A stretch of 52,540 bases of DNA from Desulfovibrionaceae bacterium. GTDB taxonomy: Bacteria > Desulfobacterota > Desulfovibrionia > Desulfovibrionales > Desulfovibrionaceae. The stretch spans positions 1-52,540 of the forward strand of contig WSYE01000029.1 in the NCBI GenBank assembly GCA_009773665.1, read 5' to 3'. This document shows, in pieces, positions 1-52,540 of the stretch (positions are counted from its first letter, which is position 1; each line of letters opens with the position of its first letter). The notes below the pieces were generated by a model. That model was not told where the DNA came from. It was given only the letters and a program-made list of their open reading frames with translations, and did no database searches. Both the position numbers and the translations under genes were made by a program.

Positions 1-3
1 AAG

Positions 4-127
4 CCGAACTGCCACGCACGACGCGAAGCTGAGAGCCGGGTCTGGCGGACCCCAGTTGATCCCAGCAACTCCAACCTCCAGCCCGAATTGCCGCGCACGA
101 CGCGAAGCGAAAAGCCGGGTCTGGGGG
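4..127. repeat. Two imperfect tandem copies, 79-bp period
   Basis: Positions 4-48 and 83-127 are the same sequence at an offset of 79 bases with a handful of mismatches. The core CGCACGACGCGAAGC is identical in both. The first copy may continue left of the window. It lies downstream of the minus-strand DUF255 gene and I see no gene in it. Confidence 0.75.
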
Positions 128-183
128 AGGCTTCTCCCCCAGCGGGTGCAGGGCAGAGCCCTGCCGGGTTCGGGCGGAGCCCG
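121..183 (-). terminator. Triple hairpin downstream of the DUF255 gene
   Basis: Three adjacent perfect hairpins. 121-142 has a 9-bp stem and a 4-base loop. 148-164 has stem GCAGGGC with a 3-base loop. 171-183 has stem CGGGC with a 3-base loop. The last two share a GGGC(A/G)GAGCCC core with the hairpin at 12316-12336. There is no clear U-run, so the function (termination, RNA 3'-end protection or a REP-like element) is inferred. Confidence 0.55.
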
Positions 184-199
184 ATCAGCTCCCTCTCTC

Positions 200-2245
200 T
201 TATCCAAGCATATTCAGCATCTTCGCCGGGTCTGTCGTGGGTGGTTCGCACCTGCCGTCTCGGCAGACGAAGGCAGTGGCCTTGCCGTCCAGGGGGCACA
301 TGCCTGCTGTGTAGGCGGCGAGCGAGGCCAGTTCGCCGCTCTGGTCGCGCTTGAGAATAAGGGTGGAGGGCAGATAGCGCGAGCGGACGGCGGCCAGGAA
401 CGGCTCCAGGGAGGCGTCGTCCGGGCCGGAGAGCACCACGTCCGCGCCGGGCGCGAAGGCGAAGTCCAGCCCGCAGAGCAGCATGGTGAAGCCGGACGGT
501 GCGCGCTCCACGGTCTGGCCCAGGCTGCGCGACAGAAGCGACGCCTGCTCGGCCAAATCATGACGGGAAGCGAGGCGCGAGAGCTTGGTGAGCACCAGCA
601 TGGCCACGGAGTTTCCCGAGGGGATGGCGGCGTCAATGAATTCCTTCTGGCGCACCAGCAGGGTCTCGGCGTCGTGGGCGGTGAAGAAGAACCCGCCGTT
701 TTCGGCGTCCTGGAAGCGTTCGATCATCTGGTCGGTCAGGTCCAGGGAGGCTTGCAGCCAGCCCAGGTCGAAGGTGGCCTGATAGAGTTCCAGAAGCCCC
801 CAGGCCAGAAAGGCGTGGTCGTCCAGATTGGCGGCGATGCGGGCCTCGCCGTCGCGGTAGCGGTGCAGGAGGTTGCCGGACGAATCGCGCAGACGCGCCA
901 GCAGGAAGTCGGCGGCCCGGCCTGCGGCGCCGGCGAGGGCAGGCTCGTCCAGGATGCGGGCGGCCTGGGCCAGGGCGGCGATCATCAGGCCGTTCCAGTC
1001 GGTGAGGATCTTGTCGTCCTTGTGGGGATGCACACGCTTTTCGCGGGCCGCGAAGAGGCGGGCGCGGATGTCCTCCAGGCGTTCGGCCAACTGGGGCGGG
1101 GGCGGCGCGGCCAAGTGGGGGATGTTGGAGCCGGTCTTTTCCTGGGTGGACTCCTCGACGAAGTTGCCGTCCGGCAGCAGGCCGAAGAGGCGCACGAAGA
1201 GGCTCGTGTCTTCTTCGGAGAGCACGGCGCGCGCTTCGTCGATGCTCCAGACGTAGAATTTCCCTTCCTCGCCTTCGCTGTCGGCGTCCTCGGCGCTGAA
1301 GAACGCGCCCTCGGGGCTGGTCATGTCGCGCAGCACGTAGCGGGCGATCTCCTGGGCGGTGCGCTTGAACAGCGGATCGCCCGTGGCCTGGAAGCCCTCG
1401 GCGTAAGCCATGAGCAGCATGGCCTGATCGTAGAGCATCTTTTCGAAGTGGGGCAAAAGCCAGTGCTGATCGGTGGAGTAGCGGTGGAAGCCCAGGCCGA
1501 CGTGGTCGAACAGGCCGCCCAGGCGCATGGCGGTGAGGGTCCGGGCGGCCATGTCCAGGGCCAGGGGCTCACCGGTGCGCTTGTGGTGGCGCAGGAGAAA
1601 GAGCAGCTGGTGCGGCGAGGGGAACTTGGGAGACTGGCCGAAGCCGCCGTGGTCCGGGTCGAAGCGGGAGGCCAGCTGGCGGTAGGCGGTGTCCAGAGTC
1701 TTGGGGCCGGGGCCTTCCTGGGCGGGCGTGGCGCGCTGGTGCTCGGCCAGGGCGTTCAGCACGTTGGCGGCTGCCTGTTCCACCTCGGCTGGGCGGCGCG
1801 TCCAGACCTCGCTGATCTTGGGCAAGAGGTCCATGAGCCCCATGCGTCCGAAGCGGGTGTGCTTGGGGATGTAGGTGGCGGCGAAGAAGGGGCGTCCCTG
1901 ATGGTCGATGAACACGGACAGGGGCCAGCCGCCAGCGCCGGTCATGAGCTGGCAGGCGGTCATGTAGATGTTGTCCAGGTCGGGGCGTTCCTCGCGGTCG
2001 ATCTTCACGGGCACGGCGGTGGCGTTCAGGAGCGCGGCGGCGTCGTGGTCCTCGAAGCATTCGCGTTCCATGACGTGGCACCAGTGGCAGGTGGAGTAGC
2101 CGATGGAGAGAAAGAGGGGCTTGTTCTCGGCTTTGGCTTTGGCGAAGGCCGCGTCTCCCCAGGGAAGCCAGTCCACGGGATTGCGGGCGTGCTGGAGAAG
2201 GTAGGGGCTTTTCTCGTGGATCAGGGCGTTGGCGTGGTCGGGCAT
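200..2245 (-). CDS. DUF255 / YyaL-type thioredoxin-domain protein
   Basis: 681-residue cytoplasmic protein of the DUF255 (YyaL, SPATA20-like) family. An N-terminal thioredoxin-like domain of about 170 residues opens with the typical [16 protein letters not shown] stretch and carries the redox-like motif CHWCHVM (Cys53 and Cys56). The rest resembles the alpha/alpha-barrel region of the family, including [10 protein letters not shown] and the late [12 protein letters not shown] stretch. The reaction catalysed by the family is not established. The ATG has a GGAGG four bases upstream, which supports this start. The gene is divergent from the GGDEF gene at 2371 and ends just before a triple hairpin. 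Confidence 0.93.
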
Positions 2246-2370
2246 GCTGCCTCCGGGCTTTGGTCTTCGGGACCGGATAGACCATTTCGTGCCTGCAAAC
2301 CAGAAAAATTCGTGTTTCTCCTAGTGGTTTTCTTGAGGGGGGTGGTATAGTATCAAATTGGAAAAAGTGT

Positions 2371-4401
2371 ATGAAGCTCAGCGTAAAAGCCTCATTTCTC
2401 CTTTCAGGACTGGTCCTCGCGGTTATCGGGGCGACCAGCCTGTTCCTGCTGGACTACCAGCAGCGTGCGATTACCATTGTCATCAAGCAGGATCTGGAAT
2501 CGGAAGCGACGACGCTTGCGCGCGAAATACGCAGTTTCGTAGATGAGAACTTGAACGACACGAGGGCGATAGCAGGGAACATCCCCCGAGCCCCCCTCGC
2601 CTCAGGTGACCTTGAAGCCGTGCGCGACCACCTAGCCCGGCAGGCGTCCTTTTATCCGAAATTCGAGAACGGTCTGTTCCTGCTGGACGAGAACGGCAAC
2701 TTCCTCACCGACTATCCCTATCATCCGGAACTTCAAGGCCAGCCCTTCGCCCACCGGGACTACTTCCAGCGCACCAGGGCGCGCGCGCGGGGCGTGATCG
2801 GCGATCCGTACGTGTCGACGCGTACCGGACTGCCCGTCCTCACCTTCACGGCTCCCATTTTCTCCCCGTCGGGACAGTTGCTGGCGGTGCTGGGGGCGTC
2901 GGTGAACCTTCTGTCGCCCTGGGCGCTGGGTGAGCAGCAACAGCGCAAGATCGGCCAGAGCGGGTACGTGTACATGGTGGACCGCAACCGCCAGTTTCTG
3001 ATGCACCCCGACAAATCCAAGATCCTGCGCTCACTGGAGGCGGGCCGCAACCCATTCCTGGACAGGGCGGTGCAGGGGTATGAGGGCGGGGGGGAGACGG
3101 TGAACAGCATGGGCGTGCCGGTGCTGATCGCTTCGCGGCAATTGCCTGCGCTGGGTTGGGTCGTGCTGGCGCAACTCCCCCAGAAGGAAGCTCTTGCCAC
3201 CACGCGCAACGGTCTGGCGGCCGTGGGTATATTCTTTTTCGCGGCGCTGACCGTGGTGCTGCCGGTGGGCTTTTTCGCCATGCGCAGGATCGTCAAACCG
3301 CTTGAGGCGCTGGAGCACGCGGCGCTGATCATCAGCCAGGACCTGCGCAAGGCGGAGGGAGCCCTCACCAGGCCGTTCGCCTCAAGCGCCCTGGACGCCC
3401 TGCGGACCATGCGCTCCTCCGACGAGATCGGCAGGCTGGCGCGGGCCTTCTTCCAATTGTCCGTGCGGCTGAAGCAGACCTTGTCCTCCCTGCGAACCGC
3501 AGCCGAGGACTGGGAGCGTACCTTCTCGTCCGTGCAGGAAGCCGTGCTGGTGCTGGATGGTGAGGGCAAGATACTGCGCGTGAACCGCGTGGCCGAAGAT
3601 CTTTTCCGCGTGCTGCGCGAGGAGGCCCTGGGAAGACCATGGCGTGAGATCCTGGCCATGGGGGAGAGCGCGCCCGAGGATTGGCCCACCATCCTGACGC
3701 TCAAAGGCTCAGGGCGCTTCAAGCTGACCAGCACCCTGCCGGGTGTTCCGGGCCGGTTCGAACTGTCCTTCTCCATGATCCAGGGGCGCAGGGAGGCCAA
3801 AGGGTTCCTGCTCATGGTGCTGGACGTCACCGAGAAGATCCAGGCCGAGGAGCGCATCCGTGACCTGGCCTTCCACGACTCGTTGACCCGCCTGCCCAAC
3901 CGGCTGCTGCTGGCGGACCGCCTGGAGCAGGCCATTGCCACTGCGGACCGCAACAACTCCAAGGTGGGGGTGCTTTTTGTGGATCTGGACGATTTCAAGC
4001 GGGTCAACGACACCTTCGGCCACAAGGTGGGTGACGAGCTGCTCAGGCAGACGGGCAAACGGCTGAGCGCGTGCCTGCGCTCCAACGACACCCTGGCCCG
4101 CTACGCCGGAGACGAGTTCGTGGCCGTGCTCATGGACCTGAAGGACCCGGCCGAGGCGGCCAGCATCGCCTCGCGCATGCTGGAGTCGGTGGCCGAGCCG
4201 TTCGACCTGTCGGGAAAGCTGGTCCGCATCGGGGTGAGCATCGGCATCGCGGTCTATCCCGAAGACGGTCTGGAAGGCTCCCTGCTGCTCAACCACGCCG
4301 ACAGGGCCATGTACCGAGCCAAGGGCCGGGGCAAGAACAGCTTCTGGTTCGCCGATGGAGTCGTCCTGGACGACAGCTCGTCATCCTTCCCCAGGCAGTA
4401 G
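2371..4401 (+). CDS. Membrane Cache-HAMP-PAS-GGDEF diguanylate cyclase
   Basis: 676-residue inner-membrane sensor predicted to make c-di-GMP. TM1 is at about residues 8-27, a periplasmic double-Cache region at 28-280, and TM2 at about 282-304. These are followed by a HAMP-like linker, a PAS domain at about 380-490 and a C-terminal GGDEF domain from about 500. The active-site motif is AGDEF (579-583), an accepted variant of GGDEF. An RxxD inhibitory site (RSND, 570-573) lies five residues before it, so product inhibition is likely. No EAL domain follows. The ligand cannot be told from sequence. The ribosome site (GGAAAA) is weak, but the start fits the membrane anchor. Confidence 0.93.
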   Translation: MKLSVKASFLLSGLVLAVIGATSLFLLDYQQRAITIVIKQDLESEATTLAREIRSFVDENLNDTRAIAGNIPRAPLASGDLEAVRDHLARQASFYPKFENGLFLLDENGNFLTDYPYHPELQGQPFAHRDYFQRTRARARGVIGDPYVSTRTGLPVLTFTAPIFSPSGQLLAVLGASVNLLSPWALGEQQQRKIGQSGYVYMVDRNRQFLMHPDKSKILRSLEAGRNPFLDRAVQGYEGGGETVNSMGVPVLIASRQLPALGWVVLAQLPQKEALATTRNGLAAVGIFFFAALTVVLPVGFFAMRRIVKPLEALEHAALIISQDLRKAEGALTRPFASSALDALRTMRSSDEIGRLARAFFQLSVRLKQTLSSLRTAAEDWERTFSSVQEAVLVLDGEGKILRVNRVAEDLFRVLREEALGRPWREILAMGESAPEDWPTILTLKGSGRFKLTSTLPGVPGRFELSFSMIQGRREAKGFLLMVLDVTEKIQAEERIRDLAFHDSLTRLPNRLLLADRLEQAIATADRNNSKVGVLFVDLDDFKRVNDTFGHKVGDELLRQTGKRLSACLRSNDTLARYAGDEFVAVLMDLKDPAEAASIASRMLESVAEPFDLSGKLVRIGVSIGIAVYPEDGLEGSLLLNHADRAMYRAKGRGKNSFWFADGVVLDDSSSSFPRQ

Positions 4402-4481
4402 CCGCCCTCTCTCTGCCCAGACGCACGCGCGTCCGGGCTATCTCCTTCCTCGCCGGGATGTCCGGTTTCATCAAGTCCGCT

Positions 4482-5183
4482 CTATCTGGGCAACGCCCCG
4501 TTATTGATATCGATGCAGGTGCCGTTGATATACTCCGGGCAGTCCGTGGCCAGCCAGACCATGGCCTCGGCCACTTCGTCCGCACGCGCAAAGCGCCCGG
4601 TGTACACGGCCTGCAGGATGGCCTTGCGGCGTTCCAACGGGATGGTGTGGAGCATGTCCGTCTCCACGGGGCCTGCGGCTACGGCGTTTACCACCACGCC
4701 CTTGCCCCCGAGCAGCTTGGCGAAGCTCTTGGTGGCGTTTACCAGCGCCGCCTTGCTGATGCCGTACCAGACGTCCGGGTGCCCGGTGTGTGCGGCCACG
4801 GAGGCGTTGTTCACGATCCTGCCGCCGCCGTTCTGCACCATGGACGCGCTTGCCTCGCGCATGAGGGCCACCGGGGCCTCGACGTTTATGCGCATCAGCA
4901 TGTCGGACTTCTCGCGCGGATAATCGGTGTAGGGCAGGGCGTACATGATGCCAGCGTTGTTCAAGAGCACGTCGATGTCGCCGATGTCCGCCACCAGGGC
5001 CGGGATGTCCTCTATACGCGAAAGGTCGAAGACGATGGTCCTGACGCCCGTGTGCGAGGCCAGGGGAAAGCCAGAAAAGTCGCGCGCGACAACGCACACG
5101 TTAAAGCCCTTGTCCAGAAGCATCCGGGTCGCTTCCAGGCCGATGCCCTTGTTTCCGCCGGTGACGACTGCGGTCTTGTTCAT
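4482..5183 (-). CDS. Short-chain dehydrogenase/reductase (SDR)
   Basis: 233-residue classical SDR with an NAD(P)-binding Rossmann fold. The cofactor motif TGGNKGIG is at residues 8-15 and the structural motif NNAG is near residue 75. The catalytic triad is Ser128, Tyr140 and Lys144 in WYGISK. The ending, with a WLATDCPEYINGT stretch, is typical of the family. The basic residue in NKGIG hints at NADP preference, but the substrate is unknown. An AAAGGAT lies upstream of the ATG. The gene stands alone, convergent with the GGDEF gene. Confidence 0.92.
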   Translation of the reverse strand: MNKTAVVTGGNKGIGLEATRMLLDKGFNVCVVARDFSGFPLASHTGVRTIVFDLSRIEDIPALVADIGDIDVLLNNAGIMYALPYTDYPREKSDMLMRINVEAPVALMREASASMVQNGGGRIVNNASVAAHTGHPDVWYGISKAALVNATKSFAKLLGGKGVVVNAVAAGPVETDMLHTIPLERRKAILQAVYTGRFARADEVAEAMVWLATDCPEYINGTCIDINNGALPR

Positions 5184-5257
5184 GGGGAAATCCTTTCAGA
5201 GAAACGAGAGTGTTCTCGTGCGGCGTCTCAAAAAACACTCACACAGGTTGCACGCCT

Positions 5258-5318
5258 AAACCAAGAGAACCAGTTGTTTTGTTTGCGAAAAATATGTTCG
5301 TGTTTTTCGCAAACGCGA
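5258..5318 (-). repeat. Dispersed hairpin element, copy A
   Basis: A 12-bp perfect stem (5281-5292 with 5303-5314) encloses ten bases that can pair further to leave a GAAC tetraloop on the minus strand. On that strand the hairpin is followed by TGGTTCTCTTGGTTT (complement of 5258-5272). It begins six bases after the ydcF-like stop codon, so it could act as that gene's 3' hairpin. Related copies lie at 28652-28708 and 45541-45601. The stem differs between copies by paired changes. Confidence 0.8.
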
Positions 5319-5320
5319 CG

Positions 5321-5965
5321 CTAGTTGACGGCAGGAGCGGAACGGAACCGCCCGCCCAGCATGTAGAAAATGGTCTTGGGAATCTCCAGCAGCACGATCC
5401 TGGCCGATTCCTGGTTCTTCCACCAGGCGGTGGCGATCCTCTCCGAGGGAGTGCCCACCACGCGTATCTGCCAGCCGGGCAGGGCGTCGGTGAAGACCAT
5501 GCGCGCGCGGCGCACGTGGTAGGGCGAGGTGACCACCAGCAGCGACCCCGGTTCCTTGCCCAGTTGCGCGGTCAGCGCCTCGGCCTCCTGGGCGGTGCTG
5601 AGCAGGTCGTCCCCGAAGTATTCCATGGCCTCGTCCGGGACGCCCTTCTTGCGCAGGATGGACTTGTAGAGCTCCTCGCGCCTGGGGAAGGCGATGTGGT
5701 TCTGGTCCAGCACGCGCTCACTGGGCCAACGGGCCACACGCCCGATATACACCTTCTTGGCCATGCCCAGTTGGTAGAGTTCCGCGCCGTAGGCCGCGCG
5801 GTTGAAGTTGCCGCCCAGCACCACCATGGCGTCGCTGCGTACGGGCGGGTCGCCGGTCTGGAGCCAGTAACCCGCCGAGAGCAGAAGCCCTACGCCGATG
5901 ACCACGGCGGCCAGCAGCAGGTGTTCGCCGACATGGACCACGGCTTTCAGGCTGGTGCGCATCAT
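5321..5965 (-). CDS. DUF218 (YdcF/SanA/ElyC-type) membrane protein
   Basis: 214-residue protein with one N-terminal membrane segment (about residues 15-34) and a DUF218 domain. Typical signs are AMVVLGG near residue 46, a central acidic region, and the [15 protein letters not shown] motif. Family members act in envelope processes (ElyC, SanA), but the biochemical role is unclear. The start is set by a 4-base ATGA overlap with the end of tgt, which implies translational coupling. A longer reading upstream would lie entirely inside tgt and was not used. The hairpin element at 5281-5314 follows the stop. Confidence 0.9.
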
Positions 5966-7134
5966 GGCGTTGTCCTCGGTGCGAACACCTCCTGGTAGTG
6001 CGACTTGTAGGCCGCGAAACGTCCCTGGGCGATGGCCTCGCGCGCGCCCCGGGTCAGCTCCAGGAAGAAGTGCACGTTGTGGATGGTGTTCAGCCGGTAG
6101 GAGAGCAGTTCCTGCGCCCGGAAGAGGTGGCACAGGTAGGCCTTGGAGAAGGTGCGGCAGGTGTAGCAGGTGCAGTCCGGGTCCAGGGGGGAGTCGTCCT
6201 CCCTGTATTCCACACGCTTGATGTTCACCTGGCCTCTGCTGGTGTAGAGCGTGCCGTTGCGGGCGTTTCGCGTTGGCAGCACGCAATCGAACATGTCGAT
6301 GCCGTTGGCGATGCCCTCCAGGATGTCCAGGGGCTTGCCCACGCCCATGAGGTAGCGCGGCTTTTCTGCGGGCAAAAGCGGCGCGGTGTGGCCCATGAGA
6401 TCGTACATCTCCGGCGTGGACTCGCCCACGGACAGGCCGCCGATGGCGTGGCCTTCGAAGCCCATGGAGCAGATGGCCTCGGCGCTTCTGGCGCGAAGGT
6501 CCTTGAAGAAGCCGCCCTGCACGATGCCGAACACCAACTGGCCGTTACGGCCCGGCTCGTGATTATCGCGCGAGCGCGCCGCCCAGGCGTGGGTCAGGTC
6601 CAGGGATTTTTCGGTGTAGGCGTGGTCCGCGCCGTAGGGCACGCACTCGTCCAGCACCATCATGATGTCCGAGCCGAGATTGCGCTGGATGTCCAGGACC
6701 TTCTCGGGCGTGAAAAAGTGTTTGGAGCCGTCCAGGTGTGAGCGGAATTCCACGCCGTCTGGCTTCAATTTGCGCAGCTCGGACAGGGAGAACACCTGAT
6801 AGCCGCCCGAATCCGTGAGGATGGGGCGGTCCCAGCCCATGAATTTATGCAGGCCGCCCCTGCGCGCGACCAGCTCGTCGCCGGGGCGCAGGTACAGGTG
6901 GTAGGTGTTGCCCAGGATGATCTGGGAGCCTGCGTCTTTCAGGTCCTGCGGGCACAGGGATTTCACCGTGCCCACTGTGCCCACGGGCATGAAAGCCGGG
7001 GTGCGCACCACGCCGTGGGCGGTGTGCAGCTCGCCCAGGCGGGCGGGGCCGTCGGTGGCCTGGATGGTGAAAGTTCCTGGGGCCTTGGCGTCAGCAGGGG
7101 CATGGGACATGGCGGAAGTGTCGAGGGTATTCAT
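5962..7134 (-). CDS. tgt: Queuine tRNA-ribosyltransferase
   Basis: 390-residue tRNA-guanine transglycosylase. It exchanges guanine-34 of GUN anticodons for preQ1 in queuosine synthesis. Visible family signs are [12 protein letters not shown] with the general-acid Asp, FGIVQGG, a [12 protein letters not shown] stretch with the nucleophilic Asp, and the C-terminal zinc site CTCYTC with a downstream His. The chosen ATG lies five bases after the nth stop codon. The SD-like GGAAG is within the nth 3' end. A few extra N-terminal residues could be non-native if the ATG at 7110 is used. The gene is coupled to the downstream DUF218 gene. Confidence 0.96.
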
Positions 7135-7139
7135 ATCGC

Positions 7140-7738
7140 TTACTTCCCGGCCACGCCGCACTTGGGGCAGATGTCTTCCAGTTCGCAGGACGGGCACTTG
7201 GGCGTTCTGGCCGGGCAGACCTCGCGACCGAAGTAGACCAGCATGTTGTTGATCTCGCCCCAGTGTTCACGCGGGTAAAGCGGCATCAGGTCGCGCTCGA
7301 TCTTCACGGCGTCCTTGGCGTCGGTGAGGCCCAGGCGGTAGGCCAGCCGGGTCACGTGGGTGTCCACCGCGATGCCCTCGTGTATGCCGAACGAGTTGGA
7401 CATCACGATGTTGGCGGTCTTGCGGGCCACGCCGGGCAGGGTGACAAGCTCCGCCAGGGTGCGGGGCACCTCACCGCCGAACACGTCCATCACGCGCTTG
7501 GCCGCGCCGATAAGGTTCTTGGCTTTGTTGTGGTAGAACCCGGTGGAGCGGACAAGCCGGGCCAGCGGGCGAAGAGGTTCGGCGTGACCATGTTCACGCG
7601 CGCGTCGGTGCATTGGGCGGCCAGCACGGTGGCCACCAGGAGCTCCCAGGCGTTGGCGTGGTCCAGGGCAGGGGCGGTCTTGGGATATCTGAGGCGCAGG
7701 CGCGCGAAGATGATGGGGGCGCGTTCGGTTGACGTCAT
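7140..7738 (-). pseudogene. nth: Endonuclease III, broken by internal deletion
   Basis: Two reading frames together encode Nth, the Fe-S DNA glycosylase/AP lyase for oxidised pyrimidines. The first frame, from the ATG at 7738, gives the N-terminus through LLVATVLAAQCTDARVN and LFARWPG. The second resumes at LVRSTGFYHNKAKNL. It carries the helix-hairpin-helix LPGVARKTANIVM with the catalytic Lys, the Asp in VDTHVTRLA, and the CX6CX2CX5C cluster. The frames meet near 7550-7570. From memory of the family, about 15-20 residues that normally lie between these blocks are missing, so this is a deletion that is not a multiple of three. It is either a real null allele or an assembly error. Confidence 0.82.
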
Positions 7739-7801
7739 GCCCGGTGGGATAGCCGAAAGCCGGGCGGGGAGCAATGTTGTGGAACACGAACGCTTTCCGT
7801 C

Positions 7802-8866
7802 TCAGGGAGTCTGCCACCCCTCGCCCACGTCCATCACGCGGAAAGCCTCCTGGGAGACGCCCTGTTCGCAGCGCGCCTTGGCCAGATCATACAGGGGCGT
7901 GTCGATGCCCTCGTCGGTCAGCTTGAACACTCCGTGGTGAGTGGCCACAGCGTGGTGCGCGCCCAGGTCGCGCATGGCCAGGACGGCCTCCTCGGGGTTC
8001 ATGTGGGCAGGGGCCATGAACCAGCGCGGCTCATAAGCCCCTATTGGCAAGATCGCCACGCGCATGGTCCCGAAGCGCGAGCGGATCAGCCGGAAAGCCT
8101 CGCCCGCGCCGTAGCCCGTGTCGCCGAAAAAGCCGACGGCGCCGCCGGGGGCTTCCAGCACGAAAGAGCACCACAGGGCCTTGCGACGGTCGAACACGCC
8201 CCTGGCCGACCAGTGGTGCGCCGGGGCGGCATGAACCCGCAGGGACGCTCCAAAATTCGCGCAGTCCCACCAGTCGAGCTCCTCGCACACGCGCCGTCCC
8301 AGCGCCCGGTCGATGAGCGCGGCGTTGCCAAGGGGCGCGATAATGCGCGGGCGGTGGCGCTTCCACAGGGCGGTGAGCGTGGGCAGGTCCAGGTGGTCGT
8401 AGTGGTTGTGGCTGACCAGCACCGCGTCGATGGGCGGCAGCATGTCCAGGGGGAGGCCGGGCTTTCGCGCGCGTTTGGGACCTATGAGAAGCGGGCCGGT
8501 GCGGTCAGACCAGACCGGATCGGTGAGGACGTTCACCCCGGCGGTCTGGATGAGCGTCGTGGAGTGGCCGATATACGTGATGCGCAGTTCGTCGCCATGA
8601 ACGCGCTCGGGCGGGATGTCCTGCCGGGTGTTCGGCACATGGGCGGGCCAGGGTGTGGAGCGCGAGGTGAACTTCCAGCGGAGCAGGTCCGCGACATTCC
8701 GGTCCTCGGTGGGCCATGGCGTATGGAATCGCTGGCCGTCGAAGTGATCGGAATGCGGATAGGGGCGCGCGCGATTTGCGCTCGATACACCCGAACAGGC
8801 CGGGCCGGTCGCGGCACCGTCCCCTGGGATGAAGCGTGCGAAAAATCTCTGAATGAACTGCTGCAT
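7802..8866 (-). CDS. Metallo-beta-lactamase-fold hydrolase, NAPE-PLD/UlaG-like
   Basis: 354-residue metal-dependent hydrolase. The zinc motif HNHYDHLD is at 153-160. Before it come YIGHSTTLI and LTDPVWSDR, and after it GDTGYG and a late THHG, the pattern of the NAPE-PLD and RomA-type branch of the fold. Substrates could be phospholipid-derived phosphodiesters, but this cannot be read from the sequence. The start was chosen at the Met before QQFIQRFFARF because the upstream extension runs through the strong hairpin at 8945-8975. No convincing Shine-Dalgarno is seen. The gene lies on the same strand downstream of pdaD but beyond a terminator. Confidence 0.88.
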   Translation of the reverse strand: MQQFIQRFFARFIPGDGAATGPACSGVSSANRARPYPHSDHFDGQRFHTPWPTEDRNVADLLRWKFTSRSTPWPAHVPNTRQDIPPERVHGDELRITYIGHSTTLIQTAGVNVLTDPVWSDRTGPLLIGPKRARKPGLPLDMLPPIDAVLVSHNHYDHLDLPTLTALWKRHRPRIIAPLGNAALIDRALGRRVCEELDWWDCANFGASLRVHAAPAHHWSARGVFDRRKALWCSFVLEAPGGAVGFFGDTGYGAGEAFRLIRSRFGTMRVAILPIGAYEPRWFMAPAHMNPEEAVLAMRDLGAHHAVATHHGVFKLTDEGIDTPLYDLAKARCEQGVSQEAFRVMDVGEGWQTP

Positions 8867-8944
8867 GACGACCGTCTTTGCCGAATGTTTGCGAAGCGCT
8901 CCGTCCGGATAATTCCCCGGACGCCTCCAGGCAAGCCGGACCAC

Positions 8945-8975
8945 AAAAAAAGCCCCGCATGAGCGGGGCTTTTTT
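8945..8975 (-). terminator. Rho-independent terminator of pdaD
   Basis: Stem AGCCCCGC (8951-8958) pairs perfectly with 8963-8970 around an ATGA loop. It is flanked by an A-run on one side and a T-run on the other, so it can work in both directions. It lies 20 bases after the pdaD stop codon. Confidence 0.93.
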
Positions 8976-8994
8976 GATCGATTTGCAGCTGCGC

Positions 8995-9549
8995 TTACGG
9001 CAGGAACACCACGGCGGAGATGGTGGTGGTCCACATGCCGGAGACGCCCTGGGTGACGCTGGGCCACGAGGTGGATTCGATGATCTTGCCGGACATCATG
9101 TAGATCTCGCGGCGTTCGTCGTAGGCGGTCTCGGGATCGAAGTCGATGCCCAGAGTGGTGGCCAGCATGGTGGAGGCCAGGTCCTCGGCGAAGTCGCCGA
9201 TTTCCTTCTCTTCCTTGCCGAAGGAGGTGTGCTCGGAAATGTATCCGTAGTGGTCCTTGCTGGCGGGGAAGGCCATGCCCACGGCGGAACCGACCAAACG
9301 GCCCTTCTCGTCAGTGGCGTTGCGGGCCATCACGCAGAAGGTGATCTGACCTGGGTTGAGCAACTGCGTGCCCTCTTCCATGGTGAGGAGAGTGCAGTTG
9401 GGGGGATAGATGCTCGACACGTACACCAGGTTCAGCTTTTCGATTCCGGCATCGCGAAGGGCGAGCTCGAAGGATTGCAGCTTATTCTTGTGACGGCCAA
9501 GGCCTCGGGTGAAGAAGGCTTTGGTCGGGACGAACGTTTGTCCGAACAT
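8995..9549 (-). CDS. pdaD: Pyruvoyl-dependent arginine decarboxylase
   Basis: 184-residue protein of the PvlArgDC family, which converts arginine to agmatine, the first step of polyamine synthesis. The proenzyme cleaves itself at a Ser-Ser bond to create the pyruvoyl group; here the pair is Ser45-Ser46 in [11 protein letters not shown]. Other family signs are the N-terminal [19 protein letters not shown] region and a central [15 protein letters not shown] lies seven bases before the ATG. It sits 47 bases downstream of the SPOR gene and behind argS. The strong hairpin at 8945-8975 follows the stop. Confidence 0.93.
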
Positions 9550-9596
9550 TGGAAGTCCTCCGTGGGAGTGCCTCCCCGCCTTGCGGGGGAAACGAG

Positions 9597-10463
9597 TCAT
9601 AAAGATTTTTTGTCGCGAAGTATAGGCTTTTTTGCCCCTGCTTTTTCCAGGGTCTGCTTGATCTCCGCATCGGTTCCCTTCACCTGGACGATGACCCGGT
9701 ACAGGGTTTTCCCATCCACTTTAGCCTCCTCCACGGAGGCTTTCACGCCCTTCTTGGCCAGACGGTCCACCTCGGCCTGGGCCTGGGACTGCTTGTCCAG
9801 GGCGGCGACCTGGTAGGTAGCCTGGATTTTTGGCGATTTCGTGTCTTTTGCGGCCTTGGCGTCCTTGGAGTCCTTCGAATCCTTGGCCGCTTTGGGGTCC
9901 TTGGGGTCCTTGGGATCTGAGGGCTTGGCCGGATCAGCCTTGGGCGTCTTGCGGTCCGGCTGGGCCGGGGACGTGGCCACCTGGCCCTTGGGCAGGGGGG
10001 CCGGGGTCTTCTCCAGCGACGTTGTGGGAACCGTCGCACCTGCTGAACCGGGCGCTCCAGCAGTCGGAGCCAGCGAGTTCACGGGCGCGGAGCCTCCCTG
10101 AAGCGTTGCGGCACCGGGCGCGTCACCGGGCTTCTTGGCGGAGTCCACGGTGACGGTTTCCTGAGGCTTCCTGCCCTGGAGGGTGTCCTGGAACTGGAGG
10201 TCTTCGGGTTTGAGCACCGTGGGCGGCTCCCGATTCTCCTGCTGCGCGGAGGGCGCCGTGGAGGGCATGATCTGCGCCACCTGGGGGACGGCGTTTTCCG
10301 GCTTGTAGCCGCGCCCGACCAGCACCCCCAGGATGAACACCCACACAATGCCAAGCACCCCCACCACAACCACGGAGATAAGTCCGGGGCCGGTGAACTC
10401 GAAGCTGAATTTCCGGGGGCCTTCAGGAGGCTTGCTGACGTTGAAGCGGTCCACGACCTTCAT
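9597..10463 (-). CDS. SPOR-domain membrane protein
   Basis: 288-residue single-pass protein. A short cytoplasmic head is followed by a membrane helix at about residues 27-50. Next comes a long Pro/Ala/Lys-rich low-complexity region with repeated KDPKD, KDSKD and KDAK units (about 180-210). A C-terminal SPOR-like domain spans about 212-288. SPOR domains bind denuded glycan strands of septal peptidoglycan, so a role at the division site is likely by family. The KDxKD tract makes the C-terminal half strongly charged. It lies between argS and pdaD on one strand and may share their transcript. Confidence 0.85.
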
Positions 10464-10572
10464 GCGGTTCTCCGGCTGAGGCGGCGTTGCGGCCCGTCGT
10501 CACCCCGAATGCGCGGATGGTGGCGGGCCGCCGTAAATGGTGACGATAGTATTATAACGCCCGGATAAGACG

Positions 10573-12228
10573 CTACATCTTTTCCGGGGCGCTCACTCCC
10601 AACAGCTCCAGCCCGCTTCGGACCACCTCGCCCACTGCCGCAAGCATGAGCATGCGGGCGCGCATGAGGTCCTCGTCTGGCGCGGCCAGCACGGGGTTGG
10701 CCGAATAGTACCGGTGCAGCAGGCCCGCCAGTTCGCGCAGGTAGAAGCTGACCACATGGGGGCTCAGCGTCTGCGCGGCATTGGCCAGCGTGTCGGGATA
10801 CTGCTCCATGAGGCGCATCAGGTCAAGGTCCTCAGGGGTGTCCAACTGGGCCAGCAATGCCTGGGAACACTCCGGCATGGCCACGCCGCGCTCGGCGGCC
10901 TTGGCGAACAGCGAACAGATGCGGGCGTGGGCGTACTGCACGTAGTACACCGGGTTGTCCATGGACTGCTGCTTGACCAGATCGAGGTCGAAGTCCAGGT
11001 GGCTGTCGGATTTGCGCGAGAGGAACATGAAGCGGGCCGCGTCCACGCCCACCTCGGCGCACACGTCGGACAGGGTCTCGAACTGCCCGGCGCGGGTGGA
11101 CATGGCGATCTGCTCACCGCCGCGCAGGAGATTCACCAGCTGCACCAGGATGACCTTGAGGTCGTCTGCGTCGCGGCCCAGAGCCTGGACAGCGGCCTTC
11201 ATGCGCGGGACGTAGCCGTGATGGTCTGCGCCCCAGATGTCCACGACGGTGTTGAAGCCGCGCGCGTACTTGTCGGCATGGTAGGCGATGTCCGAGGCGA
11301 AGTAGGTCAGCTCACCGGTGGATTTGCGCAGCACGCGGTTCTTGTCGTCGCCGTAGCGGGTGGTGTCCATCCAGGCCGCGCCTTCTTCTTCGTAGGCCAG
11401 CCCGCGCGACTTCAGGTCCTCAAGGGTGCGCTCAACGGCACCGGCGGCCACCAGGGACTTCTCCGAAAACCACACCTGATGCTCCACGCGGAAATCGGCC
11501 AGATCCTTCTGGATGCCAGCCAGGATGGACTTCATTCCGTACTCGTAGCAGATGTCCTGGCCCTCTGCCGGGGGCAGGTCGCACAGGGCGCTGCCCTTGA
11601 GGGTGAGGAGCTCGCGCGCCAGATCGATGATGTATTCGCCCTTGTACCAGTCCTCGGGATAGGCCACGGGCTTCTTCAGAAGTTCCAGGCAGCGCACCCA
11701 GATGGATTCGCCCAGAAGGCGCATCTGGCGGCCAGCGTCGTTGATGTAGTATTCGGTGGAGACTTCGTAATCCATGGCCCGCAGGATGCGCGCCACGCAG
11801 TCGCCCACGGCCGCGCCGCGTCCGTGCCCGATGTGCAGGGGGCCGGTGGGGTTGGCGGACACGAACTCCACTTGCACCTTGCGGCCCCGGCCCAGGTTGA
11901 ACTTGCCGAAGCACTGTTTGACTTCCAGCACCTCTTCCACGGTCTTCTGCCAGAAGGCCGGAGCGAAGGTGACGTTCAAAAAGCCCGGTCCGGCGACTTC
12001 CACTTTGGACAGGGCGGGGTCGGCGGCCAGAAGATCCTTCTTCAGTTCTTCGGCCAGATCGCGGGGCTTCATGCCGAGCTTGCCCGCCGTGAGCATGGCT
12101 ACGTTGCAGGCCATGTCGCCGAACTGTTTGTCCTTGGGGGGCTCGATGGTGGCCTTGTCGGGCCAGGCGGCCCCTTTCTTTTCCAGGATGGAGCCCAGGA
12201 GGCTCCGCAGATGAGTCAACGCGCGCAT
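10573..12228 (-). CDS. argS: Arginyl-tRNA synthetase
   Basis: 551-residue class I aminoacyl-tRNA synthetase charging tRNA-Arg. The HIGH signature is intact at 132-135 within a [16 protein letters not shown] stretch. The N-terminal Add-1 domain, the [14 protein letters not shown] region and the C-terminal helical anticodon-binding domain ending [13 protein letters not shown] are all present. A canonical KMSKS is not seen, as is usual for this enzyme; an MSTRAG stretch occupies the equivalent place. Downstream on the same strand are a SPOR protein and pdaD, so arginine charging and arginine decarboxylation are encoded close together. Confidence 0.97.
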
Positions 12229-12315
12229 GATGTTCAGTCCCGCTTGCTTTTCTGAGCGATTATATCCTGCCGCAACACATGTCCGGCAAACTTGCCAAGC
12301 CCCCTATATGGGTTT

Positions 12316-12424
12316 CCAAAGGGCGGAGCCCTTTGGCCGCCGGAGGCTTCTTAAGCGATAGAAAAATCAAGTTCCGTCGGACGGTCTGGGGCTCTCACCC
12401 CGTCCGCCGCCGGAGGCTTCCTAA
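12316..12424 (-). repeat. Hairpin repeat region between fabD and argS
   Basis: 12316-12336 is a perfect hairpin (stem CCAAAGGGC, loop GGA) sharing the GGGC-GGA-GCCC core with 171-183. A direct repeat CCGCCGGAGGCTTC follows it at 12337 and recurs at 12407. Between the two copies lies a second GC hairpin (GGGG/CCCC with GGAC/GTCC). The block sits downstream of fabD and may end its transcript. That function is inferred. Confidence 0.6.
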
Positions 12425-12442
12425 ACGGCAGCATGTCCCGCG

Positions 12443-13396
12443 CTAGGGCAGCGCGAAGGCGTCGGCGGCCTCTTTCGTGGCCACGTTCACAGCCACGGCG
12501 TCGTCCTTGCCGTCCAGGTTGGGCTTGACCATCTTGGTCAAAACGCCCTTGGGGCCGATCTCCACGAAGGTCCGGGCTCCGGCTTCGTACAGGGCGGCCA
12601 TGGTGTCGATCCAGCGCACCGAGGAGGTCATCTGGCGCGACAAAAGCCCGAGCAGCTTGTCCGGGTCGGCCTCGCCCTGGCCGGTGACGTTGGCGAAAAC
12701 CGGCACGGACGGGGCGCGCCAGTCGGCCTTCTTGAGGACCTTTTCGATCTCGGCAGCGGGCTCGGCCATGAGGGGAGAGTGGAACGCGCCGCTTACGGCC
12801 AGGGGGATGGCCCGGCCCTTCACTTCCTTGCACAGCCCGGCGGCCTGGTCCACGGCGTCCTTGCGGCCAGAGATCACGTACTGGCCGGGGGTGTTGTAGT
12901 TGGCCACGATGAGCGTTCCGCCGGTAGCCTCGGCGGCCTTGGCCACGATGGCTTCCACGTTCTCCAGGGAAACCTTGAGGATGGCAGCCATGGCGCCCTC
13001 GTCAGTGCCCTTGCCGCCCGCTTCGGCCATGAGCCTGCCGCGCAGGCTGACCAGATCCAGCACCTGCCGGATGGGCAGCGCCTCGGATGCGGCCAGAGCG
13101 GCATACTCACCCAGGCTGTGTCCGGCCATGCCCATGGGGGCGATGCGGGGTTTCACAGCCTGCCACAGGTTCAGGGTGGTGACAGTCATGGCGGGCTGGA
13201 GGTTGCGGGTGTCGGCCATGGAGGCGTCGTCGCCGTCCCAATATATATTGCGAAGCGGGAGGCCGGAGATTTTCTCGGCCAGCTTCCAGAGATCCATGGC
13301 GTCGGCGCTGGCCTCGGCCAGATCGCGGCCCATGCCTTTTTCCTGGGAACCCTGGCCGGGGAAAAGCACGGCCACGGTGTGAGCGTTCGTGGTCAC
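12443..13396 (-). CDS. fabD: Malonyl-CoA:ACP transacylase
   Basis: 317-residue FabD, which loads malonyl groups onto acyl carrier protein for fatty-acid synthesis. GQGSQ is near the N-terminus. The nucleophile is Ser94 in GHSLGEY and the catalytic His206 is in GAFHSPLM. Also present are the QP region at about 67-68 and a VANYNTPGQYVISG stretch. The start is a GTG with AAGGAG nine bases upstream. An upstream in-frame reading would overlap the divergent rsmG start and was rejected. No other fab gene is adjacent. A hairpin repeat region follows the stop. Confidence 0.95.
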   Translation of the reverse strand: MTTNAHTVAVLFPGQGSQEKGMGRDLAEASADAMDLWKLAEKISGLPLRNIYWDGDDASMADTRNLQPAMTVTTLNLWQAVKPRIAPMGMAGHSLGEYAALAASEALPIRQVLDLVSLRGRLMAEAGGKGTDEGAMAAILKVSLENVEAIVAKAAEATGGTLIVANYNTPGQYVISGRKDAVDQAAGLCKEVKGRAIPLAVSGAFHSPLMAEPAAEIEKVLKKADWRAPSVPVFANVTGQGEADPDKLLGLLSRQMTSSVRWIDTMAALYEAGARTFVEIGPKGVLTKMVKPNLDGKDDAVAVNVATKEAADAFALP

Positions 13397-13439
13397 GGGT
13401 GAAGGCTCCTTGCAAGGTGGGATTGTCGTTTCCGCCGCG

Positions 13440-13483
13440 TTGGTAGAGCATCCTTTGACGGGCGTCAATTCTTGGGCCATACC
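13440..13483. promoter_or_regulatory. Palindrome and candidate divergent promoters, fabD/rsmG
   Basis: TTGACG-GG-CGTCAA at 13455-13468 is a perfect 6+6 inverted repeat. Each arm could be a -35 box for one of the two divergent genes. On the plus strand CATACC follows at 17-base spacing (13478-13483). On the minus strand TACCAA lies at 17-base spacing (complement of 13440-13445). The -10 matches are only partial, so this is a prediction. Confidence 0.35.
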
Positions 13484-13490
13484 GCGACCC

Positions 13491-14156
13491 ATGACAACTG
13501 GCAATCCCACACCTGAAAATGTCGCCCGCGCCGCCCTGGCACTGGGCCGTGAGCAGACCCCCGAGCAGGCCGCAGGGCTGGCCGCGTACCTGGGGCTCCT
13601 GGAATCCTGGAACCGCAAGACAAATCTGGTGGGGCCGCGCGCCTGGCCGGAGATGCTCTCGGAGCTGGTGGCGGACAGCTGGCATCTGGCGGACCTGCTG
13701 GAGTCGCTCGACCTGCCGGACGACTGCGTGACGTTTGACTTCGGAGCCGGTGCGGGCATTCCGGGGTTGCCGCTTCGCGTGTTCTGGAAGACCGGGCGCT
13801 ACGTGATGATAGAGCCCAGAGCCAAGCGGGCGGGATTTCTGCGCCAGTGCGCGGCCATGATGCGCCTTACGGGGACTGAGGTGTTCGAGGGACGCGCAGA
13901 AGACGTGCGCGAAAAGGCAGACGTGTGCCTGTCGCGGGCGTTTCAGCCCTGGCGGGAGTTCCTGGAGACGTCCAGGCTGTTTCTACGCGCAGGTGCGGAT
14001 TGCGGAAGAAAATCTGCGGTGGTGGTGTTCTCGAACGAGGCGCAGCCGGAGGCGGCAGTGCCGGAAGGCTTCGGGGCGGCGGCTGTTACCACCTACCCCA
14101 GCCGTGGGAAAACGGGCTATTTCTGGGTGTTCCCGCCGAGCATCTGCTCCAGCTGA
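13491..14156 (+). CDS. rsmG: 16S rRNA G527 N7-methyltransferase
   Basis: 221-residue RsmG (GidB), a SAM-dependent methyltransferase acting on 16S rRNA. The N-terminal LLESWNRKTNLVGPR block is typical. The SAM motif FDFGAGAGIPGLPL is at 83-96, followed by a Glu in MIEPRAKRAGFLRQ. The later SRAFQPWREFL and the GKTGYFWVFP end complete the family pattern. The chosen ATG has no obvious Shine-Dalgarno, and an upstream in-frame reading overlaps fabD. The 3' end overlaps a convergent small ORF by 40 bases. The last residues, ICSS, are unusual. Confidence 0.92.
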   Translation: MTTGNPTPENVARAALALGREQTPEQAAGLAAYLGLLESWNRKTNLVGPRAWPEMLSELVADSWHLADLLESLDLPDDCVTFDFGAGAGIPGLPLRVFWKTGRYVMIEPRAKRAGFLRQCAAMMRLTGTEVFEGRAEDVREKADVCLSRAFQPWREFLETSRLFLRAGADCGRKSAVVVFSNEAQPEAAVPEGFGAAAVTTYPSRGKTGYFWVFPPSICSS

Positions 14157-14338
14157 CCTTTGAAGATGAGCTTTGTGGCCTGTTCGTCGGCAATGTCGGC
14201 CAGATCCATCAGCTTTTCCAGGAATTCGAGGATGGCCATACGCTTTTCCTCGTCCGCGAACTCGAAATCCTGCTCCAGGTCGCCGGAGGCGAAGTAGGCC
14301 TCCAGCTTCTCCAGGTAGGCGTGGTCCAGAAGCGCCAA
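14117..14338 (-). CDS. Small acidic hypothetical protein
   Basis: 73-residue, Leu/Glu/Asp-rich, probably all-helical protein with no family I recognise. It begins 28 bases after the stop of the nitronate monooxygenase-like gene and would be its operon partner. The start shown is a TTG, and no clear ribosome site is visible, so the true start is uncertain. It overlaps the end of convergent rsmG by 40 bases. The residue pattern (FADEEKRMAILEFLEKLMDL) looks protein-like rather than a shadow, which is why it is kept. Confidence 0.5.
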   Translation of the reverse strand: MALLDHAYLEKLEAYFASGDLEQDFEFADEEKRMAILEFLEKLMDLADIADEQATKLIFKGQLEQMLGGNTQK

Positions 14339-14366
14339 GGCGTCTCGTCGGGAGCGCGGGGAAACC

Positions 14367-15458
14367 CTACGCTACCGCCTCCAGGGCCAGGGCCGCGTCG
14401 TACTGCGCTTCCAGGCTGTCCATCAGCTGCCTGACCGAGATGATCTCCTCCACGCGCCAGGCGTTCTGACCGGCGAAGGCGAAGCCGTGGGAGAGGTTGC
14501 CCTTCTTGGCGTTCATCAGGGCCATCATGATGCAGTAGGGCGTGGTTTTGTGGTCGCAGGAGTGCACGCAGTTGAAGGGGCAGGTCTTGGGGTGGCGTTC
14601 GCCGCGCGCGGCTTCTTCCAGAAAGGTGTTGGCGATTGCCCTGCCGGGCAGCCCCACCGGGCTCTGGATGATGACAATGTCCTTCTCTTTGGCCTTCAGG
14701 TAGGTCTGCTTGAAGGCGTCGTCCGCGTCGCATTCGTGGGTGGCCACGAAGCGGGTGCCCATCTGGACTCCGGCAGCGCCCATGCGCAGGTACTTGAGGA
14801 TGTCCGCGCCGGTGTAGACGCCGCCCCCCGCGATCACCGGAATGGGGCCGCCGCCTGGGGCGGTGTAGGGCTTCACTGCCTCGATGACTTCGGGGACCAC
14901 GGTCTCCAGGGAGTGCGCAGGGTCGGTAATCTGATCGCGCTTGAAGCCCAGGTGTCCGCCCGCCATGGGGCCTTCCACCACGAAGGCGTCGGGGACCCGG
15001 CCAAAGCGCGACAGCCACTTCTTGCACAGGATCACCGCCGCGCGGGCGGAGGAGACGATGGGGACAAGCTTGGTTTTCGCGCCCTCAGGCAGGTGGGCGG
15101 GCATGTCCAGGGGCAGGCCAGCACCGGAGAAGATGGCGTCGATGCCTTCCTTCACGGCGGTGGTCACGAGGTCCGCGTAGTTGGTCAGGGCCACCATGAT
15201 GTTGACCCCGACCGCGCCGGAGGTCTTGGCTCTGGTGGCGCGGATCTCGTCGCGCAGGGCCTCGTTGTTGGTCTCGATGAAATTGGTGGCATATCCGGGC
15301 CTGCCCATTCCGATGCCTGCGGCGGCGATGACGCCGATGCCGCCTGCTTCGGCAACCGCCGAAGCCAGCCCGGATAGGGATATGCCCACGCCCATGCCTC
15401 CCTGGACGATGGGGGTTCGGACAGTAAGGTCGCCAATACTGAGGGAAGGAAAGGGCAT
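14367..15458 (-). CDS. Nitronate monooxygenase / FabK-like FMN enzyme
   Basis: 363-residue TIM-barrel flavoprotein of the 2-nitropropane dioxygenase family. RTPIVQGGMGVGIS is at the N-terminus. GPMAGGHLG lies in the middle. IPVIAGGGVYTG and GAAGVQMGTRFVATHE form the FMN phosphate site. The C-terminal CPFNCVHSCDH adds a Cys-rich patch not found in classic family members. Nitronate oxidation or an enoyl-reductase-like reaction are both possible. The start has GGAG just upstream, and a longer reading with an extra N-terminus lacks one. A small ORF follows. Confidence 0.9.
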   Translation of the reverse strand: MPFPSLSIGDLTVRTPIVQGGMGVGISLSGLASAVAEAGGIGVIAAAGIGMGRPGYATNFIETNNEALRDEIRATRAKTSGAVGVNIMVALTNYADLVTTAVKEGIDAIFSGAGLPLDMPAHLPEGAKTKLVPIVSSARAAVILCKKWLSRFGRVPDAFVVEGPMAGGHLGFKRDQITDPAHSLETVVPEVIEAVKPYTAPGGGPIPVIAGGGVYTGADILKYLRMGAAGVQMGTRFVATHECDADDAFKQTYLKAKEKDIVIIQSPVGLPGRAIANTFLEEAARGERHPKTCPFNCVHSCDHKTTPYCIMMALMNAKKGNLSHGFAFAGQNAWRVEEIISVRQLMDSLEAQYDAALALEAVA

Positions 15459-15586
15459 GTCAGCTCCACGCGTTGAAAAGAAAGCTGCTCTCGCGACCGG
15501 GTCCGCTGTTCGCGATACCGTTTGGGCGAACGCGCTTGAAAACACGTTCCGCGAAAAAAGTCGAGGGGAGATTGCGGCCTAACCCC

Positions 15587-16057
15587 TCATGCATGGTGAT
15601 ACGGATGCCCCGCGAGGATGCTCATCCCCCGGAAAAGCTGCTCCAAAAGCACCACGCGCGCCAGTTCGTGCGGCAAAGTATACGGACCGAGGCTCATGCT
15701 TTCATCGAAACGTGTCCTGGCCTCGGGGCTGAAGCCGTAAGGGCCGCCGATGACGAAGCACGGCGCGCGGCCCGGATCGTCCAGCCATGTGGAAAGCTTC
15801 GCGGCCAACCCTTCGGAGCCGTAAGCCTTGCCCCCTACGTCCAACCCGACGACGCGGTCCTTGGGACCAAGCACGCCCAGGAGGTTCTGGCCCTCCTTGC
15901 GGCAGCGCAACACCGGGTCCCTGGCGTCCTTGGCGTCGCGCACCAGGGCGACGTCGCACCGCACGAAGCGTTCCAGGGCTTGGGTGTAGTGGCGGCAGGC
16001 CTCCACGGCCCAGGGGGCCTTCACGTCCCCGACAAAGACAAGCCGTATCCGATTCAT
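15587..16057 (-). CDS. rlmH: 23S rRNA pseudouridine-1915 N3-methyltransferase
   Basis: 156-residue SPOUT-class methyltransferase, the usual length for RlmH, which modifies the pseudouridine at position 1915 of helix 69 in 23S rRNA. The trefoil-knot SAM site shows as CFVIGGPYGFSPEA and SLGPYTLPHELARVVLLEQL. The C-terminus is GHPYHHA, as in the family. The start at MNRIRLVFVG matches family N-termini, though no strong ribosome site is visible. It is divergent from the DUF4390 gene at 16148. The gap to the next minus-strand gene is 128 bp. Confidence 0.95.
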   Translation of the reverse strand: MNRIRLVFVGDVKAPWAVEACRHYTQALERFVRCDVALVRDAKDARDPVLRCRKEGQNLLGVLGPKDRVVGLDVGGKAYGSEGLAAKLSTWLDDPGRAPCFVIGGPYGFSPEARTRFDESMSLGPYTLPHELARVVLLEQLFRGMSILAGHPYHHA

Positions 16058-16147
16058 TGCCGAAGCTACGCTATCCCCAGCCTTGGCAGTTGTCAAAGCC
16101 CTGGTCATGCTGTAGGCAATAATGGGCATTCGAGCCAAGGAACCCAC

Positions 16148-16702
16148 ATGCGCCGCGCGTTTTTCCTCATCCCATTCCTGTTCGCACTGGTCCTGCCCTG
16201 GCAGGCCCATGCCCAGCGCATCGGGCTCAGCAATTTGGTGGTGGACAACCAGGAGGGGCGCGTCAAAGTGCGCTACGGCGTGGACATAAAAGCCGTGGAC
16301 GCGGTGCGCGAGGCCCTCCAGGCTGGCGACACCCTGGCGCTGGAGTGCAAGGCCCGGTTGTCGCGCAAGCGGGACTATACCTGGAATACCCATGTGTCCG
16401 ATGCGGAAACGATCAGCCGCCTCACGCTGCACGAGGGCGGCCCCTTTGAGATCCTCCTCCCCGTGGGCAGGCAGGAGCGCTACCGGGGGCGCGACCTGGC
16501 GCTGGTGATGAAGGAGGCCTGGGGGGCGATGACCCTGGACCTGGGCTCCTGGGAGTCGCTGGAGCGGGGTGGTTCCTACTCCCTGACCCTGGAGATCAGG
16601 ATGGTCCGCCAGGACGTGTCCGAATGGCTCAAAGGCGCGCTGTTCTTCTGGAATTTTGATGCGGTTCCTCCGGTCAAGTATCAACTGGACTTTTCCTACT
16701 GA
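16148..16702 (+). CDS. DUF4390 exported protein
   Basis: 184-residue protein with a cleavable signal peptide (hydrophobic 5-18, then a WQAHAQ cleavage region). The mature part matches my memory of DUF4390: a beta-rich domain with LVVDNQEGRVKVRYGVD near the start and FFWNFDAVPPVKYQLDFSY at the end. Function is unknown. In proteobacteria the family often sits near signal-transduction or envelope genes. An AAGGAA lies upstream of the ATG. It is monocistronic here, followed by a 215-bp gap. Confidence 0.85.
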   Translation: MRRAFFLIPFLFALVLPWQAHAQRIGLSNLVVDNQEGRVKVRYGVDIKAVDAVREALQAGDTLALECKARLSRKRDYTWNTHVSDAETISRLTLHEGGPFEILLPVGRQERYRGRDLALVMKEAWGAMTLDLGSWESLERGGSYSLTLEIRMVRQDVSEWLKGALFFWNFDAVPPVKYQLDFSY

Positions 16703-16864
16703 TTTACTCTTCTTTGTCTTGCCAGTCATTCTTGTTTGTGCCCACATGGCTGCGGAGTTCGTGATACAATGCGATTCCTGGTCATCGTCCGGACCTGTCG
16801 GGAAACAAGATAGTCTTCTATCCGCCTGAAATATCGCCGATCGGGAATCTTTCTTCCGCAGACC

Positions 16865-16894
16865 TTGACCTTGTTGCTGGTTGTCACCTAGTCT
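16865..16894 (+). promoter_or_regulatory. Candidate sigma-70 promoter of the epimerase gene
   Basis: TTGACC (16865-16870) and TAGTCT (16889-16894) are 18 bases apart and sit shortly before the Shine-Dalgarno of the gene at 16918. Match quality is moderate. Nothing else is seen in the 16703-16917 gap. Confidence 0.35.
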
Positions 16895-16917
16895 GCTCAA
16901 TGTTGGAGGACCCTACA

Positions 16918-17841
16918 ATGGATGCAGACGCTCGGCGCGTGGTGGTGGCTGGCGGAAACGGCTTTATCGGCCGACCGCTCTGCCGCGCCCTGCTGGCCAG
17001 GGGATACCGGGTGAGCGTGCTCACCCGTGGAGTTGCCCGCCCAGCAGGGACAGGCACGCCTGAAATGCACACCTGGGACGGTCGCAGCGCGCAGGGCTGG
17101 GGGCACCTCGCGGATGGAGCCTTCGCGCTGGTGAATCTGGCCGGGGAGAGCATCGGCGACGGGCGCTGGACCCCGGAACGCAAACGCGCCATCCTGCAAA
17201 GCAGGGTCTTGGCTGGCGAAGCCATGACACAGGCCGTGGCCCAGGCTGCGGTAAAGCCGCAAGTGCTGGTCCAGGCGTCCGCCGTTGGCTATTACGGTGA
17301 CACAGGCCAGGACGCGGTGGACGAATCCTCGCCCCCTGGGAAGGGATTTCTGACGGAAGTATGCCTGCGCTGGGAGCAGTCCACCGGCTCGGTGGAGGAC
17401 ATGGGCGTGCGCCGCGTGGTGGCGCGCACCGGTCTGGTGCTCGGGCGTGGGGGTGGTGTGCTGCAGAAAATGCTCACTCCCTTCAAGATGTTTCTGGGCG
17501 GGCCGCTTGGCGACGGCAGCCAGGGGTTTCCCTGGATTCATGTGGACGACGAAGTTCGCGCCATGGTCTTCCTCATGGAGCGCGGGGACGCCGCCGGAGC
17601 CTTCAACCTCACAGCGCCTGAAACGGTATCCAATCTTGAATTTTGCAGGCGTCTTGGCGAGGCCATGTCCAGGCCCTGCGGCCTGGCAGCCCCAGCAGCC
17701 ATGCTCCGCCTTGCATTTGGAGAAATGGCCGACGAACTCCTGCTGACCGGTTGCCGAGCCTTCCCCAAGCGCCTCGTGGAGATGGGCTTCGACTTCAGCC
17801 ATCCCAGGCTGGGTCCGGCGCTCAAGGATTTGTTCGCGTAG
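16918..17841 (+). CDS. TIGR01777-family NAD-dependent epimerase-like protein
   Basis: 307-residue extended SDR related to E. coli YfcH and human SDR39U1. The NAD(P) motif GGNGFIG is near the N-terminus. Family-specific blocks are LVNLAGESIGDGRWTPERK, ASAVGYYGDTG and GFPWIHVDDEVRAMVFLME. A C-terminal DUF1731-like region ends MGFDFSHPRLGPALKDL. Substrate unknown. The ATG at 16918 is chosen over one at 16900 because GGAGG lies between them at the right spacing. Confidence 0.93.
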   Translation: MDADARRVVVAGGNGFIGRPLCRALLARGYRVSVLTRGVARPAGTGTPEMHTWDGRSAQGWGHLADGAFALVNLAGESIGDGRWTPERKRAILQSRVLAGEAMTQAVAQAAVKPQVLVQASAVGYYGDTGQDAVDESSPPGKGFLTEVCLRWEQSTGSVEDMGVRRVVARTGLVLGRGGGVLQKMLTPFKMFLGGPLGDGSQGFPWIHVDDEVRAMVFLMERGDAAGAFNLTAPETVSNLEFCRRLGEAMSRPCGLAAPAAMLRLAFGEMADELLLTGCRAFPKRLVEMGFDFSHPRLGPALKDLFA

Positions 17842-17926
17842 GCGGCCATTCCCGAGAGTGTCCGCCGGGGAATCTGACGTCCCGTACCGGGATGGTCCGT
17901 TCCCGAACACAACCTCTGGAGACGCA

Positions 17927-19270
17927 ATGAATTCGCGCAGAATACTGGTTGTCGAAGACGAGGCCATCGTCGCGTTGGATATTCGGAACCGCCTGAGGCA
18001 CATGGGCTACGAAACCGTGGGCGTCTGCGCTACGGGCGAGGAAGCCGTGGACAAGTCCGGGAAGCTGAAGCCGGACATCATCCTCATGGACATCATGCTG
18101 GAAGGCGGCATGGACGGTATCGAGGCCGCAGGCATCATCAACGAGAACTTCGGCATCCCCGTAATCTACCTGACCGCCTACGCCGACCAGAATACCCTGG
18201 AACGCGCCAAAATCACCAATTCTTTCGGATATATCATAAAGCCCTTCGAGGACCGTGAGCTCCAGACCACCATCGAGATGGCCGTCTACAAGTTCGAGAC
18301 CGACCGCAAGCTGGTGCTCTCCGAGCGCTGGCTGGCCACCACCCTCAAGAGCCTGGGCGAAGCCGTGGTGACCACTGGAGAGGACGGAAGCATCCAGTTC
18401 ATCAACCCCGTGGCCGAAACCTTCCTGGGCATCGACGTGGATGGGGTCATCGGGCGGACCATTCAGGAGGTCTTCCCGCAGAACAACGGATGCCTCACCA
18501 AGCTCGGCAGCCACTCCTGCCGCATGGACACCTCGGCGGGGGCATCCGTGCCCGTGGAGGCCAACGTGTCTCCGATCATCGACGACTGGGGGAACAACAT
18601 CGGCAAGGTGCTGGTCTTCCGCGATATTTCGGAGCGGGTGAAGAACGAGGAGAACCTCCAGCGCTACGTGGCCAGCCTGCGCGGCACCCTGGCTGCGACC
18701 GTGGAAGCCCTGGCCGTGACCGCCGAAAAGCGTGACCCCTACACTGCGGGGCACCAGCAGCGCGTGGCCGCCCTGGCCCAGGCCATCGCCGCAGCTCAGG
18801 GCATGGACGATGAGCGTCTGGAGGGGCTGCGTGTGGCCGGACTTCTCCACGACATCGGGAAAATCTACATCCCGGCGGAAATCCTCGCCAAACCCTCGGT
18901 GCTGACCTCTATTGAGATGGGGCTCATCAAGACCCACTCCGAGGTGGGGCACGAGATCCTCAAGAACATCCCCTTCCCCTGGCCCGTGGCAGACATGGTG
19001 TTGCAGCACCATGAGCGCATCAATGGCACGGGGTATCCCGCCGGGCTGAAGGACGATCAGCTCCTGGAAGAGTCGCGCATCCTGGCTGTGGCCGACGTGG
19101 TGGAAGCCATGAGCTCGCACCGTCCCTACCGGGCGTCGCTGGGTCTGGCGCGCGCCCTGGAAGAGATCAGGCGCAACCGCGACGTGCTCTACGATCCAGC
19201 CGTTGTGGACACCTGCATTGAGCTCTTCGAATCGGGAAGCTTCACCTTCGAGGCGCAAGGGCGGGCCTAG
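17927..19270 (+). CDS. Response regulator with PAS and HD-GYP domains
   Basis: 447-residue cytoplasmic regulator. The receiver domain (about 5-120) has acidic Glu10-Asp11, phosphoacceptor Asp55 and Lys105. A PAS domain spans about 130-240. The HD-GYP domain is complete: KRDPYTAGHQQRV, His308-Asp309 in LLHDIGK, and HHERINGTGYP at 361-371. HD-GYP enzymes hydrolyse c-di-GMP, so this should lower its level under control of an unlinked kinase. A TGGAGA precedes the ATG. The next gene starts four bases after its stop, suggesting co-translation with a decarboxylase. Confidence 0.95.
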   Translation: MNSRRILVVEDEAIVALDIRNRLRHMGYETVGVCATGEEAVDKSGKLKPDIILMDIMLEGGMDGIEAAGIINENFGIPVIYLTAYADQNTLERAKITNSFGYIIKPFEDRELQTTIEMAVYKFETDRKLVLSERWLATTLKSLGEAVVTTGEDGSIQFINPVAETFLGIDVDGVIGRTIQEVFPQNNGCLTKLGSHSCRMDTSAGASVPVEANVSPIIDDWGNNIGKVLVFRDISERVKNEENLQRYVASLRGTLAATVEALAVTAEKRDPYTAGHQQRVAALAQAIAAAQGMDDERLEGLRVAGLLHDIGKIYIPAEILAKPSVLTSIEMGLIKTHSEVGHEILKNIPFPWPVADMVLQHHERINGTGYPAGLKDDQLLEESRILAVADVVEAMSSHRPYRASLGLARALEEIRRNRDVLYDPAVVDTCIELFESGSFTFEAQGRA

Positions 19271-19274
19271 AGGC

Positions 19275-20564
19275 ATGGAGACCGGCTTCGAAGAGCCTTC
19301 GTACGGCGAAGCGGCCCGCAAGGCCTGTGACGCGCTTTCCTCGGCTTTGTCCTCCGGGCTCCTGGGCGAGGAGGACTCCGCCGTCGTGGTCTACGACCTG
19401 GACGGTCTGGACACTCGATTCCAGTTGATATGCGACAGTTTTCCCCCCGGATCGCTGCACGCCGTGGCCGTGAAGGCAGCTCCCATGGCCGCGCTGCTTG
19501 AGCGCCTCGTCTCGCAAGGGGCCGGGCTCGAGGCTGCCTCGCTACCGGAGCTGCATATGGCTCTTGCGGCAGGGTGCCCGCCTGAGCGCATCGTGTTCGA
19601 CTCCCCGGCCAAGACCAGCAGCGAGCTGCGCGAAGCCGTACGGCTCGGCGTGCATCTGAACGCCGACAATTTTCAGGAACTAAAACGCCTGGACGGGATC
19701 GTCACCCTGCCCTTTCCAGGGCCTGGAAGCCTGGGCCTGCGGGTGAATCCCCAGGTGGGTGTTGGCAGCATCGCCGCCACCAGCGTGGCCGGGGAATACT
19801 CCAAGTTCGGCGAACCTGTGTCCAAGCGCGGGGAAATCATCGAAGCCTTCGTGCGCCGCCCCTGGCTCACGGGGCTGCACATGCACGTGGGCTCCCAGGG
19901 CTGCGGCCTGGAACTGTTCACGCGCGCGGCACGCATCCTCCTGGATCTTCGGCGCGACATCCACGCCGCCTGCGGACACGAGCGGATTACCCGTCTGGAC
20001 ATCGGCGGGGGGCTCCCCGTGCGCTACGCGCCGGACCAGGATGTTCCGTCCATGGGCGACTACGCCGCCGCTCTTCGCCGGGAGTGCCCGGAACTGTTCG
20101 AGGCCGGCCTGCGGGTGTTCACCGAGTTCGGGCGCTGGGTCTTCGCCAACCAGGCCTTCGCGGCCAGCCGGGTGGAGTACGTCAAGGAGCAGCCGGGGTA
20201 CCGCACCGCCGTGGTGCACCTGGGGGCGGACATGTTCCTGCGCCCCTGCTACGCGCCCGAAACCTGGAGGCATGAGATCGTGGCCGCAGGGCCGGACGGC
20301 GCACTGAAGTCTGGAACGCACGGCCCTTGGAACGTGGCCGGGCCGCTGTGCTTTTCGGGAGATTTCCCGGCGAAGTCCCGCCTGCTGCCCGACCTGTCGC
20401 CTGGAGACTTCCTGGTATTTCTAGACGCCGGGGCCTATACCATGGCCATGTGGTCGCGCTACAACAGCCGCCAGATGCCCGTGGTGCTGGGCCTTGAAGG
20501 GGGCAGAATGCGCGTCCTCAAGATGCGCGAGACCCTTAAGCAGGTGCTGGCCTTCTGGAAATGA
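19275..20564 (+). CDS. LysA-like PLP-dependent decarboxylase
   Basis: 429-residue fold-type III PLP enzyme resembling diaminopimelate/ornithine decarboxylases. The PLP lysine is Lys67 in AVAVKAAP (family: YAVKAN). HMHVGSQ is at 202-208. The phosphate-binding IGGGLP is at 243-248. The active-site Cys359 is in CFSGD. The usual EPGR is EFGR (284-287), and the lysine motif also deviates, so ordinary lysine synthesis is doubtful. Substrate unknown. It starts four bases after the HD-GYP stop and precedes a ligase-ACP-acyltransferase gene. It could supply an amine or amino acid for that enzyme (inference). Confidence 0.88.
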   Translation: METGFEEPSYGEAARKACDALSSALSSGLLGEEDSAVVVYDLDGLDTRFQLICDSFPPGSLHAVAVKAAPMAALLERLVSQGAGLEAASLPELHMALAAGCPPERIVFDSPAKTSSELREAVRLGVHLNADNFQELKRLDGIVTLPFPGPGSLGLRVNPQVGVGSIAATSVAGEYSKFGEPVSKRGEIIEAFVRRPWLTGLHMHVGSQGCGLELFTRAARILLDLRRDIHAACGHERITRLDIGGGLPVRYAPDQDVPSMGDYAAALRRECPELFEAGLRVFTEFGRWVFANQAFAASRVEYVKEQPGYRTAVVHLGADMFLRPCYAPETWRHEIVAAGPDGALKSGTHGPWNVAGPLCFSGDFPAKSRLLPDLSPGDFLVFLDAGAYTMAMWSRYNSRQMPVVLGLEGGRMRVLKMRETLKQVLAFWK

Positions 20565-20642
20565 CGCGTATGGCCCGCTCGGGCATCCCCGCGTGAAGCG
20601 GTCACGACCCAACGTCCAACCTCCAGGGCAGCGAAACGCCAC

Positions 20643-23258
20643 ATGTCCACCTCCCCCGGCAACACGCTTTGCGAAGGCCTGCTGGCCGCTACCGACCGCT
20701 ACGGCACGGACTGGTGCCTGCGCGTGGTCCTGGCTGACGGTTCCTTTCAGGATATGGACCGCCGCCGTTTTCTGGACATGGCCCTGCGCGCGGCAGCCTG
20801 GATGCGCTCCGTGGGTGTGGCTCCCGGCGACCGGGTGATCCTATGCCTGGAGAACTCCCCGGCCTGGGGAGCGGCCTACTTCGCCGTCCTGCTGGCCGGA
20901 GGCGTGGCCGTGCCCGTGGACATCGCGTCCGTTCCGTCCGACGCCGCCTACACCCTGGAAAAGACGCGCGCCCGGCTGGTGCTGTGTTCCCGCCCGGACC
21001 TGTTCGCAGCGGATTTGCCCAAGGGCTGCCTGCTGGCCCACAACCTGGACGCCGCCTTGGCGCACGAGCCGTTTGCGGGCGAAGCCGTCCATCCCGCCGC
21101 TCCGGACGAGCTGGCCGTGCTGATCTTCACCTCCGGCACAACCGGCAGGCCCAAGGCGGTGCGGCTCACCCACGCCAACCTGCTGGCCAACGTGGACAGC
21201 GTGGCCCAGTGCGGGCTTCTGCTGCCCGGCGATAATCTGCTGGCTGTGCTGCCCCTGCACCACGCCTACCCCTGCATGGTGAACCTGCTGGTTCCGCTGC
21301 TGCTGGGGGCGCGCACCACTTTTGTGGAGACCCTGAAACCCGAAGCCATCCTGGGGGCGCTCAAGACCGCAGGCGTGAGCATTCTGGTGCTGACCCCACA
21401 GTACGTGGGCGTGTTTTATCGGCGCATTCTCAAGCGCTTCGAGGACCTGCCTCTGGGCCTCGGCAAGCTGCTGGCCGCCGTGCTCAAGGCTACGGCAAAG
21501 ATGCGTCCGGACCTGCTCGGAGTGCTGCGCCGGGCCGTGCGCAAGGGAGTCGGTCCGAATTTCCGCTTCTTCGTCACCGGCGGGGCCAAGTGCGATCCGG
21601 AAGTGATTTCCGGCATGGAGGCGCTGGGCATCGGGGTGCTGGAAGGCTACGGCCTCTCCGAGACCGCCCCCCTGGTGAGCATCAATAAGCCGGACACAGG
21701 CAGGCCCGGCAGCGTTGGGCAGGCGCTGCCCGGCGTGGAGGTCCGCATCGACCGGCCCGACGCCGAGGGCTACGGAGAGATACTCATACGGGGCGCGAAC
21801 GTGATGCCCGGTTATTTCGAGGACCCGGACGCTTCGGCCAAGGCCCTGCAAGACGGCTGGTTCCACACCGGCGACCAGGGGCGCATGGACCCCGACGGGG
21901 CCATCTTCGTGCGCGGGCGTGAACGCGACATCATCGTGCTGCAAAGCGGCAAGAAGTTTCCCGCCGAAGAGATCGAAAACCATTACCGCCAGGCCCCAAG
22001 CGTGGGGGAAATCTGTGTGCTTCCCGGCCCGGACGGCTCGTTGCGGGCGGTCATCACCCCGGACTCGGAATTCTTCAGGACCACCGACTCCACGGACCTG
22101 CGCCAGAACATCCGCTGGGACCTGGAGGTGCTCTCGCGCGAGTTGCCTCCATACAAGCGGGTGGGCAATTTCGTGGTCATCTCGGCGGAGCTTCCCAAAA
22201 CGCGCCTGGGCAAGGTGAAGCGCCATCTGGTGGAAAAGATGCTGGCCGAGGGCCAGGACGGAACGTCAGCCGAAGAGGGCGGCGAGGCGCAGTGGCCGGA
22301 ACTGGGCCAGGCCGGGGAGTCAGCCCTGGCCGCCATCCGGAAAGCTGCGGGTCTGAGTGCTGGCGCTGGCATCTCGCCGACCTCGCATCTGGAGCTGGAT
22401 CTGGGGCTTGATTCGCTCAAACGGCTGGAGCTGCTGACGCTTCTGGAGGACGCGCTCGGTCGCCCCGTGGAAGAGGAGCGCTTCCAGCGTCTGGCCACGG
22501 TGGCAGAGGTAGTGGCCCTGGCCCGCGAGTTGTCCCTGGAATCGGGCAAGGACTCCGATGTCGAAAACGGTGCCGGGGCCGGTTCGTCTGAAGGGCGCAC
22601 AGCCGGGGCGGGCACCGGCTTGCACGGTGACATGCCGCCCGAACTGGCGGATCGGGTGCGCCTGGATTTCGGCGCGCTGGACCGGCTGGCCACTGCGGCG
22701 GTGGGCGGGTTTCTGACCGCAGCCATCCGGCTGGGATTTGGCCTCACAGTGCGGGGGGCGCAGAACATCCCCGAGGGCGCGGCCATCATCTGCTGCAACC
22801 ACGCCAGCTTCCTGGACGGCTTCGTGGTGCTCTCGGCCACGCCACGCAGGCACCGCATACGCCTGTATTTCCTTGGGCTGGCCAGGTTTTTCGATGCTCC
22901 CCTGGTGGGCAGGCTGGCCGCGCGGTTCAGACTGATCGCCGTGGACGCCGGGCGCATATCCGAGACCATGCGCTTTTCGTCCTACGTGCTGCGCCACGGC
23001 AAACTGCTGTGCGTGTTCCCGGAGGGCGCGCGCACCGTGACCGGGACGCTCCAGCAGTTCAGGCAGGGACCGGTGACCCTCTCGAAGGAACTCGGCGTGC
23101 CCGTGGTGCCAGCAGCGGTCAACGGGACTTTCGAGGCCTGGCCCGTGGGGGGGAAGCTGCGCCGCCATAAGCTGTCGGTGACTTTCGGCGCGCCCATGAT
23201 GCCCCAGACGCCAGAAGAATTGCGGGAAGCGGTGAAGGCGCTGCTGGCCGAAGGCTAG
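20643..23258 (+). CDS. AMP ligase-acyl carrier-PlsC acyltransferase fusion
   Basis: 871-residue three-part protein. An acyl-adenylating domain (about 1-550) has TSGTTGRPK at 163-171, GYGLSETAP and the C-terminal KTRLGKVKRH catalytic-Lys region. A carrier domain follows, with its phosphopantetheine Ser near residue 590 in LGLDSLKRLEL. A Gly/Ala/Ser-rich linker leads to a PlsC-type acyltransferase with NHASFLDG (about 719) and PEGAR (about 793). It resembles Aas, but in Aas the acyltransferase comes first and no carrier is fused. It probably activates a fatty acid, loads it on its own carrier and transfers it to a lysolipid or similar acceptor. The ribosome site is weak. Confidence 0.92.
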   Translation: MSTSPGNTLCEGLLAATDRYGTDWCLRVVLADGSFQDMDRRRFLDMALRAAAWMRSVGVAPGDRVILCLENSPAWGAAYFAVLLAGGVAVPVDIASVPSDAAYTLEKTRARLVLCSRPDLFAADLPKGCLLAHNLDAALAHEPFAGEAVHPAAPDELAVLIFTSGTTGRPKAVRLTHANLLANVDSVAQCGLLLPGDNLLAVLPLHHAYPCMVNLLVPLLLGARTTFVETLKPEAILGALKTAGVSILVLTPQYVGVFYRRILKRFEDLPLGLGKLLAAVLKATAKMRPDLLGVLRRAVRKGVGPNFRFFVTGGAKCDPEVISGMEALGIGVLEGYGLSETAPLVSINKPDTGRPGSVGQALPGVEVRIDRPDAEGYGEILIRGANVMPGYFEDPDASAKALQDGWFHTGDQGRMDPDGAIFVRGRERDIIVLQSGKKFPAEEIENHYRQAPSVGEICVLPGPDGSLRAVITPDSEFFRTTDSTDLRQNIRWDLEVLSRELPPYKRVGNFVVISAELPKTRLGKVKRHLVEKMLAEGQDGTSAEEGGEAQWPELGQAGESALAAIRKAAGLSAGAGISPTSHLELDLGLDSLKRLELLTLLEDALGRPVEEERFQRLATVAEVVALARELSLESGKDSDVENGAGAGSSEGRTAGAGTGLHGDMPPELADRVRLDFGALDRLATAAVGGFLTAAIRLGFGLTVRGAQNIPEGAAIICCNHASFLDGFVVLSATPRRHRIRLYFLGLARFFDAPLVGRLAARFRLIAVDAGRISETMRFSSYVLRHGKLLCVFPEGARTVTGTLQQFRQGPVTLSKELGVPVVPAAVNGTFEAWPVGGKLRRHKLSVTFGAPMMPQTPEELREAVKALLAEG

Positions 23259-23265
23259 CGTATCT

Positions 23266-24006
23266 TCACTTCCCGGTCGAAGCCTCCTGGGGCAGCCATC
23301 GCTTCTGGATTGCCTCCAGGGTGTCGTCGCCCCGCATTTCGTCGAAAGCCTTTTGCCACGCCGCCACTGTCGCCTCGTCGCTGCCTTTGGAAAAGGCGAT
23401 GTAGAGCTCCACTTCCTTGAAAGTGAACACGTTCACCATGTCTCCCGGTTTCAGCCCGGCGGATTCCGGCGTGGTGGCGACTCCGATGTTGGTGGACACC
23501 AGAAGGTCGATCCGCCCAGCTTTGAGCTTCCTGATGTTGAGCATCTGGCTGCTGGAGCTATCCAGGTTCGTGAATCCCTGGCTCTTCAGGAACTGTTCGC
23601 GCGCGTCGTCCTTGTAGGTTCCGATGATGACGTCAGCTTTGGCTTCCTCCAGGCTGAGAAGGGGCTTGGCCTTGTTTCTCATGGCAAAGAAACCCCACTT
23701 GATGCTGAAGATGGGGCCGATCCATCGAAACAACGACTCGCGCTCCGGGGTGCGCGTGGTGGCGAAAAGAATGAAGTCAGGCGTGGTGGTGGCCATGGAA
23801 TACGCTCTGGCCCAGGGGAATACGTCGATGTGGGTGGTATCGCCGATGCGCTTCTGTATTTCCCGGATGATTTCCACGCTCACGCCAGAGAGGGCGTCGC
23901 CCTTGACGATGGTGGAGGGAGGGGAGTCCTCCGTGGCGATGGTCAGCGCGAAGGCTGGGTTGGCGGCGAGAAGGGCCGTCAACAGAAGAAAAATCATCAC
24001 ACGCAT
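23266..24006 (-). CDS. Periplasmic solute-binding protein, family 3
   Basis: 246-residue exported protein with a signal peptide (about 1-20, ending NPAFA). The mature part starts LTIATEDSPPSTIV and matches the amino-acid-type SBP_bac_3 family, including VFPWARAYSMA and a late LEAIQKRWLP. Such proteins feed ABC importers or sensor kinases. No permease gene is next to it, so it is an orphan. GAGGAG lies six bases before the ATG, which fixes the start. The 262-bp gap upstream holds no gene I can see. Confidence 0.88.
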   Translation of the reverse strand: MRVMIFLLLTALLAANPAFALTIATEDSPPSTIVKGDALSGVSVEIIREIQKRIGDTTHIDVFPWARAYSMATTTPDFILFATTRTPERESLFRWIGPIFSIKWGFFAMRNKAKPLLSLEEAKADVIIGTYKDDAREQFLKSQGFTNLDSSSSQMLNIRKLKAGRIDLLVSTNIGVATTPESAGLKPGDMVNVFTFKEVELYIAFSKGSDEATVAAWQKAFDEMRGDDTLEAIQKRWLPQEASTGK

Positions 24007-24268
24007 GAACTGCTCCTCGATCGTGAGGCTGCCAACCGCCCGATACATCATGCACCAATCACGGCATGCAATACCGCTCACGCCACGCCCAGAAGCGGGG
24101 TGGCGCATCGCTCCCTGGCCCGGTCCAGCCCTTGCGTTGCCTGCTGAAACACCTTTCATGCCAATGCATGGACATCGACATGGAGAGTCATTCCCGTGTT
24201 GTCGAAACTCGTGGACATCCTTCAACAACGCAACTCGGAGCCAGGCCGGTGCCGTCTGAAGGGCGCGC

Positions 24269-24901
24269 CTATTTCACGCCTCTCAAATCCTGTTCCAGTT
24301 CCACCAGAATCTCGGTCAGCGCCTGATTATAGGCTGCGGCCAGCGGAGAAGCATCCTTGCCGCCAGCCGTGAAGGGAACTGCCTTGCGATAGCTCTTGGA
24401 GAACACCACGCCGTACGTCTCGTTCCTGTTTTTGAGCAGGAAGAACTGCACTTCCAGCACTGCCTTGGGCGCGGCGCGGTCCCGGTAGTCCCCGTACAGG
24501 GCGTTGACCATGCCCTCCAGGAGGTGGGTGTCCATCACCTGGCTGGTGGAGTCCACCACGTTGGAGAATATACCCGTGCGCCCGATCCACTGTTCGGTCA
24601 GCTGGGTCAGGTTCTGGGCAGGCTGCACGAAGAAAGAATTGTAGTAGTCGGACTCGAACTCGGTCTCGCCCAGGCGGTAGGCCATCTCCTTGCTCTGGTA
24701 GGCGGGGCTGACCTGCAAGGGGCGCACCTTGAGCACCGACTTGTCCGTTGCCGCCGGGAGCGACTCCAGGCGCTGGGCCGTGATGTTGTAGAGCTTGCGC
24801 TCCGGCGCGGGGCGCGACAGGGGCGTGGCGCACGCGCCGAGCAGGCACAGGGCCAGCACGGCCAGCAGGCAGCGTACGGGGTCGGTCACGGGGCGTGTCA
24901 T
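24269..24901 (-). CDS. PqiC/YmbA-type lipoprotein of an Mla-like transporter
   Basis: 210-residue lipoprotein. A signal peptide ends in the lipobox LLGAC (Cys24). The rest matches the ABC-type transport auxiliary lipoprotein family (PqiC, DUF330): KLYNITAQ after the linker, then LKVRPLQVSPAYQSKEMAYR. It is likely an outer-membrane-anchored partner of the MCE protein encoded upstream. The ATG overlaps the mlaD stop (ATGA). It is the last gene of the operon, and no MlaC-type periplasmic carrier is present. Confidence 0.88.
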   Translation of the reverse strand: MTRPVTDPVRCLLAVLALCLLGACATPLSRPAPERKLYNITAQRLESLPAATDKSVLKVRPLQVSPAYQSKEMAYRLGETEFESDYYNSFFVQPAQNLTQLTEQWIGRTGIFSNVVDSTSQVMDTHLLEGMVNALYGDYRDRAAPKAVLEVQFFLLKNRNETYGVVFSKSYRKAVPFTAGGKDASPLAAAYNQALTEILVELEQDLRGVK

Positions 24902-25887
24902 CTCTTCTCCGGGTTCACCTTGGCCGGGGGCGCGCCAAAGAACAGGCGCGAGGGATTGCGCTTGGCGTCGCCGGTCAGGTCGTTCAGGTTCTCGAACACC
25001 TGTTTGCTCTGCTGGAGCAGTCCCTGCACCTCGTCACGCTGGCTGGCCACCAGGGAGTTCACCTCGCGCAGGAGCTTGCGCAGATCGGCGATGGTCTGGG
25101 GCAGGTTCTCGGTGCCGGTCTTCAGGTTGGCCAGGGTCTGCCCCAGATTCTTGAGGGCCTCCCGTGCGTCCTTGCTGGCCATGATGTCGTTCAGATGCTC
25201 GTTGGTCTTGCGCAGGTCCGCAATCAGGCTGTTCACGTTGTCCGAGAGTCCGGGGACGTTGGCGTCCTTCACGGCGTCGCGCATGACCACCAGCAAGGCG
25301 TTGATGTTCTGAACGGCCACGTCCACACCCGCGTCGTCAATCTTGCGCAAAAGCTTGGAAAAGTTCTCGAAGGTCTCTTCCAGGCGGGCTATGGTGCTTG
25401 GGGCGGAGGGCACGTAGTAGTATTCGGGGGTCCAGCTGATGGGCAGGGGCTTGTTGGCGCGCGGGTTGACGTAGTCCATCTCCAGGTAGCCCGTGCCGGT
25501 GAGGCCCTGAGGGGCGATGCGAACCCGCAGGCCGTTCTCCACCTCGCTCCAGATGGCATCCTTTAAGTCCTCGCGGCTTTTCAGGGCGATGGCTGACTCG
25601 GGGTCCAGGGCCATCTCCACCAGCACGTAGCGGAAGGGGACGTCCTTTATGTCGTGGTATTTGTTGAACACGAACCGGATTCGCTGCACGGAACCGATCT
25701 TTACGCCCTTGAACTTGAGTGGCGAGCCGATGTCCAGCCCCTGCACGGACTCGTCGAAGTAGCTCTCCAGCATGATCTTGTCCTTGTTCAGGGCGCCGAG
25801 CCCGAAAAAGACCAGAATGAGGAGCAGCAGCACGGTCGCGCAGATGATGAACAGGCCGAGCTTGAAGTAGTTGGTTTTCAGGCTCAT
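24898..25887 (-). CDS. mlaD: MCE-domain lipid-transport protein
   Basis: 329-residue inner-membrane-anchored MCE protein. The membrane helix is at about 10-32. The MCE domain follows (about 38-130) with GLDIGSPLKFKGVKIGSV and the TGTGYLEMDY end. A long C-terminal helical region (about 165-310) contains NLKTGTENLPQTIADL-like coiled-coil repeats. It is much longer than E. coli MlaD (about 180), closer to PqiB/YebT-like or chloroplast TGD2 forms that build a tube. It would hold phospholipid on the path between membranes. Nine bases separate it from mlaF. Confidence 0.92.
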   Translation of the reverse strand: MSLKTNYFKLGLFIICATVLLLLILVFFGLGALNKDKIMLESYFDESVQGLDIGSPLKFKGVKIGSVQRIRFVFNKYHDIKDVPFRYVLVEMALDPESAIALKSREDLKDAIWSEVENGLRVRIAPQGLTGTGYLEMDYVNPRANKPLPISWTPEYYYVPSAPSTIARLEETFENFSKLLRKIDDAGVDVAVQNINALLVVMRDAVKDANVPGLSDNVNSLIADLRKTNEHLNDIMASKDAREALKNLGQTLANLKTGTENLPQTIADLRKLLREVNSLVASQRDEVQGLLQQSKQVFENLNDLTGDAKRNPSRLFFGAPPAKVNPEKR

Positions 25888-25896
25888 GAAACGACC

Positions 25897-26643
25897 TCAA
25901 GCCTCCCGGTTGAAGAATTGGCGGACCTTTGGGTTGTCCGAATGGTCGCGCAGTTCGGCGGGCGGGCCTTGGGCGATGATGCCCTTGGTCTGCGGGTCGA
26001 GCATGATGACCCTGTCTGCCACGGCGAAAATGCTGGCAAGCTCGTGGCTGACGATGACGAATGTGATGCCAAGGCTTGCGGCCAGGGTCAACACCAGTTC
26101 GTCAATCCCCGCCGAGGTGACGGGGTCGAGCCCTGCCTGGGGTTCGTCCAGAAACAGAATGGCCGGGTCCAGGGCCATGGCGCGGGCGATGGCCGCGCGC
26201 TTCTGCATGCCGCCCGACAGCTCCGAAGGCAGCTTGTCCTCGGAACCGGCCAGCCCTACGAGCTTAAGCTTCAGGCGTGCCACGGCCTCGCGGGCGTCGC
26301 GCGGCAGGCGGGTGAACTCTTCCAGGGGCAGGCAGATGTTCTCCAGAAGCGTCAACGACCCGAAAAGCGCTCCGGATTGGTACATAACCCCGAAGGAACG
26401 GAGAATCTCGCGGAGCTTGCGCCCGTGCGCGCCCACGATGTTTCGCCCCTGGATGGACACCGTTCCGGACATGGGCGGGAACAGGCCGATCATGTTTTTG
26501 AGCAGGGTGGACTTGCCGCAGCCCGAGCCCCCCAGGATGACGAAAACCTCGCCGGGCTGCACGCTGAAGCTTATGTCCCTGAGCACGACGTTCTCGCCGT
26601 AGCCCATGGTCAGCCCCGACACCTCGATGACCGGAGCCTGCAT
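25897..26643 (-). CDS. mlaF: Mla-type ABC transporter ATPase
   Basis: 248-residue ABC ATPase energising lipid transport through the MlaE permease. Walker A GGSGCGKST, signature LSGGM, Walker B AILFLDEP with the catalytic Glu, the AGLDP D-loop and the switch His in IVSHEL are all visible. The LSGGMQKRAAIARA form is typical of MlaF-type proteins. Its ATG shares one base with the mlaE stop (TGATG), which indicates coupled translation. A longer upstream reading lies inside mlaE and was rejected. Confidence 0.95.
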   Translation of the reverse strand: MQAPVIEVSGLTMGYGENVVLRDISFSVQPGEVFVILGGSGCGKSTLLKNMIGLFPPMSGTVSIQGRNIVGAHGRKLREILRSFGVMYQSGALFGSLTLLENICLPLEEFTRLPRDAREAVARLKLKLVGLAGSEDKLPSELSGGMQKRAAIARAMALDPAILFLDEPQAGLDPVTSAGIDELVLTLAASLGITFVIVSHELASIFAVADRVIMLDPQTKGIIAQGPPAELRDHSDNPKVRQFFNREA

Positions 26644-27770
26644 CACCAGTCCATCACGTAGAACACCACGGCGAAAACCCCGTCCGCCACGGCGATGAGG
26701 ACGATGCCAGACACCACCGCGCTGGTGGTGGACTGGCCCACTGAGCTGGCCCCACCGCGCGTGCGCAGGCCGCGCTGGCAACCGATGGCGCACACCAGCA
26801 GGCTGAAGACGCTGGCCTTGACTAGCCCGCCCAGCATGTCGCCCAGGGTGACCGACATCTGCACCTGATTGACGAAGGCCACCAGCGGGTACCCAAGCGA
26901 GAGCATCACCAGTGCGCCGCCCACCAGTCCTGCCAGGCTGAAGAACAGCGTCAGCATGGGCGTCATGGCCATGGTCGCCAGAACCCGGCTGACCACCAGG
27001 AAACGTACCGGGTCCAGGCCCATGGTTCTCAGGGCGTTTATCTCCTCGTTGACGGTCATGGTGCCTATCTCGGCGGCGAAGGCCGAGCCGGAGCGCCCCG
27101 CCAGGATGATGGCCGTGACCAGCGGGCCGAGCTCACGCAGGAGCGACAGGGCCAACAAGTTGGCCACGAAGATCTCCGCTCCAAACTGCTTGAGCGGTAT
27201 GGCTGACTGGAAGGCCATGATCAGGCCCATGAGAAAGCCAATAAGCACGATGATGGGAAAAGCGTTGACCCCGGCGGTTTCGGCCACGTTCACGGCGTCG
27301 CGCCAGCGGACCCTGCGCGGGTTGGCAGCCGCGCGGACCAGGGCCACGGCGAATTCGCCGATGAAGGCGATGAGGGCATAGATGTCGTCGATGAGGATAG
27401 CGGCCTTGCGGCCCACCTCCTCGGGCAGGCTGGGTTTCTCTTTGTGGGAGGGGGGCGGCAGAAGGTCCTGCGGGGAGAACTGGTCGTAGAGGTCGCGGAA
27501 CCGCTGGTTCAGTCCGTCCAGCTGGAACTCGGCCCGCGCCGCCTCGGCGCCTCGACGCAGCTCCACCAGCAGGGCCAGGCCCGCCCCGTCGCAATAGTCC
27601 ACGGCCTGGGCGTCCACCGTGAGTCTTTGGCCTGGATTTGCGGCCAAGCGCACTGCTTCGTCCCAGATGCCGGACACGCCGTCAGCATCGAGCCGCCCTG
27701 AGAGCGTGACGGCTAACCCCGCTGACGCGGGCTTGTGGGACAACGATGCGGAGGAGGTCGGAGGCGTCAT
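26643..27770 (-). CDS. mlaE: MlaE permease with fused STAS domain
   Basis: 375-residue protein joining an N-terminal STAS domain (about 15-100, with VDYCDGAGLALLVEL, as in MlaB) to the MlaE permease (about 120-375). Permease signs are FLMGLIMAFQSA, ELGPLVTAIILAGRSGSAFAAEIGTM (in two parts), the EEINALRTMGLDP coupling helix and a final membrane segment. In E. coli these are separate MlaB and MlaE proteins. It is the first gene of the mla operon. An ATG 13 codons upstream is possible; neither start has a strong ribosome site. Confidence 0.93.
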   Translation of the reverse strand: MTPPTSSASLSHKPASAGLAVTLSGRLDADGVSGIWDEAVRLAANPGQRLTVDAQAVDYCDGAGLALLVELRRGAEAARAEFQLDGLNQRFRDLYDQFSPQDLLPPPSHKEKPSLPEEVGRKAAILIDDIYALIAFIGEFAVALVRAAANPRRVRWRDAVNVAETAGVNAFPIIVLIGFLMGLIMAFQSAIPLKQFGAEIFVANLLALSLLRELGPLVTAIILAGRSGSAFAAEIGTMTVNEEINALRTMGLDPVRFLVVSRVLATMAMTPMLTLFFSLAGLVGGALVMLSLGYPLVAFVNQVQMSVTLGDMLGGLVKASVFSLLVCAIGCQRGLRTRGGASSVGQSTTSAVVSGIVLIAVADGVFAVVFYVMDW

Positions 27771-28078
27771 GGTGTGAGGCTCATGAAAAGTCGTTTGAAA
27801 GTATGCCATCTCTACGCCAGCGGACTTGAGGGGTCAATGATCGGAGACTGGCGCGGACTCGTCGTCACCATCTGGAATGTTCGGAAGCCCGCATGGGGCC
27901 GGCTTTTCCCGAAGGCGGGGCAGGCGGGCAGCTTGGATGCGCGGTGAGAGCGCGTCAGGACTTCCCTCGCAGGCCTGCTTTAAAAAGCGGCCTCTGGCCT
28001 GTTTTTCCCTTGCTAAGTAATGCAAAGCCATGCATATGATTACGTATAGCTCACTTTTCAACCATTCAGGAGGAAAGT
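27771..28078. promoter_or_regulatory. Divergent mlaE / TPR-gene spacer with candidate promoter
   Basis: 308-bp spacer without a convincing gene. On the plus strand TTGCTA (28010-28015) and CATATG (28033-28038) are 17 bases apart, with TATGAT overlapping at 28035. This is a plausible promoter for the TPR gene, whose leader carries AGGAGG at 28069-28074. An imperfect hairpin followed by a T-run lies at 27971-28006. Its role is unclear, since no plus-strand gene precedes it. Confidence 0.35.
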
Positions 28079-28645
28079 ATGGGAATCAGGATTTTCGTTT
28101 TAGCTCTCGTGGCCGCTCTCACCATTGGCGTGGCCCCTGTTCAGGCCGCCAAGAAAGCTGCGGTGAGTGAAGCGAGCGCGATCAGCGCGACGTACATGAA
28201 GGGCGTCGATCAGGTGGCAAGCCGCCAGTGGAACGCGGGCATTGCCACCCTGACCACGGTTATCGACAACCCCAAAACCACAAAGGACATCCTGTCCAAC
28301 GCTCTGGCTAACCGCGGCGCGGCATACTCCAACAAGAAGAGCTACGATCTGGCCATGGCCGATTTCAACAAGGCCCTGGAAATAAACCCCGACCTTGCCA
28401 CCGCGCTGTACGAACGCGCTCGCGTGTTCGCCATGCAGGGCAAACACGCCGAAGCAGTTGCCGACCTGAACAAGGTCATCGGCATGTCCCAGCCCAGCAT
28501 CATCACGGCCGGGTATCATTACAACCGTGGCGTGAGCTACATGGGCATGCTGCCCCCGCAGCCCGACAAGGCCAAGGAAGATTTCGCCATGGCCAAGAAG
28601 ATGAACCCCAAGCTGAAGATTCCCGTCAAGTATAAAGACCTGTAG
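28079..28645 (+). CDS. Exported TPR-repeat protein
   Basis: 188-residue periplasmic protein. The signal peptide is about 1-23 (VAPVQAA end). It is followed by tetratricopeptide repeats from about residue 75, for example ANRGAAYSNKKSYDLAMADF and ALEINPDLATALYERARVFA, then a third repeat with HYNRGVSYMG. TPRs are protein-binding scaffolds; the partner is unknown. A strong AGGAGG precedes the ATG. Six bases after the stop begins a perfect 15-bp hairpin, copy B of the dispersed element. Confidence 0.9.
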   Translation: MGIRIFVLALVAALTIGVAPVQAAKKAAVSEASAISATYMKGVDQVASRQWNAGIATLTTVIDNPKTTKDILSNALANRGAAYSNKKSYDLAMADFNKALEINPDLATALYERARVFAMQGKHAEAVADLNKVIGMSQPSIITAGYHYNRGVSYMGMLPPQPDKAKEDFAMAKKMNPKLKIPVKYKDL

Positions 28646-28651
28646 TGTCGT

Positions 28652-28708
28652 GTTCGTGAAAAACATGAATATGTTTTTCACGAACTAAGAACATGGTTCT
28701 CTTGGTTT
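28652..28708 (+). repeat. Dispersed hairpin element, copy B
   Basis: A perfect 15-bp stem (28652-28666 with 28671-28685) closes a GAAT tetraloop. It is followed by TGGTTCTCTTGGTTT at 28694-28708. It starts six bases after the TPR-gene stop, the same relation that copy A has to its gene. Compared with copy A, the outer stem changes from GTTTGCG/CGCAAAC to GTTCGTG/CACGAAC, so pairing is preserved. Confidence 0.85.
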
Positions 28709-28764
28709 GGAACCACACGGTATGATGCATTCTGGGAACGACATACTTGGAACGTTGCATAAGC

Positions 28765-28790
28765 GGCCCGACCGGGAAACCGGTCGGGCC
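28765..28790. terminator. Strong GC hairpin between convergent genes
   Basis: An 11-bp perfect stem (GGCCCGACCGG) closes a GAAA tetraloop. It lies between the convergent TPR gene and the PEP-CTERM gene. The downstream T-content is modest on the plus strand and poor on the minus strand, so it may work for either. Confidence 0.7.
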
Positions 28791-28806
28791 GTTGCCGTTT
28801 CTATCC

Positions 28807-29568
28807 TTACGCCCTGATCCTGCGGATGTACGCCAGCCCCACGAAGCCGAGGCCCAGAAGCATTACGGTGCCGGGTTCCGGCGTGGCTACGGGAGGATTG
28901 GGGGTGTCGAAGCTGCCGGTGATGTTTAGCGAGAGGATGGTGTCGCCTCCTGCTATGCTGTTCCATGCGGTCGGCCCTACGACAAAGTCCAGGAAGTCGC
29001 CGACCTGCATTGCCAGACCGATAATACTGAAGTCATTGTACCAGGAGTTGTTTTCAGTGAGCAGCAGCCCCGCTGTCGACCCGGAGCTGTAGATGTATTT
29101 GCTCATGTATGCCCTGTTGTAGCTGTCGAAGTAACCGCTGAGGGTATACGTTCCGTCGACTGGCGCAGTGAAACGGACAGTGGCCAGTTCACCGGACGGG
29201 CCAGGGTGGAGGGCAACGTCTCCGGGCTCAACCCAGTTGAACAGGGTCGTGTCGGAGTTGTTTTTCCAGACCTGGGGAATCCAGTACATGTTCGATATGG
29301 TGGAGTCGTTCCACCTGTCCCCTCCGTAGACTGGGTACAGCATGGAATCAAACAGGTTCAGGGAGCCTCCCATCGTTGAAACCCAGCCAAATTGCCAAGG
29401 CCCGTTGGGGTTTGAGGTCGTGCTGAAATCGTCTGACAAGTTGTAGACCGTATCCGCTTTCGCCATCTGAGGCAGTAATGCTGCAATCAATATAGCAAGT
29501 GCGAATACGCCTCTCGTCATTGTTCTGAACACGCCGTCCTGAGAAAATCCAGAATGTGACCGAATCAC
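28807..29568 (-). CDS. PEP-CTERM sorting-domain protein
   Basis: 253-residue exported protein. An N-terminal signal region (hydrophobic LAILIAALLPQMAKA) precedes an Asn/Ser/Gly/Trp-rich beta-type body. The C-terminal sorting signal is complete: PEPGTVMLLGLGFVGLAY then RRIRA. PEP-CTERM proteins are cleaved and processed by an exosortase (EpsH/XrtA type) for export or surface/EPS attachment. No exosortase gene lies in the window. The GTG at 29568 is preferred because AGGAGG lies nine bases before it; a Met at 29520 would also leave the signal peptide intact. A hairpin follows the stop. Confidence 0.85.
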   Translation of the reverse strand: MIRSHSGFSQDGVFRTMTRGVFALAILIAALLPQMAKADTVYNLSDDFSTTSNPNGPWQFGWVSTMGGSLNLFDSMLYPVYGGDRWNDSTISNMYWIPQVWKNNSDTTLFNWVEPGDVALHPGPSGELATVRFTAPVDGTYTLSGYFDSYNRAYMSKYIYSSGSTAGLLLTENNSWYNDFSIIGLAMQVGDFLDFVVGPTAWNSIAGGDTILSLNITGSFDTPNPPVATPEPGTVMLLGLGFVGLAYIRRIRA

Positions 29569-30107
29569 GACCTTCTTCCTCCTGTAATGGTTGCACAAAG
29601 TCGCTGACGCGCTGCCTGTGGCTGTGCAGCCCAGGTCGAGGGAATGGTACAGCTGGTTCCGTAAGACCGAGACTGCCAGGTCAGGTTCGAACCATTCTCT
29701 GGATATGTCAATCTAACAATACAATATAATACGTAGAACAGATACTAAATAATAATAAATTGGTATTGCTATGGATTTGTGCAGAAAATATTCACCGTCG
29801 GTTTTGAGCCCGGCATTGTTCGGGTGGCGTGCTCGGAAAGTTGGCTAGGGAAGTGCCTACGGTTGCGTCGTAAGGCTGTTCTTCGAAATCATGCTCCGCG
29901 ACCAGTGGGGAGGGCATCCGCGTCGGAAAGAGGCATCGGGCTTGGCTTCGTCAGAGGGCTATGTTGTTGAATCGCTGCCGATGGGGGACATGCGGCTTTA
30001 TGAATCACCGTTTGGCAGGTATGCAGGTGCCTGGGTGAGCACTTGGTCAGGACGGATTTTTCGGGGTACAGCTACTGTGATGGGTCATTCTATCTGAGGG
30101 AGTCGCT
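29569..30107. other. 539-bp spacer with AT-rich core
   Basis: I see no convincing gene. Bases 29701-29770 are strikingly AT-rich for this genome (runs such as ATACAATATAATACG and AATAATAATAAAT) and probably hold promoter or protein-binding sites for the divergent PEP-CTERM and yjbQ genes. A palindrome GGTTCGAACC lies at 29684-29693. A 63-codon reading at 29779 lacks a ribosome site and any recognisable pattern. Confidence 0.5.
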
Positions 30108-30524
30108 ATGAAAAGCTACCGCAAGGAACTCTGGTTCACCGTGCCCGCGCGAAGGGGCTTCGTGAACATCACCCAGGACGTGGAAGCCTGCCTGCGAGAA
30201 TCAGGCGTGCGTGAAGGGCTGGTGCTGGTGAACGCCATGCACATCACCGCAAGTGTGTTCATTAACGACGACGAGTCAGGCCTGCATCACGACTATGAGG
30301 TGTGGCTGGAAAAACTCGCCCCGCACGAGCCCGTTTCCGGCTACAGGCACAACGTGGGCGAGGACAACGCCGACGCCCACATGAAGCGCCAGATCATGGG
30401 GCGCGAGGTCGTGGTGGCCATTACCGAGGGGCGTCTGGACTTTGGAACCTGGGAGCGGATCTTCTACGGCGAGTTCGACGGACGCAGGAAAAAGCGGGTG
30501 CTGGTGAAAATCATCGGGGAGTAA
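30108..30524 (+). CDS. YjbQ / UPF0047 family protein
   Basis: 138-residue protein of the widespread YjbQ family, full length. Conserved blocks are [20 protein letters not shown] and the [13 protein letters not shown] stretch with the metal-binding-like His and Asp residues, then a [13 protein letters not shown] end. E. coli YjbQ shows weak thiamine-phosphate-synthase activity, but the physiological role is unsettled. GAGGGAG precedes the ATG. The gene stands alone. Confidence 0.93.
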
Positions 30525-30630
30525 CCGAAGATTCGGTCTTAATGACTGATGAACTGGCTCAAAAATAGCCGGGATATGGTCAGGCTCGCTCGACGTGGTG
30601 GCATGCGTGACGCACCGACGGTTTGCCGCA

Positions 30631-30711
30631 TCAGGGGATGAAGCCGTTGGCCTGCCAAGTGAGAAGCACGACTGCGATTATACTCAGAAGGGCGAGGGTC
30701 TTCAGTGTCAT
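30631..30711 (-). CDS. 26-residue single-pass membrane peptide
   Basis: A complete small ORF: ATG with GGGAGG four bases upstream, then a Lys4-flanked hydrophobic helix (LALLSIIAVVLLTW) and a short polar tail ending in a TGA. The N-in charge pattern fits a single membrane helix. No homologue is recognised. It could be a regulator of a membrane protein, a type I toxin-like peptide or an unstudied small protein. The evidence is only the ribosome site, the codon pattern and the hydrophobicity. Confidence 0.55.
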   Translation of the reverse strand: MTLKTLALLSIIAVVLLTWQANGFIP

Positions 30712-30906
30712 GGGGCCTCCCGTTGTATCGAGAAGCACTGCTTGCAAACCGCAGGCCTTTATGAAAATCCTTAAATTTTAGTGTGTTGGTGTGTTCTGGC
30801 GTGCACCGGTCTGTATGGTCTCCCAACATGATGCCGGAATATTTTACAGATAACGCCTCGCCGCTGACTCCCTCCTTCCGACTGCTCCAAGCTATGGGCC
30901 AAAGAT

Positions 30907-30977
30907 AAGGCCGCTCCCTTCCGGGAGCGGCCTCGCGTTTTATGGATGTCCAGGCCGCGTTAGCGGATGAACAGCAT
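30907..30977 (-). repeat. Copy of the glutamine synthetase 3' end and terminator
   Basis: Seventy of 71 bases match 31467-31537 at an offset of 560. The copy carries the last five codons (MLFIR) and stop of the glutamine synthetase gene plus its downstream hairpin. Identity stops abruptly at both ends. The one difference restores a base pair in the hairpin here. Beyond the repeat I see only patchy resemblance to the gene. Confidence 0.92.
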
Positions 30978-31158
30978 CCGCCTTTAGGGCAAGGTACGGG
31001 GGGCAGGGTCGCCACGCTCCGGTGCGCCGATGAAGCCGCGCACGGTCGGCAGACGGCAGCGACGTGCCGCTTGAGGAACTCCGCCGGGAAAGTTGACTCA
31101 CTCCCGTGGCTCCCGTTCTGAGAACGTGAAGAATGCTCCAGCGAAAATGAATTAGGCG

Positions 31159-31187
31159 TTGCCGGAAGTGTCCACGGAGGTTACAAG
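31159..31187 (+). promoter_or_regulatory. Candidate promoter of the small lipoprotein gene
   Basis: TTGCCG (31159-31164) and TACAAG (31182-31187) are 17 bases apart and lie about 85 bases before the ATG at 31271. Each box matches consensus at four of six positions. Confidence 0.3.
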
Positions 31188-31270
31188 GAAAAGAATCGCA
31201 GGCTTCCGGACAATGCCGAAAGCAGTCTTTACCCTTAACGCAACCCCTTCGTGCAACAAAGGAGAGTTCC

Positions 31271-31438
31271 ATGCGTCTCAGCGATCATTTCTGTTGCCGT
31301 TTCATTCTGGGGGGAATGATGATCCTCCTGCTCGCGTCCGGATGCTCTTGGCGTATAGGCGGGGACAAAACCTCCGACCACAAATCGCAAAGTGTATCCG
31401 TGGCGGCGGATCAGGCGGCCCCGCTCCCCCGCTCATGA
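31271..31438 (+). CDS. Small lipoprotein, 55 residues
   Basis: A short complete ORF with AAAGGAGAG eight bases before its ATG. Residues 1-24 form a lipoprotein signal: basic start, hydrophobic FILGGMMILLLA, then the lipobox LASGC with Cys25. The mature peptide of about 31 residues is Ser/Ala/Asp-rich and ends PLPRS. No family is recognised. It is the only gene between the two 71-bp repeats at 30907 and 31467. An Asp at the +2 position is absent, so outer-membrane sorting is possible. Confidence 0.72.
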   Translation: MRLSDHFCCRFILGGMMILLLASGCSWRIGGDKTSDHKSQSVSVAADQAAPLPRS

Positions 31439-31466
31439 AAGCGAATGCGGCCGGTCAGCCCAACAA

Positions 31467-31537
31467 AAGGCCGCCCCCTTCCGGGAGCGGCCTCGCGTTT
31501 TATGGATGTCCAGGCCGCGTTAGCGGATGAACAGCAT
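31467..31537 (-). repeat. 71-bp repeat at the glutamine synthetase 3' end
   Basis: This is the partner of 30907-30977, differing at one base. It contains the real gene's last codons, its TAA at 31520-31522 and its terminator. A direct repeat spanning a gene's 3' end is the usual footprint of site-specific integration, but no integrase is present. Confidence 0.9.
31468..31493 (-). terminator. Terminator of the glutamine synthetase gene
   Basis: Stem AGGCCGC pairs with GCGGCCT and extends by three more G-C pairs past one C-A mismatch to a 4-base loop. On the minus strand it is followed by TTTTGTT. It lies 26 bases beyond the stop codon. Confidence 0.85.
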
Positions 31538-33653
31538 TTCCTGGTAGGAGGGCAGGGGCCACAGGTCGTCGGCCACCACGGCTTCCAGGGCGTCGGCGTA
31601 GGCGCGCACGGCGTTCATTCCGGGCAGGACCTTCTCGCACATGAACGTGGCGTGGGCCAGTGTGTCTCCGCCTTCGTGCTCCAGGAGCTTCTCCAGCTTG
31701 TCCACTTCAGCCTGCATGGAGCGCAGCTTGGCGGTCACGTCTTCCAGAGTTGCCATCTTGAAGTCGTGTCCGATGGCCTTCAGGTTGGCGCAGGCGCCGG
31801 CCAGTTCGCCCTGATAGCGCATGGCGGCGGGGAAGATGACCGTGCGGGCCATGCGGACCACCAGGTTGCCTTCGGTGGCCAGGGTCTTCACGTACTGCTC
31901 CAGGTAGATCTCCTGGCGGGACTTCAGCTCGGCCTCGGAGAAGATGCCGTACTTGGTGAAGAGCTCCACCACTTCCTTGCTGGAGAGCACGGGCAGGGCT
32001 TCGGGGGTGGTCTTCAGGTTGGGCAGGCCGCGCTTGGCCGCTTCCTTGTGCCAGGCGTCGGAGTAGCCGTCGCCGTTGAAGATGACCGCGTCATGATCCT
32101 GCATGATCTTCTGCAGAACCTTCTGGACGCCTTCGTTGAACTGGGTCTTGTTGACCTTGCCCAGCTTCTCGAGCTCGGTGGCGATGTAGTCCAGGGATTC
32201 GGTCATCATGGCATTCAGGGCCACCTGGGCTCCGGCGATGGAGTGGGAGGAGCCCACAGCGCGGAACTCGAAGCGGTTGCCGGTGAAGGCGAAGGGGCTG
32301 GTGCGGTTGCGGTCGCCCGGATCCATGGGCAGCGGGGGCAGGGTGTCCACGCCGATGCTGCTCGAACACGTCGGCCAGCTGTTCGCCCAGGTAGGCGCTC
32401 ATGATGGCGGGCGGGGCCTCGTTGGCGCCCAGGCGATGGTCGTTGGAGGCGGAAGCCACGGTGGCGCGCAGCAGTGCGCCGTACTTGTGCAGGGCGCGGA
32501 TGGCGGCGGCGCAGAACACCAGGAACTGGGCGTTGGAGTGGGGAGTGTCGCCCGGATCGAACAGACTGCCCAGCTCGTCGTTGCCCAGGGAGTAGTTCAG
32601 GTGCTTGCCCGAGCCGTTGATACCCGCGAAGGGCTTCTCGTGCAGCAGGCAGATCATGCCGTAGCGCTTGGCCACGGTGCGCATGGTGGTCATGATCAGC
32701 TGGTTGTGGTCGGTGGCCAGGTTGCCCGGCTCGAAGATGGGGGCGATCTCGAACTGGCTGGGGGCCACTTCGTTGTGGCGGGTCTTGACGGGAACGCCCA
32801 GCTTGTAGAGCTCGCGCTCAACTTCCATCATGAAGCTCAGCACGCGGCGGGGAACCACGCCGAAGTACTGGTCCTCGAACTCCTGACCCTTGGCAGGCTT
32901 GGCGCCGAACAGCGAACGGCCGGAGATGAGGATGTCAGGGCGCGAGAACACGAAGTTGCGGTCGATCAGGAAGTATTCCTGCTCTGCACCGGCGAAGGAG
33001 GTCACGGGCGACTTGGTGGCAACTCCGAACAGCTTCAGCACGCGCTTGGCCTGCTTGTTCAGCGACTGGAGCGAACGCAGCAGCGGGGTCTTCTTGTCCA
33101 GGGCCTCGCCGGTCCAGGAGACGAACGCGGTGGGGATGCACAGGAAGGTGCCATTGGGGTTCTCATAGATGTAGGCGGGGCTGGTGACGTCCCAGGCGGT
33201 GTAGCCGCGAGCTTCGAAGGTGGCGCGCAGGCCGCCGGAGGGGAAGCTGGAGGCGTCGGGCTCGCCCTGGATGAGCATCTTGCCCGAGAATTCGGCGACA
33301 GCGCCGCCCTTGCCGTCGGGTACCAGGAAGGCGTCGTGCTTTTCGGCGGTCTGGCCGGTCAGGGGGTAGAAGACGTGCGTGAAGTGGGTCGCACCCTTCT
33401 CGATGGCCCAGTCCTTCATGGCGTTGGCGACGACGTCGGCAACGGAGGGATCGAGCTTCTCGCCGAAGGCGATGGTCTTCTTCACGGACTTGTACACACC
33501 CTTGGGCAGGCGCTCGGACATGACCTTGTCGTTGAAGACGTTGGAGCCGAACACGTCGGTGGGCTTGGTGTCGTGAAAGTTGAGGGGCGCGTGAGTCGGC
33601 TGGTAATTGATGATGGCCGAAATGGCGTCCAGGCGAGCCTTGATTCCACTCAT
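31520..33653 (-). pseudogene. glnN: Type III glutamine synthetase, internal deletion
   Basis: GlnN-type glutamine synthetase (ammonia + glutamate + ATP to glutamine), split into two frames. The first, from [14 protein letters not shown], covers about 430 residues, including [26 protein letters not shown] and [11 protein letters not shown], up to LADVFEQ. The second resumes at [19 protein letters not shown] and contains [15 protein letters not shown] to the C-terminus MLFIR. The frames meet at about 32357-32360. The span is 2134 bases, not a multiple of three. From memory of the family, some 13-18 residues are missing. If real, the enzyme is inactive. GGAG lies eight bases before the ATG. Confidence 0.85.
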
Positions 33654-34301
33654 AGGGCGATCTCCATAATGGGTTGAGATTCGAGATGGTGTGACGCGGC
33701 CTTTCCTGCATGGCAAGAGGGCCGCGAAGCCGGAGTGTTCCAGGGGGAACCGCCGGGGCGCGAGGGCGCCTGGCTGCTCCGTCCGAAAAGGCTGTGCAGG
33801 AGCGTTGTCGGGGTGCTGGGCGCATGAATGGCGCAAAATTGTGGAATGCGTTGATTCCTTGAGGCCATCAGGCGTCGCGCTCCTTCTTTTGCTGTCTGCA
33901 TTTTCAATAATGTAAATTGGTCGCTAGGAAATGTAAAGAAGGCAAAAGTGGAAAATCTGCTTCGGGAGCTTCTTTTTTCGAAAAATGGGGGTTTGGCGTT
34001 GCTCCAGAGTGGCTGCTAGGCCTGTCCGAGAGCTGATTTCCGGCTTTGCCTCCCCCAATATCCAAATTAATGCCCCTCGGGAGTAAAATGCCGTTTTTGA
34101 CGTTAATCGCCAAAAACCTCATAAAGGGACTGTCGCCTCACTGCCCATGAAGCGTGCATCCGCAGCGCTTCAGGCGTTGATGGACGCTCGGGATTGCCTG
34201 CGTCCGCCGATTTGGCCGCGCGCGATCCCCTGGCCTGGAACGAAGATTGCTGTGCTTCCTCCAGAACGGTCGGAAACAGGCCGGGAACGGAGGATTCGCT
34301 T
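33654..34301. other. 648-bp spacer upstream of glutamine synthetase
   Basis: No convincing gene. A hairpin with stem CGCGGCC (33695-33701 with 33720-33726) lies in the probable leader of the glutamine synthetase transcript. The right half (33890-34130) is AT-richer, with weak inverted repeats such as GTTTTTG/CAAAAAC around 34090-34118. I found no clear sigma-54 site. Short readings in both directions lack ribosome sites. Confidence 0.45.
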
Positions 34302-34922
34302 ATGTTCGACGCACTGCCTGACAGCTCTTTGACGCATCTGTGGCTGCCGAGCCTCATCAAGGCCCAGGCCATAATGGACGTGGGCGTCCGCCTGGCGATC
34401 CGGCATGAGTCCGCCGTGCGCGGCGAAACCCCAGCCTGCCGCGAAAAATGTGCGGGCTGCTGCTCCTCCAGGCACATGGCAGCCACCTCCCTGGAAATAG
34501 CAGGGGCTGCGTGGCATCTGAGGCGCGAATCGTCTCCGCGCAGCCTGGCTGCGCTGGACCGCCTGTGCGGGAACGGACCGGACGAAGCCGACGACGAGGG
34601 TTGCCCGCTTCTGATGGACGGCGTCTGCGCCGCCTATCCCATGCGCTTTCTGTCCTGTCGGCAGCTTGTGGTGTTCGGGCGGGCCTGCTCCAGGGGGGAA
34701 GATCCTTTCCGCACGCGCCGGGCCGATGTGCTGACTCCGCTTCGCACGTACGCCTTTAAGTCCTATTCACTGCTGCTGCCCCACCTTGGCGTGATCGGCA
34801 TGCCCGGAAGCCCTGGCGAGATGGACTCCCTGCTCACCGGGCTTGTGCAGCCCGTCCGTGCCCATGGTAATCCGATTCTCATTACAGCTGTCCCAGGAGT
34901 GGTCGGAGCGCGCGCGGCCTGA
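34302..34922 (+). CDS. YkgJ-type cysteine-cluster protein
   Basis: 206-residue protein of the YkgJ (UPF0153, CxxCxxCC) family, which probably binds zinc or an Fe-S cluster. Ligand-like cysteines are Cys46, Cys50, Cys53 and Cys54 in ACREKCAGCC, then Cys101, Cys109 and Cys119 in CPLLMDGVCAAYPMRFLSCR. Function is unknown in the family. GGAGG nine bases upstream selects the ATG at 34302 over a longer in-frame reading. A long hairpin follows 49 bases after the stop. Confidence 0.88.
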   Translation: MFDALPDSSLTHLWLPSLIKAQAIMDVGVRLAIRHESAVRGETPACREKCAGCCSSRHMAATSLEIAGAAWHLRRESSPRSLAALDRLCGNGPDEADDEGCPLLMDGVCAAYPMRFLSCRQLVVFGRACSRGEDPFRTRRADVLTPLRTYAFKSYSLLLPHLGVIGMPGSPGEMDSLLTGLVQPVRAHGNPILITAVPGVVGARAA

Positions 34923-34970
34923 GAACTCTCTCGATTCGACGTTTCTGCTCCGAGCGGAGCGTCTGAACGG

Positions 34971-35020
34971 CGAAACGCCCGGCCTGTCCTGCATTCAAGC
35001 AGGGCAGGCCGGGCGTTTCG
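34971..35020. terminator. Long bidirectional terminator hairpin
   Basis: A 22-bp stem (34971-34992 with 34999-35020) with a single G-T wobble closes a six-base loop. It lies between the convergent YkgJ-type gene and the acyltransferase gene. It is the longest stem in the window. Confidence 0.88.
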
Positions 35021-35072
35021 TTGTGGCTGCGCAGGGTCAGGCCTGTTCAGTCTTCTGGTTCCGAATGGCGAT

Positions 35073-36200
35073 TTAGCCAATCTTCGCGTTAATCTTGGCC
35101 ACAATGGAATCGACCACCGTGGCCGACCACACGGACAGAAGACCGCAGACGCCAGTCAGGAAAATGAACGCCGGGAACGGCTCCATGTGTGGCACTGTCC
35201 AACCTGCGGCGTACCCCAGGATGGGCTGGTGCATGAGGTAGATGCTGTAGGAGGCTGCCGCGAACTTGGCTACCGGCCCCCAGGTGCCGAAGCGGTCCAT
35301 GGTGTCCGAGAAGAAGATCACCAAGCCAGCGCAGAAGACCACGGACAGCCAGTACATGTGCGTGATCAGGAGCACAGGGCCGGGGATGCCGAACAGCAGC
35401 CCCCAGAGGGTCAGCCCGATGAGTCCTGCCCAGGCCGCCTTGCGTTTGCCGCCGAAGGCTGCGCCGATCGACAGGCCCTGCCCGAGCACCGGGTTGGCGG
35501 CTGGATCGCGCCAGAGGCAGGCCAGGAACATGCCCAGGGCGAATTCGCCCAAACGGAAGGGCAGGTTGAAGTAGAACAGGTAGTTGCCCATGGCGAAAAG
35601 GGAACCGGGCATCAGCTTGGCCAGCACCTCAAGAATCGCCCAGAAAACCCAGCAGCCGCCGCACAGCCACAACGCCGCGCGCTTGGGGCCGAGCTTCGTG
35701 AACAGTTTGAAGAGTAGCGGGAAGGCCAGGTAGAACTGCGCCAGAAGGCCCATCCACCAGTAGGCCGGGACGATATCAAAGAACACGGCGGGATTGAGCG
35801 TGTGTACGAAAAAAACGTGTTGCAGAAAGGAGCTTATGAAGTCCGCCCCAGCCTTGCCCATGATCAGCGCGACCGCGCTCCAGAACAGGAGGCTGACGTA
35901 GTAGTTGGGACAGATGCGCAGCAGGCGGTGGCGCAGGAAGTCTAGATACTTGGGCACGGGCCTGCCGGTGGGGCCGGCGAAGGGCAGGGTGAGCACGAAG
36001 CCGGTGACGATGTTGAAGAGAATCACGCCAAGCCAGCCCTGGCTGAGGATGGCTCCGAATGCGGGACCCATGGGGTTCTCGGTGCCTGCCTTGGGAACGT
36101 CGGACCAGAGATGATACAGAAAGATTCCGGTCATGGCCAAAACGCGCATGACCTCGATCTGGCCCAGCGTCTTCTTTTTGGCGGGTGCTTGGGTGCTCAT
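35073..36200 (-). CDS. Acyltransferase family 3 membrane protein
   Basis: 375-residue integral membrane protein with about ten hydrophobic segments. The conserved Arg19 and His30 of the family lie in EVMRVLAMTGIFLYH, and an RHRLLRICPNYYVSL block follows. The family transfers acetyl or other acyl groups to surface polysaccharides, lipid A or peptidoglycan. The acceptor cannot be told. GAGGCCCC lies directly before the ATG. It starts six bases after the stop of the sialidase-fold gene, so the two form an operon. Confidence 0.9.
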   Translation of the reverse strand: MSTQAPAKKKTLGQIEVMRVLAMTGIFLYHLWSDVPKAGTENPMGPAFGAILSQGWLGVILFNIVTGFVLTLPFAGPTGRPVPKYLDFLRHRLLRICPNYYVSLLFWSAVALIMGKAGADFISSFLQHVFFVHTLNPAVFFDIVPAYWWMGLLAQFYLAFPLLFKLFTKLGPKRAALWLCGGCWVFWAILEVLAKLMPGSLFAMGNYLFYFNLPFRLGEFALGMFLACLWRDPAANPVLGQGLSIGAAFGGKRKAAWAGLIGLTLWGLLFGIPGPVLLITHMYWLSVVFCAGLVIFFSDTMDRFGTWGPVAKFAAASYSIYLMHQPILGYAAGWTVPHMEPFPAFIFLTGVCGLLSVWSATVVDSIVAKINAKIG

Positions 36201-36206
36201 GGGGCC

Positions 36207-37757
36207 TCACGGGTTGGGGGTTTCGAAGTCGGAATCGGAGAACCACGTGCCGCGCACGATGCTGCTCCGGCTTGGCTGATAGTCCGGCTGGTCGCCTCCT
36301 CCGTGGTGGTAGGCGCAGAAATAGCTGCCATCCGGCAGGGCGTCCCAGCCGGAGTAGCCGTAGTCGCCGGAGTTGGCGCGGCGGTCGTTGGCCAGCTCCA
36401 GGACGCGGGCGCGGGCGTAGGCGTCGGGGTGGCCCATGGAGTGGGTCCAGTTCCAGATATAGTCCCGCTCGTAGCGCGGCTCCTGGATGGCCAGGGAGAC
36501 GGAGCGCCACAGATGCCTGCCGCCGTTTTGCTCCTGGGTGGCTGCGTTGCCGAAAAGCACGGCGCGGGTCTCCGCCTGGAGCCTGTCCGCAGGGTAGGTC
36601 CCGGCTGGCACCCCGTTGACGACAGCCTCCACGCTGCCCGGCGTGTAGCGAAGCGTGATGGAAATCGGCTGTCCTTTGGGCACGGGGATAGGCTCGGCGT
36701 CCTTGGCCGGAGGCAGGACGCTGTCCGGCGTAAACCGCCACCAGCCGCCGAAATGAATGGCGCAGGCTTTTTCCTGGGCTTCTTCCACCAGGACTTCGGC
36801 GCTCAGTTGCGCCCTGGCCCGTTCCGGATCAGTCATGGGGCGCAGGGCGTAGCGCACCGTGTGGTCCAGGCCTGTTTCGTTCTCGATGAGCAGACCATCC
36901 GGCGTCAACGTGGGGTTGTCCGGTGCGGGATGCAGCCCGTGGACCTCGTAGTCGCGGTCGAGCTCCTCCAAGCTGCCCAGCCATGCGGCGGTACCGCCGT
37001 CGGGACCCACGTTGCGGTAGGTCACTAGTAGTTTGCCGGACGGGGTGACCCCGATGGTCGGGCGATGCCCTGGAATTGGCGTCGGTCTGGGCAGGCTCCA
37101 GGTGGCTCCCTGGTCCTCGGAGAGGCATATGTACATGGGCTCGAATACGAACGAGTTCTCTCGAAGGATGGCCAGGAGCCTGCCGTCCGGCAGGGTGGTC
37201 ATGGAGGCCTCGCACAGCACGAGATTGGGATCAAAGGCCAGCACGGAATAGGGACGCCAGGTGCACCCCTGGTTGCCCGAAGCGTAGATCAGCTGCTCAG
37301 ACGGAGCCTGGCGGATTTTGGGCGAGCCGACTTCGCCGCGATGCGTGTGCGCCGTGGTCAGGAAATGGTCTGGACGTATCTGCAACACCCGGTCGGGGAT
37401 GGGCATGTACGCGCCGGAGTAGGGGGCGCGGCTGAAGGTCTCGCCGTGGTCCAGGCTCCAGAACTGGCTTTGGGAGTGGTCGTCGATGACCAGTACTCGC
37501 GCGTCCTCCAGCAGGGTGATCCTGGCGCAATGCCCGACGGCGGGATTCAGGTAGCGCGGCGGGCTCCAGGTCTTGCCCAGGTCCAGGCTGGACGAGTACA
37601 GCAGGTCGGCCCTGCTGGCCACGTGCTGGTCGGACTGGCGGTAGACGCAGAGAAGGCGTCCGTCGCCGGTGCGGCGCACGTCGGGGAAGCAGATGTAATG
37701 CCCAGGCCGCGAATCAATGACCACATGCCGGGAGGAGTCGTCGGAAATGCTTGGCAT
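36207..37757 (-). CDS. Sialidase-fold BNR-repeat protein
   Basis: 516-residue protein with four Asp-boxes (SxDxGxTW type): residues 57-64 SLDLGKTW, 101-108 SLDHGETF, 160-167 SGNQGCTW and 213-220 SEDQGATW. This is the six-bladed beta-propeller pattern of sialidases. A catalytic Arg triad cannot be assigned with confidence. No signal peptide is evident, so it may act in the cytoplasm. A beta-sandwich-like insert spans about 300-420. It could be an exo-sialidase-like hydrolase or a non-catalytic propeller. GGAGGG precedes the ATG. It is co-transcribed with the acyltransferase gene. Confidence 0.85.
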   Translation of the reverse strand: MPSISDDSSRHVVIDSRPGHYICFPDVRRTGDGRLLCVYRQSDQHVASRADLLYSSSLDLGKTWSPPRYLNPAVGHCARITLLEDARVLVIDDHSQSQFWSLDHGETFSRAPYSGAYMPIPDRVLQIRPDHFLTTAHTHRGEVGSPKIRQAPSEQLIYASGNQGCTWRPYSVLAFDPNLVLCEASMTTLPDGRLLAILRENSFVFEPMYICLSEDQGATWSLPRPTPIPGHRPTIGVTPSGKLLVTYRNVGPDGGTAAWLGSLEELDRDYEVHGLHPAPDNPTLTPDGLLIENETGLDHTVRYALRPMTDPERARAQLSAEVLVEEAQEKACAIHFGGWWRFTPDSVLPPAKDAEPIPVPKGQPISITLRYTPGSVEAVVNGVPAGTYPADRLQAETRAVLFGNAATQEQNGGRHLWRSVSLAIQEPRYERDYIWNWTHSMGHPDAYARARVLELANDRRANSGDYGYSGWDALPDGSYFCAYHHGGGDQPDYQPSRSSIVRGTWFSDSDFETPNP

Positions 37758-37840
37758 TGCAGGCCCTCCAAGCTGTCTACGTGCCTGCAATAATGCGCGA
37801 TGTCAAAGCTTTCGCAGCATGCCGGGAATGCGGGAGCGTG

Positions 37841-39031
37841 TCAGGTGCTGGCGGAGGCGAGTGAGTCGTCCAGAGGGCCGCAGGACAAGTTGTCCGGCAG
37901 AGGAAAACGGATTGTGAAGGCGGTCCCCTCAGGGCCGGTCTCGACTTCCAGGGCGCCGTGGAGTTGACGGGCGAGGTTGGAGACCAGTTGCAGGCCAAGG
38001 GTGTCGGCCTGGTTCACGTCAAAGCCAGGAGGCAGGCCTATACCGTTATCCCTGACGCACAGGACCGCATGGTTGTTTTCCGTCCAGGCGTGGGGGCGGA
38101 TGATGCCGGTGGTGCGCCCCGTGAAGGCGTGCTTGAGACTGTTGGTGACCAGCTCGTTCAGAATCAGTCCGCAGGGGATGGCGCTGTCCACGGACAGGTA
38201 GAACTCCTCGCAGTGGATGTCCGGCGTGACGTTCAGGTGCTTGGGGCTGTACGCCTGGATAAGGAAAACGGTCAGTTCGTTCAGGTAGCTGGCAAAATCA
38301 ATGCGGCACAGATCCTTGGAGCGGTAGAGTTTTTCGTGAACCAGGGCCATGGCCCGCACCCGCGCCTGGCTGTCCTGGAAGGCGGCGGACAGGAGCGGGT
38401 CCTCGAAGCGCAGCGCCTGGAGCGAAAGGAGGCTGGTGACCACCTGGAGGTTGTTTTTGACCCGGTGGTGGACTTCCTTAAGCAAAACCTCCTTTTCGGA
38501 GAGGGAGGTGCGCAGGGCGGTTTCCACGTTCTGGCGTTCGATGATCTCTGCGCGCAGCTTGGCGGTGCGTTTGCGCACCTGGGCTTCCAGGCGTTCGCGA
38601 TGGAGCTGGTTTTCCTTGATGAGCGCCACGCGCTCCAGCGCCCTGGCAAGGGCGTATTCCAGAATGGCCATGTCCTCAATGGGCTTGGTGATGAAATCCC
38701 AAGCCCCGAGGCGCAGGGCGGCGATGACGTCCTGGATGGCCCCTGTGCCGGAAATGACGATCACCGGGAGGTCCGGGTGCGACTGGGATACCGAGCGCAG
38801 AACGTCCAGGCCGGAGATGCCGGGCATGGCCAGGTCGAGAAGGACGGCGTCGTAGGTGTTTGCGTTGATGTGCTCCAGCCCGACCGTGCCGTCCTGGGCC
38901 TGATCCACGGTATGCCCCAGATCCCCGAGATAGGCCGCGATGGCTCTGCGGATGGCGGCTGCGTCATCGACGCAGAGAATCCGCAGTTTGCGCTGCCCGA
39001 GTTCTGCTGTCGTTGGCACGTGCGTTTCCAT
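37841..39031 (-). CDS. Hybrid receiver-histidine kinase (HisKA_2)
   Basis: 396-residue cytoplasmic signalling protein. The N-terminal receiver has Asp22-Asp23, phosphoacceptor Asp66 and Lys116. A coiled-coil linker (about 130-180) leads to a HisKA_2 phosphoacceptor region, LLKEVHHRVKNNLQVV (about 183-198). A GHKL ATPase domain follows, with ILNELVTNSLKHAF (N-box) and DNGIGLPPG. The receiver-first order means it is driven by another kinase. Eleven bases separate it from the upstream L,D-transpeptidase stop. No strong ribosome site is visible, so coupling is likely. Confidence 0.92.
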   Translation of the reverse strand: METHVPTTAELGQRKLRILCVDDAAAIRRAIAAYLGDLGHTVDQAQDGTVGLEHINANTYDAVLLDLAMPGISGLDVLRSVSQSHPDLPVIVISGTGAIQDVIAALRLGAWDFITKPIEDMAILEYALARALERVALIKENQLHRERLEAQVRKRTAKLRAEIIERQNVETALRTSLSEKEVLLKEVHHRVKNNLQVVTSLLSLQALRFEDPLLSAAFQDSQARVRAMALVHEKLYRSKDLCRIDFASYLNELTVFLIQAYSPKHLNVTPDIHCEEFYLSVDSAIPCGLILNELVTNSLKHAFTGRTTGIIRPHAWTENNHAVLCVRDNGIGLPPGFDVNQADTLGLQLVSNLARQLHGALEVETGPEGTAFTIRFPLPDNLSCGPLDDSLASAST

Positions 39032-39042
39032 GACGGAGCAGG

Positions 39043-40065
39043 TCAAGGCTTGGCCTGGGCTTGCATCTGCGGGGCGGAATCCCCGATGATGAGGAAGCGG
39101 CCAGGATACGTCACGGGCTTGCGGTCTTTCTTGAGAAGCCACGAGTCCGGGCGGGTCTTGGCCCATTCCTCATAGTTGCGGTCCAGGATGGCGTAGGTGT
39201 CCAGGAACTTGTTGAGCCCCTGGGAAATGCGCACGCATCCCTTGGAGTCGGTTCTCCCGAGGCGAGGCTCACCCTTGTCGGGATCGGTGGAGTGCATGAG
39301 CAGGCGCATCTGGCTGATGGTCTCGCCAGCCTTATATTTCTTGAGGCTTTTCTGGTCGCCGAAGTCCCAGACGCGGCTGTCCTTGGAGCCCAGCCCGCGC
39401 CAGCCGTCCTGGTTGGGGGTGCCCATGGCGCGGTAGGAGAAGTTCTCCAGGGCGTTTTCGAAGACTCCGGTGGGGGTGACGAAATAGTCGCCGCCCTTCT
39501 CGATGTTCCCCGAGGAAATGAGGTCCGCCCCGAGGAACTCGATGCGGTCGCTGGAGGAGTCATAGAGGCCCACCAGGATGAACTGGGTCTGGGGGTTGCG
39601 GTCGGCGTAGGCGAAATACTGGGTGCCGGAGAAGTTCAGGCCCGCCTTGGCCATCTGCGCGACCACATCCTTGCGGGCGAAGTCGAAGTAGGCCTGGTCC
39701 AGTTGCTCCAGGCGGTGGCGGCGCTGCTCAATGATCTGTTGGATCTTCGGGGCGCTGGCCCACATTTTCTTGGTGCGCTCCAGCCGGTCGAGGGTGGGCT
39801 TGCGTACGCCCTGCTGGAAGATGGCGCGCATCTGAGCCAGCTCCTCCTGAGGATGGAGCGACGCGGACTGGCCGACGCTTTCCTGTGAAAGCGAGGCCTG
39901 GGTGACCCGGACATTCGGGGGCGGCGGGGCCGGGGGAATGTCCTGCTGGCCGTAGGCCGCGTGCCAACCGGCGGCGAGACAGACCGGCAAGGCTATTCCT
40001 GCGACGAAAGCCGTAGCCAGTCTGGCTCGGGGGGATTTGTTCCTGCTCTTCTTAGGCGTAGGCAT
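39043..40065 (-). CDS. L,D-transpeptidase family protein
   Basis: 340-residue exported YkuD-domain protein. A signal anchor lies at about 16-40, followed by a Pro-rich linker and a helical region. The catalytic region is LMHSTDPDKGEPRLGRTDS then KGCVRIS, with His258 and nucleophile Cys277 in SKGCVR. These enzymes cross-link or modify peptidoglycan, or attach proteins to it. The final part resembles the larger murein L,D-transpeptidase-like proteins. The downstream histidine kinase gene starts 11 bases after the stop, so envelope modification may be tied to signalling. Confidence 0.88.
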   Translation of the reverse strand: MPTPKKSRNKSPRARLATAFVAGIALPVCLAAGWHAAYGQQDIPPAPPPPNVRVTQASLSQESVGQSASLHPQEELAQMRAIFQQGVRKPTLDRLERTKKMWASAPKIQQIIEQRRHRLEQLDQAYFDFARKDVVAQMAKAGLNFSGTQYFAYADRNPQTQFILVGLYDSSSDRIEFLGADLISSGNIEKGGDYFVTPTGVFENALENFSYRAMGTPNQDGWRGLGSKDSRVWDFGDQKSLKKYKAGETISQMRLLMHSTDPDKGEPRLGRTDSKGCVRISQGLNKFLDTYAILDRNYEEWAKTRPDSWLLKKDRKPVTYPGRFLIIGDSAPQMQAQAKP

Positions 40066-40123
40066 AACGCTGAGTCCGTCACACTGAATTTTTCATATTC
40101 TAACTGATGGAGCGTCAAAAGAA

Positions 40124-40152
40124 AAGGGCGGGAGCCTGCTGCTTCCGCCCTT
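40124..40152 (-). terminator. Terminator of the NlpC/P60 gene
   Basis: A 12-bp stem (40124-40135 with 40141-40152) with one wobble pair closes a five-base loop. On the minus strand it is followed by the T-rich CTTTTCTTTTGA. It lies downstream of the lipoprotein hydrolase gene and upstream of the L,D-transpeptidase gene. Confidence 0.88.
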
Positions 40153-40217
40153 GAACTTGAGAAACCGGAATGGCGGCATCGCTGGGACTGGCCAGGATGC
40201 GCCGTCTCGCGCTGGAT

Positions 40218-40859
40218 CTAGAAAACCCTGCGTGCTCCTGTGTACTTGCGTTCCCACACGGGCTCGTCCAGGCTGGATATCTTGACGGTGTCGCCGGAGC
40301 TGGAGCTGTGGATGAACTTGTTGTCTTCCAGGTAGATGCCGACGTGGGTGATGCGTTTCTTGCTGCCGAAGAATACCAGGTCGCCTTTGCGGAGCTGGGC
40401 CTTGGCGATCACTTTGCCTTCCTGGAACTGTTCGCGGGAACTGCGGGGCAGGTTCACGCCGAGCTTGCTGTACACCCAGGTGGTGAAGCCGGAGCAGTCG
40501 AAACCGGTGCCGGGTTCGGTGCCGCCGGAGCGGTACAGGGTGCCGATCTGGCTGAAGGCCAGGGTGACGAGGCGCTGGTCATGCTTGCTGCCGGTGAATC
40601 CGGTGAGTTCGAAGGGATTCTTGGAGCCAGCGACCACGCTCGGCACGGGCAGCGTGCAGAATTTCGCACCGGTGAAGTGCAAAAACGGCGAGGTCGGTTC
40701 AAATTCGGTTGCGGCGGCTTCGGGTGCGGCAGCGTTTTCAGCGAGGTTTTGACGTGAGGCAGACTGTTTTGAACCGCAAGCGGTGGTGGTGAGCAGGATG
40801 GCGAGCACCAGCATGGTGCGTACGGTCATCCAGGGGGCAAGGGGTGTGGTGCGTGGCAT
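40218..40859 (-). CDS. NlpC/P60 peptidoglycan hydrolase lipoprotein
   Basis: 213-residue lipoprotein. The signal ends TTTAC with lipid-anchor Cys28. The C-terminal NlpC/P60 domain has the nucleophile Cys122 in GFDCSGF, His172 in THVGIYL and a third polar residue at His184. The enzyme class cuts gamma-D-Glu-diaminopimelate bonds in stem peptides. The Pro/Ala-rich linker (35-60) fits a tethered hydrolase. GAGGAAGAG directly precedes the ATG. A terminator separates it from the L,D-transpeptidase gene downstream. Confidence 0.92.
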   Translation of the reverse strand: MPRTTPLAPWMTVRTMLVLAILLTTTACGSKQSASRQNLAENAAAPEAAATEFEPTSPFLHFTGAKFCTLPVPSVVAGSKNPFELTGFTGSKHDQRLVTLAFSQIGTLYRSGGTEPGTGFDCSGFTTWVYSKLGVNLPRSSREQFQEGKVIAKAQLRKGDLVFFGSKKRITHVGIYLEDNKFIHSSSSGDTVKISSLDEPVWERKYTGARRVF

Positions 40860-41299
40860 CTCTTCCTCGTCTCCTTGTTCATTGTTGGCCGATTCGGACA
40901 GTTTCGATACGAATCCAGATCTAACCGCACATGCGGCTTATTAGTTCATTCGAAAACTCTCAGGGCATTCGGAAGGACTTTCGTGTGTCGCGCCCGGCGA
41001 GATATTTGCTCGCTACGGGGTGGGCGCGTGTGCGGGGGCGGCGTGTATGGGGATCAAAAACCCTGCCGGGAGCCTCGCTGGTGTCCCTCCGTGAGGTCGA
41101 TTTCTAGTCACAGGGAAAATTTATGTCCAGAGTTTTTCGGGCTTTTTTTCGGTGTTTTTCCTAAATGCCCTGAATGAAATGACAAAGTTTTGTTGCATTC
41201 TTGTTCACTTGTGATAGGAATATATATTTGTTCTAAAATCGACCCGATAGGGAAACTTCTTGCGCTTTTCCTGGGCTGAACGCATCCTGCAAGCCTGCC
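40860..41299. promoter_or_regulatory. 440-bp divergent spacer with candidate promoter
   Basis: No gene is seen. On the plus strand TTGTTC (41201-41206) and TATATT (41223-41228) are 16 bases apart, upstream of the RamA-like gene, in an AT-rich stretch that stands out in this genome. A small palindrome CCGCACATGCGG lies at 40927-40938 in the leader of the divergent NlpC/P60 gene. Confidence 0.35.
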
Positions 41300-42847
41300 A
41301 TGAACACATTTTGGATCACCCCCAAAGGGGGAGGCGAACAGGTTCTGTCGCCCGTGCGGGGTGGATTGAGCCTGGCCCAGCATCTTTATCTCGCAGGGGC
41401 GTTCTCCTCGCGTCCGCTCTGCTCGGGAGCCGGACGGTGCGGACTGTGCCAGGTCCGCTTCATCTCCGACGCGCCCGTGCCTCTGCCGATGGAACTGCTG
41501 CGCATCTCTTCCGAACGTCTGGAGCGTGGCTGGAGGCTCTCCTGCGTGCGCCAGCCTGAACCGGGATCGTCGGTGGAGGCAGCTCTGACGACGCCGACAC
41601 TCCTGCCGGAAACGCTGCCCGGCGGGTGCCCAAAGGGTTGCCTCGGTATCGACCTGGGAACCACATCTATACACTGGCGTTTCGAGTCGGACTCCCGCGC
41701 GCTGTCCGGCAGCTTCCACAACCCGCAGCTCGGGGCCGGTTCGGAGGTCATGTCGCGTCTGGCCCTGGCCGCACATCCCGACGGAGCCGCGCGGCTCAGG
41801 CAGGCTGCCGCCCAGGCCGTCTATACTATATTGAAAGACGCGGGCTGCATCCCGGAGAGCATCTGCCTGGCGGGCAATACCTGCATGACCTTTCTGGCCC
41901 TGGGCCTGGACGTTTCCGGCCTGGCCGCCGCGCCCTACCGGGTGGACTGGGCGGGAGACGCTGTGGCGACCCTTGACGAGGTGCTCCCGCAGGTCTACAT
42001 CCCGCCGCTGCTCGCGCCCTTTGTGGGGGGCGACATCAGCGCCGGACTGGCCGCCCTGGAATTTTCCGACCGCAAACCCACGCCTCCCTACCTGCTGGCA
42101 GATCTTGGCACCAACGGCGAATTTGCCCTGGCCCTGCCGGACGGGCGCTTTCTGCTGGCCAGCGTCCCCATGGGGCCAGCCCTTGAGGGCGTCGGCATGC
42201 GCCGGGGCATGCTGGCCGGACCGGGCGCGGCAGTGGCCTACGCCCTGTCGCCGCGCGGGCTTGAACCGGTGCTCTTTGCTGCTGACGCTTCGGGCGCGTC
42301 CGTGAAGGGCATCTCCGGCACCGGCTACCTGAGCCTGCTGGCCCGGTTGATCACGCTCGGGGTGGTCTCACAAAGCGGTCGTTTCGAGCGCGGGGCTGCA
42401 TCGCCGCTGGCTGCGCGGGTGCTGGCCGGACTTGGCGAACAGGACGGCGAACCCTGCTTGGATGTCGGCGGGGCCGCATTGTTCGCTTCGGATGTGGAAG
42501 CACTCCTGAAAGTGAAGGCCGCTTTCGGAGCTGCCGTGACAATTTTACTGGCCGAGGCGGGCCTCGCGTTTTCGGACCTGCACGCCGTGCTGCTGGCGGG
42601 CTCTCTCGGGGAGCACGTTTCGTCGCCCGATCTTGAGGTCCTGGGGTTTTTGCCTCCGGGAGGCGCGGGCAAGGTCCAGGCCGTGGGCAACTCATCCCTG
42701 GACGGAGCCTGTCTGGCTGCGGGCAGTCAGGACGTGCGGCGCTGGCTCGGCGGGCTTGCTGCCAGGGCGCAGCTGGTCGACATTGTGGCCGTGCCCGATT
42801 TTCAGACGATGTATCTCGATTCCATGAGGTTTTCCCATGTCCGATGA
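41300..42847 (+). CDS. RamA-like ASKHA/ferredoxin reductive activator
   Basis: 515-residue protein pairing an N-terminal [2Fe-2S] domain (Cys41, Cys47, Cys50 in CSGAGRCGLC, and Cys82) with an ASKHA-type ATPase fold of the DUF4445 family (LGIDLGTTSIHW near 115, PFVGGDISAGL, LADLGTNGEFAL). RamA and related proteins use ATP to reactivate oxidised corrinoid proteins in methyltransferase systems. No corrinoid protein or methyltransferase is in the window, so its client is elsewhere. The Rsm22-like gene overlaps its end by 11 bases. Confidence 0.88.
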   Translation: MNTFWITPKGGGEQVLSPVRGGLSLAQHLYLAGAFSSRPLCSGAGRCGLCQVRFISDAPVPLPMELLRISSERLERGWRLSCVRQPEPGSSVEAALTTPTLLPETLPGGCPKGCLGIDLGTTSIHWRFESDSRALSGSFHNPQLGAGSEVMSRLALAAHPDGAARLRQAAAQAVYTILKDAGCIPESICLAGNTCMTFLALGLDVSGLAAAPYRVDWAGDAVATLDEVLPQVYIPPLLAPFVGGDISAGLAALEFSDRKPTPPYLLADLGTNGEFALALPDGRFLLASVPMGPALEGVGMRRGMLAGPGAAVAYALSPRGLEPVLFAADASGASVKGISGTGYLSLLARLITLGVVSQSGRFERGAASPLAARVLAGLGEQDGEPCLDVGGAALFASDVEALLKVKAAFGAAVTILLAEAGLAFSDLHAVLLAGSLGEHVSSPDLEVLGFLPPGGAGKVQAVGNSSLDGACLAAGSQDVRRWLGGLAARAQLVDIVAVPDFQTMYLDSMRFSHVR

Positions 42848-44009
42848 CCAGACAGGCATCCTGCGCGACGCAGTGCCGCTCTTTTCCAAGCCCGCTCCCG
42901 CCCTGGCCGAGGCCCTGACCGCCTACCGCAAGGTGCTGGACTCCGTGCATCCTCTTAAAGGAAAGCACCGCGCGGGCCTGCCCCAGGACGTGAAGCGCCT
43001 CTCCCTGGCCCTGACCGCCGAGCGAGGCCCCGGCCCCCAGACCAACTATCTGGCCAACCCGGCCAACCTGTCCGCATACCTCTATTACTTCCTGCCCTGG
43101 AACATCTACCGCCTGTCGCGCCTGCTCACGGGGCTCAACTTCGACATGAAGGACGGCGACTCACTCCTGGATCTGGGCTGCGGCCCGCTGACCCTGGCCC
43201 AGGCGTTATGGCTCGCAAGGCCGCACCTGCGTGAGCGCAGGCTGCGTCTTGTCTGCGTGGACCAGACCGGGCAGGCCATGCGGGCCGGGCTCGCGCTCTT
43301 TGAAGCGCTCACCGGCGAGGCGGGCCGCAACTGGACCATCGACATCGTGCAGGCCCCGGCCCACAAGGCTCCCGGCGGACCCTTCCAGGTGGTGGCCGCT
43401 GCCAACGCCTTGAACGAGCTGGCCAGGGGGCGCGGCGAGGAGGGCCACCACGCCATGGAGCGCATGGCCGAGATGCTCACCGGGCGCATGGCCCACAATG
43501 CGCAGCTTCTGCTGGTGGAACCGGGCACGCGCCTGGGCGGCAAGCTGCTGTCGCGGCTGCGCGAGATGCTTATGGAGGAGGGGCTCTCCCCCCTGGCTCC
43601 CTGCACCCACGCGGAGCCGTGCCCCATGCTGGCCCCGCGCTGGCGCTCCTGGTGTCACTTCGTGTTCCCGTCCGACGGCGCGCCCGAGTGGCTGGTCAAC
43701 CTGACCCGCGTGTCCGGGCTAGACAAGGACCGCGCCAGCCTGAGCTTTATGCACATGAGCGCCGACGAGCCGCACCACGAAGACACCAGCTCCCGCGTGG
43801 TGTCGCACCGTTTCACGCTGCCCTCCGGGCTTGGGGCCTACGCCTGCGACCACACCGGGCTTCGCCTGCTGACCTTCCCGGCGGCGCCGCGCGGCATGGT
43901 GTCCGGGGCGCTTCTGGAGGCCGGGCTGCCCGTGCCCAAGCAGCGCGACGCCAAGACCGGTACTTGGCTCACACCCATCCGGGACGGACGCGGCGATGCG
44001 GGTCGTTGA
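42837..44009 (+). CDS. Rsm22-like Fe-S methyltransferase-fold protein
   Basis: 390-residue protein of the Rsm22/METTL17 family. The SAM-type motif LLDLGCGPLTLA is at 110-121. The C-terminal half carries the Fe-S cysteine pattern CTHAEPCPM...WCHF (about 254-275) known from mitochondrial members, where a [4Fe-4S] cluster is used in small-subunit assembly. Methyltransferase activity is not proven for the family. GAGG lies seven bases upstream of the ATG. It overlaps both the RamA-like gene and lipB, so all four genes to lipA read as one operon. Confidence 0.86.
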   Translation: MSDDQTGILRDAVPLFSKPAPALAEALTAYRKVLDSVHPLKGKHRAGLPQDVKRLSLALTAERGPGPQTNYLANPANLSAYLYYFLPWNIYRLSRLLTGLNFDMKDGDSLLDLGCGPLTLAQALWLARPHLRERRLRLVCVDQTGQAMRAGLALFEALTGEAGRNWTIDIVQAPAHKAPGGPFQVVAAANALNELARGRGEEGHHAMERMAEMLTGRMAHNAQLLLVEPGTRLGGKLLSRLREMLMEEGLSPLAPCTHAEPCPMLAPRWRSWCHFVFPSDGAPEWLVNLTRVSGLDKDRASLSFMHMSADEPHHEDTSSRVVSHRFTLPSGLGAYACDHTGLRLLTFPAAPRGMVSGALLEAGLPVPKQRDAKTGTWLTPIRDGRGDAGR

Positions 44010-44652
44010 TCTCGGGCTGATCTCCTTTGCTGACGCCCTGGCGCTGCAGGAGGCCGCCGTGCAGGACGTGCTGGACGGTGGCGAGGAGCGCCTGTTCGTG
44101 CTGGAGCACACTCCGGTGGTCACCTTTGGCCGACACGGGGGCGAGGCCTTTCTGCGCTTCACTCCGGACGAGCTACGCGCCCAGGGCGTGGACTGCGCCA
44201 AGGCCACGCGTGGCGGGAGCGTCACCTGCCACTTTCCGGGGCAGGCGGTCCTCTATCCGGTGACGCGCCTGTCCGGCAGGCCGGGCGGGCTGAAAAGCTT
44301 TTTCGACTCTCTGGAGCAGACCGCCATCACGGCGCTTGAGGGGCTTGGCATCCAGGCCGGGCGTTCGCCGGGCCGTCCGGGCGTGTGGGTTGGGCCGCGC
44401 AAGATCGCAAGCGTGGGCGTGGGCGTGCGCCGCTGGGTGAGCTATCACGGGCTGGCCCTGAACGTGGGGCCGGACCTGTCGCTCTTTTCCATGATAACCG
44501 CCTGCGGTCTGCCCGGCGTGCAGATGACTTCCGCCGCGCTGGAACTGGAACGGGCGGGAAAACCCGCCGCACAGGCGGACATGCAGACCATGAAAGACGC
44601 GCTGGTCCGGGCCTTCCTGGACGGCGCGCGAGATCAGGCCCATGAACAGTAG
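43996..44652 (+). CDS. lipB: Octanoyl-ACP:protein N-octanoyltransferase
   Basis: 218-residue LipB, which moves octanoate from acyl carrier protein to lipoate-dependent enzymes. Motifs present are EHTPVVTFGRHGG, ATRGGSVTCHFPGQ, the catalytic Lys136 in GPRKIAS and the acyl-thioester Cys170 in ITACGLPG. It overlaps the Rsm22-like gene by 14 bases and lipA by 11, indicating coupled translation with the next step of lipoate synthesis. Confidence 0.96.
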   Translation: MRVVDLGLISFADALALQEAAVQDVLDGGEERLFVLEHTPVVTFGRHGGEAFLRFTPDELRAQGVDCAKATRGGSVTCHFPGQAVLYPVTRLSGRPGGLKSFFDSLEQTAITALEGLGIQAGRSPGRPGVWVGPRKIASVGVGVRRWVSYHGLALNVGPDLSLFSMITACGLPGVQMTSAALELERAGKPAAQADMQTMKDALVRAFLDGARDQAHEQ

Positions 44653-45511
44653 CCCGCGTCTTCCAGCCTGGCTCAAGGTGAAGCCGCCCCAGGGCGAGGA
44701 GTTCTCCCGCACCGCGTCGGTGGTGGCCGGGCAGGAGCTGCACACCGTCTGCCGTCAGGCCCGCTGCCCCAACATGGCCGAGTGCTTCGGCAAGGGCGTG
44801 GCCACGTTCCTTATATTGGGAGGCGTGTGCAGCCGCTCCTGTGGGTTCTGCAACATCACGCCAGGCACCCCCTCGGGGCCGCCGGACCCCGACGAGCCTC
44901 GGCGCGTCTCCGCCGCAGCCGCAAAACTCGGTCTGAAGCATGTGGTGATCACCTCCGTGACCCGCGACGACCTGCCGGACGGCGGGGCGCAGCTGTTCGC
45001 GCAGACCATCCGCGCCGTGCGCGGCGAATTGCCGCAGGCCTCTGTCGAGGTGCTCATTCCCGATTTTCAGGGCGACGCGCAGGCCCTGGGCGCCGTGCTG
45101 GACGCTGCGCCGGACGTGTTGAACCACAACCTGGAGACCGTGCCCGAGCTCTATTCCACGGTGCGCCCCCAGGCGCGCTACGAACAGAGCCTGGAGCTTC
45201 TGGCGCGGGTCAAGGCCTTCGCGAAGGCAGGTGCCCCGGTCAAGTCCAAGAGCGGGCTGATGCTGGGCCTGGGGGAGACGCGCGAACAACTGACGCGGGT
45301 ACTTGAAGATCTGGCCCGCGTGGGCTGCGACATGGTCACCGTGGGGCAGTACCTGCGCCCGTCGCGGCGCAACCTCCCAGTCGTGCGCTACGTGGAGCCC
45401 GTCGAATTCGACGAGATCGCGGAACTCGGCCGGTGCTTGGGCATCCCGGTGATGTACTGCGGGCCTCTGGTCCGCTCCAGCCACGACGCCAAGGCGCTCC
45501 TGGGCGCGTAG
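44642..45511 (+). CDS. lipA: Lipoyl synthase, radical SAM
   Basis: 289-residue LipA, which inserts two sulfurs into protein-bound octanoyl groups. The auxiliary cluster ligands are Cys37, Cys42 and Cys48 (CRQARCPNMAEC). The radical-SAM ligands are Cys63, Cys67 and Cys70 (CSRSCGFC). The C-terminal RSSHDA supplies the serine ligand of the auxiliary cluster. All essential motifs are intact. It is the last gene of the operon and is followed by a 190-bp gap containing hairpin copy C. Confidence 0.97.
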   Translation: MNSSPRLPAWLKVKPPQGEEFSRTASVVAGQELHTVCRQARCPNMAECFGKGVATFLILGGVCSRSCGFCNITPGTPSGPPDPDEPRRVSAAAAKLGLKHVVITSVTRDDLPDGGAQLFAQTIRAVRGELPQASVEVLIPDFQGDAQALGAVLDAAPDVLNHNLETVPELYSTVRPQARYEQSLELLARVKAFAKAGAPVKSKSGLMLGLGETREQLTRVLEDLARVGCDMVTVGQYLRPSRRNLPVVRYVEPVEFDEIAELGRCLGIPVMYCGPLVRSSHDAKALLGA

Positions 45512-45540
45512 CCTCCCGGCTGCCCGCCCGTACGGCTGCG

Positions 45541-45601
45541 AACCAGCAGAAGGGAACCATGAGTTTTGATTTTGAAAAACATGTTCATGGTTTTCAAAAT
45601 C
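45541..45601 (-). repeat. Dispersed hairpin element, copy C
   Basis: An 11-bp perfect stem (45568-45578 with 45591-45601), an A-G mismatch and a further 3-bp CAT/ATG stem leave a GAAC tetraloop on the minus strand. The conserved flank reads ATGGTTCCCTTCTGCTGGTT on that strand, a diverged form of the flank in copies A and B. Unlike A and B it lies in the 5' leader of rfbC and antisense to it, so it may act as a leader hairpin or a terminator of lipA. Confidence 0.7.
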
Positions 45602-45701
45602 GTTGCGCCAGCCTTGTTTCGATCCGCCCGGCCCGGTTGCCGGGAGGAGGCGTATGGGATACAAACCGCCAGTTTCATCAGCATCACGAGGAGGTGACGC
45701 A

Positions 45702-46259
45702 GTGGGGTTTCAGGCTACAGGCATGCCAGGACTCTGGCTGTATGCCCCCAAGGTCTTCAAGGACGACCGGGGCTTCTTCATGGAGAGCTACAATCAGGCC
45801 ACGTTCGAGGCTCAGGGCCTGGCGCTTGCGTTCATCCAGGACAACCATGCGCTCTCGCGCAGCCAGGGCGTGTTGCGCGGTCTGCACTTCCAGAATCCGC
45901 CCAGGGCTCAGACCAAGCTTGTGCGCGTGACGCGCGGCGAAGTGCTGGACGTGGTGGTGGACCTACGCCGGGGTTCCCCGACGTATGGCCAGTGGAAATC
46001 CTTCGTGCTCTCCGAGTCGAATTTTCTCCAGCTGCTCGTGCCCAAGGGGTTCGCCCACGGCTACCTGACGCTGACCCCCGACGTGGAGTTCCTCTATAAG
46101 GTTGACGACGTCTATTTCCCGGCCCACGACAGCGGCATCGCCTGGAACGATCCTGACTTGGGCATCGAGTGGGGCGTTGCCAACCCGATCCTGTCGCCCA
46201 AGGACGCCCAGCAGGGCCGCTTCAAGGACTTTCAGTCACCCTTCGAGTTCGAAGGCTGA
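45702..46259 (+). CDS. rfbC: dTDP-4-dehydrorhamnose 3,5-epimerase
   Basis: 185-residue cupin-fold epimerase of the dTDP-L-rhamnose pathway (also called RmlC). Typical blocks are VFKDDRGFFMESYNQATF, QDNHALSRSQGVLRGLHFQ with the catalytic His, LDVVVDLRRGSPTYG and VPKGFAHGYLTLT. The GTG at 45702 is chosen because AGGAGG sits seven bases upstream and the product then starts as in known family members. Upstream TTG and ATG starts would add residues with no family match. The next gene, manC, begins 19 bases after the stop. Confidence 0.94.
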   Translation: MGFQATGMPGLWLYAPKVFKDDRGFFMESYNQATFEAQGLALAFIQDNHALSRSQGVLRGLHFQNPPRAQTKLVRVTRGEVLDVVVDLRRGSPTYGQWKSFVLSESNFLQLLVPKGFAHGYLTLTPDVEFLYKVDDVYFPAHDSGIAWNDPDLGIEWGVANPILSPKDAQQGRFKDFQSPFEFEG

Positions 46260-46278
46260 ACCCACACGAGAGGCTAAC

Positions 46279-47721
46279 ATGACCGGCTCCCCTGACCGCA
46301 AGGACCTGTTCGCCACCTGCCACGCCGTGATTCTGGCCGGAGGCTCCGGCACCCGGCTCTGGCCCATGTCGCGCACGCTGCTGCCCAAGCAGCTCCTGTC
46401 GCTGGACGGCGGGCAGACTCTGCTCAAGCGCACCGTGTCGCGCGCCCTGGAGGCCTTCGACCCCGGACACGTCTGGGTGGTCACCAACGAGGAGCACGTC
46501 TTCGAGGTCCGGGGGCAGCTGCGCGAGGTCAATCCGGCGCTGGAAAAGGGCGCTCTGGCCGAGCCCATGGGCAGAAACACCCTCCCGGCCATCCTCCTGG
46601 CTCTGGACAAGATCGTGGACCAGGACCCTGAAGCTCTGGTGGCCGTGTTCCCCTCCGACCACCTGATCGAATCCAACGGCGGCTGGCTGGACACCCTGGC
46701 CGACGCGCTGCCCCTGGCCCGCGACGGTCGCCTGGTGACGTTTGGCATAAAGCCCACCAAGCCCGAAACCGGCTACGGCTACATCCGCAAGGGCGAGCCC
46801 CTTGGCCCCGGCGCGTTCGACGTGCGTTCTTTCGTGGAGAAGCCGGACGCAGCTACCGCCGCCGTCTATCTGCAAAGCGGCGAATACTACTGGAACAGCG
46901 GCATGTTCGTGTTCTCCGCCCAGGCCTTCCTGGACGCGGTGCGCACCCTTCAGCCCGTGTTCTGGGGGTGGTGGGAGCGCCGCAAGGAGGCTCCGCTGGG
47001 CTGCGGCTACGCAAGCCTGCCCGACATCTCCGTGGACTACGCGGTGGTCGAGAAGATGACCCGCCAGGCCATGGTGGAGGCGCGCTTCGACTGGGACGAC
47101 CTGGGCAACTGGGAAGCCATCTACCGCATGGGCCACAAGGACCAGGGCGGCAACGCTGTGCAGGGCGACGTGCTGGCCCAGGGCTGCCGGGACAACCTGC
47201 TGATATCGCAGGGCGGGAAGCTGGCCTGCGTGGGCCTTGAGGACATGATCGTGGTCCAGACCCGCGACGCCACCCTGGTTTGTCCGCGCAGCGAGTCCCA
47301 GAAGGTCAAGGATCTGGTCACGGCGCTGAAAGACGAGGGCAGCCAGTTGGTCAACGCCCACGTCACGGTGCGCCGTCCCTGGGGCAGCTACACGGTGCTG
47401 GAGGGCGGCCCCCACTACAAGATCAAGCGCATTGAGGTGCCCGCAGGCGGCAAGCTGTCGCTTCAGATGCATCATCACCGCTCCGAGCACTGGGTGGTGG
47501 TGTCCGGCACGGCACTGGTGCAGGTGAACGACAAGGAAATGCTGCTCACCGAGAACCAGTCCATCGACATCCCCAAGACCGCCACGCACAGGCTGTCCAA
47601 CCCCGGCAAGGTCCCGGTGGAGATCATCGAGATCCAGACCGGGCCGTACCTGGAGGAGGACGACATCGTCCGCTTCGAGGATGTCTACGGGCGCAACAAG
47701 AAACCTGGGTGCGAGACATAG
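46279..47721 (+). CDS. manC: Mannose-1-P guanylyltransferase / Man-6-P isomerase
   Basis: 480-residue type II bifunctional enzyme making GDP-mannose. The N-terminal nucleotidyltransferase has VILAGGSGTRLWPMSR and PKQLL, then FPSDHLI, ETGYGYI and FVEKP. The C-terminal cupin has RPWGSYTVLE, SLQMHHHRSEHW and IPKTATHRLSN, the isomerase part. GAGAGG lies upstream of the ATG. With rfbC this supplies rhamnose and mannose donors for LPS or capsule. The following gene starts 31 bases after the stop but belongs to a different pathway. Confidence 0.96.
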   Translation: MTGSPDRKDLFATCHAVILAGGSGTRLWPMSRTLLPKQLLSLDGGQTLLKRTVSRALEAFDPGHVWVVTNEEHVFEVRGQLREVNPALEKGALAEPMGRNTLPAILLALDKIVDQDPEALVAVFPSDHLIESNGGWLDTLADALPLARDGRLVTFGIKPTKPETGYGYIRKGEPLGPGAFDVRSFVEKPDAATAAVYLQSGEYYWNSGMFVFSAQAFLDAVRTLQPVFWGWWERRKEAPLGCGYASLPDISVDYAVVEKMTRQAMVEARFDWDDLGNWEAIYRMGHKDQGGNAVQGDVLAQGCRDNLLISQGGKLACVGLEDMIVVQTRDATLVCPRSESQKVKDLVTALKDEGSQLVNAHVTVRRPWGSYTVLEGGPHYKIKRIEVPAGGKLSLQMHHHRSEHWVVVSGTALVQVNDKEMLLTENQSIDIPKTATHRLSNPGKVPVEIIEIQTGPYLEEDDIVRFEDVYGRNKKPGCET

Positions 47722-47752
47722 GCTGGTCGGTCTTGGTGATTTGCAGAAACGT

Positions 47753-48352
47753 ATGTCCGTGACGCATGAACGCGCCGCGAGCGAAATCCCGTCGGGAGGG
47801 CGCTTCCGGCGCGGCTCCCGTGAGCTCTGGGCGTTGTGTGCGGCCCTGGGTCTGATCGCCGGGCTTGCAGCCGGGTGGCTCGGGTATCCCAGGCTTACGT
47901 CGGTGGTCCTGACGCAGCCCATCCGCTTCAGCCATTCGGCCCACGCCAAGCAGGACGTGGCCTGCCGGACCTGTCATTTCGAAGGTCCCGACGGGACCTT
48001 CAACGGCTTCCCGGACATCGGCGTGTGCGCCTCCTGCCACGCCGAGCCTACGGGAGGGCGCTCCGAAGACGAAAAAGAGGCCGACAAGCTGGTGGTGGAG
48101 TACGTGCGCGGCAAAAAGGCCGTCCCCTGGCTGTCCCTGGCGCGCCAGCCGGACCACGTGCTCTTCGACCACGGGCCGCATCTTCGCTTCGGCTGTCCGG
48201 CCTGCCACCCGGACATGTCCCACCAGGATTATCCCGAACTCAGACAAAACCGGGTTTCCGGTTACCGCAACTGGACCATGTCCATGGAGCGCTGCCAGAC
48301 CTGCCATCGGCAGCAGTCGGCCTCCGTGGATTGCGTCTCGTGCCACAGGTAG
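47753..48352 (+). CDS. qrcA: Qrc-like multihaem cytochrome c subunit, five CxxCH
   Basis: 199-residue membrane-anchored cytochrome. One helix lies at about 24-46, followed by a periplasmic domain with five CxxCH haem sites at residues 71, 92, 148, 181 and 194. Its place before QrcB/C-like genes suggests the cytochrome subunit of a menaquinone:cytochrome c3 oxidoreductase (Qrc), which passes electrons between periplasmic cytochromes and the quinone pool. From memory, characterised QrcA has six haems and the related ActA of alternative complex III has five. No strong ribosome site is visible. The ATG at 47753 is chosen over one in the manC 3' end. Confidence 0.82.
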   Translation: MSVTHERAASEIPSGGRFRRGSRELWALCAALGLIAGLAAGWLGYPRLTSVVLTQPIRFSHSAHAKQDVACRTCHFEGPDGTFNGFPDIGVCASCHAEPTGGRSEDEKEADKLVVEYVRGKKAVPWLSLARQPDHVLFDHGPHLRFGCPACHPDMSHQDYPELRQNRVSGYRNWTMSMERCQTCHRQQSASVDCVSCHR

Positions 48353-48357
48353 GGCGC

Positions 48358-50496
48358 ATGGGCTTTGGGCGAAGGGAATTTCTGGGCATATCGGCGGGAT
48401 TGGCGGCAGGGTTGGCGCTCAGCCCCGCCTCCTGGCGTCTGGCGCGCGACCTGACCCGCCAGAGCCAGGACCCGCCCTGGTTGGCCTCGCTGCCCAAGGG
48501 GCAACTTCTCGAGGCCACGACCACCAGCCTGGCCTGTCCCGGCGCGCCAGGTATCACCGTGCTGGCCGCGCAGGGACGCCCGCTCATCGTGCGCGGCAAC
48601 CCGGAGCATCCCCTGAGCCGTGGCGCACTGAGCCCGGCAGCCCAGGCCGAGGCGTACTCGCTGTATCATCCCCGGCGTGTGGCCGGGCCACTTAAGCGAA
48701 ACGCGGCCGGAGCGCTCGAGCCAGTGTCCTGGGCTGCGGCCCTGGAGTTGCTGACTGAACGGCTCAAGGCGGCGGGTGGGGGAGTGCTGGCCGTAGGTCC
48801 GGCACGCGAGGGGACGCTTCAGAACCTGCTTGCCGAGTTCATGGCCGGATTCGGAGACGGAGGCGGCCCCGGCGGTTCCGGTGGATACTTGCGCATGCCT
48901 TGCGAGGCGGACACGGCGCGGGCCGCGCTGGCCCTCATGGGGGGCGCAGGCCAGCCGGGATACGACCTGGATAATGCTCCAGGCCTTGTGCTGCTGGGAG
49001 CGGACGCGTTCGACTCCATGCCTGCGTCTGTGCATTTTCGTAAAACCTGGGGGCAGAAAGCGCAGGAGTTTTCCTGCTTCTTCGGCCCGGTTCACGGCGC
49101 GAGCGCGGCCCTCTGCCAGGAGTGGCTGCCCCTGGCCAGCGGTCGCGAATCCCACGTAGCCCTGGGCCTGGCCTGGCATCTTGCGGACCTGGGCCGCCTG
49201 GGCGGGGACGCGGCGCGGATACCGGACCTGCGCGAATTTCTGGCCCTGGTGCGACAGCGGTTCGGACCCGCCGAGGTGGAGCGCGAGACAGGGCTGCCCC
49301 CCCAGGCGCTCCGGCTGGTAGCCATGCAGGTCGCCCAGGGGGCGCTGGCCGTGCCGGGTTCTCCGGCAGGGCAGGGCGCAGGACTGGCCCCTATGGTGGC
49401 GGGGCTTGCGCTCTCGGTGCTGGCCGGACGCGTGAATCGTTCCGGCGGCGTGTATTTGACAGGGGAAGCAGGGGAGCGCGCCGCAACGCGGGCCAGCGTC
49501 GTGGGGCTCCCGGAGCGCTTCAAGGAGATCGCCCTGGGGCTGGCCCAGGCGCCTGAGGTGCTGCTGCTCATGGAAACGGACCCCGCCGCCGGGCTACCCT
49601 GCACCGATCTGGCTGTCCGGGCCATGAAAAAAGCCGGATTCCGGGTGGCCTTCACCTCCGTGCTGAACGCGTCGGCCAAAATGTGCGATCTGGTGCTGCC
49701 CGCGCCTATGCCCCTGGAGCGCTGGGACGACGTCGAAACGCCGTACGGGCTGGCATTTTCCACCTACGGTCTGGCCCGGCCCCTGGTCAGGGCCGGGGCC
49801 GACGCGCGCCACCCTGGCGACGTGCTCCTGGACCTCTCTGCGCGCCTGGGGCGTCCGCTGAAATATTCCTCCTTCCGGCAGATGCTTCGAGAGCGAGTGG
49901 CGTTGCTGGAAGGCTCGGGCGGCTATGTGGCCGGGCGCGTCGCGCCCTGGCAGGTGCTGGCCGGAGCACCCCAGCCCGCCCCGGAGGCCGATCTGTGGAA
50001 GGCCCTGTCTGAAGGGGCTCTTTGGGTCAGGCCGGAGCAGGCTCCGGTCCCCGCGTTGTCCTGTGGTGCGGCCTTTCTGGCCAAGGCCACGGCCCCAGCA
50101 GCCATCGATCTTTCCCTGCCGCTCACGCTGGCCCTTCAGTCCACTCAGCGCACCGGCGTTCCCGGCATGGGCGTCCCGCTCCAGAGCCTTACAGCTATCC
50201 GGAAAGACGAGGCGCGCGGCGCGCTGTCCGTGGCCAGGATGAACGGTGCAACGGCCCGGCTGGTTCGCGTCAGGCAGGGCGACACGGTGCGTTTGGCCGG
50301 GCCATCCGGACGGATGGAGGCCCTGGTGGATCTGGACGAGTCTGTCATGGACGGGCATGTGGCCCTGCTTTTGGGCCTTGGCCAATGTGAGGGCGAGCCG
50401 GGCGGCAACGCCCAGCGGCTGACGGCCACCACCCCGGAACCCGTGAGCGGACGCTCGACCTGGGCCGCCTGCCGGGTCAGCCTGGAGCGCATATGA
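48358..50496 (+). CDS. qrcB: Qrc-like molybdopterin-oxidoreductase-fold subunit
   Basis: 712-residue periplasmic subunit with a twin-arginine signal (GRREFLGISAGLAAG). It has the overall fold pattern of the molybdopterin oxidoreductase superfamily, such as IVRGNPEHPLSRG and a C-terminal dinucleotide-binding region. The usual N-terminal four-Cys cluster motif and a Mo-ligand Cys/Sec are not seen; only SLACPGAPG remains. This matches QrcB and ActB, which keep the fold without the molybdenum site. It starts six bases after the cytochrome stop and overlaps the Fe-S subunit by ATGA. An upstream in-frame reading lies inside the cytochrome gene and was rejected. Confidence 0.85.
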   Translation: MGFGRREFLGISAGLAAGLALSPASWRLARDLTRQSQDPPWLASLPKGQLLEATTTSLACPGAPGITVLAAQGRPLIVRGNPEHPLSRGALSPAAQAEAYSLYHPRRVAGPLKRNAAGALEPVSWAAALELLTERLKAAGGGVLAVGPAREGTLQNLLAEFMAGFGDGGGPGGSGGYLRMPCEADTARAALALMGGAGQPGYDLDNAPGLVLLGADAFDSMPASVHFRKTWGQKAQEFSCFFGPVHGASAALCQEWLPLASGRESHVALGLAWHLADLGRLGGDAARIPDLREFLALVRQRFGPAEVERETGLPPQALRLVAMQVAQGALAVPGSPAGQGAGLAPMVAGLALSVLAGRVNRSGGVYLTGEAGERAATRASVVGLPERFKEIALGLAQAPEVLLLMETDPAAGLPCTDLAVRAMKKAGFRVAFTSVLNASAKMCDLVLPAPMPLERWDDVETPYGLAFSTYGLARPLVRAGADARHPGDVLLDLSARLGRPLKYSSFRQMLRERVALLEGSGGYVAGRVAPWQVLAGAPQPAPEADLWKALSEGALWVRPEQAPVPALSCGAAFLAKATAPAAIDLSLPLTLALQSTQRTGVPGMGVPLQSLTAIRKDEARGALSVARMNGATARLVRVRQGDTVRLAGPSGRMEALVDLDESVMDGHVALLLGLGQCEGEPGGNAQRLTATTPEPVSGRSTWAACRVSLERI

Positions 50497-51170
50497 GCGG
50501 TGTGGTCTGGGGCATGGTCATCGATCTGGACCGCTGCACCGGGTGCGGCGTCTGCCAGAGCGCCTGCCGCCTGGAAAACAACATCCCGCCGCAGCAGGGG
50601 GGGCGCGATTCAGACTGGATCTCAGTGGCGCGCGAAGTGAATGGCCAGGCCTTTCCCGAATCGGACGCCCTGTTTCTGCCCAAGCCCTGTATGCACTGTG
50701 AGCATCCGCCATGCGTAGCGGCCTGCCCCGTGGGAGCCACGGTCAAGAGCGGGCAGGGCGGTATCGTGAGCCAGAATCCTGCCCGGTGCATCGGATGCCG
50801 GGCCTGCATGAAGGCCTGCCCGTACGGAGTCCGCCGCTTCACCTGGACGGACCCGTCCTGGCCCCGTGGCATGGACGCCACGCTCACGCCGTTTGCCTCG
50901 GTGCGGCCAAAGGGCGTGGTGGAGAAGTGCACCTTCTGCGCGCACCGGCTTGTGCTGGGCAATTCCGGCGTATCTGGCGCGCGGGAGCAGGATGGAACGG
51001 GCGGATTCGTCACCGCCTGCGCCCAGGCCTGCCCCACCGGAGCCATCGAGTTCGGCGAAATCGCCACGTTGCTGCGGGGGCGCGAGGCGTTCGCCCTCCT
51101 GGCGGAGCAGGGGACCGGGCCGCAGGTGCATTACGTCACCAGGCGCGCATGGGTACGAGGCGGTAAATGA
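50493..51170 (+). CDS. qrcC: Qrc-like iron-sulfur subunit
   Basis: 225-residue electron-transfer protein with four ferredoxin-like clusters: CTGCGVCQSAC (from Cys15), CMHCEHPPCVAAC, CIGCRACMKAC, and a fourth formed by CTFC with CAQAC plus CPTG. It is of the DmsB/NrfC/PsrB family and would relay electrons between the membrane subunit and the cytochrome/QrcB side. The start overlaps the previous stop (ATGA) and its own stop overlaps the next ATG, so all four genes are tightly coupled. Confidence 0.9.
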   Translation: MSGVVWGMVIDLDRCTGCGVCQSACRLENNIPPQQGGRDSDWISVAREVNGQAFPESDALFLPKPCMHCEHPPCVAACPVGATVKSGQGGIVSQNPARCIGCRACMKACPYGVRRFTWTDPSWPRGMDATLTPFASVRPKGVVEKCTFCAHRLVLGNSGVSGAREQDGTGGFVTACAQACPTGAIEFGEIATLLRGREAFALLAEQGTGPQVHYVTRRAWVRGGK

Positions 51171-51802
51171 CGGCCAGCGTGATGCCCTGGCTTGCCGCCG
51201 TGCTGCTGGCGGCGCTTGGCTGGTACGCCCTGGTTCCGGTCTGGACGCAGGGCCTTGGAGGCGTGGTGATTGGTCCAGACGGGCAACCGTCTCTCTGGAT
51301 GGCTGCGGTCAGAGTGGGGTGGCTTGCGGTACTGACCGCCATGGGATGCTGCCTGGCGTACTGGCCGAAGGCGGCTGAAAGTTGGCGGCCCGGCTTTGCG
51401 CGCTCACGGGCCGTGGGGACCTGGGCGCTGGTTACGGTCGTGATCCTGTATCTGGCCATGGCTGGACAGCCGTTGAGACTCTGGTACCTGCTGGCGCACG
51501 GAGTCTGGGACGTCCCGTTTGTTGCCGGGGGTACGGCCCTGCTGGTTTCCGGCGTGTTCTTCAGAGTGGTGGGAAAGGTCCCCCGGGTAGTGGGAGCGCT
51601 GCTGACGCTTGTCACGGCAGGGGGGTGGAGGATGTCGTCGACGGGAATAATTCAATCTTTTTACCCAGGAAACGCATTTCCTGCTTGCATTGACTGGGCG
51701 GTTCTGGCATTTGCCCTCTCCTGCGGCGCATTCGCCGCCTGGATGAACACGGACGACACGTCCAGAGTTGTTCAGGCACAGGATCGGCAGAAAGATTTTT
51801 GA
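51167..51802 (+). CDS. Small polytopic membrane subunit of the Qrc-like complex
   Basis: 211-residue protein with about six membrane segments (roughly 5-25, 48-66, 82-98, 112-131, 137-152, 170-192) and a polar tail. By position it should be the quinone-interacting subunit. Typical QrcD/NrfD proteins have about ten helices and some 400 residues. Only GQPLRLWYLLAH recalls an NrfD motif. It may be a shrunken NrfD relative, a truncated gene or an unrelated membrane subunit. The ATG overlaps the qrcC-like stop. Confidence 0.75.
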   Translation: MTASVMPWLAAVLLAALGWYALVPVWTQGLGGVVIGPDGQPSLWMAAVRVGWLAVLTAMGCCLAYWPKAAESWRPGFARSRAVGTWALVTVVILYLAMAGQPLRLWYLLAHGVWDVPFVAGGTALLVSGVFFRVVGKVPRVVGALLTLVTAGGWRMSSTGIIQSFYPGNAFPACIDWAVLAFALSCGAFAAWMNTDDTSRVVQAQDRQKDF

Positions 51803-51820
51803 AAGATTGGATGCGGGAAC

Positions 51821-51917
51821 TTGACAAGTCTTCGGACATGATGCATTTAACCCGTCGCTCTTTGAGATTGGAAGGCAAATCCCGCTGGGGTTGTGAAAAT
51901 AACCCTTGCGTTAGACT
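51821..51917 (+). promoter_or_regulatory. Candidate promoter region of the tRNA-tuf operon
   Basis: TTGACA at 51821-51826 has only a poor -10 at normal spacing. TTGTGA at 51891-51896 with TAGACT at 51912-51917 is 15 bases apart and lies just before the first tRNA. Either could be the stable-RNA promoter. Both are predictions. Confidence 0.3.
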
Positions 51918-51947
51918 GGAGATTGGGCTAGCTCTCGCCGTCTTGGC

Positions 51948-52023
51948 GCTGGCGTAGCTCAACTGGTAGAGCAGCTGATTTGTAATCAGCAGGTTGCGGG
52001 TTCAAGTCCCTTCGCCAGCTCCA
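51948..52023 (+). tRNA. tRNA-Thr (UGU)
   Basis: 76 bases with encoded CCA. Acceptor GCTGGCG pairs with CGCCAGC. The anticodon stem GCTGA/TCAGC holds loop TTTGTAA, anticodon TGT. The T-arm contains GGGTTCAAGTCCC. Confidence 0.97.
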
Positions 52024-52034
52024 GGAAAAAAGAT

Positions 52035-52120
52035 GGTGGGGTTCCCGAGTGGCCAAAGGGAACAGACTGTAAATCTGTCGGCGTCAGCCTTCGGTGGTTC
52101 AAATCCACCCCCCACCACCA
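52035..52120 (+). tRNA. tRNA-Tyr (GUA)
   Basis: 86 bases with encoded CCA and a long variable arm, as expected for this class II tRNA. Acceptor GGTGGGG pairs with CCCCACC. The anticodon loop is CTGTAAA, anticodon GTA. Confidence 0.97.
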
Positions 52121-52180
52121 CGAGTTGATTGTAAGAAGCGCAGGAGACGGATATATCGTCGTTCGGACTGCGGATATGAC

Positions 52181-52257
52181 GCGGGAATAGCTCAATTGGC
52201 TAGAGCATCAGCCTTCCAAGCTGAGGGTTGCGGGTTCGAGTCCCGTTTCCCGCTCCA
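52181..52257 (+). tRNA. tRNA-Gly (UCC)
   Basis: 77 bases with encoded CCA. Acceptor GCGGGAA pairs with TTCCCGC. The anticodon stem TCAGC/GCTGA holds loop CTTCCAA, anticodon TCC. Confidence 0.97.
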
Positions 52258-52292
52258 CGTCACGTCCCCACCGGCCTCGCTTCATTGAGAAG

Positions 52293-52368
<76 letters not shown>

Positions 52369-52444
52369 CACATACATACAAGCACAAACAAGATCTTACG
52401 TGGCGGCAGCCACCACCAAGAACGACCATTTGAGGGGGATTACC

Positions 52445-52540
52445 ATGGGTAAGGCCAAATTCGAGCGCAATAAGCCGCACGTCAACATCGGCACCATCGG
52501 TCATATCGACCACGGCAAGACCACGCTGACCGCCGCCATC
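52445..52540 (+). CDS. tuf: Elongation factor Tu, 5' end
   Basis: The first 32 codons of EF-Tu, cut by the window edge. EF-Tu delivers aminoacyl-tRNA to the ribosome as a GTPase. The sequence [20 protein letters not shown] runs into [11 protein letters not shown], containing the P-loop. The usual GHVDHGKT is GHIDHGKT here, a mild change. GAGGGGG lies seven bases before the ATG. The order tRNA-Thr, Tyr, Gly, Thr then tuf is the classical tufB operon layout. Confidence 0.97.

Follow-up and report, generated by a model that had tools for sequence, protein, structure and literature searches.

The full element and its copies in the window

A hairpin that occurs three times on 52,540 nucleotides of Desulfovibrionaceae DNA (contig WSYE01000029.1; this whole stretch is called the window), with paired bases that change together, raises the question of whether it is an RNA structure selected at each site or a mobile piece of DNA. 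The three hairpins of the first-pass annotation were confirmed at 5258–5318 (copy A, minus strand), 28652–28708 (copy B, plus) and 45541–45601 (copy C, minus), and their outer stems do change as described (GTTTGCG/CGCAAAC, GTTCGTG/CACGAAC and GATTTTG/CAAAATC). A covariance model built from them and run on the window found these three with E-values of 7e-24 to 1e-20; the other three matches at E≤10 were opposite-strand echoes of the same palindromes. The position of copies A and B directly 3' of stop codons would suit chance hairpins or ordinary intrinsic terminators, but the three-copy E-values of 1e-20 and below, together with the 74 copies, defined ends and empty sites described below, refute this explanation for all practical purposes.

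The reported hairpin and its flank form the 5' half of a unit of 110–111 nt, which reads from 5' to 3' CTMGTGTCGCG, arm 1 (the reported hairpin), an AT-rich linker, arm 2 and CGCSACACKAG; its end strings are CTAGTGTCGCG...CGCGACACTAG. In arm 2 the conserved flank GGTTCTC is base-paired with GAGAAC further downstream. The flank is thus the 5' strand of a second stem and the hairpin more than a simple terminator, as had been argued from the flank and the missing U-run. Pairing of the arm 1 loop (GAAC) with the flank (GGTTC) as a pseudoknot was ruled out, the longer alignment pairing GGTTCTC with GAGAAC near the 3' end. The consensus is predicted to fold into a three-way junction (−37.8 kcal/mol), with two arms and a linker over ~110 bp. 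The two termini are inverted repeats, as in MITEs, and like bacterial MITEs in general the unit is short, gene-free and present in many copies per genome. The length was 110–111 nt in 85 of the 110 two-ended copies (from 162 copies examined).

Copy A (5215–5324, minus strand) is a full element of type 1, 110 nt long, matched by model R2 with 90 bits (E 2e-22). The sequence and the consensus ends place its 5' terminal inverted repeat, CTAGCGTCGCG, at 5314–5324; arm 1, the reported hairpin, covers 5281–5314. Arm 2 lies at 5225–5270 (R2 alignment and consensus fold), its GGTTCTC strand (5270–5265) opposite GAGAC (5229–5225) with a weak second hairpin in between, and the 3' terminal inverted repeat, CGCCGCACGAG, at 5215–5225 (consensus ends and R2 alignment). 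Copy B (28642–28749, plus strand; 108 nt, 78.2 bits, E 3.5e-19) is likewise a full element of type 1, in which the 5' terminal repeat, GTAGTGTCGTG, was read from the sequence at 28642–28652 and arm 1 covers 28652–28685. Copy C (45500–45611, minus strand; 48.9 bits, E 3.9e-11) is decayed; arm 1 is found at 45568–45601 and the 3' half is barely recognisable. Its modelled 3' end covers the final 12 bases of a lipoyl-synthase-like gene (44642–45511, plus), and its 5' end overlaps the start of an RmlC-like ORF (45603–46259, plus), whose true start is probably later than 45603. The first four bases are CTAG in copy A and GTAG in copy B, so that the TAG stops of the upstream genes, a DUF218 gene (5321–6286, minus) and a TPR-protein gene (28079–28645, plus), fall inside the 5' repeats (all four genes from ORFs and Pfam). 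The spacing of six bases from stop codon to hairpin had been given correctly, but the element does not start with the hairpin; its end already contains the stop codon.

Distribution within the family

The element is far more numerous than three copies. At least 74 were found in its own genome (assembly 66% complete), and 7 of 7 genomes of the genus were matched. A first sample of 16 genomes from other genera of the same family gave no match; the full-length model matched 16 of 119 genomes of the family, representing 4 of 44 genera. Order-wide, 16 of 199 genomes were positive (E≤1e-4), all 16 from this family, and the other families sampled gave no match at the threshold. Three further genera of the family carry related elements with similar ends and length and different arms; among the matches listed, 12 of 13 were 106–111 nt and one was 85 nt long, with like ends, the bounds being those of the model match. 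Exact-pattern scans of genome and viral contigs, which may omit the genus itself, gave no match. At the level of search results the repeat was not found described in the literature, and the word Desulfovibrio is absent within PMC3733652 and PMC2267715. The kind of element is already known; the family itself looks new. For the genus, this adds an interspersed repeat of high copy number, with defined ends as well as subtypes and empty sites. The earlier proposal of a mobile element of this lineage is borne out by the dozens of copies, the inverted repeats at the termini, the empty sites and the restriction of matches to one family in the samples, and we consider it very likely that the repeat is a non-autonomous mobile DNA element (MITE- or REPIN-like) of a family so far confined to one bacterial family.

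Insertion into CTAG

Copies were found present or absent at orthologous sites when the genome was compared with the relative G003, which is syntenic and mostly 89–95% identical over long matches; transposition is deduced from this presence and absence, not from direct observation. Copy A is missing from the orthologous site, where the empty site is not exact; copies B and C are common to both genomes, with an ortholog alignment of 85% for copy B and a more decayed copy C in G003 (64%). Sequence divergence blurs most empty sites, including several further ones in G003. Two were exact, CATAAACTAGCCATG versus a filled CTAG...CTAG (C40:24129) and GGGCCGCTAGTCAAATCC versus a filled CTAG...CTAG (C40:144268). 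At both, the insertion was into a single CTAG, and TA is present at both filled ends; taken alone, these two sites are compatible with zero duplication or with duplication of TA.

A TA duplication would be made by an IS630/Tc1-mariner-type MITE (like RUP and Correia), moved by a now-lost IS630-relative transposase, with GTGTCGCG...CGCSACAC as the element proper. This agrees with the size and terminal repeats of the element, with the TA that both exact filled/empty pairs show at either end, with the preference of IS630 for TA within CTAG (Tenzen and Ohtsubo 1991, listed in the references of PMC2170065) and with RUP of Streptococcus pneumoniae, which is 107 bp long and for which IS630-Spn1 is the proposed mover (PMC2229807). 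The end bases speak against it. On the element side of the putative duplication, 23 of 110 left ends carried C and 35 of 110 right ends carried G, and the mirror change was rare; the tips of the two-ended copies (n=110) read CTCG 15 times versus CGAG 3 times at the 5' end, and CGAG 25 times versus CTCG 3 times at the 3' end. Since scoring of M and K could favour such a bias, the tips were recounted with the outer four bases unscored, and the bias was retained (13:3 at the 5' and 16:3 at the 3' end; 11:2 and 15:2 with shared copies removed). At C52:18994 and C40:185459 the empty site is CTAG, yet one filled end is CTCG or CGAG. Moreover, G000 (66% complete), G002 and G003 yielded no intact IS630 gene. 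We regard an IS630-type MITE as possible, if doubtful.

By the end-base statistics, the element probably includes the outermost A/C and T/G, and hence no target would be duplicated; the unit proper would be ~107 bp, M GTGTCGCG...CGCSACAC K. The fit to insertion at CT^AG without duplication rests on these statistics and a few empty sites. Compensatory pairing of the outermost M and K bases was ruled out (A/T 41, A/G 26, C/T 15 and C/G 6; n=110).

For the favoured non-autonomous mobile element, recognition by a recombinase acting in trans would involve both the terminal repeats and the subterminal palindromes, with the element folded or in cruciform shape, and joining at CT^AG would duplicate no target bases. 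Source copies would be under selection for being moved, which would preserve their ends, length and arm pairing even as the arm sequences are replaced; once inserted, copies would decay almost neutrally and survive mainly at gene ends. More speculatively, the repeat could represent a distinct miniature class that joins itself into CT^AG without duplication via a recombinase reading the subterminal palindromes, its ends fixed and its arms replaced at constant length, which we consider rather improbable. If it holds, abutted ends would re-create CACT^AGTG, with CACTAGTG as the circle junction, so that excision as a circle and site-specific re-entry at stop-codon CTAGs would be possible.

Covariation and decay of inserted copies

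Covariation was significant once more copies were aligned, with 28 two-sided cells among the copies versus 12.3±2.7 in shuffles (0 of 500 shuffles). In the first-pass annotation, paired changes had been taken to argue for selection on an RNA structure, and a cis-acting regulatory RNA (3'-UTR stabiliser, processing site or terminator) selected at each site would account for them. The covariation between copies stands, but compensatory change at orthologous sites did not follow: of 61 stem pairs that had changed among 10 orthologous copy pairs, only 2 were altered on both sides with pairing kept in each genome, and the 17:13 ratio of G-U to A-C showed no clear preference. Over 123 sequences, an excess of G-U over A-C was seen in two parts, arm 1 (74:34) and the arm 2 stem (130:34), as for a regulatory RNA; the terminal stem (73:70) and second hairpin (104:105) were even, and in the 52 type 1 copies the excess in arm 1 came from one pair (11:19 without it, counted by hand). 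As the stem changes after insertion are one-sided and show no G-U preference, the target of selection is probably the mobile source DNA rather than a regulatory RNA at the individual sites. Stems diverged slightly less after insertion than unpaired positions (68/723 versus 50/367, p=0.039), so that there may be weak selection on the inserted structure. The element is a clean example in which strong covariation among dispersed copies does not equal RNA function at each site.

Position relative to genes

An end of the element lies on a stop codon in 56 of 99 placed copies (48 TAG, 7 TAA and 1 TGA); one of the 99 lies between divergent genes, and 14 have a neighbour that was left unassigned. The orientation at stop codons is skewed, 38 versus 13 (89 non-redundant copies, p=0.0006), which the palindromic CTAG target alone does not explain. 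Both the location at 3' ends and this bias would suit a regulatory RNA. However, no U-run follows arm 1 in copies A, B and C, close relatives differ in which copies they carry, and no Rfam family was found: in the window only tRNAs scored above the gathering score, and for 6 element loci the sole match at E≤1 was a sub-threshold miRNA family off the element. With the changes at orthologous sites, this makes a regulatory RNA quite improbable. A terminator pattern scan (of 28000–30000 only) flags copy B by taking the T's of the stem as the tail. A mobile element would persist at gene ends for two reasons: CTAG is scarce in the genome and frequently belongs to a stop codon, and an insertion would do no harm where it restores that codon. 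The element accounts for gene-end hairpins that are otherwise taken as terminators or regulatory RNAs.

Candidate mobilizing enzymes

These data raise the question of what inserts 107-bp elements at CTAG stop codons when no transposase is obvious. A REPIN-like element, moved as single-stranded DNA by an HUH/Y1 transposase that cuts 3' of CT beside hairpins without target duplication, would match the inferred boundaries: the left one follows CT, and so does the right one when read on the opposite strand. According to PMC8266576, TnpA-REP of E. coli and Stenotrophomonas cleaves at a CT dinucleotide next to a hairpin. Most REPs sit between genes that are co-directional or convergent (PMC3733652), a location shared by the present copies. 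Such a mover is unlikely, though: Y1/RAYT genes (PF01797) were found in 0 of 7 genus genomes, the same search being positive in 5 of 14 control genomes; the GTAG or CGTC tag was not found, its position reading CTMGTGTCGC in most copies; and arm 1, at 34 nt, is not a short REP. The IS630-type DDE_3 domain (PF13358) was limited to a single short match in each of 2 genomes out of 6, with none in G000 (66% complete) and G002 and a short fragment without element ends in G003; IS110 was absent from the 3 genus genomes searched (G000, G002 and G003). Integrase-core (rve) genes are present in 7 of 7 genus genomes (42 matches), and none of the 30 loci fetched had convincing element ends within ~1.5 kb; weak end-like strings on both sides of two of them (L335 and L337) were judged not convincing. 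An autonomous relative of greater length was not seen among 20 regions fetched in three genomes, which cover a subset of the exact ends off known copies. The regions read contained additional short copies, strings in genes that match by chance, deletion derivatives, copies into which a second repeat is nested, and single ends.

Relation to known repeats

Like RUP and Correia/NEMIS (Neisseria), which are ~105–107 bp long (short Correia form), the non-coding element has terminal inverted repeats, TA at its ends and many intergenic copies, and is foldable (PMC2229807); unlike in these, the end-base statistics speak against TA duplication, two separate palindromic arms lie within the terminal stem, and no IS630 partner was found. 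CIR of Caulobacter and Brucella (~110 bp) shares the length, two long inverted-repeat arms with a linker and the intergenic location, and its mobility mechanism is likewise unexplained (PMC2229807); CIR lacks terminal inverted repeats, and a loop of CIR bears GANTC; the present consensus, by contrast, is without GANTC, and its terminal repeat is paired. With REP/REPIN the element has in common palindromes beside a CT boundary, probably no target duplication and the co-directional or convergent location; it differs in its longer AT-rich arms, its extended terminal repeat, the lacking GTAG/CGTC tag and a genus without RAYT (0 of 7 genomes). The sequence of ERIC/IRU differs from that of the present element. 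Both are structured repeats, and ERIC/IRU (enterobacteria, 127 bp) can be co-transcribed with its neighbours (PMC2229807).

The hairpins belong to a longer element

All three hairpins claimed by the first-pass annotation were found where, and on the strand on which, it had placed them. A covariance model built from these copies (R1; 66 positions, 15 pairs) returned them with E-values of 7e-24, 3e-23 and 1e-20, and its other matches in the window at E≤10 were 3 opposite-strand echoes of the same palindromes. An Rfam search of the window gave four tRNAs and otherwise no match. Further copies proved to be present in the genome, where R1 had 132 matches at E≤1 (opposite-strand echoes of palindromes included). 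Comparison of 73 copies with their flanks revealed that conservation extends ∼42 nt past the flank noted originally, up to a 3' end, CGCCACACTAG, that repeats the 5' end CTAGTGTCGCG in inverted orientation. The element consensus is 110 nt as computed, or 111 nt counting the last G, and folds (−37.8 kcal/mol) into a terminal stem and two arms. Arm 1 is the hairpin of the annotation; in arm 2 the GGTTCTC of the 'conserved flank' is paired with GAGAAC, with a second hairpin (GTTCATA/TATGAAC) inside. A model of the full-length element (R2) matched the window at 5215–5324 (copy A, minus strand), 28642–28749 (copy B, plus strand) and 45500–45611 (copy C, minus strand).

The 5' arm core, GAAAAACATGAACATGTTTTTC, is common across the copies of the genus, and the 3' half varies there among three or more forms, all of which contain a palindrome and give a total length of ∼110 nt. 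The length was 110 or 111 nt in 85 of 110 two-ended copies (162 examined), and in 62 of 81 when the ends were anchored in a stricter, neutral way. Internal-deletion derivatives with both ends intact were also seen, of 61 nt (locus L309, in the syntenic relative G003) and 85 nt (L266, in genome G078). At L061:5880-6011 (contig C44 of the same genome as the window) copies of subtypes 2 and 3 adjoin at their 5' ends; the model matches are two bases apart, and one CTAG is apparently common to both copies.

Copy number and distribution

A profile search over fetched loci (E≤1e-3) yielded 74 copies in the genome, the assembly of which is 66% complete. At the same threshold the relatives of the genus contained at least 60 (G003), 15 (G002), 4 (G004), 4 (G006), 3 (G001) and 2 (G005) copies, these counts being lower bounds because the genomes were covered in part. 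The first search of relatives matched 7 of 7 genomes of the genus and 0 of 16 from other genera of the family; matches in the order's other families were marginal (E 0.03–0.07; 2 of 16 genomes). With R2, 16 of 119 family genomes, representing 4 of 44 genera, matched at E≤0.001; at E≤1e-4 there were 16 matching genomes among 199 of the order, all within the same family. The sequences from other genera have arms mostly unlike those of the home genus, though the ends are similar and the length is alike (106–111 nt in 12 of 13, 85 nt in one, taken as the bounds of the model match). For lipoyl synthase, the nearest named relative among the matches listed was Desulfovibrionaceae bacterium CG1_02_65_16 (59%).

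Insertion sites

Insertion sites were compared between the genome and G003, for which long matches are mostly 89–95% identical. Both flanks of 30 of the 74 copies could be placed in the fetched G003 sequence, a biased sample since that sequence had partly been picked for G003 copies. Twelve of the 30 showed an element-sized gap and were scored as shared; in the window this applies to copies B and C, and G003 lacks copy A. Exact empty sites were found at C40:24129 (CATAAACTAGCCATG) and C40:144268 (GGGCCGCTAGTCAAATCC), both with CTAG...CTAG when filled. Other sites were blurred: C40:185459 (CTAG when empty, CTAG...CGAG when filled), C52:18994 (CTAG and CTCG...TTAG, respectively), C44:7663 (CTAA and CTAG...CGAG) and C40:111377 (CGAG when empty, with CGAG and CTAG as filled ends), and further blurred empty sites lie at C6:5217 (copy A), C40:186045, C40:193663 and C44:39904. 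The other placed copies were shared at altered length or remained unclassified.

Altered tips were biased, with CTCG over CGAG at the 5' end (15 vs 3) and CGAG over CTCG at the 3' end (25 vs 3). As the original end motif had scored the tip bases, the count was repeated without scoring the outer four bases, giving 13:3 (5') and 16:3 (3') for 81 copies, and 11:2 and 15:2 for the 75 copies left after removal of shared ones. The main rival explanation is a duplication of TA upon insertion in the manner of IS630, for which a preference for CTAG is stated in the title of a paper cited in PMC2170065. Because CTAG is palindromic, a CTAG or TA duplicated on insertion should, as it decays, change equally often at both inner bases. 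The bias toward the element-side base argues that this base is part of the element, and the tip sequences thus point to insertion at CT^AG without target duplication.

Gene context was assigned with a simple GC3-based gene caller for 99 two-ended copies of the genome and G003. Co-directional gene pairs flanked 49 copies, convergent pairs 34 and a divergent pair 1; for 14 a neighbour could not be determined, and 1 lay within one called frame. Partial overlap with a called frame was seen for 20 of the 99. A gene's stop codon fell within the left end in 40 and the right end in 16 of the 99 copies (TAG 48, TAA 7, TGA 1); without shared copies the numbers were 38 and 13 (n=89, p=0.0006). CTAG is ∼12 times rarer in G003 than one in 256 (102 per 310 kb, from 20-kb stretches L288–L303). 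A fifth of these sites (21 of 102) were stop codons of called genes, 20 were coding and 61 other intergenic, the latter including some element ends. The rarity of CTAG and a harmless landing on stop codons may therefore account for much of the location of the element; they do not explain the orientation bias at stop codons.

Candidate enzymes were sought by domain. The Y1/RAYT domain was found in 0 of 7 genomes of the genus, and DDE_3, in 6 genomes, gave nothing beyond a single short match in G003 and another in G046, a further genome compared. IS110 matched 2 of 6 genomes, and 0 of the 3 from the genus. An integrase core was present in 7 of 7 genomes (42 matches), with convincing element ends at 0 of the 30 loci fetched. 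Loss of the element's enzyme is one option.

Selection on the structure

The annotation had taken paired changes in the stem as a sign of selection on an RNA structure. In 25 copies of subtype 1, compared with shuffles and slid structures, there were 28 two-sided cells (12.3±2.7 in shuffles; 0/500) and a covariation score of 0.156 (0.113 in shuffles; 0/500), and 87.9% of cells were paired in the true structure vs 35–53% in slid ones; within arm 1, 5 of 15 pairs had two-sided changes. The covariation between copies is thus real.

Strand-specific selection on RNA should prefer G-U to A-C. Over 123 sequences, the G-U to A-C counts were 73:70 in the terminal stem, 104:105 in the second hairpin, 74:34 in arm 1 and 130:34 in the arm 2 stem. 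Among 52 subtype 1 copies a single pair accounted for 14 G-U cells in arm 1, and the ratio without it was 11:19; the excess in the arm 2 stem probably stems from inheritance in subtype 2. Ten of the 12 orthologous copy pairs were compared, with copy C (decayed) and one truncated copy left out; they differed at 61 stem pairs, of which 2 were two-sided and paired in both genomes. Single changes to or from Watson-Crick pairs gave a G-U:A-C ratio of 17:13, and transversion mismatches numbered 19. Divergence was 68 of 723 positions in stems vs 50 of 367 at unpaired sites (p=0.039). Given so few two-sided changes and no clear preference for G-U, the inserted structure decays nearly freely, and selection on an RNA structure, as proposed, is not supported. 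The covariation most likely originated in the source copies, from which new ones were derived; the replication machinery may also have contributed, by copying one palindrome arm from its partner.

Relation to known repeats

Bacterial MITEs of ∼107 bp that carry terminal repeats and have TA at their ends are well known, and CIR, with its two arms, lacks a terminal repeat (PMC2229807). REPs occur chiefly between co-directional and convergent genes, those of the CGTC kind apparently without a dedicated transposase (PMC3733652), and TnpA-REP cleavage takes place at CT (PMC8266576). The present element combines features of the MITE, CIR, REP and IS630 kinds; it departs from REPs and from CIR in a tested defining feature of each, and, unlike an IS630-type MITE, it came without the expected autonomous partner in the searches made. 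We therefore class it as a bacterial miniature mobile repeat, of a known kind and a new form. A literature search found no account of it.

Other repeats were noticed. One has ends resembling TGAGGCTCTTGCAAAAT...ATTTTGCAAGAGCCTCA and lies within arm 1 of the element, near CATG, at four loci of the same genome as the window (L313, L314, L315 and L317, on contigs C3, C7, C28 and C43). Another long interspersed repeat, GATGCCTCCGGCGGCC..., lies at L121:4721-5212 and has dozens of partial matches in G003. Within the window, 80-nt direct repeats at 30898–30977 and 31458–31537, 560 bp apart and 95% identical, contain a G+C-rich hairpin.
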